From: Dendrophyllia cribrosa
Taxonomy: Eukaryota > Cnidaria > Anthozoa > Scleractinia > Dendrophylliidae
DNA length: 64,000 bases
Reading direction: 5' to 3'
NCBI GenBank assembly: GCA_024195265.1
Contig: JAJLRJ010000001.1
Coordinates: 6,282,857 to 6,346,856 of the forward strand
Shown here: piece after piece, positions 1 to 64,000 of the stretch
Layout: each line of letters starts with the position of its first letter
Numbering within the stretch: the stretch's first letter is position 1
Notes under the pieces: generated by a model
What the model saw: the letters and a program-made list of their open reading frames with translations, nothing else
Databases searched by the model: none
Told to the model about the DNA's origin: nothing
Position numbers and translations under genes: made by a program

Positions 1-456
1 CTACATGTAGTCCAGGGGGGGGGTACTCCCTGTAATGGGCTATACGAGGATGCTCCGCCCGAAAGGGGTACCTTTTTTAGGCTGGCGGTATATGAAAGGG
101 TAGGGATTTCACGAGTTGAAGTATATGAAAGGGTAGGGATTTCATGAAGTATAGGAAAGGGTAGGGAAAACACTGGTTGAAGTATAAAAAAGGGTAGGGA
201 AACTGCCATTTAAGTATTATAAAAAGCGCCTTTCAAAATAAAACAAACAGTGCACGTAAAGGTTATATGAAAGGGGTGCCATTTTCAATGAAATGTATAT
301 GAAAGGGGTACAACTTTCCATGAAAGGTATATGAAAGGGGTACCTTTTCTGTCAAAAACGGTATATGAAAGGGTAAGGGTTTGGACCTTGGGGTGGAGCA
401 TCCCCGTACAAAACTTTGTTGAGTACTCCCCCCCCCCCCCCCCCCGGGACATGTAG
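1..456. mobile_element. MITE-like inverted-repeat element with G/C-tract ends
   Basis: The left end (CTACATGTAG, then a G tract, then GTACTCCC) is mirrored at the right end (GAGTACTCCC, a C tract, then GGGACATGTAG). The interior carries several imperfect repeats of a TATATGAAAGGG(T/G)A motif. No coding potential is visible. The window may cut the left end, so a target duplication cannot be judged. This is probably a non-autonomous element. Confidence 0.55.
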
Positions 457-1443
457 CCCCTGAAGAAGCTTTATTTTGCATTTAGCGAAATATTGGGCAC
501 TATTATATTCCACTTTTATTTTATTTTATTTGCTTCTGCTTCTGTTTTCCTGCCGTAAGGATCAGTTTGCCGTATCTTTTGTTTAACTTCAAGTATTAAT
601 ACTGATCTAGGTCTGGAAACCCAGATCTGGCCAATCTCAATGGTTTGTTGCAGTGATTGTGCATTCTATGTTCCTTTTGTGATTGAGGGTGTGGGTGTCC
701 TAGACAGTGATGATTGATCTGAAAGGGGCAGTGTCCGAAAATAACAAAATTTTGCTGACCTTATTTCCACTTTCTATCTTCCAAATGTCACCAAATATAC
801 AACTTAGGTAACTGGATAAAAAGATTCTGTAGAGTAAACCAGAAGCAGTAGTTTAGAAAAGTGCAGGATGTGTCATTCTTGTGAAATTTTGAATTGTTTT
901 GTTTCTTTGGTTCATATTTCTTTACTTTCATTACATTTTGTGATTTTTCTTCCTATTTTAAGATAATAAAGCAAGCTTAAAGCAAGATTCTGACCATAAT
1001 CATTAAATGTGATATATCGGCTGGGCCAATGTCCCTTAAGCAAACCTTCACTATATTTTTAGTTTTGATTGTAAAAAAAACAATGGAAGGTATTTCTAAG
1101 TTATAATATCCTAACTGTCTTGCAATTTAGGCTCTTAAAACAAAAAGCATGTCTTGGAATTTTGAGAATTTTGAGAATTTTGCTCATAGTGTACATGGAG
1201 TTTATGTTATCATTAGTGGCTGCAACCTGAACTATAACACAACACAAGATTTAAGACTTTGCTGTACAGAGCCCCACATTTGCAGAAAGATTTCAAAAAA
1301 TTTTAAATTTGCTCTTGCCTGTGATTGCTTTCTAATGATCAAGTCCCTGGCATGATTTCCAGGTGTAATATTAAGTCAACCTCGATTAACTAAATTTTAA
1401 TTGGATTTAAATTTCAGCCCTGTCTATTAATTTCATTTTACAG
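457..1443. other. Non-coding stretch upstream of the first certain exon of gene 1
   Basis: AT-rich sequence. The segment near 530-640 (around TGCCGTAAGGATCAGTT and a GATCTAGGTCTG-like motif) resembles parts of the dispersed repeat at 40440-40600 and its inverted copy at 47888-48062. Apart from the tentative exon at 710-807, no coding segment is supported. The last 60 bases look like an ordinary intron end, with an acceptor CAG at 1441-1443. Confidence 0.5.
710..807 (+). CDS. Tentative 5' exon of the histidine acid phosphatase gene
   Basis: An ATG at 710 opens 32 codons plus two bases (AG) before a GTAACT donor at 808. The phase is exactly the one needed to complete the arginine codon of RHGDR in the exon at 1444. 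The peptide has a hydrophobic stretch (ILLTLFPLSIF). Against it, the residues just before RHGDR (SPNIQL) do not resemble the hydrophobic strand usual in this family, and the pyrimidine-rich text could be plain intron. The true first exon may lie outside the window. Confidence 0.18.
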
Positions 1444-1586
1444 GCATGGTGATAGAACAAGAGCTGGAGCCCCTCCTTGCTGGGATAATGACACTGCACA
1501 ATGGGACTGTCTGTTGTCTTCAGCTTCAATCCCTGTCATTAAACATGATACACATGATATCACAGTCAGTAGGCTTTACAGAGATG
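1444..1586 (+). CDS. Histidine acid phosphatase exon A: RHGDR motif
   Basis: The acceptor CAG ends at 1443. The first base G completes an arginine codon and the text continues HGDRTRAGAPPCW, the nucleophile motif of histidine acid phosphatases. Further on come WDCLLSSASIP and a segment ending SRLYRD. The exon ends in phase 1 before GTGTGT and joins the exon at 6213 as RD-V-YMPG. Confidence 0.85.
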
Positions 1587-4500
1587 GTGTGTACAAATAG
1601 TCCATGTTATCAGCAACAGAGTTTGTAGGAAGGTGGTTAGAACCTGGGGGGACTTGCACATAAAAATGCTGCTCCCTTGTCTCACCCTTGATTCAATTCA
1701 GTCTCGTATTGTTCAGATACCGTAAAATCTTGGTTATCCTTCTCTATTTATAGGCCCATCTGCCCACTAACGAAAAAAAAAGTGGTTATAACCCCCCCCC
1801 CCCCCCCCCTTCCCACTAATTTTTATCTATTTCCTATACTTGACCATCCTAACAGAACATCATACAACTTCAACCTTTTGTAATCCCATCAGATCTTCAC
1901 ATAACAGTTGGGTATTTTTGTTACCTGATCAACCTTTTACTGACTTTAGTTAACGAGAGTTACTAAAAGTCTCATGCTTAGCAATTGTCTTCAAGTATCT
2001 TGATAATGCTGCCAGTAAAGTTAACTTTACTTTGTTTCTATCAGTTAATTCTGAAACTTTTTTTTTCATACCACTTATAATCACACTCAGATATAAGCTC
2101 CATCCCCCCTCCCAGATGTAAGCCCCACCCCCAACCCCACAGATATAAACCCACCCAAAAACCAAAAATTAGCCGGTAGCCGGCTCTTAGCTACATCCCT
2201 GTACTTTAAAAATACATGACACCATAACTGAGCATTAGAGAAGTTTTCAGTCGAGTGCACTAAAATCAGGGATTAATTCTGACAGGGTGCGGGAAAAAAT
2301 CCAAAATTGTGCGGGAGTTTTGGGGCAAATTGTGCGGGAAATAACTTCGATTGTGCGGGAAATTGTGCGGGATTGCGCAATCCTGTGACCAACAAAATAT
2401 TCAATCACCAGTGTTCTAACCAGGCCAGAAAAATATGACAGGGAGGAAATTCTACATAAATGAAAAATACAAATGGATGTTTTACTTTGGGGATTAAAAT
2501 GTACCCAGCAATGGCCAATTTGCGGCTGTTTTTCTTCACCAAAGTTTATTTGTCTCAACAAAATCACATTGAGTGACACGATGAACTCGATCGGGTAAAA
2601 CCGAAATACCACCTCTAAATAAAATGTTTCCGATCTGAGCGAGTTCCTTTCTGAAAAATCCGTACATTTTATGTAGTGTGAATAATTTCCATTAAAGGTT
2701 CACACAATATTTTCTTCGAAAGTTTGCCGCAAAAACACAACCTCGAGAAGTATGCAAATTGCGTGCTAAATGTAATTTGATAGCATGTTTGTTTTGCATT
2801 TTCCTGAATGAAAACGTCTTTCACTTGATTGAAAAAATAAAATCCAGTATTCTGATCAGAACTTAATAATTTTCTCTTATCAATCCGAAGTTTCAGCGCT
2901 TTAATAGTTTGTTTGTCGATTCGCAAACTTGATCAGTTCTTTGCGAAAATAATTTAGACAGAGTGACATTCATTTCGGCGCGACCGAGTACATTTCTTCG
3001 GTGTTTCTTCTTCGGTCCCCGACATATTAAACTGAAAGAGAAAGCGAAAGCACTCGAAAAAATATCAACAGGCTGCTAAGAAAAACGACACAATGTCTGG
3101 AAAACGACAACTCAAAAGCTACGCGAAAAATTCTGTAGGAAGTCGGAAAGAAGTAAAACTGAGACTAGTTCCCAGGACAGCGAAGAGAACGCCTTGTTGT
3201 TTTTAAATCGATCCGCTCGAGCTGTTCGAGGAAAGCGAGGGATTTCTCGATTGTTTGGAAGAAAAATGGGCTGAAAATAGCCTAAAACGTTTCTCGAAAT
3301 CTTGGTAATCAATAGAAATACCTGATTTAATTAAAATTTTAAGCAAATATTTCAGTATTGTGCGGGATTGTGCGGATTTTTAGGAATTGTGCGGAATTGT
3401 GCGGGTTTGACCGAATTGTGCGGTCCCACACCCGCGCACCCTGTCAGAATCCCTGTAAAATCAAAACCAAAGTAATTACTCTGCCAATCACAACAGACAC
3501 AGACAATCCAATGAAATAGCCATGCAATCACAACTTGAAGCAAATACAAGTAGCTGCGGGCGTCAATAGCCGGAAAATGTGTGCGAGCAAGTCATGATTG
3601 GTTTTGGTTTTCTTCTGATTGGTTGAGAAAGTGGCGAGGGATATTTTAGCCAATCACAAAGTGCAGCAATGAAAACCAAAGCTATAATAATTGTTGCTTT
3701 CTCAGCACTTGATTGAAAACTGCTTTATTTGGTTGGTATATTCCCAGCATGCTTGTCATATTGTATTGTATTGTATATTTAGATTTTACTGTTTGAAGCT
3801 GTTCAAATATAATTATTGATAATTAATTAATAAAATAATATAAATTTTATCTCCATTAACCCATTCACTCCTGAGAATTTTTACGTTTTTGAGCGATTTT
3901 ATGCATTCACACGCCCCATAGGATTTCGTGACTCCATATTTAAAGTTACCATTGAAAGTGCTGCTGTTCTAAAACACTGAAGGCTCAAGTCTACTGGAAA
4001 CGTCATTGTGATGATCTCATTTTGCTTCGTTGATTTGCAATAAAGGGTCCAATATGAATTATCTACGATTTTTGGTAAGTTCACAGCCATTTTTCATCTT
4101 TAGTAGCTGCCTGATGAGCATCATTAAGCTTGGAGGTACCGTATTTTCCGGTGTATAAGTCGAACCGGTGTATAAGTCGACCCCACTTTTTGAGCCTAAA
4201 AATTAGGATTTTCTTGATTTGGCATCAAGTACATGTATGAGGTGAAAAATTCTTTACGATTTTCTAGGAAAACAAGTCTTGTCTCTCTTGCAGAGCATCT
4301 TCGAGATCCAAAGCCAAAGTAAACTGAATGAACCAAATAGATTGACTAACACGCGAAGGAATGCACTTCGTTAATAAATTGACAAATATGAATCCAAATT
4401 CTCAAGATACCTGCTCTAAATTTCTTTCGTTATGTTTGTGGCTCATTTTGAGGCTTTTTACAAAGAAGAAATGCCGTAAAATGAACGCATGAAGCCATAG

Positions 4501-7500
4501 AACAAGTCTGTGAACAGGCCGCCATCTTGGATGCTTAGTAACCCAGCTAAGCTCGGACAACACTGGAAACCAGTAGTGTGCGGTTACCAAGTTTCTAGCG
4601 TCTTGTCAATCAATGTGCGATGATGTGCGATTTGTTTTCTTCAGAAGTAGTAGTAGTAGTAGTCATGGATTTCAAGCACAAAATAACCTCAAACTTGCAT
4701 GCATTGAGCGGGAAAATCGAACATTTCTAATGACAAATCCCTAATGTGAAGAATTCACACTCATAAAGGTAAGAATGTGTATTTTGCTCGGAAAGCGAAA
4801 CCAAGATCGATCATTGCCCCTTTACTGCAATAAATGTCACTTCCATGTTAATCTCAGGGTGTCATTGTTATGCTAATTTCCTTATGAACCGAAAGCTCTT
4901 GAGTTTTGGCCGGTGTATAAGACGAGGTCGATTTTTGGGGCAAATTTTCATGGTTTCAGGGGTCGACTTATACACCGGAAAATACGGTAGTTCAGAGTCC
5001 ACTTCTCAATGAAGCGAGTTAGGTGTTGTACTTCGTTTACGAATTTGGCTCGTTGCTCGTTGAACTGGAAAAATGGCCGCCTGGAAACGAAGTAGCTTTG
5101 GGACTCGACTCTGGATGAATTTCTCGACCTACCGTGGCATATTTTGGAAGTTGCGACCACAGGAGAATACAACAAGCGTGAAATTTCGGCAGTGGGTTGG
5201 AGTGGCTGTAGACTTAGTATAAATATGAAATGTGTGCGGAAAGAAACGAACGCTGTCAAAATTTTTGGCTATTTCCCAGCATGCAGTGCGGTGGTGATAT
5301 TGAAAATCGAGGCAAGGTCAGTATGCATTAGAACGAGAGGCTAGAGCTCGGCCCGAGCAACGAATAAGAGCAAAAAAATTCACTGCTAAGCTAGGACTAG
5401 GACTGAATTTTGCTGTGAATGTTGACTTTTGGGTTTGCCATGATGATTTGAATAAAAAAAACTAAAGGCAAAAACGTGATTTTTGTTGTTTTTCTATGAC
5501 GTTAAAAACGGTCATTTTTGTTATTGTCCAAATTCAAACGCTGATATTCTGCAATAATCGCTGACTTTTTTGTGTTTATTGGGTATCTCAATTTGAGGGA
5601 CTTTCTAGTCAATGCTCAGAACTGCTAGTTAGGGCAATGTTCGCGCGATTGAGAAAGTTGCAATTTTTTAAAGCAGTGGAGTATTGTACGGCCGGTTTTG
5701 GCCGGTGTAGGAGCGAATGGGTTAAAGGGACACTGTCACCTATTTTTAGTATTACTTTGAAAAGCCAAAAAAACATATTTGTTGCAATGGAAACCTTAAA
5801 ATAATGGTCCCGTTTTTTTAACAAAATACTCTACCAGTGCACAGAAACTACTATTCGTTATCTTTGGCTGTGGATGGCCAGGATGGAAATGGATTGCAAC
5901 TTGAAAAAATTGGCCATTTTTTTCATGTTCCTCCCAAGAGTCGTGGAAAAATCGCAGAAAAACTTATTATGGTTCGTTCTTTCTTGAAGAAATTGAAGAA
6001 ATCACTTGATATTATCTTCTTGCTGTTCTAAAAGCAATTTTATGTTTAAGCAAAGGCACTTTGTCATTAGTGTATTTTGACCAAAACACAGCAAAATCTG
6101 CATGACAGTGCCCCTTTAAGGTGAGAATTACAGTTTTCATGGCCAGCTGTAATGGCATACAATGGCATTAAATAATTATTACATTTTATCTCTGTTAACA
6201 TGAAAATTCCAGTTTACATGCCTGGCCGTAATGACATGCAAGGAGACTGTGGCTTAGGTCATCTTACATTTAAGGGGTACAAGCAACAGGAAATCAATGG
6301 AGAGAACTTGCGCAAGGCATATGTCGATACCGGATTCCTTTCTCCCAGTTATAACATACATGAGGACTTTTTTAGGACTGATGGTAAGTGATTATTGACA
6401 TTGGTTTATGTAATACATGTATACTGAATTCTACTTTGGTCACTACCAGACACACAGCTGATGTCATGGAGAATAATTTGTTGTCATTTGTTTTCTATTT
6501 CATCCAACATGGTGGACGTTTTGAAAATGTGACAAGATTATTCCGGAAAGGGCAAGCGAAGGCATCCAAAAAATGCTTAAAAGAAGTCTGACGTAGAAAA
6601 CGCTAACATTAAAACAAAATTCTTGAACAGTCATGACCACAGTTGAGTGCTAAAAGGCTAATTTTTCTTCCCTGTTTTTGTATAAAACAAATAGATTCCA
6701 TTTTGCTGTGCGTCTGTTCAGTTATTGTTCATGTCTATTCTACTTTACACAGGCTACAATGTAAACTTACTGCGACAGGAAAATGCGTGCCATTTGTCAA
6801 AGTTTTGTGAACACAATAATAAACCAATGAGATCTATTTTATCTTCTCTATTGAAAACCAATAAGAGAGAAGTCTGGTACAGGCTTCCCAGAGCTCTTCT
6901 TGCCCTTAAGTGGTGCTTAAAAGAGAAAAGCTCTGGTGTCGAGAATGCATTGCTTCACAGTTAAAGGTGTTAAATATTCCCTTAAAAGTTTAATATACAG
7001 GAACTAATGAAAATGTGGTATCTTATTGCTATTCTGCATGTATAAAGTTGCTCGATGTTTTAAAATATATGGCTAATTTGTTTCTTGTTGCTCTCTCATT
7101 TTTAAAATTCACATTTTAAAGATATGTCAAGAACAAGACAGGTTAGTTTTAATTTATTATTTTTATGAGAGGAATAGCTACTTTTTTTGGCGCAATATTC
7201 TGTTTTTGGAATGGCAGAATACATTTTGTATGTCCCAAAAATGTGCCCTTTAAGTCTTCCTGACCAATGATTACAGTATACACATGTAAATGACATTGTA
7301 GGTCTAAATCATTGATGCACATGCAGGTCTCATTTCTACTAATAAATTAATTTGAATTTTCCCTTAAAGTGATGATCTAAAAACAAGCCCCCTTCTCAAG
7401 GCATGAAGTTAAATAACATCCCTGAAAGTACCTGAGATAGATCTTTTTCACTGTCACATTTAAAGGGTTAATTTAATGGTTGTTTTCTTTACAGTCAGCT

Positions 7501-10500
7501 CAAGCCCTTGGATTAGCCATGTTTCCTCCCCCGTCACCATCTCCAGGCAAAGCACAGGTTGTTGACATTCATGTCATGGACAAAGATTATGATGACATTG
7601 AGCCAAATCCACGGTAAGTTTTGTTGAACACAATAGTGGTATATTTTGCATCTGGGGACCTAATTTTGTGGCAGAGGTACTTGTGTGTTGGGATGACTGT
7701 TCTGAAAGCAGGCATAAAAAATCTTTATTCTTTTTGTCTATGGCTGGTTTCTTCTTTTGGCGCCATCTTGGACTAGCCATGAACAGATTCTTGAAAATGC
7801 ATCTCTCACCACTAATAAACCTTTGGATGCATTGTCAATAACAAGGTAGTTTGAAGCAGGTTTGTTATTTTGAGGATCTTTACATTTCCCAAGGAACTTT
7901 TTGTGAAATCAACAAGTAGTTGTTTGCATTTATTTTGCTATTATGATTAAAGCTTCCTATTCAATTACATCCTGAAATTATTGTTTACTCCCCAGATGTT
8001 AGTAATATTCAGTAAGCATACACGACGAGCAATCTGGGTTCCTTTTCATTTTAGTTAAGGGCCCACCTTCACCCAAAATGCTGTGCACACCGTGATCTCT
8101 TTCTGTGCTGAATTCCGTGTAACACGAAATGCGTGCAACCAATCAGATCATGAATATGAACAATGGAGCATTTCAAAACAAAAACAAACGATCACAACGC
8201 CTTTTGGGTGAAGGTGGGCCTTTAAGTTACACATACATGTAGTATATTAGATGTAAAGTTCTGAGAAGTGGCAAATTATCCTTTGAGCTTAAGAGTTGAT
8301 TCTGGCCTGCTTTTAGCTAACTGTATCTCAGCCCAACTCTTTCAACCAAATTCATTGGACTTTCTTTTTCCGCCATTCTTCGCCACATGTCCTTCAGGGT
8401 GCCTCTTCTTGTTCTTCCAGGTAGTGTCCAACTCATTACAACTCTGCTGTCATTTGACAGTTTCCTGCTTGACACACCTCTTATTCATTCCCATCTCCGT
8501 GCTCTTATCATGCTCGTAGCTCACACCATCTCTGCCTTTCTATGAAGCTCCACGTTACCTATGATCTTAGGCCAGAAAATTTTGAATATCCTTCTCAAAC
8601 ATCTGTTATAGAATACATTGATTCTATCTCCAGCCCACTTACTTACTTTCCAGCACTGAGCTCCCAAAACATGAAGACTGACAACATATTGCTCTTATAA
8701 AGCCTTAGCTTGGTACGTCTGATGTACTGGTTAGATGCCCAAACCTAATATGCTTTCTAGAAAAGAACCTGCTGAAAGCAATTTTAACAATTTTTAACTG
8801 AAATGGAAGCTCTGGATTTAGAATTAAAGGATTTCTGGGCTGGTGACATTCAAATGTAGTAAACTTTGCTGAAAGCTGGCTCTAATATTTTCATCTTTGC
8901 AGACTTTGCCCCAAGCTGGATCAGTATGAGAGGGAATTTTTTGCAAGCGATATGTGGAAGAAACATTACGCTGAACAAACTGGGCCCCTTTTAGATGAAG
9001 TTCGAAAGGCTCTTGGCTTGAAATACGATTTGAGTAAGTGAACTGCAAGCTTCATTTAGTACACTGCATTTCAGAAATTCTAAAAGAAATTAACTTAAAA
9101 AATGGTGGAGGGAAGGGACTGAAAAGGACATGGCATCACAGTTTTTGGGTGTGGTTAGAATGCACTTTCCCCGGATCTAAGATATAGAAGGACTACACAC
9201 TCTACAAATACTCGTTTCTTGCATTTTATGTTAGCAAGTTTCAATGCATGTCATATTGTTTACTTATTTACAGCAGACCGCTATGCTAAATCTCTATTAT
9301 GGGGCGCCGTTTGTAAAAAAATTATTTAGCTCCTTTTGGGTCATTTTTCTCATTATTTACTAAATAAGACTTGGTGATATGATATCCTAAATTATTATTT
9401 CAAATGAGTTCCCGTGATTTAAATAATGTGTTTATGATTTGAAATCACCACTTGCTGATTTGAAAACAGTCTACTTTGATTTCAAATGACAACTCTGTGA
9501 TTTGATATCACGCGATTTATGGTTTAGTCAACCTCCGATTTAAAACCACGAAAACACTTATTTGAAATAACAAGTCATTATTTGATATCAGTGAAACCAT
9601 GATTTAACTAAATAAGTTTGATTTATGGTTTAGTTAACCTCCGATTTGAAACCACGAAAACACGTATTTGAAATAACAAGTCATTATTTGATATCAGTGA
9701 AACCACGATTTAACTTAATAAGTTAGATTTAACTTAATTCATAATCGGTGTGCGTACATGTGACAAGTCACGCGATCTATTGCGCGGGAAAACATAAACA
9801 CGTCGGACGAATTATCAAGGTCGATTGCTTCTGCCTTCTCCCAGGCAGTTCAAATGGCGGTCGATGAGGCCCTGTTACGTCAGGGAATATGACATCAACA
9901 AGCTCGAGCTCCACTTCAAGTTTCATCGAGCTCAACTTCGACTTCCCAAGAGGTATGAACATGTACATGTGCTCGCGTGAAAGCTATCATTGTGTTGGTC
10001 TAGAGTCTCGTGTGATAGTCAATACTGAAAATGTTGCCATTTTCGTTTTTTTGTGTTACTGTTTTCCTTTATACTTGTTCCTCCGAGTTGTTCGTTGTTC
10101 GAGCAGCTAATAAAAGACGCGCCAGAAACGAAAATCTCCTGTCTTTCATACATCATTTTCTTTTTCCCGTTGCGCGACGCTCGGCTGTTGATAGAGGGTG
10201 TACAGATCGGCCTTTTAAAACATTACATACAACCTTTGTAAATCGCAGCTATGTGTGACGAAATTCGCCACAGCAAGAGACAGATAAAGAGCGATAATTT
10301 GATAACTATCATCAGCCGAGCTTCACACAATGGGAAAAAGAAAATGATGTATGAAAGTCATTGGATTTTCGTTTCTGGCGCATCTTTTAATAGCTACTCG
10401 AACAACGAACAACCCGGAGGAACCAGTATAAAGTAAAACAGTAAGACATAAAAACGAACAATGGCAACATTTTCCGCAGTATTGACTATCACACGAGACT

Positions 10501-13500
10501 CTAGACCAACACAATGATAGCTTTCACGCGAGCACATGTACATGTATAACCTCTTTGGAAGTCGAAGTCGAGCTCGATGTGGAGGTCGAGGTTGGACTTA
10601 AAATTGAAGTGGAGCTCGAGCTTGTTGATGTCATATTCCCTGACGTAACAGGGCCTCATCGACCGCCGTTTGAACTGCTTGGGAGAAGGCAGAAGCAATC
10701 GACCTTGATCCGACGTGTTTATGTTTTCCCGCGCAATAGATCGCGTGACTTGTCACATGTACGCACACCGATTATGAATTAAAGTTAAATCTAACTTATG
10801 AAGTTAAATCATGGTTTCACTGATATCAAATATTAATGACTTGTTATTTCAAATACGTGTTTTCGTGGTTTCAAATCGGAGGTTAACTAAACCATAAATC
10901 AAGCTTATTAAGTTAAATCATGGTTTCACTGATATCAAATAATGACTTGTTACATGTCAAATAAGTGTTTTCGTGGTTTTAAATCGGAGGTTGACATAAA
11001 TCGCGTGATATCAAATCACAGAGTTGTCGTAGGCTCTTTTCAAATCAACATGTGGTGATTTCAAATCATGAACACATTATTTAAATGACGGGAACTCATT
11101 TGAAATAATAATTTAGTATATGATATCACCAAGTCTTATTTAGTAAATAATGAGAAAAATGACCCAAAAGGAGCTAAATAATTTTTTTACAAACGGCGCT
11201 ATTGCTAATGAGGCTAATACACGTTGCTATTATTTTTACCCCCAGCCATGGATGGGTTGACTCACATAGCTGATTGCCTGCTGACCCATATATGCCACGA
11301 TTTTCCCATCCCGTCTACTGTAACAGAAGATTTAATGGAGCGTATCTCCAGCGAACTAGAATACACTTGGTACGCAACATACAGCTATCCTACTATCGAG
11401 AACTACTCTAAAGTCGGCATCGGCTTTCTGATTGCTGAGATGTGGCAGGTAAGAGGGCACAGGAACCTCACAAATAGGAACATGTATCCCACAAATAGGT
11501 ATACGGCTCCCAAAAATAGGATTGACCAAGAGAAGGGATGCTAGCATGGCTTCGAAGAGTAATGTAATTTACCCAATAATTTGTTTCAGTTGATTAAAGG
11601 GAAGGAAAGGTGACAGATAAACGATAACATCTTACTATTTCTGTTATCTTAGGCAATGCAAGACGTCATAGAAGGAGAAAGATTTGAAAAGTTTTATCTT
11701 TACTCAGGGCACGACCACACAGGTATGGAGAAAAATATAAAGGTTACAATGCAGTTCAGAGATAAGCGAACCACGCAAACCATGTGCACGTTTAAAGCCA
11801 TTCAAACAACAATAAAATACCAACAGTAGTAGTCTGTTCACAGACTTTTCCTTTTGAGCCGAGTTCGCACTCGCACGCGTTCGCTGGGCTAAAAATAAAT
11901 CGAGAATTTAGTTTTATCGACTGAGTCGATAAGGTAAATTGACCACCGTAAAAAGATTCAAATAGCTGACGTTTCGAGCGCTAGCCCTTCGTCGGAGCGA
12001 ATCAAGGAATTGTGGGTAGTGTGTGGTTTATATAGTAAGCGGTGGAGCTACGCTATTGGTGGAAATTTGGTGACGTGAAAAACAAATGTAGATTAGTTGA
12101 ATGAAAAGCGTTCGTTGATTCCGTGGGGTTTGAGAGTGCCGATTTGAAAGATGATTTTTTGTTCTAGGTTTTTACGGCTTTCTGTGTTACCCTGGTGTAG
12201 GGAAAGGCCGCAGATTGTCATGTGTTGTTTAGAATGGTTAGTAAGATTAAAATGGCGCGCGACTGGTTTGGATGCGTCTTTGTCATTTTTTTCAACGTCT
12301 CGGAGATGTTCACGAAAACGGTCGCCCAGTCTCCTCCCTGTTTCGCCAATGTATATCTTTTTGCAAAAAGTACATGTAATGCAGTAGATAACATTTACGG
12401 AGGTGCATGTAAAACGATCAGTGATTTTAATAGATCGTTTGGGTCCTGTTATTTTGTCCGCGTTGTGAATGAAAGGACAAGTGTTACATCGTGTGCGTGT
12501 GCATTTGAAAGTTCCCGGTACATCGTCAGATTTCAGTGCGCTCGTAACTAGAAAGTTGCCTATGTTTTTGTCACGTTTGAATGAAATTAGTGGGGGTTGT
12601 GAAAAAATTCTGCCAGTTTCGGGGTCGTTTTGGAGTAATTTGAAATTTTTTAAAATGATGCTTTTGACTGTGTTGTTGTGTGGGTGGAAAGTGAGGGTGA
12701 ATGGAATTCTCTCGTTCTGTTACTTCTGTTACTTCTGCACTACAAACGCCACAGAAGGAACAGAACGAGAGAATTCCATTCACCCTCACTTTCCACCCAC
12801 ACAACAACACAGTCAAAAGCATCATTTTAAAAAATTTCAAATTACTCCAAAACGACCCCGAAACTGGCAGAATTTTTTCACAACCCCCACTAATTTCATT
12901 CAAACGTGACAAAAACATAGGCAACTTTCTAGTTACGAGCGCACTGAAATCTGACGATGTACCGGGAACTTTCAAATGCACACGCACACGATGTAACACT
13001 TGTCCTTTCATTCACAACGCGGACAAAATAACAGGACCCAAACGATCTATTAAAATCACTGATCGTTTTACATGCACCTCCGTAAATGTTATCTACTGCA
13101 TTACATGTACTTTTTGCAAAAAGATATACATTGGCGAAACAGGGAGGAGACTGGGCGACCGTTTTCGTGAACATCTCCGAGACGTTGAAAAAAATGACAA
13201 AGACGCATCCAAACCAGTCGCGCGCCATTTTAATCTTACTAACCATTCTAAACAACACATGACAATCTGCGGCCTTTCCCTACACCAGGGTAACACAGAA
13301 AGCCGTAAAAACCTAGAACAAAAAATCATCTTTCAAATCGGCACTCTCAAACCCCACGGAATCAACGAACGCTTTTCATTCAACTAATCTACATTTGTTT
13401 TTCACGTCACCAAATTTCCACCAATAGCGTAGCTCCACCGCTTACTATATAAACCACACACTACCCACAATTCCTTGATTCGCTCCGACGAAGGGCTAGC

Positions 13501-16500
13501 GCTCGAAACGTCAGCTATTTGAATCTTTTTACGGTGGTCAATTTACCTTATCGACTCAGTCGATAAAACTAAATTCTCGTGTTTCATCCCCCCACCGACG
13601 CAGCACCACAGTTTCTCTAGAAACTAACCTCATTAAAAATAAATCGGTCTGTAGACAGACTACAACAGTAGGAAATCAATGATTTTGCTCATACATACTA
13701 ATGAACATCCTGAATTCGCCTCTCCAGAAACTGTGGGGAGACTGCATGAGTACCAGCTTTTGTCAATAAGATTTCTGAGTTCGTTTGGGTAAACAATATG
13801 AGCTATGCTTTTGGAAACCATTAACCTATCGTAACTAACGCTGGTTATCCAAACGGTCCCAGAATGCCTAGTGCCGAAAGCTGGTGCTCAGTCTCCCCAC
13901 AGTTTCTGGAGAGGCGAATACGCGTTGTTGGTGTGCGTTAGCAATGCGCAGACGCACGTACGCGCATTATCCGACACGTTATACGCGAACATTTCGGTTC
14001 GCTTATCTCTGATCTGCACTGCATGTTGCTTTTCAGTTCTCTTGGCTATTATAAGGACCACGGGCCCGTTTCTCGAAAGTCCCGATAACTTTTCGGGCCC
14101 CGAAAGCTGTTTTTTGTGCGCAGTATAAGTTGATAAAACAAGTCGGGCTGGTTTGCGGACTAAAAACTACACTTCCATTCTACAGATCTGATTAAAAAAA
14201 TATAGCTCAGGGCCCGAAAAATTGTCGGGGAGTTCGAGAAACGGGCCCCAGATACTGATTTTTTTTCATTTGGAGAAGTAGTTTATTTTATTGTATTTCT
14301 CGTTGAAATACCAGCTTCCAAAGAGATCCGGTGCTTATTGTTCTACCAAACATAATCTACAGAAAGGGGCAGAGAAAGCGAACATATAGGTTGTTTACCA
14401 TTTACACGGGAAAACCGGTTGGTCCACGGTTTGTGTAAATGGTAAGCAGAACTCCAGAAAGGGAAATTCCGTTTGAGATTGGCGTGTACCATTTACCATT
14501 TGACACCAGAAACAAGCTGAGTAACCACGCTTACGCATCAAAACTGGCGCTGGGCCTGGAACTGGTAGATAAAAGCAAATGGTACACACATTTTCGTTCG
14601 GAAATTCCGGTTGGGGATTTTGGACTACCTTTCAAGAAATCCCGTTTTCCCGTGGAAATTTCCGTTCGGGAAGAAAAAAATAGTCTTCCCATTTACATTC
14701 CATCCGAAATTTCCGGATTTTTTGGGTAAATGGTAAACAACCATTGAATCGGGAGGGAAAGGGAAAGAGGGGAAAGAATTCTCTATTTTCGAATTGCCCA
14801 TAATGCACTTTGTTTGCCCCCCAAATTTTGCATAAACTGCTGTTTGTAAATGCTCTTGGGAGGACTGCATATTCCCAAGAGCATTTCAAAACAATAGTTT
14901 ATGCAAAATTTTGGGGGCAAACAAAGTGTATTATGGGCAATTTGAAAATAGAGAATTCGAGTTCAAATCCCAAACGATCGCAACAATGCTACAGTTCCAA
15001 TGCCACAAACACGCATGAGTCAGCCCCTTTAATACTGCAGTTCAGTCAGGTGATGCTTTGCCATCCGGATCACGAATTTTAGCTTTCAATGAGGGCGTGT
15101 TCTTAACTGTTTCAAGTACAAAAAAAACGCTCGTTACCAAGAGACTATGATCATAGTTTCTTGTCGTTACGGAATCGGGGATGGATATTTCAGCTGTAAC
15201 TTGGCAAGGCTTGGCATTTTTGGTGATTGGCTTTGCGCGATTTCCGAAATTTTAAAAGTACTGACGCACAACATCATACGTCAAATGTTTTAACATTTGA
15301 CAATAACAATATTGTTGAACTTAAAAGTTCAACAGTATTGTCCAGCAGAACTGTAGAAGTATTCTGTTTTCTTGTATTTCAAAGGTTTTCATGTAGAAAT
15401 ATTACTATTACCAATATACATAGCTTGCCCTGACTATTTTTCATAAAGAACCATGAAAGTTCAAATAACCTGGCCCTCTTTTAGGAAAATATCCCTTTGG
15501 CTCTCATAGACTAAATTTCGAACAAAGCCTGTTTGTCGACTGCCTGAAGTTCATTCAGGGGAAATCTCTCTAAAGCGGTGACCCTTTGTGTCTGACAAAT
15601 GGGTGGTCATTTATAGGAGATGATTGCTAACGAGAGAAGATCAGATAAGAGTGAATCAGCACAGAACATCATCATAATATCAGATAAGAGCGAATCAGCA
15701 CAGAACATCATCATAATATCAGATAAGAGTGAATCAGCACAGACCATCATCATAATATCAGATAAGAGTGAATCAGCACAGAACATCATCATAATATCAG
15801 ATAAGAGTGAATCAGCACAGAAGATCATCATAATATCAGATAAGAGTGAATCAGCACAGAACATCATCATAATATCAGATAAGAGTGAATCAGCACAGAA
15901 CATCATCATAATATCAGATAAGAGTGAATGAATCAGCACAGAACATCATCATAATATCAGATAAGAGTGAATCAGCACAGAACATCATCATAATATCAGA
16001 TAAGAGTGAATCAGCACAGACCATCATCATAATATCAGATAAGAGTGAATCAGCACAGAACATCATCATAATATCAGATAAGAGTGAATCAGCACAGAAC
16101 ATCATCATAATATCAGATAAGAGTGAATCAGCACAGAACATCATCATAATATCAGATAAGAGTGAATCAGCACAGAACATCATCATAATATCAGATAAGA
16201 GTGAATCAGCACAGAACATCATCATAATATCAGATAAGAGTGAATCAGCACAGAACATCATCATAATATCAGATAAGAGTGAATCAGCACAGAACATCAT
16301 CATAATATCAGATAAGAGTGAATCAGCACAGACCATCATCATAATATCAGATAAGAGTGAATCAGCACAGAACATCATCATAATATCAGATAAGAGTGAA
16401 TCAGCACAGAACATCATCATAATATCAGATAAGAGTGAATCAGCACAGAACATCATCATAATATCAGATAAGAGTGAATCAGCACAGAACATCATCATAA

Positions 16501-19500
16501 TATCAGATAAGAGTGAATCAGCACAGAACATCATCATAATATCAGATAAGAGTGAATCAGCACAGAACATCATCATAATATCAGATAAGAGTGAATCAGC
16601 ACAGAACATCATCATAATATCAGATAAGAGTGAATCAGCACAGAACATCATCATAATATCAGATAAGAGTGAATCAGCACAGAACATCATCATAATATCA
16701 GATAAGAGTGAATCAGCACAGAACATCATCATAATATCAGATAAGAGTGAATCAGCACAGAACATCATCATAATATCAGATAAGAGTGAATCAGCACAGA
16801 ACATCATCATAATATCAGATAAGAGTGAATCAGCACAGAACATCATCATAATATCAGATAAGAGTGAATCAGCACAGAACATCATCATAATATCAGATAA
16901 GAGTGAATCAGCACAGACCATCATCATAATATCAGATAAGAGTGAATCAGCACAGAACATCATCATAATATCAGATAAGAGTGAATCAGCACAGAACATC
17001 ATCATAATATCAGATAAGAGTGAATCAGCACAGAACATCATCATAATATCAGATAAGAGTGAATCAGCACAGAACATCATCATAATATCAGATAAGAGTG
17101 AATCAGCACAGAACATCATCATAATATCAGATAAGAGTGAATCAGCACAGAACATCATCATAATATCAGATAAGAGTGAATCAGCACAGAACATCATCAT
17201 AATATCAGATAAGAGTGAATCAGCACAGACCATCATCATAATATCAGATAAGAGTGAATCAGCACAGACCATCATCATAATATCAGATAAGAGTGAATCA
17301 GCACAGAACATCATCATAATATCAGATAAGAGTGAATCAGCACAGACCATCATCATTATATCAGATAAGAGTGAATCAGCACAGAACATCATCATAATAT
17401 CAGATAAGAGTGAATCAGCACAGACCATCATCATAATATCAGATAAGAGTGAATCAGCACAGAACATCATCATAATATCAGATAAGAGTGAATCAGCACA
17501 GACCATCATCATTATATCAGATAAGAGTGAATCAGCACAGACCATCATCATTATATCAGATAAGAGTGAATCAGCACAGACCATCATCATTATATCAGAT
17601 AAGAGTGAATCAGCACAGACCATCATCATTATATCAGATAAGAGTGAATCAGCACAGAACATCATCATAATATCAGATAAGAGTGAATCAGCACAGAACA
17701 TCATCATAATATCAGATAAGAGTGAATCAGCACAGACCATCATCATAATATCAGATAAGAGTGAATCAGCACAGACCATCATCATTATATCAGATGAGAG
17801 TGAATCAGCACAGACCATCATCATAATATCAGATAAGAGTGAATCAGCACAGACCATCATCATTATATCAGATAAGAGTGAATCAGCACAGAACATCATC
17901 ATAATATCAGGAAAGAGTGAATCAGCACAGACCATCATCATAATATCAGATAAGAGTGAATCAGCACAGAACATCATCATAATATCAGATAAGAGTGAAT
18001 CAGCACAGACCATCATCATAATATCAGATAAGAGTGAATCAGCACAGAACATCATCATAATATCAGATAAGAGTGAATCAGCACAGACCATCATCATAAT
18101 ATCAGATAAGAGTGAATCAGCACAGAACATCATCATAATATCAGGTAAGAGTGAATCAGCACAGACCATCATCATAATATCAGATAAGAGTGAATCAGCA
18201 CAGACCATCATCATAATATCAGATAAGAGTGAATTAGCACAGAACATCATCATAATATCAGGTAAGAGTGAATCAGCACAGACCATCATCATAATATCAG
18301 ATAAGAGTGAATCAGCACAGAACATCATCATTATATCAGATAAGAGTGAATCAGCACAGAACATCATCATAATATCAGATAAGAGTGAATCAGCACAGAA
18401 CATCATCATAATATCAGATAAGAGTGAATCAGCACAGAACATCATCATAATATCAGATAAGAGTGAATCAGCACAGAACATCATCATAATATCAGATAAG
18501 AGTGAATCAGCACAGAACATCATCATAATATCAGATAAGAGTGAATCAGCACAGAACATCATCATAATATCAGATAAGAGTGAATCAGCACAGAACATCA
18601 TCATAATATCAGATAAGAGTGAATCAGCACAGAACATCATCATAATATCAGATAAGAGTGAATCAGCACAGAACATCATCATAATATCAGATAAGAGTGA
18701 ATCAGCACAGACCATCATCATAATATCAGATAAGAGTGAATCAGCACAGAACATCATCATAATATCAGATAAGAGTGAATCAGCACAGAACATCATCATA
18801 ATATCAGATAAGAGTGAATCAGCACAGAACATCATCATAATATCAGATAAGAGTGAATCAGCACAGAACATCATCATAATATCAGATAAGAGTGAATCAG
18901 CACAGAACATCATCATAATATCAGATAAGAGTGAATCAGCACAGAACATCATCATAATATCAGATAAGAGTGAATCAGCACAGAACATCATCATAATATC
19001 AGATAAGAGTGAATCAGCACAGACCATCATCATAATATCAGATAAGAGTGAATCAGCACAGACCATCATCATAATATCAGATAAGAGTGAATCAGCACAG
19101 AACATCATCATAATATCAGATAAGAGTGAATCAGCACAGACCATCATCATTATATCAGATAAGAGTGAATCAGCACAGAACATCATCATAATATCAGATA
19201 AGAGTGAATCAGCACAGACCATCATCATAATATCAGATAAGAGTGAATCAGCACAGAACATCATCATAATATCAGATAAGAGTGAATCAGCACAGACCAT
19301 CATCATTATATCAGATAAGAGTGAATCAGCACAGACCATCATCATTATATCAGATAAGAGTGAATCAGCACAGACCATCATCATTATATCAGATAAGAGT
19401 GAATCAGCACAGACCATCATCATTATATCAGATAAGAGTGAATCAGCACAGAACATCATCATAATATCAGATAAGAGTGAATCAGCACAGAACATCATCA

Positions 19501-22500
19501 TAATATCAGATAAGAGTGAATCAGCACAGACCATCATCATAATATCAGATAAGAGTGAATCAGCACAGACCATCATCATTATATCAGATAAGAGTGAATC
19601 AGCACAGACCATCATCATAATATCAGATAAGAGTGAATCAGCACAGACCATCATCATTATATCAGATAAGAGTGAATCAGCACAGAACATCATCATAATA
19701 TCAGGAAAGAGTGAATCAGCACAGACCATCATCATAATATCAGATAAGAGTGAATCAGCACAGAACATCATCATAATATCAGATAAGAGTGAATCAGCAC
19801 AGACCATCATCATAATATCAGATAAGAGTGAATCAGCACAGAACATCATCATAATATCAGATAAGAGTGAATCAGCACAGACCATCATCATAATATCAGA
19901 TAAGAGTGAATCAGCACAGAACATCATCATAATATCAGGTAAGAGTGAATCAGCACAGACCATCATCATAATATCAGATAAGAGTGAATCAGCACAGACC
20001 ATCATCATAATATCAGATAAGAGTGAATTAGCACAGAACATCATCATAATATCAGGTAAGAGTGAATCAGCACAGACCATCATCATAATATCAGATAAGA
20101 GTGAATCAGCACAGAACATCATCATTATATCAGATAAGAGTGAATCAGCACAGAACATCATCATAATATCAGATAAGAGTGAATCAGCACAGAACATCAT
20201 CATAATATCAGATAAGAGTGAATCAGCACAGAACATCATCATAATATCAGATAAGAGTGAATCAGCACAGAACATCATCATAATATCAGATAAGAGTGAA
20301 TCAGCACAGAACATCATCATAATATCAGATAAGAGTGAATCAGCACAGAACATCATCATAATATCAGATAAGAGTGAATCAGCACAGAACATCATCATAA
20401 TATCAGATAAGAGTGAATCAGCACAGAACATCATCATAATATCAGATAAGAGTGAATCAGCACAGAACATCATCATAATATCAGATAAGAGTGAATCAGC
20501 ACAGAACATCATCATAATATCAGATAAGAGTGAATCAGCACAGAACATCATCATAATATCAGATAAGAGTGAATCAGCACAGAACATCATCATTATATCA
20601 GATAAGAGTGAATCAGCACAGACCATCATCATAATATCAGATAAGAGTGAATCAGCACAGACCATCATCATTATATCAGATAAGAGTGAATCAGCACAGA
20701 CCATCATCATAATATCAGATAAGAGTGAATCAGCACAGACCATCATCATTATATCAGATAAGAGTGAATCAGCACAGAACATCATCATAATATCAGGAAA
20801 GAGTGAATCAGCACAGACCATCATCATAATATCAGATAAGAGTGAATCAGCACAGAACATCATCATAATATCAGATAAGAGTGAATCAGCACAGACCATC
20901 ATCATAATATCAGATAAGAGTGAATCAGCACAGAACATCATCATAATATCAGATAAGAGTGAATCAGCACAGACCATCATCATAATATCAGATAAGAGTG
21001 AATCAGCACAGAACATCATCATAATATCAGGTAAGAGTGAATCAGCACAGACCATCATCATAATATCAGATAAGAGTGAATCAGCACAGACCATCATCAT
21101 AATATCAGATAAGAGTGAATTAGCACAGAACATCATCATAATATCAGGTAAGAGTGAATCAGCACAGACCATCATCATAATATCAGATAAGAGTGAATCA
21201 GCACAGAACATCATCATTATATCAGATAAGAGTGAATCAGCACAGAACATCATCATAATATCAGATAAGAGTGAATCAGCACAGAACATCATCATAATAT
21301 CAGATAAGAGTGAATCAGCACAGAACATCATCATAATATCAGATAAGAGTGAATCAGCACAGAACATCATCATAATATCAGATAAGAGTGAATCAGCACA
21401 GAACATCATCATAATATCAGATAAGAGTGAATCAGCACAGAACATCATCATAATATCAGATAAGAGTGAATCAGCACAGAACATCATCATAATATCAGAT
21501 AAGAGTGAATCAGCACAGAACATCATCATAATATCAGATAAGAGTGAATCAGCACAGAACATCATCATAATATCAGATAAGAGTGAATCAGCACAGAACA
21601 TCATCATAATATCAGATAAGAGTGAATCAGCACAGAACATCATCATAATATCAGATAAGAGTGAATCAGCACAGAACATCATCATAATATCAGATAAGAG
21701 TGAATCAGCACAGAACATCATCATAATATCAGATAAGAGTGAATCAGCACAGACCATCATCATTATATCAGATAAGAGTGAATCAGCACAGACCATCATC
21801 ATTATATCAGATAAGAGTGAATCAGCACAGACCATCATCATTATATCAGATAAGAGTGAATCAGCACAGACCATCATCATTATATCAGATAAGAGTGAAT
21901 CAGCACAGAACATCATCATAATATCAGATAAGAGTGAATCAGCACAGAACATCATCATAATATCAGATAAGAGTGAATCAGCACAGACCATCATCATAAT
22001 ATCAGATAAGAGTGAATCAGCACAGACCATCATCATTATATCAGATAAGAGTGAATCAGCACAGACCATCATCATAATATCAGATAAGAGTGAATCAGCA
22101 CAGACCATCATCATTATATCAGATAAGAGTGAATCAGCACAGAACATCATCATAATATCAGGAAAGAGTGAATCAGCACAGACCATCATCATAATATCAG
22201 ATAAGAGTGAATCAGCACAGAACATCATCATAATATCAGATAAGAGTGAATCAGCACAGACCATCATCATAATATCAGATAAGAGTGAATCAGCACAGAC
22301 CATCATCATAATATCAGATAAGAGTGAATCAGCACAGAACATCATCATAATATCAGATAAGAGTGAATCAGCACAGACCATCATCATAATATCAGGTAAG
22401 AGTGAATCAACACAGAACATCATCATAATATCAGATAAGAGTGAATCAGCACAGACCATCATCATAATATCAGATAAGAGTGAATCAGCACAGACCATCA

Positions 22501-25500
22501 TCATAATATCAGATAAGAGTGAATCAGCACAGACCATCATCATAATATCAGGTAAGAGTGAATCAACACAGAACATCATCATAATATCAGATGAGAGTGA
22601 ATCAGCACAGACCATCATCATAATATCAGATAAGAGTGAATCAGCACAGAACATCATCATAATATCAGATAAGAGTGAATCAGCACAGACCATCATCATA
22701 ATATCAGATAAGAGTGAATCAGCACAGACCATCATCATAATATCAGATAAGAGTGAATCAGCACAGAACATCATCATAATATCAGATAAGAGTGAATCAG
22801 CACAGACCATCATCATAATATCAGATAAGAGTGAATCAGCACAGAACATCATCATAATATCAGATAAGAGTGAATCAGCACAGACCATCATCATAATATC
22901 AGATAAGAGTGAATCAGCACAGACCATCATCATAATATCAGATAAGAGTGAATCAGCACAGACCATCATCATAATATCAGGTAAGAGTGAATCAGCACAG
23001 AACATCATCATAATATCAGATAAGAGTGAATCAGCACAAACCATCATCATAATATCAGATAAGAGTGAATCAGCACAGACCATCATCATAATATCAGATA
23101 AGAGTGAATCAGCACAGACCATCATCATAATATCAGATAAGAGTGAATCAGCACAGAACATCATCATAATATCAGATAAGAGTGAATCAGCACAGACCAT
23201 CATCATAATATCAGATAAGAGTGAATCAGCACAGAACATCATCATTATATCAGATAAGAGTGAATCAGCACAGAACATCATCATAATATCAGATAAGAGT
23301 GAATCAGCACAGAACATCATCATAATGTGTAGTTCCAGAAAATATCCAGTCCCCTACCACGGAGGGAATTTCAAACAGGACCCCCCACCCCTTCGGATTT
23401 TCCATTTTCACAAGGAAACGTTGACCCCCCCCCACCCCTCTGGAATTTCCACAGAAATATTGCCCACCCCCCATACCCTCTGGAAAGTTTTTTTCTTCCT
23501 TTAGACAGGGCATCCGACAGGATGCGGTGGTGCGGATCCGCGTAATTCTCTAATTTCCGCATCCTCTGCATGTTCCGAGCATTTTCCACATAAAACTGAA
23601 AAATTTGCCCAATATTAACGATAAAGCAGCTGTGAACCTTCGTCACAAACATAAAAGCCGAAGAGATTGATTATTTTGAAGCAGGTTTTCTCCTAAACAT
23701 TGACGAAAAAACTCCGCTTTGTTCACGAGCGATTTTTAACCTGCAGGCGTTCCACGCGTCTGTTGGCGATGAGCCTGGATTCTAGAGAGAGACTGGTAAT
23801 GAGTAATGGTGGGTTTATCTGCTTCACGAAAGGTATTCGTCTTCAATTGTTTCTAGTTTGCGTCCGAAGAACTTTTAAGAAAGAGAAAAACGTTTCTTAA
23901 CTGCAGCATGGTTGGGAAAAACGCAGGTTGTCTGATTTATTTACGACCCGCAAAAATTAGTAAGTGACACTTACGGAGTCAATACGAATTCACGAAAAAT
24001 CAATCGTTTTCCCGACCATTCGGACGCGAATTTTGCCTCCAAACCCCCCTCCCCTTCGGAATTTCCTGGGCCATTGACCCCCCCACCCCTCCGGAATTTC
24101 CAATTCCCTCCGTGGTGGGGGTCTGGATATTTTCTGGAACTACACAATATCAGATAAGAGTGAATCAGCACAGACCATCATCATAATATCAGATAAGAGT
24201 GAATCAGCACAGACCATCATCATTATATCAGATAAGAGTGAATCAGCACAGAACATCATCATAATATCAGATAAGAGTGAATCAGCACAGAACATCATCA
24301 TAATATCAGATAAGAGTGAATCAGCACAGAACATCATCATAATATCAGATAAGAGTGAATCAGCACAGAACATCATCATAATATCAGATAAGAGTGAATC
24401 AGCACAGAACATCATCATAATATCAGATAAGAGTGAATCAGCACACAACATCATCATAATATCAGATAAGAGTGAATCAGCACAGAACATCATCATAATA
24501 TCAGATAAGAGTGAATCAGCACAGAACATCATCATAATATCAGATAAGAGTGAATCAGCACAGAACATCATCATAATATCAGATAAGAGTGAATCAGCAC
24601 AGACCATCATCATAATATCAGATAAGAGTGAATCAGCACAGAACATCATCATAATATCAGATAAGAGTGAATCAGCACAGAACATCATCATAATATCAGA
24701 TAAGAGTGAATCAGCACAGAACATCATCATAATATCAGATAAGAGTGAATCAGCACAGAACATCATCATAATATCAGATAAGAGTGAATCAGCACAGAAC
24801 ATCATCATAATATCAGATAAGAGTGAATCAGCACAGAACATCATCATAATATCAGATAAGAGTGAATCAGCACAGAACATCATCATAATATCAGATAAGA
24901 GTGAATCAGCACAGACCATCATCATAATATCAGATAAGAGTGAATCAGCACAGAACATCATCATAATATCAGATAAGAGTGAATCAGCACAGAACATCAT
25001 CATAATATCAGATAAGAGTGAATCAGCACAGAACATCATCATAATATCAGATAAGAGTGAATCAGCACAGACCATCATCATAATATCAGATAAGAGTGAA
25101 TCAGCACAGAACATCATCATAATATCAGATAAGAGTGAATCAGCACAGAACATCATCATAATATCAGATAAGAGTGAATCAGCACAGACCATCATCATTA
25201 TATCAGATAAGAGTGAATCAGCACAGAACATCATCATAATATCAGATAAGAGTGAATCAGCACAGAACATCATCATAATATCAGATAAGAGTGAATCAGC
25301 ACAGAACATCATCATAATATCAGATAAGAGTGAATCAGCACAGACCATCATCATAATATCAGATAAGAGTGAATCAGCACAGAACATCATCATAATATCA
25401 GATAAGAGTGAATCAGCACAGACCATCATCATAATATCAGATAAGAGTGAATCAGCACAGACCATCATCATAATATCAGATAAGAGTGAATCAGCACAGA

Positions 25501-28500
25501 CCATCATCATAATATCAGATAAGAGTGAATCAGCACAGAACATCATCATAATATCAGATAAGAGTGAATCAGCACAGACCATCATCATAATATCAGATAA
25601 GAGTGAATCAGCACAGACCATCATCATAATATCAGATAAGAGTGAATCAGCACAGACCATCATCATAATATCAGATAAGAGTGAATCAGCACAGACCATC
25701 ATCATAATATCAGATAAGAGTGAATCAGCACAGAACATCATCATAATATCAGATAAGAGTGAATCAGCACAGAACATCATCATAATATCAGATAAGAGTG
25801 AATCAGCACAGAACATCATCATAATATCAGATAAGAGTGAATCAGCACAGACCATCATCATAATATCAGATAAGAGTGAATCAGCACAGACCATCATCAT
25901 AATATCAGATAAGAGTGAATCAGCACAGACCATCATCATAATATCAGATAAGAGTGAATCAGCACAGAACATCATCATAATATCAGATAAGAGTGAATCA
26001 GCACAGACCATCATCATAATATCAGATAAGAGTGAATCAGCACAGAACATCATCATAATATCAGATAAGAGTGAATCAGCACAGAACATCATCATAATAT
26101 CAGATAAGAGTGAATCAGCACAGACCATCATCATTATATCAGATAAGAGTGAATCAGCACAGACCATCATCATAATATCAGATAAGAGTGAATCAGCACA
26201 GACCATCATCATTATATCAGATAAGAGTGAATCAGCACAGAACATCATCATAATATCAGATAAGAGTGAATCAGCACAGACCATCATCATAATATCAGAT
26301 AAGAGTGAATCAGCACAGACCATCATCATAATATCAGATAAGAGTGAATCAGCACAGAACATCATCATAATATCAGATAAGAGTGAATCAGCACAGAACA
26401 TCATCATAATATCAGATAAGAGTGAATCAGCACAGAACATCATCATAATATCAGATAAGAGTGAATCAGCACAGACCATCATCATTATATCAGGTAAGAG
26501 TGAATCAGCACAGAACATCATCATAATATCAGATAAGAGTGAATCAGCACAGACCATCATCATAATATCAGATAAGAGTGAATCAGCACAGAACATCATC
26601 ATAATATCAGATAAGAGTGAATCAGCACAGAACATCATCATAATATCAGATAAGAGTGAATCAGCACAGACCATCATCATAATATCAGATAAGAGTGAAT
26701 CAGCACAGACCATCATCATAATATCAGATAAGAGTGAATCAGCACAGAACATCATCATAATATCAGGTAAGAGTGAATCAGTACAGACCATCATCATAAT
26801 ATCAGATAAGAGTGAATCAGCACAGAACATCATCATAATATCAGATAAGAGTGAATCAGCACAGAACATCATCATAATATCAGATAAGAGTGAATCAGCA
26901 CAGACCATCATCATAATATCAGATAAGAGTGAATCAGCACAGACCATCATCATAATATCAGATAAGAGTGAATCAGCACAGAACATCATCATAATATCAG
27001 ATAAGAGTGAATCAGCACAGACCATCATCATAATATCAGATAAGAGTGAATCAGCACAGACCATCATCATAATATCAGATAAGAGTGAATCAGCACAGAA
27101 CATCATCATAATATCAGATAAGAGTGAATCAGCACAGAACATCATCATAATATCAGATAAGAGTGAATCAGCACAGACCATCGTCATAATATCAGATAAG
27201 AGTGAATCAGCACAGACCATCATCATAATATCAGATAAGAGTGAATCAGCACAGAACATCATCATAATATCAGGTAAGAGTGAATCAGCACAGAACATCA
27301 TCATAATATCAGATAAGAGTGAATCAGCACAGAACATCATCATAATATCAGATAAGAGTGAATCAGCACAGACCATCATCATAATATCAGATAAGAGTGA
27401 ATCAGCACAGACCATCATCATAATATCAGATAAGAGTGAATCAGCACAGAACATCATCATAATATCAGATAAGAGTGAATCAGCACAGAACATCATCATT
27501 ATATCAGATAAGAGTGAATCAGCACAGACCATCATCATAATATCAGATAAGAGTGAATCAGCACAGAACATCATCATAATATCAGATAAGAGTGAATCAG
27601 CACAGACCATCATCATTATATCAGATAAGAGTGAATCAGCACAGAACATCATCATAATATCAGATAAGAGTGAATCAGCACAGAACATCATCATAATATC
27701 AGATAAGAGTGAATCAGCACAGAACATCATCATAATATCAGATAAGAGTGAATCAGCACAGACCATCATCATAATATCAGATAAGAGTGAATCAGCACAG
27801 AACATCATCATAATATCAGATAAGAGTGAATCAGCACAGACCATCATCATAATATCAGATAAGAGTGAATCAGCACAGACCATCATCATAATATCAGATA
27901 AGAGTGAATCAGCACAGACCATCATCATAATATCAGATAAGAGTGAATCAGCACAGAACATCATCATAATATCAGATAAGAGTGAATCAGCACAGACCAT
28001 CATCATAATATCAGATAAGAGTGAATCAGCACAGACCATCATCATAATATCAGATAAGAGTGAATCAGCACAGACCATCATCATAATATCAGATAAGAGT
28101 GAATCAGCACAGACCATCATAATATCAGGTAAGAGTGAATCAGCACAGAACATCATCATAATATCAGATAAGAGTGAATCAGCACAGAACATCATCATAA
28201 TATCAGATAAGAGTGAATCAGCACAGACCATCATCATAATATCAGATAAGAGTGAATCAGCACAGACCATCATCATAATATCAGATAAGAGTGAATCAGC
28301 ACAGAACATCATCATAATATCAGATAAGAGTGAATCAGCACAGAACATCATCATTATATCAGATAAGAGTGAATCAGCACAGAACATCATCATAATATCA
28401 GATAAGAGTGAATCAGCACAGACCATCATCATAATATCAGATAAGAGTGAATCAGCACAGACCATCATCATAATATCAGATAAGAGTGAATCAGCACAGA

Positions 28501-31500
28501 ACATCATCATAATATCAGATAAGAGTGAATCAGCACAGAACATCATCATTATATCAGATAAGAGTGAATCAGCACAGAACATCATCATAATATCAGATAA
28601 GAGTGAATCAGCACAGACCATCATCATAATATCAGATAAGAGTGAATCAGCACAGACCATCATCATAATATCAGATAAGAGTGAATCAGCACAGAACATC
28701 ATCATAATATCAGATAAGAGTGAATCAGCACAGAACATCATCATTATATCAGATAAGAGTGAATCAGCACAGACCATCATCATAATATCAGATAAGAGTG
28801 AATCAGCACAGAACATCATCATTATATCAGATAAGAGTGAATCAGCACAGACCATCATCATAATATCAGATAAGAGTGAATCAGCACAGACCATCATCAT
28901 AATATCAGATAAGAGTGAATCAGCACAGAACATCATCATAATATCAGATAAGAGTGAATCAGCACAGACCATCATCATAATATCAGATAAGAGTGAATCA
29001 GCACAGACCATCATCATTATATCAGATAAGAGTGAATCAGCACAGAACATCATGATAATATCAGGTAAGAGTGAATCAGCACAGAACATCATCATAATAT
29101 CAGGTAAGAGTGAATCAGCACAGACCATCATCATAATATCAGATAAGAGTGAATCAGCACAGAACATCATCATAATTTCAGATAAGAGTGAATCAGCACA
29201 GACCATCATCATAATATCAGATAAGAGTGAATCAGCACAGACCATCATCATAATATCAGATAAGAGTGAATCAGCACAGACCATCATCATAATATCAGAT
29301 AAGAGTGAATCAGCACAGAACATCATCATAATATCAGATAAGAGTGAATCAGCACAGAACATCATCATAATATCAGATAAGAGTGAATCAGCACAGAACA
29401 TCATCATAATATCAGATAAGAGTGAATCAGCACAGACCATCATCATAATATCAGGTAAGAGTGAATCAGCACAGAACATCATCATAATATCAGATAAGAG
29501 TGAATCAGCACAGACCATCATCATAATATCAGATAAGAGTGAATCAGCACAGACCATCATCATAAAATCAGATAAGAGTGAATCAGCACAGACCATCATC
29601 ATAATATCAGATAAGAGTGAATTAGCACAGAACATCATCATAATATCAGGTAAGAGTGAATCAGCACAGACCATCATCATAATATCAGATAAGAGTGAAT
29701 CAGCACAGAACATCATCATAATATCAGATAAGAGTGAATCAGCACAGAACATCATCATAATATCAGATAAGAGTGAATCAGCACAGACCATCATCATAAT
29801 ATCAGATAAGAGTGAATCAGCACAGACCATCATCATAATATCAGGTAAGAGTGAATCAGCACAGAACATCATCATAATATCAGATAAGAGTGAATCAGCA
29901 CAGACCATCATCATAATATCAGATAAGAGTGAATCAGCACAGACCATCATCATAATATCAGATAAGAGTGAATCAGCACAGAACATCATCATAATATCAG
30001 GTAAGAGTGAATCAGCACAGAACATCATAATATCAGATAAGAGTGAATCAGCACAGAACATCATCATAATATCAGATAAGAGTGAATCAGCACAGACCAT
30101 CATCATAATATCAGATAAGAGTGAATCAGCACAGACCATCATCATAATATCAGATAAGAGTGAATCAGCACAGAACATCATCATAATATCAGATAAGAGT
30201 GAATCAGCACAGAACATCATCATTATATCAGATAAGAGTGAATCAGCACAGACCATCATCATAATATCAGATAAGAGTGAATCAGCACAGAACATCATCA
30301 TTATATCAGATAAGAGTGAATCAGCACAGACCATCATCATAATATCAGATAAGAGTGAATCAGCACAGACCATCATCATAATATCAGATAAGAGTGAATC
30401 AGCACAGAACATCATCATAATATCAGATAAGAGTGAATCAGCACAGACCATCATCATTATATCAGATAAGAGTGAATCAGCACAGACCATCATCATAATA
30501 TCAGATAAGAGTGAATCAGCACAGACCATCATCATTATATCAGATAAGAGTGAATCAGCACAGAACATCATCATAATATCAGGTAAGAGTGAATCAGCAC
30601 AGAACATCATCATAATATCAGGTAAGAGTGAATCAGCACAGACCATCATCATAATATCAGATAAGAGTGAATCAGCACAGACCATCATCATTATATCAGG
30701 TAAGAGTGAATCAGCACAGAACATCATCATAATATCAGATAAGAGTGAATCAGCACAGACCATCATCATAATATCAGATAAGAGTGAATCAGCACAGACC
30801 ATCATCATAATATCAGATAAGAGTGAATCAGCACAGAACATCATCATAATATCAGATAAGAGTGAATCAGCACAGAACATCATCATAATATCAGATAAGA
30901 GTGAATCAGCACAGACCATCATCATTATATCAGATAAGAGTGAATCAGCACAGACCATCATCATAATATCAGATAAGAGTGAATCAGCACAGACCATCAT
31001 CATTATATCAGATAAGAGTGAATCAGCACAGAACATCATCATAATATCAGGTAAGAGTGAATCAGCACAGAACATCATCATAATATCAGGTAAGAGTGAA
31101 TCAGCACAGACCATCATCATAATATCAGATAAGAGTGAATCAGCACAGACCATCATCATAATATCAGATAAGAGTGAATCAGCACAGAACATCATCATAA
31201 TATCAGGTAAGAGTGAATCAGCACAGAACATCATAATATCAGATAAGAGTGAATCAGCACAGAACATCATCATAATATCAGATAAGAGTGAATCAGCACA
31301 GACCATCATCATAATATCAGATAAGAGTGAATCAGCACAGACCATCATCATAATATCAGATAAGAGTGAATCAGCACAGAACATCATCATAATATCAGAT
31401 AAGAGTGAATCAGCACAGAACATCATCATTATATCAGATAAGAGTGAATCAGCACAGACCATCATCATAATATCAGATAAGAGTGAATCAGCACAGAACA

Positions 31501-34426
31501 TCATCATTATATCAGATAAGAGTGAATCAGCACAGACCATCATCATAATATCAGATAAGAGTGAATCAGCACAGACCATCATCATAATATCAGATAAGAG
31601 TGAATCAGCACAGAACATCATCATAATATCAGATAAGAGTGAATCAGCACAGACCATCATCATTATATCAGATAAGAGTGAATCAGCACAGACCATCATC
31701 ATAATATCAGATAAGAGTGAATCAGCACAGACCATCATCATTATATCAGATAAGAGTGAATCAGCACAGAACATCATCATAATATCAGGTAAGAGTGAAT
31801 CAGCACAGAACATCATCATAATATCAGGTAAGAGTGAATCAGCACAGACCATCATCATAATATCAGATAAGAGTGAATCAGCACAGACCATCATCATTAT
31901 ATCAGGTAAGAGTGAATCAGCACAGAACATCATCATAATATCAGATAAGAGTGAATCAGCACAGACCATCATCATAATATCAGATAAGAGTGAATCAGCA
32001 CAGAACATCATCATAATATCAGATAAGAGTGAATCAGCACAGAACATCATCATAATATCAGATAAGAGTGAATCAGCACAGACCATCATCATAATATCAG
32101 ATAAGAGTGAATCAGCACAGACCATCATCATAATATCAGATAAGAGTGAATCAGCACAGAACATCATCATAATATCAGATAAGAGTGAATCAGCACAGAC
32201 CATCATCATTATATCAGATAAGAGTGAATCAGCACAGAACATCATCATAATATCAGATAAGAGTGAATCAGCACAGACCATCATCATAATATCAGATAAG
32301 AGTGAATCAGCACAGAACATCATCATAATATCAGATAAGAGTGAATCAGCACAGACCATCATCATAATATCAGATAAGAGTGAATCAGCACAGAACATCA
32401 TCATAATATCAGATAAGAGTGAATCAGCACAGACCATCATCATAATATCAGATAAGAGTGAATCAGCACAGAACATCATCATAATATCAGATAAGAGTGA
32501 ATCAGCACAGACCATCATCATAATATCAGATAAGAGTGAATCAGCACAGACCATCATCATAATATCAGATAAGAGTGAATCAGCACAGAACATCATCATA
32601 ATATCAGATAAGAGTGAATCAGCACAGAACATCATCATAATATCAGATAAGAGTGAATCAGCACAGAACATCATCATAATATCAGATAAGAGTGAATCAG
32701 CACAGAACATCATCATAATATCAGATAAGAGTGAATCAGCACAGAACATCATCATAATATCAGATAAGAGTGAATCAGCACAGACCATCATCATTATATC
32801 AGATAAGAGTGAATCAGCACAGAACATCATCATAATATCAGATAAGAGTGAATCAGCACAGAACATCATCATAATATCAGATAAGAGTGAATCAGCACAG
32901 ACCATCATCATTATATCAGATAAGAGTGAATCAGCACAGAACATCATCATAATATCAGATAAGAGTGAATCAGCACAGACCATCATCATTATATCAGATA
33001 AGAGTGAATCAGCACAGAACATCATCATAATATCAGGTAAGAGTGAATCAGCACAGAACATCATCATAATATCAGATAAGAGTGAATCAGCACAGAACAT
33101 CATCATAATATCAGATAAGAGTGAATCAGCACAGACCATCATCATAATATCAGATAAGAGTGAATCAGCACAGAACATCATCATAATATCAGGTAAGAGT
33201 GAATCAGCACAGACCATCATCATAATATCAGATAAGAGTGAATCAGCACAGACCATCATCATTATATCAGATAAGAGTGAATCAGCACAGACCATCATCA
33301 TTATATCAGATAAGAGTGAATCAGCACAGAACATCATCATAATATCAGGTAAGAGTGAATCAGCACAGAACATCATCATAATATCAGATAAGAGTGAATC
33401 AGCACAGAACATCATCATTGTCCCCCTTGTCTATTCTTCTTTGGTCTCCTACGAGAGTGGACACTTGGAGAAATTTAAGTGTACAATGCCACCTGTATTT
33501 AGCGGACACCAGCTTGATTCCATAAAATGTATTCCCATATTTACTTTAAAACGAACCTGTATTCAGCAGACCCCTTTATTAAGCGGACGCGGACACCAAA
33601 ACTAATCCATTTTGTTACACGAAACCTGTATTAAGTGGACGCTTTTCAAGTGTTTTTAGAATGCATCAGTTTTAATTAGATTATGGGATTACTATTTACT
33701 AAAAGCGTTTCTTTTTCGGTAATTAAGTTATTCAACTTGATACGGCCTGTTGCATGAAATTTGGGTATAATAAAAGTGAATAATTATGTATTATTGCTCA
33801 ATTTATTAGAACATGTATGAAGCGGACATCTTGCCTGCGAATACAGCCGCCTCTTATCGCTCCAGGCCGCTAGGGGTGTTTGCAGGCTAGCGGACACCCT
33901 GTATTAAGCAAGCACTTACGAGGGTCCCGAGGCGGAGGTAAACGTGCATTTAAATGAAATTTGAAGAGGTTTAAAGATGGCCGGAAAGAAGAAAGAAAAA
34001 GCCATGTCAAGTGGCGGCAAAATGGCGTTCATGTGGACCCCGCCTTAATACAGGTTTAATACAGGTTTAATACTGGTTAAATACAGGTTTTCAGTGTAGT
34101 TTTGTTTTCTTTCTGTAGTGATGCCATTCCTCCAAGCCTTCAACGCTAGCGATTACAAGTGGAGTCCGTACGCTTCCATGGTGCAGTTGGAGCTACTCGA
34201 GGTCGTTAACTCCACAAACACGGACTATGCCGTCAGGCTGCTCTACCAAGGACAGGAACGGCGCATTCCTTACTGCAAGAGCTCGCCATGCACTATAGCT
34301 GAATTTGGCGAGTACGTCCGCACAATTACTCCTCAAGACCCTGCTACGGATTGTAAGGTGACCAAACCGGACATCATGGCTGGACCACACCCACCACTTG
34401 TAGGCAGAAATCGAGCGCTGTTCTAA
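1444..34426 (+). CDS. Histidine acid phosphatase, ACP6/PXYLP1-like (8 exons, 5' incomplete)
   Basis: The protein should hydrolyse phosphomonoesters through a phosphohistidine intermediate. Relatives act on lysophosphatidic acid (ACP6) or on the phosphorylated xylose of the proteoglycan linker (PXYLP1). Joining 1444-1586, 6213-6383, 7122-7141, 7495-7613, 8903-9033, 11246-11448, 11653-11722 and 34119-34426 gives one frame of 387 residues, with every intron GT-AG and every phase matching. Landmarks in order: R-HGDRTRAG (nucleophile histidine; the initial R is completed across the upstream junction), the LTFKGYKQQ helix, LRKAYV and FLSP, the second arginine in DMSRTRQSAQAL, and YLYSGHDHTV (catalytic HD) followed by KWSPYA. 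The last three blocks resemble human ACP6 from memory. Residue three after RHGDR is R where P is usual. Family members are longer, so an N-terminal segment with any signal peptide is missing. The substrate is not known. Confidence 0.85.
1587..2236. other. Intron sequence, nothing coding
   Basis: First part of the 4.6-kb intron between the RHGDR exon and the exon at 6213. It contains a C tract (about 1792-1809) and AT-rich text. No element boundaries were recognised before the inverted-repeat element that begins near 2237. Confidence 0.5.
2237..3726. mobile_element. MITE of the AGAGCAGTTTTCA family, split by a later insertion
   Basis: The left end (AGAGAAGTTTTCAGTCGAG) and right end (TTGATTGAAAACTGCTTT) are inverted. 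The interior after 3456 matches the copies at 61011-61294 and 40316-40793: ATTGGTTTTGGTTTTCTTCT, TGATTGGTTGAGAAAGTGGCG and AGCCAATCACAAAG. The copy is broken after base 2266 by the element at 2267-3455. Confidence 0.7.
2267..3455. mobile_element. CAGGGATT-ended DNA element (hAT-like ends) inserted into a MITE
   Basis: Ends CAGGGATTAATTCTGACAGGG-like on the left and CCCTGTCAGAATCCCTG on the right are inverted repeats. Both subterminal regions hold many copies of TTGTGCGGGA. TAAAAT flanks both sides and occurs once in intact MITE relatives, which suggests a 6-bp duplication. CAGGG ends suggest the hAT group, whose duplications are normally 8 bp, so the class is uncertain. A short stretch on the + strand (about 3092-3270) begins MSGKRQ and may be a transposase remnant, but it is frameshifted. 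Confidence 0.7.
3727..3855. repeat. Short AT-rich segment with a TATTG microsatellite
   Basis: Contains ATTGTATTGTATTGTAT near 3764-3780 and AT-rich text. The same pentamer follows a retroposon-like tail near 36520. Confidence 0.5.
3856..5725. mobile_element. TTAACCCATTC-ended inverted-repeat element with a nested element
   Basis: The left end TTAACCCATTCACTCCT (3856) is mirrored by AGGAGCGAATGGGTTAA ending at 5725. TTAA is at both tips. The interior is non-coding apart from short chance ORFs. A second element sits inside at 4137-4989. The right TTAA is shared with the left end of the neighbouring element at 5722. Confidence 0.6.
4137..4989. mobile_element. Nested Tc1/mariner-pogo-like non-autonomous element (TA-flanked)
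   Basis: The ends TACCGTATTTTCCGGTGTAT and ATACACCGGAAAATACGGTA are near-perfect inverted repeats. The motif CCGGTGTATAAG is repeated subterminally at both ends. TA at 4137-4138 and 4988-4989 fits the TA target of the Tc1/mariner superfamily. No transposase frame is visible. Confidence 0.65.
5722..6119. mobile_element. Small TTAA-flanked MITE
   Basis: TTAAAGGGACACTGTCA on the left is mirrored by TGACAGTGCCCCTTTAA on the right. It is about 400 bp long and has no long frame. A TTAA target is typical of piggyBac-mobilised elements. The class is inferred only from the target and termini. Confidence 0.6.
6213..6383 (+). CDS. Histidine acid phosphatase exon B
   Basis: The acceptor AG is at 6211-6212, after a T-rich tract. 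TT completes valine with the previous G. The product includes DCGLGHLTFKGYKQQ, NGENLRKAYVDTGFLSP and HEDFFRTD, which match conserved helices of the ACP6/PXYLP1 type. The donor is GTAAGT at 6384, phase 1. An apparent start at 6200 belongs to the intron. Confidence 0.85.
7122..7141 (+). CDS. 20-nt microexon of the histidine acid phosphatase gene
   Basis: A phase-1 donor at 6383 and a phase-0 acceptor at 7494 require a connecting exon. ATATGTCAAGAACAAGACAG lies between AAAG and GTTAGT. It turns the join into FFRTD-D-MSRTRQ-SAQALG, which restores the conserved second arginine and the spacing to the SAQAL helix. The length, phase and residues all fit, but no transcript was available. Confidence 0.8.
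7495..7613 (+). CDS. Histidine acid phosphatase exon D
   Basis: TTTACAG precedes it and GTAAGT follows. It encodes SAQALGLAMFPPPSPSPGKAQ and a short acidic stretch ending EPNPR, with the arginine split by the intron (phase 2). Its frame is open only in the phase supplied by the 20-nt microexon. Confidence 0.85.
7614..8902. other. Intron with one small MITE
   Basis: Intron between the FPPPSPSPG exon and the exon at 8903. The only recognised element is the MITE at 8055-8225. The remainder shows no convincing coding segment or ordered repeat. Confidence 0.6.
8055..8225. mobile_element. 171-bp TTAA-flanked MITE
   Basis: TTAAGGGCCCACCTTCACCC on the left is mirrored by GGGTGAAGGTGGGCCTTTAA on the right. 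The interior is about 120 bp of non-coding text. It lies inside the phosphatase intron. Confidence 0.7.
8903..9033 (+). CDS. Histidine acid phosphatase exon E
   Basis: The acceptor is TTTGCAG and the donor GTAAGT. The exon encodes LCPKLDQYEREFFASDMWKK, then HYAEQTGPLLDEVRKALGLK and YDL, an amphipathic helical segment of the alpha domain. It ends in phase 1. Confidence 0.85.
9304..11199. mobile_element. 1.9-kb foldback element with arms of nearly 0.9 kb
   Basis: GCGCCGTTTGTAAAAAAATT at the left is mirrored at the right end. The inverted similarity continues inwards to about 10189 on the left and 10311 on the right, leaving a loop of roughly 120 bp. Each arm has an internal direct duplication of about 100 bp (CCTCCGATTT-AAACCACGAAAACAC text). 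Mirrored ORFs of 60-75 codons appear in both arms and are probably not genes. There is no transposase. It fills most of the intron before the exon at 11246. Confidence 0.75.
11246..11448 (+). CDS. Histidine acid phosphatase exon F
   Basis: The acceptor CCCCAG ends at 11245 and the donor GTAAGA begins at 11449. The codon split with the previous exon gives T, then MDGLTHIADCLLTHICHDF, later ELEYTWYATYSYP and GIGFLIAEMWQ. It ends in phase 0. Confidence 0.85.
11653..11722 (+). CDS. Histidine acid phosphatase exon G: catalytic HD
   Basis: Encodes AMQDVIEGERFEKFYLYSGH and DHT. GHD is the conserved C-terminal motif that supplies the proton-donor aspartate. The exon ends in phase 1 (ACA-G) before GTATGG. 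The next exon is 22.4 kb away and begins TG, giving V and then MPFLQAF. Confidence 0.85.
12093..12728 (-). pseudogene. GIY-YIG endonuclease domain of a Penelope-like element, left arm
   Basis: Mirror copy of the + strand frame in the right arm. It is open on the minus strand from about 12728 to the stop at 12093-12095 and lacks a start codon, because a TAA lies in the loop at 12729-12731. It should encode the same GIY-YIG text (IYIGETGRRLGDRFREHL). The reverse transcriptase part is absent, so it is a 5'-truncated fragment. Confidence 0.7.
12740..13387 (+). pseudogene. GIY-YIG endonuclease domain of a Penelope-like element, right arm
   Basis: Penelope-like retroelements carry a reverse transcriptase followed by a GIY-YIG nuclease that nicks target DNA. 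Here only the C-terminal part is present. A nominal ATG at 12701 crosses the palindrome centre and is not a real start. Counting from it, a cysteine cluster (CTRTRCNTCPF) precedes NVIYC at about residue 129 and IYIGETGRRLGDRFREHL at about 142. Later come ARHFNLTNHS and the acidic RKNLEQKI, then a short tail ending at the TAA at 13385-13387. The GIY and YIG signatures are conserved as IY and YIG. No RT motif lies upstream. Confidence 0.8.
13714..13919. mobile_element. MITE with CTCTCCAGAAACTGTGGGGA termini
   Basis: The left text ATTCGCCTCTCCAGAAACTG and right text CAGTTTCTGGAGAGGCGAAT are exact inverted repeats, extending inwards for about 45 bp. It is 206 bp long and non-coding. Confidence 0.7.
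14062..14249. mobile_element. MITE with GGGCCCGTTTCTCGAA termini
   Basis: GGGCCCGTTTCTCGAAAGTC on the left pairs with GAGTTCGAGAAACGGGCCC on the right, and internal GGGCCCGAAAA text is also mirrored. It is 188 bp, with no coding content. Confidence 0.7.
14389..14742. mobile_element. MITE with GGTTGTTTACCATTTAC termini
   Basis: GGTTGTTTACCATTTAC (14389) is mirrored by GTAAATGGTAAACAACC (ending 14742). Inside, the motif ACCATTTAC recurs with GGAAATTCCG blocks in both orientations. It is 354 bp. The ORFs here are low-complexity readings of the repeat. Confidence 0.7.
14776..14958. mobile_element. 183-bp near-complete hairpin MITE
   Basis: GAATTCTCTATTTTC at the left is mirrored by GAAAATAGAGAATTC at the right. 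Pairing continues through GCCCATAAT-CACTTTGTTTG text to a short centre near 14867. Almost the whole element is one hairpin. Confidence 0.75.
14959..15640. other. Intron segment before the satellite, nothing recognised
   Basis: Unique-looking AT-rich text. It contains a small palindrome around AACAATATTGTT near 15304-15315 and no coding segment that can be supported. Confidence 0.5.
15641..23326 (+). repeat. 39-bp satellite array, first block (about 197 units)
   Basis: Head-to-tail copies of a 39-bp unit with core CAGATAAGAGTGAATCAGC and a (CAT)n-like end. Variation is nearly confined to a few sites: GAACATC or GACCATC, CATAATA or CATTATA, and GATAAG replaced by GGTAAG, GAAAAG or GATGAG. A 4-bp duplication near 15927 shifts the frame once. 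The unit is 13 codons with stop-free frames on both strands. Rare variants recur at offsets that are whole multiples of 39, showing higher-order duplication. The array lies in the last phosphatase intron. Confidence 0.97.
23327..24145. mobile_element. 819-bp inverted-repeat element inserted in the satellite
   Basis: GTGTAGTTCCAGAAAATATC on the left is mirrored by GATATTTTCTGGAACTACAC on the right. Subterminal CCCC(A)CCCC and GGAATTTCC motifs occur at both ends. AAT at 23324-23326 and 24146-24148 flanks the element, while uninterrupted units have it once, so insertion made a 3-bp duplication. The interior has no recognisable protein. Confidence 0.8.
24146..33419 (+). repeat. 39-bp satellite array, second block (about 238 units)
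   Basis: The same unit and orientation as the first block, resuming within the interrupted unit. GGTAAG variants are common towards the right half. Three units lack 3 bp (near 28121, 30021 and 31227). The last two are 1,206 bp apart, equal to 30 full units plus one 36-bp unit, so a segment of about 31 units has been duplicated. The array ends at CATCATCAT before unrelated sequence at 33420. Confidence 0.97.
33420..34118. repeat. Degenerate repeat rich in CCTGTATTAAGCGGAC motifs, 3' end of the large intron
   Basis: Variants of CTGTATT(A/C/T)AGCGGAC occur several times between 33490 and 33910, some beside GGACACC. At 34045-34105 the motif AATACAGGTTT is repeated about four times. The text ends with a good polypyrimidine tract and TAG acceptor (TTTTCTTTCTGTAG) before the last phosphatase exon. 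Confidence 0.6.
34119..34426 (+). CDS. Histidine acid phosphatase terminal exon
   Basis: Begins TG, completing V after GHDHT. It encodes MPFLQAFNASDYKWSPYASM, VQLELLEV, YAVRLLYQGQERRIPYC and CTIAEFGEYVRTITP, ending GRNRALF and TAA. The KWSPYA block and the cysteine pair resemble the C-terminus of ACP6-like phosphatases. A 3' UTR follows to at least 34800. Confidence 0.88.
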
Positions 34427-34820
34427 GTTGAGACACGCCCAAACACGTGGTGACTAAGCAGTGATGCTTGGAACCTTCCGTGCACGCGTGAATTTGTAAC
34501 TAAAATCAGGAGCTTATTAGCTTCTGCTAAAATTCAGTGCAACAAGGATTTGACGAAGATTATTTTTACGGACTTTTCATTTCTAAAGACACTGATTTTA
34601 ATTTGCCATGTTACGGTGAATGAAAATGTTTACAATGTAAAACAAAAACAAAAACTAAAAAAAAACAATGTAAAACAAAACAAAAACAAAAAAGGACTGA
34701 CGCACGGCAGTGAGCGAGCGAGACCCGTCACATTGTTTTAGTCGTTGTCATTTGGTAGAATTAGAGAAGTAATTTCGTAACAACGATTTTATAAAATAAA
34801 CAAACTGCACTATATTGTTT
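34427..34820 (+). other. 3' UTR of the phosphatase gene with AATAAA signal
   Basis: AATAAA at 34795-34800 lies about 370 bp after the stop codon. An A-rich AACAAAAACAAAAAC tract is at 34640-34695. The cleavage site is not visible. Confidence 0.6.
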
Positions 34821-34920
34821 TTTGGTGTTGATTTTAAGTACCAGTGATTCTCAAAGACAATACTAACCTATTCCTAATTGGGGTTCTGTCTTGGGTTCTT
34901 CGTTTGGGCGAGAGGTTCTC

Positions 34921-35023
34921 TACCCCCCCCCCCCCTCTCCCCCCTCCCCCCTCCCCCCTCCCCCCTCCCCCCTCCCCCCTCCCCCCTCCCCTCCCCCCCT
35001 CCCCTCCCCCCCCTCCACCCCCC
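34921..35023. repeat. C/T polypyrimidine tract (CTCCCCC repeats)
   Basis: About 100 bp of nearly pure C with regularly spaced T (TCCCCCC units). The proline- and glycine-rich ORFs read from it on both strands are artefacts. Confidence 0.9.
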
Positions 35024-35394
35024 GAATTGTCTTGAAATGAATAATACATGCGCTGAGATGCAAGTTTGAAATAATGACAGTAGTATTTTAGTTTTTTTGG
35101 TCGTAATAACGGTTTGACATGACAATTAGCTCCGCTATTTGCTAACATAAGAAGAAGAGTTACCCACAATCTTAAATGCGTCCTGACCAAGAAGTTGAGT
35201 CAGCGCAGAATATATTAAAACTCCAACTAAGCTCCAAGGCTTTCTGCCAAATCTGCAAACTTGTCAAGATTCCAGCTTTTTAATTCCCATATGAGACTTG
35301 AATTAATTAAAAAAAAACGAAAAAGAATTGAACTTGAGCAATTAAAAGAAAGTCACTAAACAAATTCCTTTTCTCTCCTCATTTCGTAAAACTA
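35024..35394. other. Intergenic, nothing recognised
   Basis: AT-rich sequence between the polypyrimidine tract and the MITE at 35395. No coding segment or ordered repeat was seen. Confidence 0.5.
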
Positions 35395-36197
35395 TTAAGG
35401 TGGCTGAATACAGTTTGCGCGCGCTCTTCAAATTTCAGCTGCTTACGCGAGTTAGCGCGCGCAGAGTTTTGAGGAAAACAAACGTGGCGCCTATTCAGCG
35501 ATCATTTTATTTCGCCCATCGTGGATCGCGAAAGTGTTGTTTTTCGTCTTAAAATCAAACAATTTGTTGTTCGTAAAAATGTTTGTTGAATCAATAGATG
35601 ATATAACAAACCATTGAAGAAATACACTGCCTTTTTGGTCGTTTTGTCTTTGGATCGAGAACCCAGTCAAATGCAACGCATGCGCAGTTGATCAAAAAAT
35701 TGTGACTGGATGTTTTAGCGACTTTCCTCGGAAACGTGCTGATTTCTACGAAACCACTCATTAGAATTTCACGAAATTTGGCACAATAATAGTTCCGAAT
35801 ATGCCGAACTCACCTGCTATCAAAAATTTGAAATCTAACAGAGGAGATTTTTACAAAACCTACACATATTAAACCACATATTACGGAAGATCCCTCTGTC
35901 AAAATTACATGAGACTGGTGTTAACATGCAAATATTTTTACGAGTTTACTAGAGTCAAATGATGGACAAAATCTAATGACTAGATTTTCTAAAAATAAAC
36001 GAAACCAAATATTGCAGGCTCATTTACAATCCACCGTGTTGCCATGGCAACACCCTAAAAGCTCAACAAAAATATGAAAATATATAGCTTGTTGCTTAAT
36101 CGTATGCCTCACCAATTTTGGACGCCCAGACGTTAGTGGTTTTAAAATGACAATGGATGACGCATAGGTACAGTGAAACTGTGTTCAGCCACCTTAA
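35395..36197. mobile_element. 803-bp TTAA-flanked inverted-repeat element
   Basis: TTAAGGTGGCTGAATACAGT on the left is mirrored by ACTGTGTTCAGCCACCTTAA on the right. The interior is non-coding. The termini and TTAA target resemble those of several other small elements in this window. Confidence 0.7.
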
Positions 36198-36269
36198 GAA
36201 CTCTATGATCAATAATTACGATGACTTTTTGATACATTAAATACTTAAATTAACATTATTAGCTCATGA

Positions 36270-36562
36270 AGAAATATTTTTTATCTTAATTTATGTAATT
36301 TAAATCTTATTTTTCTATGAACTCGGTTTTCCTTTTGGGTCGTCCACTCGATTAGCTCTAGCTATTTGGATGCTCCAAACTCACAAATTCTATCTATTAT
36401 GTTTTTTCTTTGGTTTTTCTTTTCTATATCCGTCTATAATCTAGTTTTATTTTTAAATTATTTTCTTTTTCCTTTTCTGTAAAGATCTTGTGTGAGTTGA
36501 ATAAAAAAAAATATTGTATTGTATTATATTGTATATATTGTATTGTAAAATATTGTATTGTG
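36270..36562 (+). mobile_element. Possible 3' tail of a LINE-type retroposon with TATTG tail
   Basis: Pyrimidine-rich text (TTTTCTTTTCTATATCCGTC and following) runs into GAATAAAAAAAAATATTGTA and an imperfect (TATTG)n stretch to 36562. A short-repeat tail after an A-rich end is typical of 5'-truncated LINEs. No reverse transcriptase is present, so this is inference. Confidence 0.4.
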
Positions 36563-39500
36563 GGGAACTCCGATATGAAAATGACGGGGTGTTCGACATT
36601 TTATTTATAATTCGAATTGGTACCTCTAAGAGTAAAAATTCATTTGACCCACGCCCATCAAACGAGATTCTGGTGTCTGTTTAAGGGTGTTTTCGAAAAC
36701 CCCGTCCTTTTTATATGGGAGCCCCTCCCGGTGTTTCTCCCATCCCCTCCCTGGGATACCCTCCCTACCCCTGCGATTCACAAGAAGTAAAAGCATGTGA
36801 TGCGTTTGACCTGGCGTTCGTCAAATTGATGCGGCTCTTCCGTCAAAAGAAACGTGATCTGTAGGTTTCAGTGTGGTGTTTTTAACTCAGCCTGAATGTA
36901 ACTCTAGTTATCTTTCTCGCATCGCAACGGGACATTACATTTCAATCTTTACACTTCCCATGTAATAAGAGTGTTTACAGAGTTTACTAGGTATGCGGTC
37001 TGAGTTTGATGCTAACTGGTTTAATAATGCCGTAGAGATTGTGCCATTTGGGTTTGTGTTGTCGCGAGGTAAGTTGTACCAGATTTTATACCCGGTTTTA
37101 TAACAATTTATCACTTTCTCAGTATGGTGACTAATGCGGTAAATGCGGCGTTGTTTTATACTTCATGCGTTCATTCTTACAACATGCTTTCACAAACAAA
37201 TTGTTTATCGATTATTTATGTTTATCTGAACTAACTATAAAGGTTTTGGCAATGAGAACAACGTCAAATCGTCCGAATAGGAAATGAGCGATTAGAAGTG
37301 CTTTTCATAGCTTTTTCATGCATCTTGGCACATTGCCGTATAAGCTTGCAACAAACTGAAGGTTGTTAGGTGTTACGGAGAATGTGAATACACCAAAAAC
37401 ATGTTCCGTGTTCTTGTGTTTAAGTGTGTTTGTGATCGGACCAACCTTTGGTCATATGTATTTGCCATTTGGCAACGAGATATCGATGACTAATCGAAAG
37501 ATAAAGTAAAGGTGAATGGATTAGCATAATCACATCATGCTTTTAAATTCAAAAACTCATCGAAGACTCCAACACGGATGTTTGTAAGTTTTATCCGGGG
37601 GTGGGAGGCCAGGGGGAGGGGGGAGGGAGAGACTCGCATATAAAAAGTTCTTACGGCATAAATTTTGTTTTTGAAAAAAAAATTACTATAATGTTTTCAG
37701 TTATCCCGGTACGTTTTTGGGTACTGCGCCGGCGGGAAAAAAATATGACAAGACTTGTCACAAATAATTGATACCGACGTGGGAATGAAAAATGCATGAT
37801 TGCTGGTTACAACCGCAAAAGAAAATTGTGGCAAATTGTAGCTATTCGATTCTTTCTCACGTTTTTGCAGGCTTCCCGACCGCCAGCTTTATCTGGGAGT
37901 TCTTCCCCAGACTGCCATTACGACGACATTTTCTTGAGTAAAACAAACAAACAAACAAGTCAAACAAACCAAAAAAAATTTACACAAGGCAAATTGCTCA
38001 TACAATCATGATTAATAAATACTGCCGGGTGACACCAAAATTCCGAGGGGGTTTAATTTTGCGGATGGGCGATGTTTCTGTTTTACGGGAACTAATTTTT
38101 GCGATTAGGAAAAACTGTTTTTTCTTGCTAGGATATAATTATGCGATTTGCAGGAAGTCGCGTTCATTAGCAGCTAAATACTTTTAGTGTACCGACTGTA
38201 ATTTCATCGTGTTATTCCTGAACGTTTTTTTTTTTTCCGAACGAAAGACACGATTTTTGGATAACCAACACTATTTTACATTACGTGTAAAAGGTGATGT
38301 TTGGATCGTGAAAAAACCCGCAAAAATCGCAAAAATTAGAACCCGCAAAAATTTAGTGCTACACGGTAGTGACAGTGAAGAAGGAATTCGTGCAAAACTA
38401 ATTGGTACGGAATTTTGAACAGTTGGTCTTAATTATTTGATAGTTCAAACGCTGAACCCAAACAGCTCAAATATTGCCTTTTCCTGATGTAGCACTGATT
38501 CACAACATTAACTGGGGGTCTTATAGACAAGCCCCCATAATAAACCTAATTCAATATCCGTGCATCCAAGGTATATTTAGTGCTAAAATTGCCTCTGTAA
38601 GTTAATGTTTGGAGCATTTCTAGTCTATTGACGCCTTGTTAGTGATATCTTCGGTATTTTATTATGAACAAAAAATCCATTATAGATAACAATCAGTCCA
38701 TTTACTTGTCCACTTACTTGTGTCTTAGAGTTGATTTTTAGATAATTCAATTGACCTGAAAGGCTTATAGTTTTAGATTTCGCCTTCCCGGCAGAAAACA
38801 AGACATAAGGTTAGGGCTGTTTTTGTCGAATCTTGGCAATTCACCATGCATGTATATGAGCTCAAAGGGAAATGAGTTACTCTTCCAGGTAGCTATAGCG
38901 ATAGGTTTAAAGATAACTAAGCATTATAAATCAACGTTCAAAACAAACTGCTCACTCCCGAGGTCAAATCTTGTTAAGTTGAAATGTGAGAATAGAAATC
39001 ACACAACGCGTTAATAAAACGCACTGATTCGGTTTTGCTGGAACTCTAATGTAGAGATGCTCGACCCAGACTTCACTTGAAGTGTAATAAAACGCGGAAA
39101 CTGAATGCAAGGCTGTCACTAAGGCAACACGCCTGGCCCTGAGGAAGGCTAATTTTGTTAGCCCATTACCGTAATGCCAGCCTTCTATTGGACTGTATTC
39201 AGTTTCGTTTTATTATTAATTTTTGAAATGTGGTTATAACTTTTGATGAGTTCAATCTTTAACCAAGGACCACTTGGAATTGCAAAGAACAACAAATTTC
39301 AGCCGTATCTTTGTTATTAGCTTTATTTATTGTTATCGCATTTACCCCTTTTCTGACCGTCACTTCTTTTCGCTTAATCTTATCACCCAATCATATAAAT
39401 ATCTACATTTTATCTTTATTTTATTATTTTTATAACCGTTTGTTTTCATCTTCACTTAGCCTTCTGCCAGCCCTAGTTTTGTCAAACCCAAATATTGGCC

Positions 39501-40315
39501 AACTAGCTGCTTGATCAGTTTTGCATTTTATTCCAGTAAAATTTGTTTTCTAACTTTTGATTCTGTGGATGAAATCCTACAGTTTGATTATGCTCGATTA
39601 AAAGCTATTTGACAGTTCTTCCCTATCATGAACATTGTTTAATCTTACGTATTTTATACAAAGAATTTTGGGATATTTGGTGAATTCTAATTTTGGTCTA
39701 AGAGGGCTGGACCGACAAAATTGCACTGATTTATGAGTTTGCTATCCGATTCTATCTCGCTCAAGGCCGATTATCTAAACTTAGTGGGTGTACAGAGTTT
39801 GTATGCAGAAGAATCGGCCCTATAAACAAAGAGAATAATTGACCTGGCCCCTTTATTAAACGTAAATATTGGCAACAATCATTCATTCTTTAATTGTTAT
39901 CGTTACGACATTGAACACCTCGAGTATTTCAAGACCATGCGCGCCGTTGCTTGGCTTGAAGTTGTGAACTCTCCTCTCAACCCCTTTCGGTATTGTTAGT
40001 TTTGCATATCGCGATGAAACGAACGTGCTGGTGGGTTTTTACAAAGGTCACTCATCTTGTTAAAGATGATTGTTGGCTTACACCTGTCAACTCAGCTTAT
40101 AACAGGGAGGCAAAAGTATAGTTTTGTTAATATTAACATCCAATTTACAGTGCCAATTTAATCATTTTGATCCGAATACAAGTCAAAATGCACCTCTTAA
40201 CTTAAACTATCAGCCTGTTGAACTACTAAGTGAAAATGCTGGATTGGTACACCGACTCCAGGAGGTGGAACGGGAGAGGATGTTGGCAGGAGAAGAATTG
40301 CTTTCTGTTATTGTT
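36563..40315. other. Intergenic region without a supported gene
   Basis: Mostly AT-rich text with short chance ORFs (up to about 70 codons). Around 36590-36780, GGGGTGTTCG and CCCCGTCC text may belong to another repeat. Near 39567-39613 there is a copy of the degenerate GATGAAATCCTA ... AAAGCTATT repeat that recurs at 46-47 kb. No exon chain could be assembled. Confidence 0.5.
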
Positions 40316-40793
40316 TTAGGACAATTTTCAATTGAGCGTTGTTGGACCAAAACCACAGTAATCACTCTGGCCGACCACGGCATGGCAGGCGCAGACAATC
40401 CAATGAACCAATTAGAAGTCAAATACATGCAACTGTTTGGGTTTTTTATTTCACTTCTGTCGCAATCTCTTCTCCTTGCCGTAAGGATCAGTTAGCCGTT
40501 TGTACATGTACTATTTCAAGATTTTTAATGATCCAGGTCTACGACAGATCCGGCACTCTTCATTGGTTTGTCGCTGTGGTTTTGCCGTTATTATAGTTTT
40601 TGCCGGAATGCAAATACATGTCGCCGGCGCCAAGCGCGGGAAAACGCGTGCGAGCAAGTCACGATTGGTTTTTGTTTTACTTCTGATTGGTTGAGAAAGT
40701 GGCGCGAGATTTTTTAGCCAATCACAAAGCGTAGCAATGCAAAACCAAAGCAATCGCGAAATTACTTTCGATACTCAATTGAAAACCGCTCTA
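40316..40793. mobile_element. Second copy of the CAGTTTTCAATTGAG MITE family, longer than the others
   Basis: ACAATTTTCAATTGAGCG at the left and ACTCAATTGAAAACCGCTCT at the right are inverted. The right part (ACGCGTGCGAGCAAGTCACG, TGATTGGTTGAGAAAGTGGC) is nearly identical to 61140-61230. Roughly 190 extra bp in the middle include text shared with the dispersed repeat at 47888-48062. Confidence 0.65.
40440..40600 (+). repeat. Dispersed repeat, copy in + orientation
   Basis: TTGCCGTAAGGATCAGTTAG, a GATCCAGGTCTACGA motif, and GATCCGGCACTCTTCATTGG to TTTGTCGCTGTGGTTTTGCC match, in reverse complement, the text at 47888-48062. Similar text also lies near 530-640. Non-coding; possibly a SINE or MITE core. 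Confidence 0.55.
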
Positions 40794-42111
40794 GTTTTCT
40801 TCATTGGTTAATGTATGAGAAGAATTACTCTTGTTTTTGTGTATACCAATCGGGCTTTTTCACCCAGTAGCCCGTAGCTCTAATTTTATTGGACCTGGGT
40901 TTTACGCAGCTCTATTGTTTTCAGGGCTAGGGTACATTGTTGTGTTGGGATGAAAAAAAAAGATGTAAAATTTGACGCTGTTCGTATAATTTTTCTTTAC
41001 CGACGTTTTGGCAATGCTGCCATGGCTGCCTTCTTCACATTGTTGTGTTGTTTGTTCTATTGTTTTCTCAGCTAATCTGCGTACCGCCCTATTTTACGTT
41101 GGCTTTGTTGCTGAATTTCTAACATTCTTCAGATTGATCCAATTCCAGGATTAAAATTTTGGAACGTTTAACGGTGACCAAAATACAAATAAGACCTGTG
41201 TCCGCCCTACATTACTCTGGCTAAAATACTTAATGTGGGATCACTGCCGGCAAAAATAGGTAATTGTAGTAATTGTGACATTATTACGCCATAAATTATT
41301 CGACAGAAAATAACCCAGTTCACCTAATTCATCTGCAAAAGTCTGTTTTAAACTTCCAATTCGTCTGGTGGATCGTAAAGCGTGACCTTTTAATAAATTA
41401 TGAGTGTAAAACACCCGCAGTGCGGGATGCTTGTACTAGACGTCACTCGGCAAGGGTAGATTGTATTTTAAAATGCAGGGCTGGTATATACATGAACGGC
41501 AATTATAGTCTTTATAGTCTAGTAAATGAAACAGCCAGTGAGGTTTTAACCCATTGACTTCTAGAAATTTAGCAGAAAACGGCAATTTGAAGCCACTAAT
41601 GCCGTTTTCTGACTGCTGTGGAAACAAATTGCAAGCAAACTGTCCAAAACATTGTTTGCAGCATGAAAACGAAGCTTTCTTTCTGCGTAAAATATATCGA
41701 CTTTTGGTTTCGGGCATGCGTACAAAACAAGCTTAATAAGCTTGACTTTTTTTTTTCTTCGTTTTACTTCACGTTCCTTTTCGTTCTCATTCCATTTTTT
41801 CCCCTCGTTGTTGGCCTTTCACTAGGCTTTATTTACCTAGTAAAAGTTTCCCTGAAAAAGTTGAAGAGGATGAATGTCTTTAACAAGAAGTGGCAAGTGG
41901 TAGGAAGACTAGATTTTCCTCAGATTTTGCCAGTCAAATCTGATAGGTTTCTCGCATGTAATTCTGGCCCAATTCTCGAGATCTCTTTTGGGCACTTTTC
42001 TTTTAGTTATAAGAGCAGCTTTTGTCGTAAAGAGGGATGCCGTCACAAAATGTTAGAACTGGACCGTGGCTCCGTCACGGGCGGTTTCGGGCGTTTGAGG
42101 TGACTTCGGGC
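40794..42111. other. Intergenic region, no supported gene
   Basis: Contains CAGGGCTAGGGTACATTGTT near 40921 and TTGTTCTATTGTTTTCTCAG near 41052; both recur at 56493-56535. A 161-codon frame at 41618-42103 overlaps other frames and has no recognisable domain, so it is not called. Confidence 0.45.
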
Positions 42112-42189
42112 AACCTCGTTCCCAGCGCTTCTCCCCTCCAAAAAAAGGGGACGGTCTTTTTTGGAAGGGAAAACGCTGGGAACGAGGTT
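42112..42189. repeat. 78-bp hairpin
   Basis: AACCTCGTTCCCAGCG is mirrored by CGCTGGGAACGAGGTT with a central CCTCCAAAAAAAGGGGAC loop. It is probably a tiny MITE. CTCGTTCCCAGAGC text recurs in the hairpin at 49458. Confidence 0.6.
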
Positions 42190-42730
42190 AGGTTACCGGT
42201 TGGGGTCTCCCGCATAAAACGTTTAGTTCCTGAAGGCCGTGATAATATTCAATTTGTTTATAACATATTTTGTTTTGTAATATTTAATATAGAACTGAAG
42301 TGTCAATCAAAGAATACAGTTTGGAATTCACATGCTTCTAAACTTTGCAAGCGCGGTCCACAGACCGACGGACGCCAAAAGAAGTTCGCAAATGTAAGTA
42401 TACTTTTCATTTTTGACGAACCAGTGACGCGCTTTAAAACTGAGAACATATTTTTTGAGGGAAATGTTTTCTAAGTTTAGGTTGATTATATTGCAATCGC
42501 ATTTTGTAGTAGCTTTTCACACTTTCCAAAACCTATTGCACATTCAGGTTTTTTACGTGTTGTCGCATATCCCGGGTGGCATATAAACCGGAGCTGTCGC
42601 AAATTACAATGCCATGTTTTCGCACGTCACTCCTGTCGTAACGCAAGCACAATAATAAAGTACCCCCGCTACACATTCCAACATTGTTGCCAGGCGGGCC
42701 CGCCCGGTCGGCCGCTTCTGTCTGCCTGCC

Positions 42731-42770
<40 letters not shown>

Positions 42771-43069
42771 ACAGTAAATTCAGGTTTGTCAGAAAAGTTT
42801 TAAGTATACCCGGGAGTAGACAACGGCCTTTGGAAAGCAACCGGAATTCTTTTTTAAAAAATACCATCTTCTCTACAGAACTGCTAAGCAAAGTAGCAAA
42901 CAAAGTAGGTATGTTGATTTTCGCCGGTAGCCGGCTACTTTTGACAGCCCTTACCCTGGGCCCCCTAGTTTTGTCTCTTATATTTTCTTATATTTCTCTT
43001 ATATTTTCTCACTAAAGCGCGCTTCCAGAGAACCTCTGGTACCCACAATTTTTTTGTTCCATGAATGCT
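42190..43069. other. Intergenic region with a GTCT microsatellite
   Basis: Apart from the tetranucleotide run at 42718-42770, only AT-rich text and short chance frames are visible. CTTATATTTTCTTATATTTC low-complexity text lies at 42976-43010. Confidence 0.45.
42718..42770. repeat. (GTCT)n microsatellite
   Basis: About twelve tandem copies of the tetranucleotide CTGT/GTCT, with two GCCT variants at the left. A TDRQ-repeat ORF on the minus strand is an artefact of this run. Confidence 0.9.
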
Positions 43070-43612
43070 GGGAGAAATTTTGCCGTGTCGGTGCAGCATT
43101 TTGTTGGGCACAAGCATGTTTGAACGTTTAGCCGGCTTTCCAACTCACCAACGGCCAATCATGTTTCAGCCACTCGTCCAACTAATGTTGATTAACAATG
43201 TTGGGACAAAAAACACGAAAACACCAACCCCGTGGTCTGGCCAGTATCTTACGCATGCGCACAGCCATATTACCCTGGCAGTGGCAGCCATGGACAGCTG
43301 TTTTGTTCTTATTAGGACTCATCAGCATGGCATAGCCGTCGGACCCCTACACGACCCGAAAGTCGTTTTGTAGGTGCCCTTTACTGCCAAGGCGGATGCA
43401 AGCATCCCTTTAAGCGCCAGCTGCACAACACATGTGGTAGCTGTTGGTTGGGGACAGCACGGCCGTCTTACCGCGCGTCCAACAAATGGTGGCCAACAAT
43501 GTTGGGACGTTCAACACTGTCGCGCGTGCAACATTGTCACCCGACAAATGTTGGCCAACAATGTTCCAATATTGTCAAAAAAATATTAGGCGCCAACAAT
43601 GTTGAAAGTCAG
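43070..43612. repeat. Repeat rich in CCAACAATGTTGG-like palindromes
   Basis: Variants of CAACAATGTTG occur at 43191-43204, 43493-43505, 43555-43566 and 43595-43606, with GCAACATTGTC and ACAAATGTTGGCC between them. The text looks like a foldback element, but clear termini were not found. Confidence 0.45.
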
Positions 43613-46600
43613 AAGTTTTGCCTGACTTGCTTGCACTTGCGCGTATGTTGCGTGGGACCCGTGTTGACGTTGAAATTGAAGAGCATTATGCTTTCACTTG
43701 ACTTGTATTTGTATCGCGAGTAAAAACTAGGATTAGATTAAATTAAAGAACTGAGACAAGACAAGCAGAAGGGAAATCCGACAAACTTATTGTTGGTTGC
43801 GTGCAAGAATGAAAAGAAAAAAAGTCAACTTGTAATGAACTTATCAACTTCAGACACTTCAGGATAAAAGGGTGTCGATCATCAACAATGAAGCTTGTTT
43901 CAATACTGAAACTTTAACGTTGATAAACATTTCTGTTCTATTCTCGCGAGCTTATGTTTGATCCCTATCTGTATCCGGCCTTATAAAATGCCAAGCTACT
44001 AGCTGTCGTCCGGTCGGGAAACTCTCTCGCCTAGATGGCCAGTTTGTACAAAAACACATGAAACTTATTAACATGTTAAAATTACATATTGTTTGTTACG
44101 TATAACAGATAAATTCGTTGAGTTTAACGCGCCTTGCTTGAAAAGTAGCCCTTTCGTGTCTTGTCCTATATTTGTTTTTGTTTGAAACACTTTTCGTCTA
44201 TCACGCAGATGAAACCATGCGCATCTAATCCGTCGCTTTCTGGGATTAGCTTATAAATCCGTTTAATCTTTCCCTTCACCTCTAAGATGAATTTCAGCCC
44301 ATTTTTCTGCTACCGTGAAAACACTCCATGTCATGCAATGTGGCTTTCTACGATTCTATGAGGAAAAAATCTTAAAGTACGAGTCTAATTAAAACAATTT
44401 AGCTGTGTAAACTTTTGCACGGTACTCTGTTGTTTATTATGATGTACACGGTGGTTCTAGTTTTTACTGATCTGCTAATAAAACCTAATATTTGGCCATT
44501 CAAACTCAACTCCTTTCGATTTTGATCGCTGTACTTTTAATATTTAAAGACATATCGGCACTTAAAATTTCTTTACATGAAATCCTAAAACGAGAATATT
44601 CGGCTATTAAGTTCTTGTTGATGTATGTATGTTTTTCACTTTTCGTTTTATCACAAGTGCACTTGTCTCTTGTGCATTTACCGGATAAAGGTGGATAAAG
44701 CATTAGTAAATCCGTAAATTAATGATGAAAAATAAACTATGTCAGTCCTTTTCAGTTGCGCTTGTCAAACCTTGCATGCGCGCGCTACTCTAGTTTGATC
44801 TAAAGTAATTACGGTATTGCGTGTCCCTATGCGTGCCTGGCTTATCAAGACCGTCACTAATTAAACATGCACTAGACTCAATAAGGAAGACAAACGTTTT
44901 CCCATTACAAAACGTCATTGTTTCACGATCCGTCCTTCAACTGTGAAAAACACTTCAAAACGCGGATTACATATTTCGAATTTGTACTAATTGTGCGTAA
45001 AGCTAATTGTTTAGTTACTTGATTGTTGTACTGGAGTTGAACAAATTAAAGGAGGAAGACTTGACGACTTGGTAAAGCAAACAAAGCTGTCATTGTTTTT
45101 ACAAAGTGGTTGATAAATTATTGTATGCTCAAAGCCACAGTATAAAGATTGCAAAATTAATCAAAAGTCCTAGTGTCATTGACCCGAAAGTTATGCGGTT
45201 TCCAAAGAAACTGAAATTACATGCCTTTAAATTCGCCATCAGTCTGCTCTGAACACGTGGATTGAAAAGTAGATTGCCGGATTGTCGCTTGTCTTCGAAC
45301 ATTTTATTTATAAACCTTCCGCTGAGATTTTCGCTCATTGGTGCTTTTTACGTCACTTAGCAACAACAACTAGGTGACCAGCTGAGAGGAAGTGTAAATT
45401 GTGCTATTCATTAGTCATAACTGAACAGTATCCGACTCCACGCCGCAACCCCTGGACCTGCAAGACGTGCCATACCAAACGTATTTCACCCCGTTGTAGA
45501 CCGTTCGCGTTTCGAATTTCATCCATCGCCAACCGAGAAGCATAGTGGCAAAAAGTACAGTGGGACCTTCGTTCTCTACTCTTTGCTAACTGTAGTCTTT
45601 CAGTGGATGGACTTGATGCTTGTAAAGAAAAGAATTCGCGCTTGATCCACGACGTTTAAGGAAGTGGTTGAGTTCCAGGGCTTCAAAAATGTCCACGGAA
45701 AGTCGCCGACCCAAAACTTCTTTTCCTGTCTCAAAGCGTCCTACGTAAGTGTGATGTCCCCTTTGCCTTGTAAGGCGTTTGTGTTTATAATGCTTTGTCA
45801 GTTGTAGTCCTGAGATGCAATTTTCATTTAGGCCGGTAAATGCGTGAAAACGGACATTGAACGGGTGTTTCGTAGCTTCTTTTGCAGACAAATTGTTGGA
45901 TGCGATTAAGTGTTTATATTGACATGTCATGACCTCCTTTCATTTCGCTAAGCAGAGATATTTGTGTAGCCAATATTTTGCGACATTCTTTTAGTCGTGA
46001 GAGAGCTCAAATTAATACTCCAAATGTAACTGGATGTATGCTTCCCTCTTCAACACTCTAATTGATTTCAGATGCTCTTCAGTTATCTTTGTCTGTAATC
46101 ATTTGCGTTTACATGCACTTGGGCTGTATCTCTTTCAAAAGTAGCCGATGTCATCACCAAGCATTCCTAAAGTAAAGCATTCATTGTCTACAAGAGCCTC
46201 ATTTTCCCTTGTCTCTCACCACAGCTTAGCATCACCTCGAATGTACATTGCTTTGTAGCTCATCGTTGTTTGTAGACCAGGTTTGTTCTCCGCGACTTTA
46301 GAGACTTCACATTTTAGCTATATCCTTTTGTTTTTAGCCATGTTAATTTTGTTGAACAGTTAGATTAACAGCTTCTGTCGCCATGCACATTCTATTTTCC
46401 CCCGATTTACCTCCTGTGTTTTTTGTTGATACTTCAGTTTTAATTTTCCAGTCCAGCATAACTTGAAATTGCATTCGGCCGCCGGGCTTTGCAATCGTTG
46501 CTTCAAGTTTAATAATGGGTACTTATGATACATTATTCATCGCTTTTTTGCCCGTTTGCCGGTATACAGAAACATATTACAGTCTTGAAAGAGTGTGTCA

Positions 46601-48184
46601 GTCAAATTCAGTCAAATATGCTGAATATTTACGGAAGTACAACTGAACCTTGCTCTAATCATTAATTTTCCTACTGCTAGACTAAGAGTCAAATGAATAC
46701 CGTAGTAGTGCAGTGTCTGTCACAAAATATGTGGATGAAATCCTAACTGGTGTCACTTAGCGACCATGCAAATAAAAGCTACTGAGCCGTTCTTTGATAT
46801 GAGGCCACAAAATTATGCTGTACATTCAGCATGATGCAGGGTGTTTCTAACTTAGTTAAGTCCTAAGATGAAATCCTAAAGTGTACTCTTTCATACGAAA
46901 GCTGTGAAGTTTCTGTCCTACTGTTTATTTAAAGTTGTACATTGTTGTTCTATGTTTGTGCCCATTCAACTTAAAGCTATTGAAACACTGCATGGGTTTT
47001 CCTCGATGACGTTCGATCGGTAAAAAGCCTTCTTTGTTATCTACCTATTTCTTGCTATTATTGTCTTGCACTCTATTGTTTTATACGTTTTGCCTTCTTT
47101 GTTTTATGTCACTCGCGAGTTTAGTAGGCTTTTACACCGTGGATGAGCCGAAACAGTACTTTGACTTTCCTACATGTTATGCATTTGAGTTGGTAGCGGC
47201 ATGAAATCTTAACTGTGTGACCATTCAATTTAAAGCTACTTAATGACCGTTTAGTGAAGTTCGTGCCTTTCATTTTTCTTTCAAGATGTTCTAACGCTAT
47301 GTTCACACTATAGTAGATTTACTATTGCTCAGGAACATAAAATTACATTCATTTTAGTGCGAAATAGCCTGCGAATACAGTGCGAAAGGGCGCCCTGCAA
47401 AACGAGCTGGATCCTAAAGTGACTGTGTTACAGATTTTCCTGCGCTGCTCGTTTTTTTATCATCATACTTTTCAAAACGAAATTTTAAACTTAGGATTAT
47501 TTCAAGCGTGGTTATGCTTTAATACGCGCTTGACAGTAATTGACCCCCAACAGTTCGCCGGTACCAGCTCTTGCCACTGCCAACTGTCACACCCAAATAT
47601 TGACAGTGACAGATTGACATTTGACTCGAACAGTGTTTCTCAACCCTAGGTGGTTGCTATGGAAGAGTTCCACACGTCACATAATCGGTTCTTCCTCAAC
47701 TTTTAACTTCAACTTTATTGCTTCCATCACCTAATACATTGTTTATATCTTAACTGACTCTTGCAATGTAAGTGACAAGGAAGTCTGTAGAAAAGCAAAA
47801 AAAATGCTTGAATTTATAGATCCAGAAGCTCATAACAGATAAGCTTCTGATAGATCTCAATGGATGGCTATGATGATGTTTGAATTTAAAACTGTATATC
47901 ATAACGGCAAAACCACAGCGACAAACCAAGAAAGAGTGCCGGATCTTCAGGATCTTTCGTAGACCTGGATCAGTAAAGACCTTGACATCATAGGTAAAAA
48001 CGGAAAACTCATCCTTACGGTATGAAGAAGAGATTGAGACAGGAGTGAAATAAAAAAAAACGTTAGTGTAACTCCAGATTGAAATTGGTTTAGATCGTGC
48101 GCGGTTTTGTTAAACACCGTCTAAACTTCGTTTAAATAACCGGCCCTAGAGCTTTCTCCGCGCATGTGTGGCTGGATTTACCCT
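43613..48184. other. Intergenic region with degenerate dispersed repeats, no supported gene
   Basis: Copies of a degraded repeat (GATGAAATCCTAA ... GTGACCATTCAA ... AAAGCTACT, with TTATTATGCTGTACA and GGTGGTTCTA) are at about 44405-44470, 46690-46800, 46808-46990 and 47170-47250. A minus-strand frame of 114 codons at 45586-45930 has no recognised domain and no confirmed splice partners, so I do not call it a gene. The dispersed repeat at 47888-48062 is listed separately. Confidence 0.4.
47888..48062 (-). repeat. Dispersed repeat, inverted copy
   Basis: GGCAAAACCACAGCGACAAA, GAGTGCCGGATCTTC, GTAGACCTGGATCAGTAAAG and CTCATCCTTACGG are the reverse complement of blocks at 40440-40600. An A tract (AAAAAAAAA) at the right end could be a retroposed tail. 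Confidence 0.55.
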
Positions 48185-48213
48185 GGGGGGGGGGGGGGGG
48201 GGGGGGGGGGGGG
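48185..48213. repeat. 29-bp poly-G tract
   Basis: An uninterrupted run of G after ACCCT. Long G runs are prone to length error and can form G-quadruplexes. The glycine ORF across it is an artefact. Confidence 0.9.
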
Positions 48214-48770
48214 ATGCGTGCTTCAGATAAATGCGACAGATAGTAGGCTAAATCCTAAAATCAAACATTCGCGACATTTTTATCTTAATCCGCCTTTTCA
48301 ACTAGCGGCAGACATAAATATTGAAGATTCGCTTTTTCAAATAATAGCTCTGAAAATGTAATCCGATTTTATAACTGTGATGATGTGTTAGTAATATTTG
48401 ATATTTTCATGTAAAATGACTTAAAACTGGATGGAGAATTTTCAAAGTAAATAGGAACGTTTACAACCTGCATAGGTCACATTGAGAGGTAAGTTTTCTA
48501 TCGACCGTTAATCTGGTCGAACATATGTCCCAATTCAGAATCCCGCTCTGCATGTTTCAATGCGTGCCGTAGATTTAAGGCGATTCAGTTCATTCATTCG
48601 TTCCGTCATGCAATGAATGACTTTCTTAGTATAGACTTCATTTTCCATTAAAAGCTATTGCCTTACTGATGAAAACGTCAGTGGTTCACTCACTTTCCGT
48701 TCTTTTATGTTTTTCTCGACCGAAAAAAAATAGAAATTCAAGGAAACGCTGGAGTAATCCGCTGTTACCC

Positions 48771-48804
48771 GCATTCAATTTGCGGCGCGCCGCAAATTGA
48801 ATGC
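48771..48804. repeat. Perfect 34-bp palindrome
   Basis: GCATTCAATTTGCGGCG is followed immediately by its reverse complement, so the centre is GGCGCGCC. No spacer is present. The function is unknown. Confidence 0.85.
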
Positions 48805-49249
48805 ACTGATTATCGGTTTTAGCAACGACAACGCTTCCTGGATTTCCATTTAACTAAGCAGAAATCATCAAAGAAGGATCTCACGAGATATAATACAGCA
48901 GAACTAAAGAACTGAAAAAGGACCTCATGAGATATACCTGAAAACTTACGACGTATTCTTGCGGGAAGTATGTTCATGACGCTGTCAACTTATAAACCAT
49001 GGACGAGAAAAGCTTCTGAATTGTAAGCGTTATCTTTCCGGTGAAGCTCGTGCTAGATTAAGACAATTTTAAAATGTTGCAGATGTGAATTCAGCATCGA
49101 AAACAAAACTAAATGATTTAGAAAATCGTATTCCATATTAAGTAGCAAATATGGGACAATATTTTAATCCTAAGTTTGGTCGAGCAAGGGACTTACGCTG
49201 TCTCTGAAAGCTGGATTTCCACTGTCGCGTAATTTTTATGTGTGTTCAG

Positions 49250-49374
49250 TACGTGCGTAAATAAAACTGATTAAAGACGATATGAACAGCTCGCGTGAAC
49301 GTAAAAGTTGAACCGTTTTCAACTTTTTTTCTTTTACGCAAACTGTTCATACATCGTCTTATATTTTAATACGC
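49250..49374. repeat. Imperfect foldback repeat
   Basis: The left text GTGCGTAAATAAAA, AAAGACGATATGAACAG and CGTAAAAGTTGAA is mirrored imperfectly by TTCAACTTTTTTTCTTTTACG, CTGTTCATACATCGTCTT and TTTAATACGCA. It is probably an old MITE. Confidence 0.5.
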
Positions 49375-49457
49375 AAGGTTGCAGCACGTGACGCAAGCGG
49401 TAACGGCAAGGCAAACTCTTGAACAAACATACATTCCTCATTTGCACGGGTTTCATT

Positions 49458-49553
49458 CTCGTTCCCAGAGCCCACACGTTTTCAGTTAGCGAAGCTAAGA
49501 CCAAAAGCTTCCTTGATGCTGACCAAAAGGAACGCGGGCTCAGCTTTGGGAAC
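49458..49553. repeat. Hairpin with CTCGTTCCCAGAGCCC arm
   Basis: TCTCGTTCCCAGAGCCC pairs imperfectly with GGGCTCAGCTTTGGGAAC. It shares CTCGTTCCCAG with the hairpin at 42112. Short and non-coding. Confidence 0.4.
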
Positions 49554-50113
49554 CGGCGAGTTTCTTCGACTTCGCGTTTTCTCTGTTCACACTTATAGAT
49601 AGATTATAGATAGATAGCTTAAGCTCCTGCACCACGTTTCGTTCGTTTACTAATTTTAATTGCACTTGTGTCACATGAGTAAACCAGCGTTAAATTATAA
49701 TTAAAGGTTAAATTGCCATATAGTGCCAGAATAGTTCAACAAGTGCTAGGCTGAATTAGACACCAGTATCCAAAATGGCCCCTTGAAGGGTTAAATATTG
49801 CCTTCGGGGAGTCAGGACTACCTAATTCAGAACTTAACTTAGGCTAAAACAGATCTTTTGAATTTAAAGTGCAAACTACAATATCGGTCTCATTTGCTGG
49901 AACGGTGTCCGTTTTCTTCCCTTCTTTCCCCCTTAATGTTCAAGTTGTTAGAGTAAAACAAAATGTCTTGCATTGTAGGTATAATAAGGTGTGCAGGTTT
50001 CAGGTCTCAAGCAAAACAATGGCCCTGCAAACAGCCCTATATTATGGTTTTGTTGACCTAAAATCTGGTCGAAAACGTACTTGCAGAACAAGGGCTTTAT
50101 TGAATTTAATCAT

Positions 50114-50147
<34 letters not shown>

Positions 50148-50271
50148 AACTTCTAAGGCGCCAAACAATAGCGGCTCTCTGATGTTGAACATGCACGTCA
50201 CGTGACACTGACCCTGCACAGATCGTGTTGTCAAAAGATTTAATCACGGCATAGCCGACGAAGGTTTATTC

Positions 50272-50358
50272 ATGTTCGGTGACGATTTAGAGACGATTTT
50301 GGAGCTTTTAGAAGGCGATAAAGCAATGGAAAAACAGTTTGTGTCTGCTGTTAGTGAA
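50272..50358 (+). pseudogene. Exon 1 of the transposon zinc-finger gene
   Basis: ATG at 50272 opens MFGDDLETILELLEGDKAME and KQFVSAVSE before a GTAAGT donor, phase 0. The peptide is acidic and helical. It lies about 160 bp inside the left terminus and splices in phase to the zinc-finger exon at 50925. Confidence 0.6.
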
Positions 50359-50924
50359 GTAAGTAAAAGTTATTCCATTTGATAGTAAAATAAGTGCAAA
50401 AAAACAAACAAATCGAAGTGTGTAATTTTCTTGTAAACAAACCAGCACGCTGTAATTAAACTCTACATTCTAGGCCGATCTGTTTGTGTTTAATGTCCTC
50501 TGGACATTCATAAACCAAGAGTGTTAAGATAGAATGCATATATGATGTAACTACACGGATTTACTCTGCTAATAAGTTCAAAATAAAGCTTAAATTCGAG
50601 CCAATGCGATTGTAATCTCGATGTAAACAAACCAGCAGGCTACAATTTACTCTACGTTCTGTTCGAGTTTAAATGTTCTGTAGACATTTATAAACCAAGA
50701 GTTTTAATATAAAACGGATATATGATACAACTACACAGATTTATTGTGCTAAGAAGTTCAAAATAGAGTTTAAATGTGAGTTAATGCGTTCGCTGGTCTT
50801 CGTTTATTCGTGACAGAACTACATGGATAATAACTACATGTATCAGACTTTGTAAACATTCTTGTGCCTAACTATTTATGTTTTTATGTCTCACTAATCT
50901 CAAATTGTTGTCTATTTTGTATAG

Positions 50925-51474
50925 GTCCAGTCTGTAGAACTTGTGTGCCACTGTGGCAAAAAGTATAAAACGAAAGGTGGCCTTGAGAGGCATCGTGCTG
51001 CAAAGCATAGCCAGAACAGCCAAGCTCCTCAGTTACTGACCTAATGTGTTCTGATGGAGATAGTGAGCACTGCTATACAGAAATCAAAGAAGCCAAGGTG
51101 TTTTCAAAAAGCATAAGAAGTGAGCTATCTCTCTATCAGTATGAAGTGCTTGAGGAAGGAAGTGAGGAATTCAAGAACTTGAAAAGTCTTTTTGAAGGGC
51201 ATATGAAAAATAGCAATGTTGAAAAATTTTATGGAAAGTATTAGGGAACAGTGCCTTTTAACAATGTAACTCTGCCATCATTTTATCTGATGCTGAGTTA
51301 GTTCCCGAGAGGCATGTGAGCAAAGACATCTTGCGAAGTATGGTAATATTGTATCTTAGGGTGCGTGCATTCTCATTAGCTAAGGATTTAATCCAGCGGT
51401 ATAAGATGAAGGCAAAACAGACGAAGGCCAAGTCACTAAGGAAAGAAATAAACAGAAGCTGCCAAAATGAATAA
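50925..51474 (+). pseudogene. C2H2-type zinc-finger protein remnant of the transposon
   Basis: After the acceptor ATAG the frame reads VQSVELVCHCGKKYKTKGGL then ERHRAAKH, a single finger of form C-x-C-x12-H-x4-H. A stop at 51042 is followed by a continuation in a second frame (51044-51243: [20 protein letters not shown] and following, ending KFYGKY). A third frame (51274-51474) holds SDAELVPERHVSKDILRSM, YLRVRAFSLAKDLIQRYKMK and a basic tail ending at TAA. The segments look like one protein broken by at least two frameshifts. From recollection, similar proteins recur in cnidarian genomes. The function is unknown; it may bind the element's DNA. Confidence 0.6.
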
Positions 51475-52580
51475 CCATGCCATGATTAAAAATAACAAGC
51501 TGTTTATTATATTAATATTTTACATCTTGGATCCAGACATTATGTAAATATAACATTAACAGCTGTTTCAAGCTTTCCAAAAACTACTTTCTCTTTATGT
51601 ACATTCATTTATATATATACTAATCTAAGCATTTTAAAACCAGCTACAATCATGTGAAAAGGAAGTTTCACATTAAAAATTAAAGAATGTTGATGTTATC
51701 CTCTTTGCCTACAGTACATGATGTTGAAATGGATATTATCAACTGCTATAAATATGAAATGACCAATTTCTGTCAACAACAAAAATATATATGTTCAATT
51801 TTATTCTTGGTGCAAATTTTATTTTCCTTTGTTTAAAACACATTATCATACATTACCATAGCCAAAAACAAAGGAAAATAAAATTTGCACCAAGGATAAA
51901 ATTGGACCACAACATATACATTTACTATATGACTAGAAAGGGTATAGGAGTGAAGTATATATGTACAGTCTGTTACCTGGTTCAAACAAATATGACAAGG
52001 ACATTCAAATGCATGCTCGAGGATCCAGTGTAATTTGCGAGCACTCCCAAAGGGATATTTTAGTGGTTGGTGAAAAATAGCGCTGGATCCTTGAGCATGA
52101 TTCAAATATGAAATTTAGTGTTTCTGTATAAGCTCACCACTACCTTTGCGTTTATCCACATCAATAATCCAGCATTGAATTCAGCCATAGTTAATTAACT
52201 ATGATTCAGCATACCATAATTTCTGTATTAAGCCCCTGGCGACTTATGTTTTCAAGCACATACATTTGACGGGGGTGGGGGGGGTGGGGGGGGGGGAATT
52301 AAAAAAAGGGGGGCCTTATTTAAAATTGGAGGTGATGTTTACTGAGTATTGAGGTAGTTGATCAACTCATTTATTGAAAACTTTTAAAACGTTCCCTCAG
52401 AAAGCACAGTTTTTATAAAGCAAGTTTATGGCCATGTCCTCCTATCGTCTAGCAAACAAAACAGGACAATTATTAGAGTAGTTTCACATAACCCGTAACT
52501 CCTCGTAGCATGATGGTGACTTGGCTGCTAGTGATAAACAGAACCGTATAATCATCGGGTGGTACCGAACACCAGTCTTG
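51475..52580. other. Middle of the transposon, with a hairpin, a G tract and no clear gene
   Basis: A 120-bp hairpin lies at about 51791-51912 (GCAAATTTTATTTTCCTTTG mirrored by CAAAGGAAAATAAAATTTGC). A G-rich tract is at 52271-52296. A palindrome ATAGTTAATTAACTAT near 52187-52202 resembles two copies of the element tip placed tip to tip. A 90-codon minus frame (51833-52105) with several cysteines has no recognised domain. The expected transposase core appears to have been lost. Confidence 0.5.
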
Positions 52581-53091
52581 CTACTTGGCAGTTTCGTGGC
52601 TCTTTTTAGGGAGATTTAGCTTCGGGATCGCACCAAAGCGTGGTTTTTTCTTTGTCATTTTTTCTCCATAGACTACAAGATAGAAAATACACACATCTAA
52701 ACTCAGTAGAACTCAATAACGCGTGCGTTTCGCGATCATATTTATATAATAAACGACTGCAAAATTCACAACTACAGGTATTAAACAACAAAGTTAGTAG
52801 AGGGGACTCTACTAGCCATGGTAACAACTATATGGTAACAACAAGCGTTTTTGACTTACAAATCTCGATATCTTCTGCTTCAAAATGCCTCTCACAGGTA
52901 AACACATTGTCGTTCTTGATTCTCTCCCTGAATTCGCGATCTATTCATCTCGTTTTCGTTATCTCGTTCAACCAATCGTCTCTCCATTTCTTGTACGCGT
53001 CGTTCTTCGCTGCCGGTAGCTTCCAAATTCCTACACCTTTCGTTCTTCTGCACGTTCCACAACCAGTCACTGCACAGTTCTCACCTGGCAT
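52581..53091 (-). pseudogene. THAP-domain protein remnant of the transposon
   Basis: THAP domains are C2CH zinc modules that bind transposon ends; the P-element transposase is the classic case. On the minus strand, ATG at 53091 reads [45 protein letters not shown] follows at 52947-52945, where relatives would continue with a charged residue. The same frame then resumes IDREFRERIKNDNVFTCERH and FEAEDIEI. The visible C-x4-C, the KLP and W residues, and C-x2-H fit THAP. A GTAAGT donor (52859-52854) and an acceptor TTGTAG (52678-52673) join in phase to a second exon, 52672-52581, with KKKPRFGAIPKLNLPKKSHE, ending at TAG. The premature stop and short second exon mark it as inactive. Confidence 0.75.
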
Positions 53092-53287
53092 TTTGATACT
53101 GAACTTTTGTTTTTCGTATTTATGCTATTTTATCCTCGATCGCACAACAATTTATCAAAATATAAGCAAAAGATTACTCGCGCTTCGAGAGTCATGTCAC
53201 TCCGGACGCCATCTTTAGTTTTCATGTGCAGGGTCAATATCACGTGACTACGCAAAAAGAATAACAAAGACATCGTTCTTTGAAGTT

Positions 53288-53321
<34 letters not shown>

Positions 53322-53329
53322 ATGATTTA

Positions 53330-56029
53330 ATGCTGGCCTTTAACTCCCAAGAATGTTAAGACTCAAAATTCAAGAAAAATCCCAAATTTCATTTTGTAAA
53401 ATATTGAAAAACAAATGGTACCATGCAAACGTACTGCTGAAGAGATTTCATTTGAATGGCTACAACACAGGATTTCGTCAACAGACTCAGAAGTTAGAAC
53501 TTCACTACATGTCTCCATAATTGACTCTGGGAGTGAAATGGTTAATGGCAGAGTTTCAAAAGAAAATAAATAACTTGTTTATTGTAGGTTTAAAGTGGCG
53601 CTGAAAGGACTATGAAGAGATTTTCGAATAATAAGCTTGGCGGTATACTGCCATCATATCAAAGTGATTACCAATTGTTTTTCATAATTCCTAATTTGCA
53701 TGTTAAAGTTATTTACCTTTGTTTGTTTCTCCTGGTTGCGTGGATTCAGACGATTGTTGGTGAATAAATATAGGCAGTGTATGTCTATTCAGTGTTGAAA
53801 GTATTGGCGCGTGTGTTGAACTATGTAAAAAGAACTATGAAAACAACTTATCGGATTTAGCCTTGAATTGGTGCGGTTAAAGTTACAATTCACAAGCCCA
53901 GGCAGACTCAAAAGTGGAACATTATGATAGGCACGTTTCTTAAAGGCTATAGAGGTAAATCCTTGAAATTACTTAGGATTAATGAAGGCTTTGTACTGAG
54001 CTACGTAAGTGGATAGAATGGTGCCTAGGAGCTTTGATTTCATCCTTTCTCGCTCAATCGCCAAGTTCAAAGTTTTCAAATTTTTCAAATTTTATATTGT
54101 AAAATGTTTCAAAACAGCTAGCATCAGCGCTGCTCAGTAAAACTTCACAGTTCACATGGTCACAGTTTATGATTTCATCCACAAAGAAATATTTGAACTT
54201 TCATCACGACTTATTTTAAGAACTGAAGGCTATTTTTTTTCTTTGCCCGAGGCTCTCTCACGATCATTGCTTGCAGGAGATCACGCTATGCTGTTCCTAT
54301 CAGTTCAACAGGAAGTATGTGTTGCTTTAATCAACAACATAAACTGAACACTGACTAATAACTGTACGTTTATAATCAAATATTTAACAGCAATGCTGGG
54401 ATTTGCAATGAGGTATTGTTGTCTTGTTTTTGTTGTCGTTGATATATTGCGAAGATATCGATTATTAGTTTAATCAAATCATGGTAGATATGAAGATGGT
54501 AGCTTGATTTGAACAGTCGCCAGCTAGAAGGAGATTACGACTGGAATAGATGCTTAAATGTAAAATTGTGTTTGCTTAGAGCAAATTAGAAGAATTATTT
54601 CAAGAGAAACAGCAAATCAGTAACATGCAGACGTTTGTTTGACAAACTCTCGAAAATTTATCTTGAAAATTCGTTGAATATGAACTTTAGCACGGAATTT
54701 CAAAGGAAAGCAAATTAACCACTTGTTTTCAATGATTTCAGTGGTTCAACTTCAATGACTTGCGGTTGAGTTCAACTGAGCATTCTAAACTTCATAACGA
54801 CACTATATCTTGATATAAATTGATTTATGTTCACACCATTCGTTTCACTTTTCTTATTTATGGTTTATAGCAACCTTAGTCGGGTCAGTGAAATTTAGCT
54901 TTTACCAAACTTTCGCTTAGAGTCAAGCCTTAGTGCACGTATTAAATATGGTTCTGACGTTTTATTCGATTGTATTCTGTGATTGAAATCTGTAAGTGTG
55001 ACGATTTTAATGGCATCCATTGATCCATACTATATCAGTCCTGCGCAGTTGTCAGTGCTCGTGTGTCATTTTTGCCAAGTGCAAAATTTCCCGTCGAATG
55101 TATTATTTTTGCAGCGATTTTTGTTTGAACACTCTTGGCACTCCCTCATTCATGAAGCTTCAAAAAAGGTCTGCGCCACATTTGCATCCTTTAGGAACCG
55201 CTGTTTATTCTAGTTAATTCCAGTTTTGTCTAGCCCTTCCCCACCTCCCCCCTTACATATTCCAAAGGTTAGTTCTCTAAATATCAACAATTAAGGAAAC
55301 CGTTAGAAGAAGCTTTTACCAAACATTTGGTTCTTTGTGTGAACAATTTAATGGAATCCGTTGATCCGTAATATCCTGCGCTTCATTTTTGCCAAGTGCA
55401 AAATTACCAGCCGACTGAATTCACTAGTTTCGCTGTCTTTGGCAGAATAGCGTCCCCAGTTAGTTCTCTGCGAGCTTAAAACTCTATCCCACCATACTCA
55501 GAAACAAAAAAAAGTTTTGCAAATCCGTCTTGTATACAACATACTACATATATATGTTCATGTGACGAATTTCTTTAGAAAATCTGCGCCCCGATCAGCG
55601 AAAAATGCTTGGAAACTTGTATCGAGTAAGTTAGTGAACAGCGTTTATTTTGGAAACTGAAAAAAATTCAGATTGATATGGTAGCCAAATGAACTATGAA
55701 ACATCATTATCGTCTAGGAGCCCTGTGTTTGTTTCAAGCTTTAAAATAACCTAAGGATGAAATTTGAAATGATCTTTTAACTTTTTAACTTTGCACATCC
55801 GTATTGCATAAAACATATATACATTTTATTTTTTTGTAAGATATTAAGTTGAAGTATTTAGCATGTGGCAAATATGAATGAAATCCTTGTTATTTGGCTC
55901 TAACATTTGAGATGAAAGCCTTGAGACAGTGACAAGTCAAGTGAAAGCTATTGAGCAACGCCAACATTTGTGTCCCACTGTAATCGGACTAGCGAGTCAT
56001 ACCTACTACCTTTTCACCTCTCTCTTTAG
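53330..56029. other. Intergenic region, no supported gene
   Basis: AT-rich text. An inverted copy of the GATGAAATC ... TGTGACCAT repeat lies near 54140-54190, and weaker traces are near 55750-55960. Short frames (up to 76 codons) have no recognisable content. Upstream exons of gene 2 may be hidden here. Confidence 0.45.
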
Positions 56030-56148
56030 TTCCCACAGCCACCCGGTGAGGCAGGATTCGGAGGCCTGGATGTCGTTCCAGAGACACCGCCCTGTTCCAC
56101 TTCCTGGAACTGCTGCTATGAGCTGGCCAAACTCCAGACCTGCTGGAG
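56030..56148 (+). CDS. Gene 2, first exon seen
   Basis: A CTCTCTCTTTAG acceptor ends at 56029, with an alternative CACAG ending at 56038. The frame reads DSEAWMSFQRHRPVPLPGT, then AAMSWPNSRPAGG, and ends in phase 1 at GTAAGT. If translation starts in this exon, ATG 56070 is the likely start. The presence of an acceptor suggests an upstream exon. Confidence 0.6.
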
Positions 56149-59100
56149 GTAAGTACTAATGATTTGCATTCAAATCCCTTACCTTATCGTAGCAGAACTT
56201 TGTAATCAAGTTCTACTTCTGCAACTTTACGAGCAAACAGAATCAGAATCAGAATCAGTTTCATTAATATTGCATTATATATTGCTGCCCGCATTGCCTG
56301 TCCATTATTAATTTGCATTATATTCCCGCGCGCATTGCCTATGACCGTTATTAATAAACAGTTATAGTGCTCACGCTTGCGCAATATCGCCCGATACTTA
56401 CGGCCGCGTCGGCTAAAATGCCCCTGGTAGTGTAGCAGCTCTCAGAAACCTCTATTTTCATTAGCCTTGTAAAACACAGCTGCTATTGTTTTTAGGGCTA
56501 GGGTCCATTGTTGTGTTGTTTGTTCTATTGTTCTCTCGAAGGGTATCGAACCAATGGTGTGAGACCTTACGAGAGCTGCTACATCCAGGCGATATTGCGC
56601 AAGCTTGAGCACTATAATTGTTTTATAATTCAACACAACAAATCACAGTTTTGAGAAAAAGTCATTGAGATATACAATTTATTATTAAGTAAAAAGACTT
56701 AAAACAGTATTTTACCTCGCGCCATTTTCTTACACAACAACCAGTGAATGAAAACTTTGCCAAGCTAAAATTAATTTATTGTACACATATTTAGAGTTTT
56801 ATACTGAGAGCTTTCGTTTATTAAATAACAGGACAGAGTAGTGACTACAAGAATTAAAAAACAGTAAATTGCAGAGATTAAATTCTCTAGCTCGCGCATG
56901 GTTGTCTCGCGCTACCTGTTTTTAAATAACGCATTTCAACCGTTACTTATTAGTTAAACTGACGGAGACCTTACCGCTATCTGAAACGGCTTTATGTCAA
57001 AATAGAAAAGTAATATTTTACATTCTTGTTAATTTTAACGGTCATACACAGTGAGAGTTTTGCAGGGACCAATGCGTTTTGTTTAGACTAAAAGTTATAT
57101 AACCATGTTAGGTGATTCGAGTTTTGAATCTTTGTACTTGTATGATATTCATTTTCTTTTGTTCAGTTTCTACTTTAGAAATGGGTTTCGCTAGCCGGCG
57201 AGCAGTGTCTACCACGGAATCACGTGCCAGAAACCTTCCACCAATCACAGACAAGCCCCGGCCAGGAAACAGGAAAGTGGGACTTAGAAACGACAAACAG
57301 GAAAAACAGCTTTGCTGGGCGAGGAGTTGGGCAGGAGCGCGCGCGGAACAAACTAACGTCCACACAAAGGGATGTTCGGTTTGTACGACGCACAACAGAC
57401 GAAACCACTTGAGCCCGTTGAAAAACGCCGGCTTTAAATCTGCGCGCAAGAACAACGAAGTCATAGCGATGAATGAAAAGGAGGCGATGGTTTTTAGGAG
57501 GCTGAAAGGAATCTACGCAAACTCTACGGAAAAATCTTTACGGGCTCAGCGACTTCAGGACAATATTAATTCACTGCAAACAAGAACTCTTCATTCAGAA
57601 ATAGACTACAGTTTAAAGGAGTTTAAAAAGAAGCAAGAGGAAGATAAGAAGAACAGATCAGAACTCAAACGAGTGCGAGACCGTTTTTCAAAGGACAAGG
57701 AACGCCGCAGAAAGTGTTCCTATGTGAGTATAAATGCATTGGAGTGTCCGCAAGTATCACGCCAGGCGTATGGGCTTCCCGAGGATGGCCATGAATACAG
57801 ACAATCTGGCGTGACGCAACACGCTCAAGAAAAGCTGCGTGACATTTGGAAAAATGCGATGAAACGCGCCGCTATAGTGGATAAAATGATAACCGTGCGA
57901 ACAAAGGAGAAGGAACCGATACCTGAAATCAAAGTTAGGAGACAGAGCATTGCTCAAAAAGAAACGAGAACTCCTAGTCCAAGAAAAGAAGGTACATCAG
58001 CGTTAAAACATCGACCTCCAATATTTTGCCGGTTTCTGCTTCGTTTGCTCAAGCAATATGTAAGAACTAGAGTTGTCCATTGTGTGAAGGCGAACGTGGA
58101 ACTTTGCCTTCTACAGTTCTTGCATTTTGATTAAACGGTTGAGGCTTTAAAAAAACGTTATGAAAAATCTATACAAAATTAAGTGTCCATAGCATGCAGT
58201 TCTCTAAAAACTTTAAGGCGTAAACCCGATTTAAATACAGGTGTTATGCTTTACCAACTGAGCTATAAAACCTTACACCTGCTCTCAACAGAACACGCGA
58301 GGCTTCATAGCTTTGTCAATTAGAGCATCTTACTGGCAATACAGAGATCACGAGGAATAATTATTATTTTTCTTGCTTCATTCGTAATTTGTAGAAATTC
58401 AGTGCGGGAAACCCTTTATTTTGATAGGACATTTTGCAAAATTGGTCGGACACCCGCCATTTTGGATTTTCCCTGTGACACAATCTGTAAGCATACACGA
58501 CGTTCTATAAGATGTTTTGCGGTTTGCAATGCATTGTAGGACTATTCTGGATTGTCTCTAATCGAGACAGTCTTTTACAGCAAAAATGTTTATTGTAATG
58601 CTTTTGGAGTCAAATGTGATGGCTAAACAAGATTTAGACTTTTCAAGACAAAAGCTAAGTAAGTTATGGAGTCCAAACACGATGTAAATTTAGTCAGACA
58701 TTTTAGGATTTTGGTGGGATATTAAATGTCCGATGACCGAATATATTTTCAGCACTGAAATTGCTTTCATCATAGCAATGTTCATTTTATTCATAATTCT
58801 ATAACAGCTGTTCATATATTTGATTTCATTCATCTATTCATCATCATGTTCAAACTTGCTCCGCTTCTCCGCTTCAAAACGTTACTAGTAGGGAGCTTAA
58901 GCAACGACGACGGCAACGCCAAGGAAAACGTCAATTGAAAAAAGGATTCGAGCTATTTTAAACCACTTTGCAGTTGTTCCAACTTGCTTAGTTTGTCTAA
59001 TGTGACTGGATTATCCAGGAGCTGAATTTAAAGGGATGGCTTTCCAGTTCAAATGGAGAAAGGAAAATTAACCGTTGCGTGTTCACGTTCTCCACAAAAC

Positions 59101-60159
59101 CTTTAATTTGATCATTTGACGTTGTTGTTTTGCAGGAACTGCAAACAAATCTACCAAATTGTAAAACGCACGTGCAGAGGCATTGTTTTTGCTCATTAAA
59201 CCTATTGTTTTATGCCGTTCTCGCTGCCGTCGCCGTCGTGGTTGCTTAAGCTCCCTCCACGGTTTTCCCGCCAACTTAAAAGGACGCTTCTGTTTATTGA
59301 AATTATATGGTTCTTATTACCAATGATGCTTTTGACAGGGCTTCAACGAGAATCAGTGGAAACAGTGAACCAGCTTGAAGTGGTACTTGGAGAAATAGAT
59401 GCTATGTCCACAGGTGAGACGGACAAACTTATGAGCTCCAAGCTTTCTAGTGGGGTAATAATACAGGCATTATAGGAGAATATCCGTTGTTATCGTCGGC
59501 TGTTTCGCGCCACCGCCGGTGTGATACAACGGACGAATAAGCGCATGCTTTCGCAATATACGGCTCACTGTCGATTTGTACAAATCGTATACAGCTATTT
59601 CAATTAACGTTGTCGGGTGAAAGCTCAAAGCTCAATGCTTAAAGCCGACAGTAAGTGCGTTAGACAGTTAGTAAGTCAGTGTGACAGTCAGTCAGTGAGA
59701 CCGATATTAAGTCAGTGAGACAGTCAATAAGTCATTGTGACAGTAAGTCAGTGTGACAGTAAGTCAGTGAGACCGACAATACGTCAGTGCGACAGTAAAT
59801 CAGTGAGACAATCAGTCAGTGAGACCGACAATACGTCAGTGCGACAGTAAGTCGACAGTAAAGACTGACAGTAAGTCAGTGAGACAGTCAGTCAGTGGGG
59901 CAGTCAGTCAGTGAGACGGTCAGTGGGACAATCAGTTAATAACTCAGTTAGACAGTTAGTTAGTAAGACAGCTAGTCAGTTAGACAAGTCGGTCAGTCGA
60001 CAGTTCGCAGTCAGTCTCAGTCGGTCAGTCAGGCAGGAAGTCGGTTCGTCGATTGGTTTTCACTTGCAAGTTTATTATGTTAATTTTGCTTTTATTTAAT
60101 TTGCAGTGATATCGGAATCAGACGAAGATCTTACAGACAGTGAGGAAGAGTATGATTAA
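56030..60159 (+). CDS. Unrecognised basic coiled-coil protein (gene 2, four exons)
   Basis: Exons 56030-56148, 57179-57991, 59339-59413 and 60107-60159 join in one frame. All three introns are phase 1 and GT-AG. Counting from the ATG at 56070 the product is 339 residues; an earlier start in an unseen 5' exon is possible because the frame stays open upstream. The N-terminus is proline/arginine-rich (SFQRHRPVPLPG, SWPNSRPAGG). The middle (about residues 147-207) is a highly charged predicted coiled coil with KKKQEEDKKN and KDKERRRK. The C-terminus ends in an acidic SESDEDLTDSEEEYD. No enzyme motif, signal peptide or membrane segment is seen. An AATAAA lies at 60493. I cannot name the family; a cytoskeletal, ciliary or nuclear role would be a guess. 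Confidence 0.65.
56363..56616. mobile_element. MITE with TATAGTGCTCACGCTTGCGC termini
   Basis: TATAGTGCTCACGCTTGCGC on the left is mirrored by GCGCAAGCTTGAGCACTATA on the right, continuing inwards with AATATCGCC. It is 254 bp, lies in gene 2 intron 1 and is non-coding. Its middle shares GGGCTAGGGTCCATTGTTGT with 40924. Confidence 0.7.
57179..57991 (+). CDS. Gene 2, main exon
   Basis: The acceptor CTACTTTAG ends at 57178 and the donor GTACAT begins at 57992, both phase 1. It encodes EMGFASRRAVSTTESRARNL through the coiled-coil region to RTPSPRKEG. The open frame of 271 codons is the longest non-repeat frame in the window, and its codon use looks protein-like. An ATG at 57181 could serve as an alternative start. 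Confidence 0.75.
58214..58272 (-). repeat. tRNA-derived fragment
   Basis: On the minus strand TATAGCTCAGTTGGTAAAGC resembles a tRNA D-arm/A-box, and AAATCGGGTTTA about 30 bases later is a degraded T-arm. There is no complete cloverleaf. It is likely a tRNA pseudogene or the head of a SINE. Confidence 0.4.
58296..58358 (+). repeat. Second tRNA-like fragment, opposite strand
   Basis: CATAGCTTTGTCAATTAGAG then CATCTTACTGGCAATACAGA resembles a D-arm and an anticodon arm. GGC at the loop centre would correspond to alanine, but the stems are imperfect. It sits about 25 bp from the fragment on the other strand. Probably a relic. Confidence 0.3.
58891..59255. mobile_element. MITE with GGGAGCTTAAGCAACGACGA termini
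   Basis: GGGAGCTTAAGCAACGACGA on the left is mirrored by GTCGTGGTTGCTTAAGCTCCC on the right. It is 365 bp and lies in gene 2 intron 2, about 80 bp before the next exon. The ORF at its right end that runs into the exon is partly MITE sequence. Confidence 0.75.
59339..59413 (+). CDS. Gene 2, third exon
   Basis: The acceptor TTTTGACAG ends at 59338 and the donor GTGAGA begins at 59414. It encodes LQRESVETVNQLEVVLGEID and AMST in the frame set by the previous exon. Phase is 1 on both sides, so skipping it would keep the frame. Confidence 0.6.
59648..60050. repeat. Degenerate GTCAGTGAGACA minisatellite
   Basis: Many imperfect copies of GTCAGTGAGACAGT and AAGTCAGTGTGACAGT in the last intron of gene 2. 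The serine/valine-rich ORF through it is an artefact. Confidence 0.85.
60107..60159 (+). CDS. Gene 2, terminal exon
   Basis: A TTTATTTAATTTGCAG acceptor ends at 60106. TG completes valine, then ISESDEDLTDSEEEYD and TAA. This is a short acidic tail, plausible as a true C-terminus. It is about 330 bp upstream of AATAAA. Confidence 0.6.
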
Positions 60160-60492
60160 CAGTCTTAAGTGAAGAAAAACACTTAAGAACAAGAAATTTA
60201 ACTTCGTATATCTCCTAACGTTAGTTATATCTTCTTTCATTTTCTCCTTTTCTAATTTTGTAACAACATTTGCAGAACATTTTTAATACACACAAAGAAC
60301 TATTTTACGTTATAATAATCATAGAAATGCAATTGTACGATATTATCGAATTATCTCTTTCTTTTACTTCACACATCTCATAAAGTTGAAATTCGTGGCG
60401 TAACGTTTGGGTATGTTCTATAATAGATTACCGATTATTTATTTGAATATAATTTATAAAGTATGTATCTTCTCAGAAAGTATAGAAAAGAT

Positions 60493-60498
60493 AATAAA
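60493..60498 (+). promoter_or_regulatory. AATAAA polyadenylation signal of gene 2
   Basis: AATAAA followed by a T-rich stretch (GGTTTATTTTTTGG), about 330 bp after the stop codon of gene 2. Confidence 0.6.
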
Positions 60499-60663
60499 GG
60501 TTTATTTTTTGGACTCGTGGAAAGTTTTTATTCTGACTCCACTAACACAAGACATTCAATGTGAAATAGTTTATTTAGGATGAGTCAGTCAGTCATTCGA
60601 TGAATGTATCCTAATAACATATCATGTCTATTTTCCTGATCCTTTTAAATTGCATTTCACTTA

Positions 60664-61515
60664 GGGCCTGTTTACATGGAGGGAGGGTGACCCGGGTAGC
60701 AGGGTCACCCTCCTAGCCGGGCTACCCTGGGAGGGCCAACTTTTCATACATTTCTTTACAAAGCACACTGAAGTGTTTACATGATAGACAGGGTCACCCG
60801 CCTACCCGGGTCACCCTGCCTGCTTGCCAGGGTAACCCTCCTAGGCGGGCTATCTTTTCTGCATGTAAACGGTCACCCCAGGGTCACCCTCCTAGGCGGG
60901 CTATCTCTTTTGACTTGAAATTACCCGTGAAAACAAGCAATAAAAATAGCAAATTCGCCGCTATAGCCTTTCTTCAGTGCTGCCATGTTTGTTAATATGT
61001 CGTGCTTAATAGAGCAGTTTTCAATTGAGTGTCGTAAAACCAAAACCAAAGTAATTACTCTGACCAATCACAGCAGTCGTAAACAATCCAATGAACCAAT
61101 CAGAGCTCGAAGCAATTACATGTCGGCGGCGCCAAGCGCGGGAAAACGCGTGCGAGCAAGTCACGATTGGTTTTGGTTTTACTTCTGATTGGTCAAGAAA
61201 GTGGCGCGAGATTTTTTAGCCAATCACAAAGCGTAGCAATGCAAAACCAAAGCAATTGTTTAATTGCTTTCGACACTCAATTGAAAACTGCTCTAAAGCG
61301 TGCCGTTGCAATAAAAAAAGTCCGCCAAAACATGAGCCCGCCAAAACAATTTAAGAGCCCGCCAAAACAATTTAAGAGCCCACCAAAAAAAAGATAGCTC
61401 ACCTATATGATAGCCCGCCCTAATAGCCCGCCCATGTAAAGGCGGGCTGTGTGTTAGCCCGGCTGGGAGGGTGACCCTGGTACCCGGGTCACCCTCCCTC
61501 CATGTAAACAGGCCC
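60664..61515. mobile_element. TTA-flanked inverted-repeat element (Harbinger-like) with a nested MITE
   Basis: GGGCCTGTTTACATGGAGGG on the left is mirrored by CCCTCCATGTAAACAGGCCC on the right. The motif GGGTGACCC(G/T)GG is repeated subterminally at both ends. TTA at 60661-60663 and 61516-61518 fits the 3-bp target of PIF/Harbinger elements. Another MITE sits inside at 61011-61294. No coding frame. Confidence 0.75.
61011..61294. mobile_element. Intact 284-bp MITE of the AGAGCAGTTTTCAATTGAG family
   Basis: AGAGCAGTTTTCAATTGAGT and ACTCAATTGAAAACTGCTCT are perfect termini, with TA at both edges. This is the cleanest of three copies in the window (also 2237-3726 and 40316-40793). The interior has CCAATCA/TGATTGG boxes in both orientations. 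Confidence 0.8.
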
Positions 61516-61518
61516 TTA

Positions 61519-62069
61519 CATTATATTTCAAAACTTCAGAAAATTGTGCCACGCCAGCTACGAAAAACTACAGTAAACCACTCTTAAGATGTGGCCAAGA
61601 AATGTGGAAATGTATTCCCAGTGCAGTGGCACTGGACCTCGGGGGCAAAGGTACAAAAACTGATAACATTACTTGATATTTTGTATAACACTTTATTTCC
61701 CAACGTATTTAAAATAAAAACTCAAACGAGAAACGCAACGTTTGAGAAGACTGACCGACGTAGAATGATAAATATCTCCCGCAAAACCCTTAAATAGTCG
61801 GGAGAGGCTGTACCTTTCCAAACAAGCTCAGTGATTGGTTAACGAAACAATAGGTTAAACAACACAAACAATAGCCCTAGACCTAAACACAATAGAAGCT
61901 ACAGTACTACGGGGCCAATAAAAAGAGAGGTCTGGAAGAGCTACAGTACTACTCAAATAGTCCCGAGATTTCCCATGACGACACACAAGCCTCTATTTCG
62001 TGCCGTCAGAATAAAAATTCTGACTAGTTCGTTCCTACGTCACTCAGATGTCAGAGTTACATCTTCAAA
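61519..62069. other. Intergenic, nothing recognised
   Basis: Includes ACAAACAATAGCCCTAGACC near 61865, an inverted relative of text at 40924 and 56493. No gene. Confidence 0.45.
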
Positions 62070-62475
62070 TTAAAGGGAGGGTTTCACGGTTCGGCGCATG
62101 TGCAAGCTATGGCGTAAGCCATTTAAGACTCATTTAAATTCATTATTTAGACCAATCGGAAGCAAGTAAATAAATTTGCCTGTGAAAATGTCGCTGATTG
62201 AATGGATGATTATACATACCAATGTGCGCCATGAAAGCCATCAGAGCGTAGAATAAATCCTTCGGGTCAAAGGTTTTATTCAGTGTTGACTTTGTCGGTG
62301 TAATCCGTTGAAATTTTCTGTGAATTTTGGTCATCCTTCGCTTTATTTGGACTAATTATAGTATGTGATTATTGGAGTAAATGTGAGTGGTTTTCTAACC
62401 GATAAAATTGGCAAGTAAGCGAATAAAGCATTTTAATCTGAGCACATGCGCCGAACCGTGAAACCCTCCCTTTAA
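62070..62475. mobile_element. 406-bp TTAA-flanked inverted-repeat element
   Basis: TTAAAGGGAGGGTTTCACGG on the left is mirrored by CCGTGAAACCCTCCCTTTAA on the right; pairing continues through TTCGGCGCATGTG. The interior is non-coding. Confidence 0.75.
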
Positions 62476-64000
62476 AAGAGTCATATTAGCATTTTAATGA
62501 ATGCACACGAACGCACGGATTAGTATAACCGGGGCGGGGAGGACTGGTTAAGAAGTTAGCCCAATTGTCAAACAAATTAACTTGTTATTAAACAAGAATA
62601 ACTGAAATTACACAGTTGAACCATTTTAAGATACTGAAGGCATAGATATGAGTTCGAGTGTCGTGAAGGACTCCTTGTTACACAGGTGAATTAAGTGTCT
62701 TATGCGAGCTCCTGTCGTTCATAAGGAATTGTTCTTGTGATGGAGGTGTCCAAGAAAATGTCGTGGTGCAAGAGAATGGAAATCATGATGAATCTCTATA
62801 GATAAACGATTCAATAGTTCTGAAAACTACATAACTGAAACTGTTTGAGATGCGCGAATCAAACAGATTTTTTCTTGCTTCTTCATTTATGTTAAACTGC
62901 TTTAAACACTGTACAAGAAAGTTTAACACAAACAATTTGAAGCCTTTAATTTCGTTAATTAGACAGGACGAGCTAATAATAACACGTGAAAACTTTATTC
63001 ACCATTCTTCGCCTGGTTGAAACTGTAAGCATCCTCTCATTGAACTGCAGACATGTTACACAACCCGCAGATGACAAATTCCCACTCAACCGTAGATCCA
63101 GTCAGAGTGGTAGGAACGCTGAGGATGAACACAGGCCCAGGAGGTTTCCTATTGTAGAGACACATGATTAAGCCTCTGCAACAATGGCTGGTCATTTTCT
63201 TCAATAACCCAAGTTTGTCTTTCTTTTTGACAAAAGAAAATTCAACAAAGCGAAGATTTATTCATTGAGTTACGAACAATGGCTCAGTTGCTCTCACCAA
63301 GATAAACACGTGCAACTTTTTAATTGTTGCTTGTTTCTTGCATAATTGCCTTTAACATTAAAGGCGCGTAAATTGGGCTTGTGGCACGCTTCAGGGATGA
63401 TAGAAATAAACTCCCTTCTTGTGTATTTGCCTGCTGGATGCCCTGCACGCATTTCCAAAAAAAAATGAAACATCTTGGCTTCAATCAGCGGCGAGCGTTT
63501 CAAGATATCACTCAGTTTTGTTAATCATAAAATTTGTTCGTTAATGCCCTGGTTGACCTTTTACAACAGAGGACAATTTGAGTCGTCATGTCAGGCTGGG
63601 GCCAAATTAAATTCAAATTTAAAAGACAATAAGTTAACACTTTTTCGTTCGGGTGGGCTGGGAGTTTCTGTCGTTTGCCTTTGATTGGAGCTTAAACTTT
63701 CATTTAGACAAAAAGTGCGTTTTTTTATCTTTTCATCAACGTCACTCAAGCTTGCTTACCTTTTTTGGAGCGGTAGAGGGACTTTAAATTCGCCCTCCAT
63801 TAAGTGGGTGCTAACGCGGTATCGAAACTTGTAATTTCTGTTATAATGGATATTACTTGTTTATAACACAATAATATGTTATTTTTAGCAGTATCAGTTT
63901 TATTTTCTTGAGTAACTTCGCCCCCTGAATATTCTTATCATGTTGACAGCTAATTTGTCTTCAGTAAAATGACGAAAATACAATTAAAAAGTCGTTTGTA
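62476..64000. other. Intergenic, nothing recognised
   Basis: AT-rich sequence with short chance frames only. No inverted-repeat termini, tandem repeats or splice-compatible exon chain were recognised up to the window end. Confidence 0.45.

Follow-up and report, generated by a model that had tools for sequence, protein, structure and literature searches.

A 39-bp minisatellite array makes up most of a 22.4-kb intron in a predicted histidine acid phosphatase gene of the coral Dendrophyllia cribrosa

The coding sequence of a predicted histidine acid phosphatase of the coral Dendrophyllia cribrosa is split, just past its catalytic HD motif, by a 22.4-kb intron that consists for the most part of a nearly uniform 39-bp tandem repeat. 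The stretch analysed here, called the window, comprises 64,000 nucleotides of contig JAJLRJ010000001.1, and all positions refer to it (Table 1). We propose, with a probability of roughly 0.85, that the array is a lineage-specific intronic minisatellite, presumably of recent growth, which would be transcribed within the pre-mRNA and discarded together with the intron. The locus provides a clean coral case of a coding sequence divided by a large near-uniform tandem array with both sides intact.

Gene structure and identity of the product

On the forward strand, eight visible exons separated by introns that all have GT-AG borders form a single open frame of 387 amino acids down to the stop codon. 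The product matches the Pfam family PF00328 (histidine phosphatase branch 2) with 89.7 bits for a gathering score of 23.6 (E 3.3e-25). Twelve PDB sequences were matched as well, ten of them named acid phosphatase and one lysophosphatidic acid phosphatase, the weakest being another protein, SAKeCEref; the nearest are prostatic acid phosphatases (best E 3.4e-24). We take an N-terminal RHGXRXP-type motif and a C-terminal HD motif to be the marks of this branch. In the product, HGDR occupies residues 1-4 and the HD motif corresponds to H282 and D283, both nearly invariant in a 16-row protein alignment. The Arg preceding HGDR is encoded by an exon outside the window and is present in the homolog P0001; the N-terminal motif, RHGDRTR, is devoid of the final Pro of RHGXRXP, as it is in most coral relatives.

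Of 1284 candidates in the protein search, 22 are homologs at E<=0.001, the best being a Porites lobata protein of 444 aa (80% identity over 100% of the query). The relatives from Oculina, Acropora and Actinia bear the name counting factor 60-like, and the one from Nematostella that of counting factor 60. The gene product is, as predicted from these matches, a counting-factor-60-like histidine acid phosphatase (histidine phosphatase superfamily, branch 2). Among the literature matches listed, none was by its title a coral paper on counting factor 60 or histidine acid phosphatase. The seven residues of micro-exon 3 are identical in P0001, P0003-P0007 and P0009. The 56-57 N-terminal residues of P0001 are matchless in the window upstream of 1442, so our exon numbers count visible exons only, and the numbers 7 and 8 given in an earlier note to the exons bordering the large intron hold in this sense.

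Table 1. Features of the window, with their positions, strand and the basis or characteristics of each
Feature	Position	Strand	Basis or characteristics
Visible exon 1 (HGDRTRAG..., catalytic N-terminal motif)	1444..1586	+	GT-AG borders, open frame; tblastn with P0001
Visible exon 2	6213..6383	+	GT-AG borders, open frame; tblastn
Visible exon 3, 20-nt micro-exon (DMSRTRQ)	7122..7141	+	GT-AG borders, open frame; below tblastn detection (too short)
Visible exon 4	7495..7613	+	GT-AG borders, open frame; tblastn
Visible exon 5	8903..9033	+	GT-AG borders, open frame; tblastn
Visible exon 6, donor CAG/GTAAGAG	11246..11448	+	GT-AG borders, open frame; tblastn
Visible exon 7, ending with GHDHT and the first base of a split Val codon	11653..11722	+	GT-AG, open frame; tblastn
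Phase-1 intron, 22,396 bp	11723..34118	+	GT-AG; splits the Val codon two residues past the HD motif (H282 D283)
Near-perfect palindrome, 1.68 kb	11901..13579		829-nt arms, 1 mismatch, 21-nt spacer; begins 178 bp into the intron
39-bp minisatellite array, 435 monomers	15640..33418	+	Tandem Repeats Finder; monomer count
819-bp element in the array	23327..24145		49-bp terminal inverted repeats, 92% complementary; AAT on both sides
Visible exon 8, terminal coding exon (VMPFLQAF... stop)	34119..34426	+	GT-AG, open frame; tblastn

The exon 7/8 junction

Exon 7 ends with ...GGG CAC GAC CAC ACA G before the donor GTATGG, and exon 8, preceded by ...TTTCTGTAG, starts with TG ATG CCA. The earlier note had placed the first boundary just after GHDHT and the second at the remainder of a split valine codon, and it was right to the base. 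Its description of a 22.4-kb intron, three quarters of it (17 kb) satellite, between two intact exons agrees equally well with our measurements: the intron has the length given in Table 1, the array minus its insert amounts to about 16,957 bp (75.7% of the intron), and both exons are in frame with GT-AG borders. The frame of exon 7, if continued into the intron, stays open for 35 codons before the first stop.

Fifteen of the 22 homologs were aligned with the window protein (alignment A1; P0015-P0019, P0021 and P0022 were left out), and in 14 of these 15 the protein crosses the junction gap-free. The sole exception is P0008, a gene model of Desmophyllum pertusum, whose deposited version misses the HD-motif stretch (EIWEVSHA...ILQAF). 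Four of the homologs that cross it, P0003-P0006, come from contigs of 1.8-1.95 kb which, judging by their length, look like transcripts. Because the protein is continuous over the junction in 14 of the 15 homologs, removal of the intron would be needed to make the enzyme. The claim that splicing must cross the array is supported to this extent, and splicing of the intron itself is presumed. An exon 8 supplied by a second gene copy inside the window was considered and ruled out, since tblastn with four relatives returned a single copy of each detectable exon and no rival exon 8 in the window. The product of exon 8 has 102 residues, which is 23% of the 444-aa P. lobata relative, and the earlier statement that a failed splice would remove the C-terminal third of the fold was overstated.

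Gene models are likely to break at long introns such as this one, which should serve as a warning for annotation. The available part of one report describes a coral annotation pipeline that tests splitting alignments at introns >5 kb (PMC10236652).

Growth of the intron

One homolog outside the alignment gives an indication of the former size of the intron. P0021, whose reading frame of 319 aa lies on a contig of 1,802 bases, resembles, by eye, an Acropora palmata protein. Between SGHDNT and VMPLLLALNASD it reads straight through 118 additional codons, an in-frame open stretch of 354 nt (a multiple of three) that begins with Gly-Glu, as expected from GGTGAG. P0021 appears to retain the same intron in the same place and would then be either genomic DNA or a retained-intron transcript. 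As its intron seems to measure 354 nt, the enlargement to 22.4 kb is most likely peculiar to the lineage of the window, a comparison that involves this single sequence. The ancestral phase-1 intron just past the HD motif would have had a few hundred bases, and it would have swelled as transposable elements inserted and as the 39-bp minisatellite expanded, by slippage or by the unequal exchange of blocks, to some 435 copies.

Between the array and exon 8, scattered CCTGTATTAAGCGGACACC-like motifs were seen by eye (33480-34090), and an 11-bp tandem, TTAATACAGGT, lies directly ahead of the exon 8 acceptor (34045-34090).

Composition of the array

The array unit is ATCAGATAAGAGTGAATCAGCACAGAACATCATCATAAT (39 bp). 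The monomer spacing is 39 in 429 cases, 36 in three, 43 in one and 861 in one, the latter corresponding to the element insertion. There are 24 monomer types overall and 202 of the 435 monomers are identical to the consensus; the mean identity to the consensus is 98.1% over 431 monomers, the four monomers preceding an indel spacing being excluded from this figure. With units in the range of 10-100 bp lying wholly within one intron, the array is an intronic minisatellite. No other copy of the unit was found on the forward strand of the 64-kb window when up to 3 substitutions were allowed in a 17-base core. An exact 24-mer of the unit had 0 matches in IMG/VR and 0 in GTDB contigs, collections of viral and prokaryotic sequences in which a coral repeat would hardly be expected.

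Along the array, blocks of monomer types recur in the same order; the longest spans 32 monomers and recurs with a displacement of 46 monomers, others span 27 and 22, and identical consensus units follow one another in runs of up to 14. Of the 13 singleton types, 5 lie in the outer 20 monomers, an enrichment with a one-sided Fisher p of 1.2e-4 for a cut-off picked after the order was seen. Block repeats and edge singletons would fit unequal exchange or slippage in blocks.

The length of the array is that of one assembly, and such arrays easily end up collapsed or expanded, so that an artefact could be suspected in which the array is of wrong length or misplaced and the true intron is far shorter. 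We judge this improbable: ordered blocks of 24 monomer types, edge variants and an insert flanked by AAT are hard to obtain by misassembly, and the flanking exons are ordered and in frame.

Splicing and polyadenylation signals

The sense strand of the array contains 31 donor-like sites, CAGGTAAG, as against 0 in the rest of the intron. Their pairing with the 5' end of U1 was computed: the GGTAAG variant of the array reaches -11.1 kcal/mol, compared with -8.2 for the exon 7 donor and -11.2 for the exon 6 donor, and the other five donors range from -6.1 to -9.9. Outside short margins around the array, its insert and the intron ends, 2158 AGs were scanned in the array and 269 in the remaining intron; 0 of the former and 28 of the latter have at least 14 pyrimidines at -23 to -4. 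This measure is crude, as the pyrimidine maximum is 12 in the array and 11-16 in the eight real acceptors (two have only 11 and 13), and the ranges overlap. The hexamers AATAAA and ATTAAA are absent from the array (0) and occur eight times in the rest of the intron, seven times upstream of the array and once downstream. The array RNA is predicted to fold weakly, a 195-nt piece reaching -16.1 kcal/mol when four other pieces of the intron lie between -34.3 and -63.5.

We suggest that exons 7 and 8 would be recognised locally, by exon definition, the array donors being left without a partner acceptor. The array may be tolerated because its sense strand offers neither a good acceptor nor a poly(A) hexamer, and the 31 donor-like sites could not define an exon. 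With donor sites in many units, a lack of good acceptors as judged by simple measures and a long palindrome close to the true donor, the locus could serve as a natural test of whether exon definition suffices for splicing to get across DNA of this type. These signal features are no evidence of selection or adaptation, because composition alone yields them: among 4000 dinucleotide-preserving shuffles of the unit, 98.5% are without poly(A) hexamers, 93% have an acceptor no better than the 10 pyrimidines of the consensus unit, both strands stay open in 60%, and all of these features coincide in 54%. Selection as the cause of the missing hexamers, acceptors and stops was rejected on the last of these figures.

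The array might also impair the gene, many transcripts failing at the intron by skipping, early termination or retention, and less enzyme being made. This possibility is compatible with the proposal of a transcribed and excised minisatellite, and we regard it as unlikely. As described in the available part of the report, human ABCA7 has a 25-bp intronic VNTR of up to 10,678 bp, whose longer versions go along with reduced expression and with more frequent skipping of the exon that follows (PMC5954066), and three features of the coral intron might act in the same direction: an exon 7 donor that pairs less with U1 than the GGTAAG variant at its 31 sites, the seven poly(A)-signal hexamers that precede the array, and a very long pre-mRNA hairpin (829 nt) that the palindrome could form 178 nt past the exon 7 donor. 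However, the ABCA7 array begins at the donor itself, whereas the coral array begins 3.9 kb from it (PMC5954066), and exon 8 gives no clear indication of relaxed constraint, though the array may be too young for a visible decay.

Concerning this constraint, identity to P. lobata is 76% for exon 8 and 81% for exons 1-7. Private changes in exon 8 were counted for the window and P. lobata with eight of the 15 aligned homologs as outgroups; the window has fewer in 6 comparisons, an equal number in 1 (P0010) and more in 1 (P0011, 7 vs 3), rows which are not independent since the outgroups are related. Eight columns of exon 8 are invariant over all 16 alignment rows, three of them cysteines.

Coding potential of the array

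The frames of the array stay open over hundreds of copies (2530 and 3175 aa on the forward strand, 2479 and 3096 aa on the reverse strand, flanks included), which raises the question of a coding gene for a 13-aa repeat protein. A 163-aa piece of the forward frame even matches the Pfam CAP160 repeat (E 7.3e-07, 29.3 bits vs a cut-off of 25), with no single stretch passing, and we take this to be a low-complexity match. The idea is hardly credible and was rejected. Met is missing from the consensus forward frame and occurs in one unit, and the 17 substitution types, of which 13 are non-synonymous, 4 synonymous and 0 stop vs 87:23:7 possible, fit neutral change. Open frames on both strands are, moreover, common among the unit shuffles described above. 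As a protein query, the array ORF found none at E 0.001 among the 7985 candidates scored, which is weak evidence of absence.

The array could also be conceived as a reservoir of in-frame exons, from which a rare splice would give enzyme variants of graded length. The intron is of phase 1, the unit of 39 is a multiple of three and the sole open sense frame is the frame of phase-1 exons, so that joining CAG/ATAAGAG...CAG/GTAAGAG would add 13n residues (DKSESAQNIIIIS) right past the catalytic HD loop without frameshift or stop; the 31 units of the CAGGTAAGAG type would supply donors identical over ten letters to the real donor of exon 6. We nevertheless consider such a reservoir very improbable, as the array has no good acceptor, the repeat occurs in no protein among the candidates scored and the match of frames is a one-in-three chance.

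Comparison with known intronic arrays

The earlier note implied that a large satellite within a gene is a rarity, a view which finds no support in the published arrays of kl-3/kl-5, CACNA1C, ABCA7 and other human loci (PMC6508621, PMC13131567, PMC5954066, PMC2588610); the comparisons made here draw on the available parts of these reports. Large intronic arrays are already known from flies and humans, and the coral array is a striking but ordinary case of intron growth. By title, no coral case of an intronic array was present among the literature matches listed.

In Drosophila, kl-3 and kl-5 have introns with megabases of satellite which are transcribed (PMC6508621), and the available part of another report holds co-transcriptional splicing to be important for genes such as these (PMC11207136). 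The coral intron resembles them in carrying satellite DNA in an intron that is presumably transcribed, and differs in that theirs are Y-linked megabases of simple repeats, e.g. AATAT, as against 17 kb of a 39-bp unit in an intron of 22.4 kb, well short of megabase size (PMC6508621). The human CACNA1C array (TRACT), with 30-bp units over 3-30+ kb, is likewise a short-unit array inside an intron of an expressed gene, with unit variants one base apart, and its authors argue that perfect-repeat tracts drive expansion (PMC13131567). The unit sequence, host and gene are different, the unit is of 30 bp there and 39 bp in the coral, and allele lengths are known for CACNA1C (PMC13131567). ABCA7 intron 18 also has a minisatellite with donor sites (25 bp, up to ~427 copies) between coding exons (PMC5954066). 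In that array the first GT is the real donor, whereas the coral array lies 3.9 kb downstream of its donor and carries the donor-like variant in 31 of the 435 units (PMC5954066). Several other large human tandem arrays are locus-specific and, as here, wholly within an intron; these are human loci, for which the available part of the source gives no splicing analysis (PMC2588610). Finally, a 188-nt satellite of Porites, in the part of its description available, sits in intergenic regions and differs from the 39-bp unit.

Insert, palindromes and other elements

We read the 819-bp insert as a DNA-transposon-like element that would have landed in a pre-existing array. The arms of the 11901-13579 palindrome carry head-to-head ORFs of GIY-YIG type, of 208 aa on the reverse strand and 228 aa on the forward strand. 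For the forward ORF, the one used for the Pfam and protein searches, 2759 of 2853 candidates are relatives at E<=0.001; Pfam on four of these relatives gave GIY-YIG alone, which does not name the element. The palindrome presumably derives from a transposable element, and it may belong to a Penelope-like retroelement.

A search of the window against Rfam gave no family at or above its gathering score. Between 11700 and 15700, 19 matches below gathering score were recorded up to E 1, of which 16 are microRNA hairpin models, mostly on the palindromes, and the other three a sodium riboswitch, SIB_RNA and Histone3; all 19 were set aside as chance or mere hairpins, and no hammerhead ribozyme was among them. 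The Histone3 match, a histone 3' stem-loop model at 13605-13650, scores 23.8 bits vs 34 (E 0.002) and is sub-threshold. Further along the window, at 57112-58134, a 340-aa open frame is without Pfam match.

A second large palindrome, imperfect and made of several arm segments that are 84-100% complementary, extends over 9304-11199 within the preceding long intron (9034-11245), so that the two large palindromes flank exons 6 and 7. A small foldback with 86-nt arms, 92% complementary, lies at 14776-14958.
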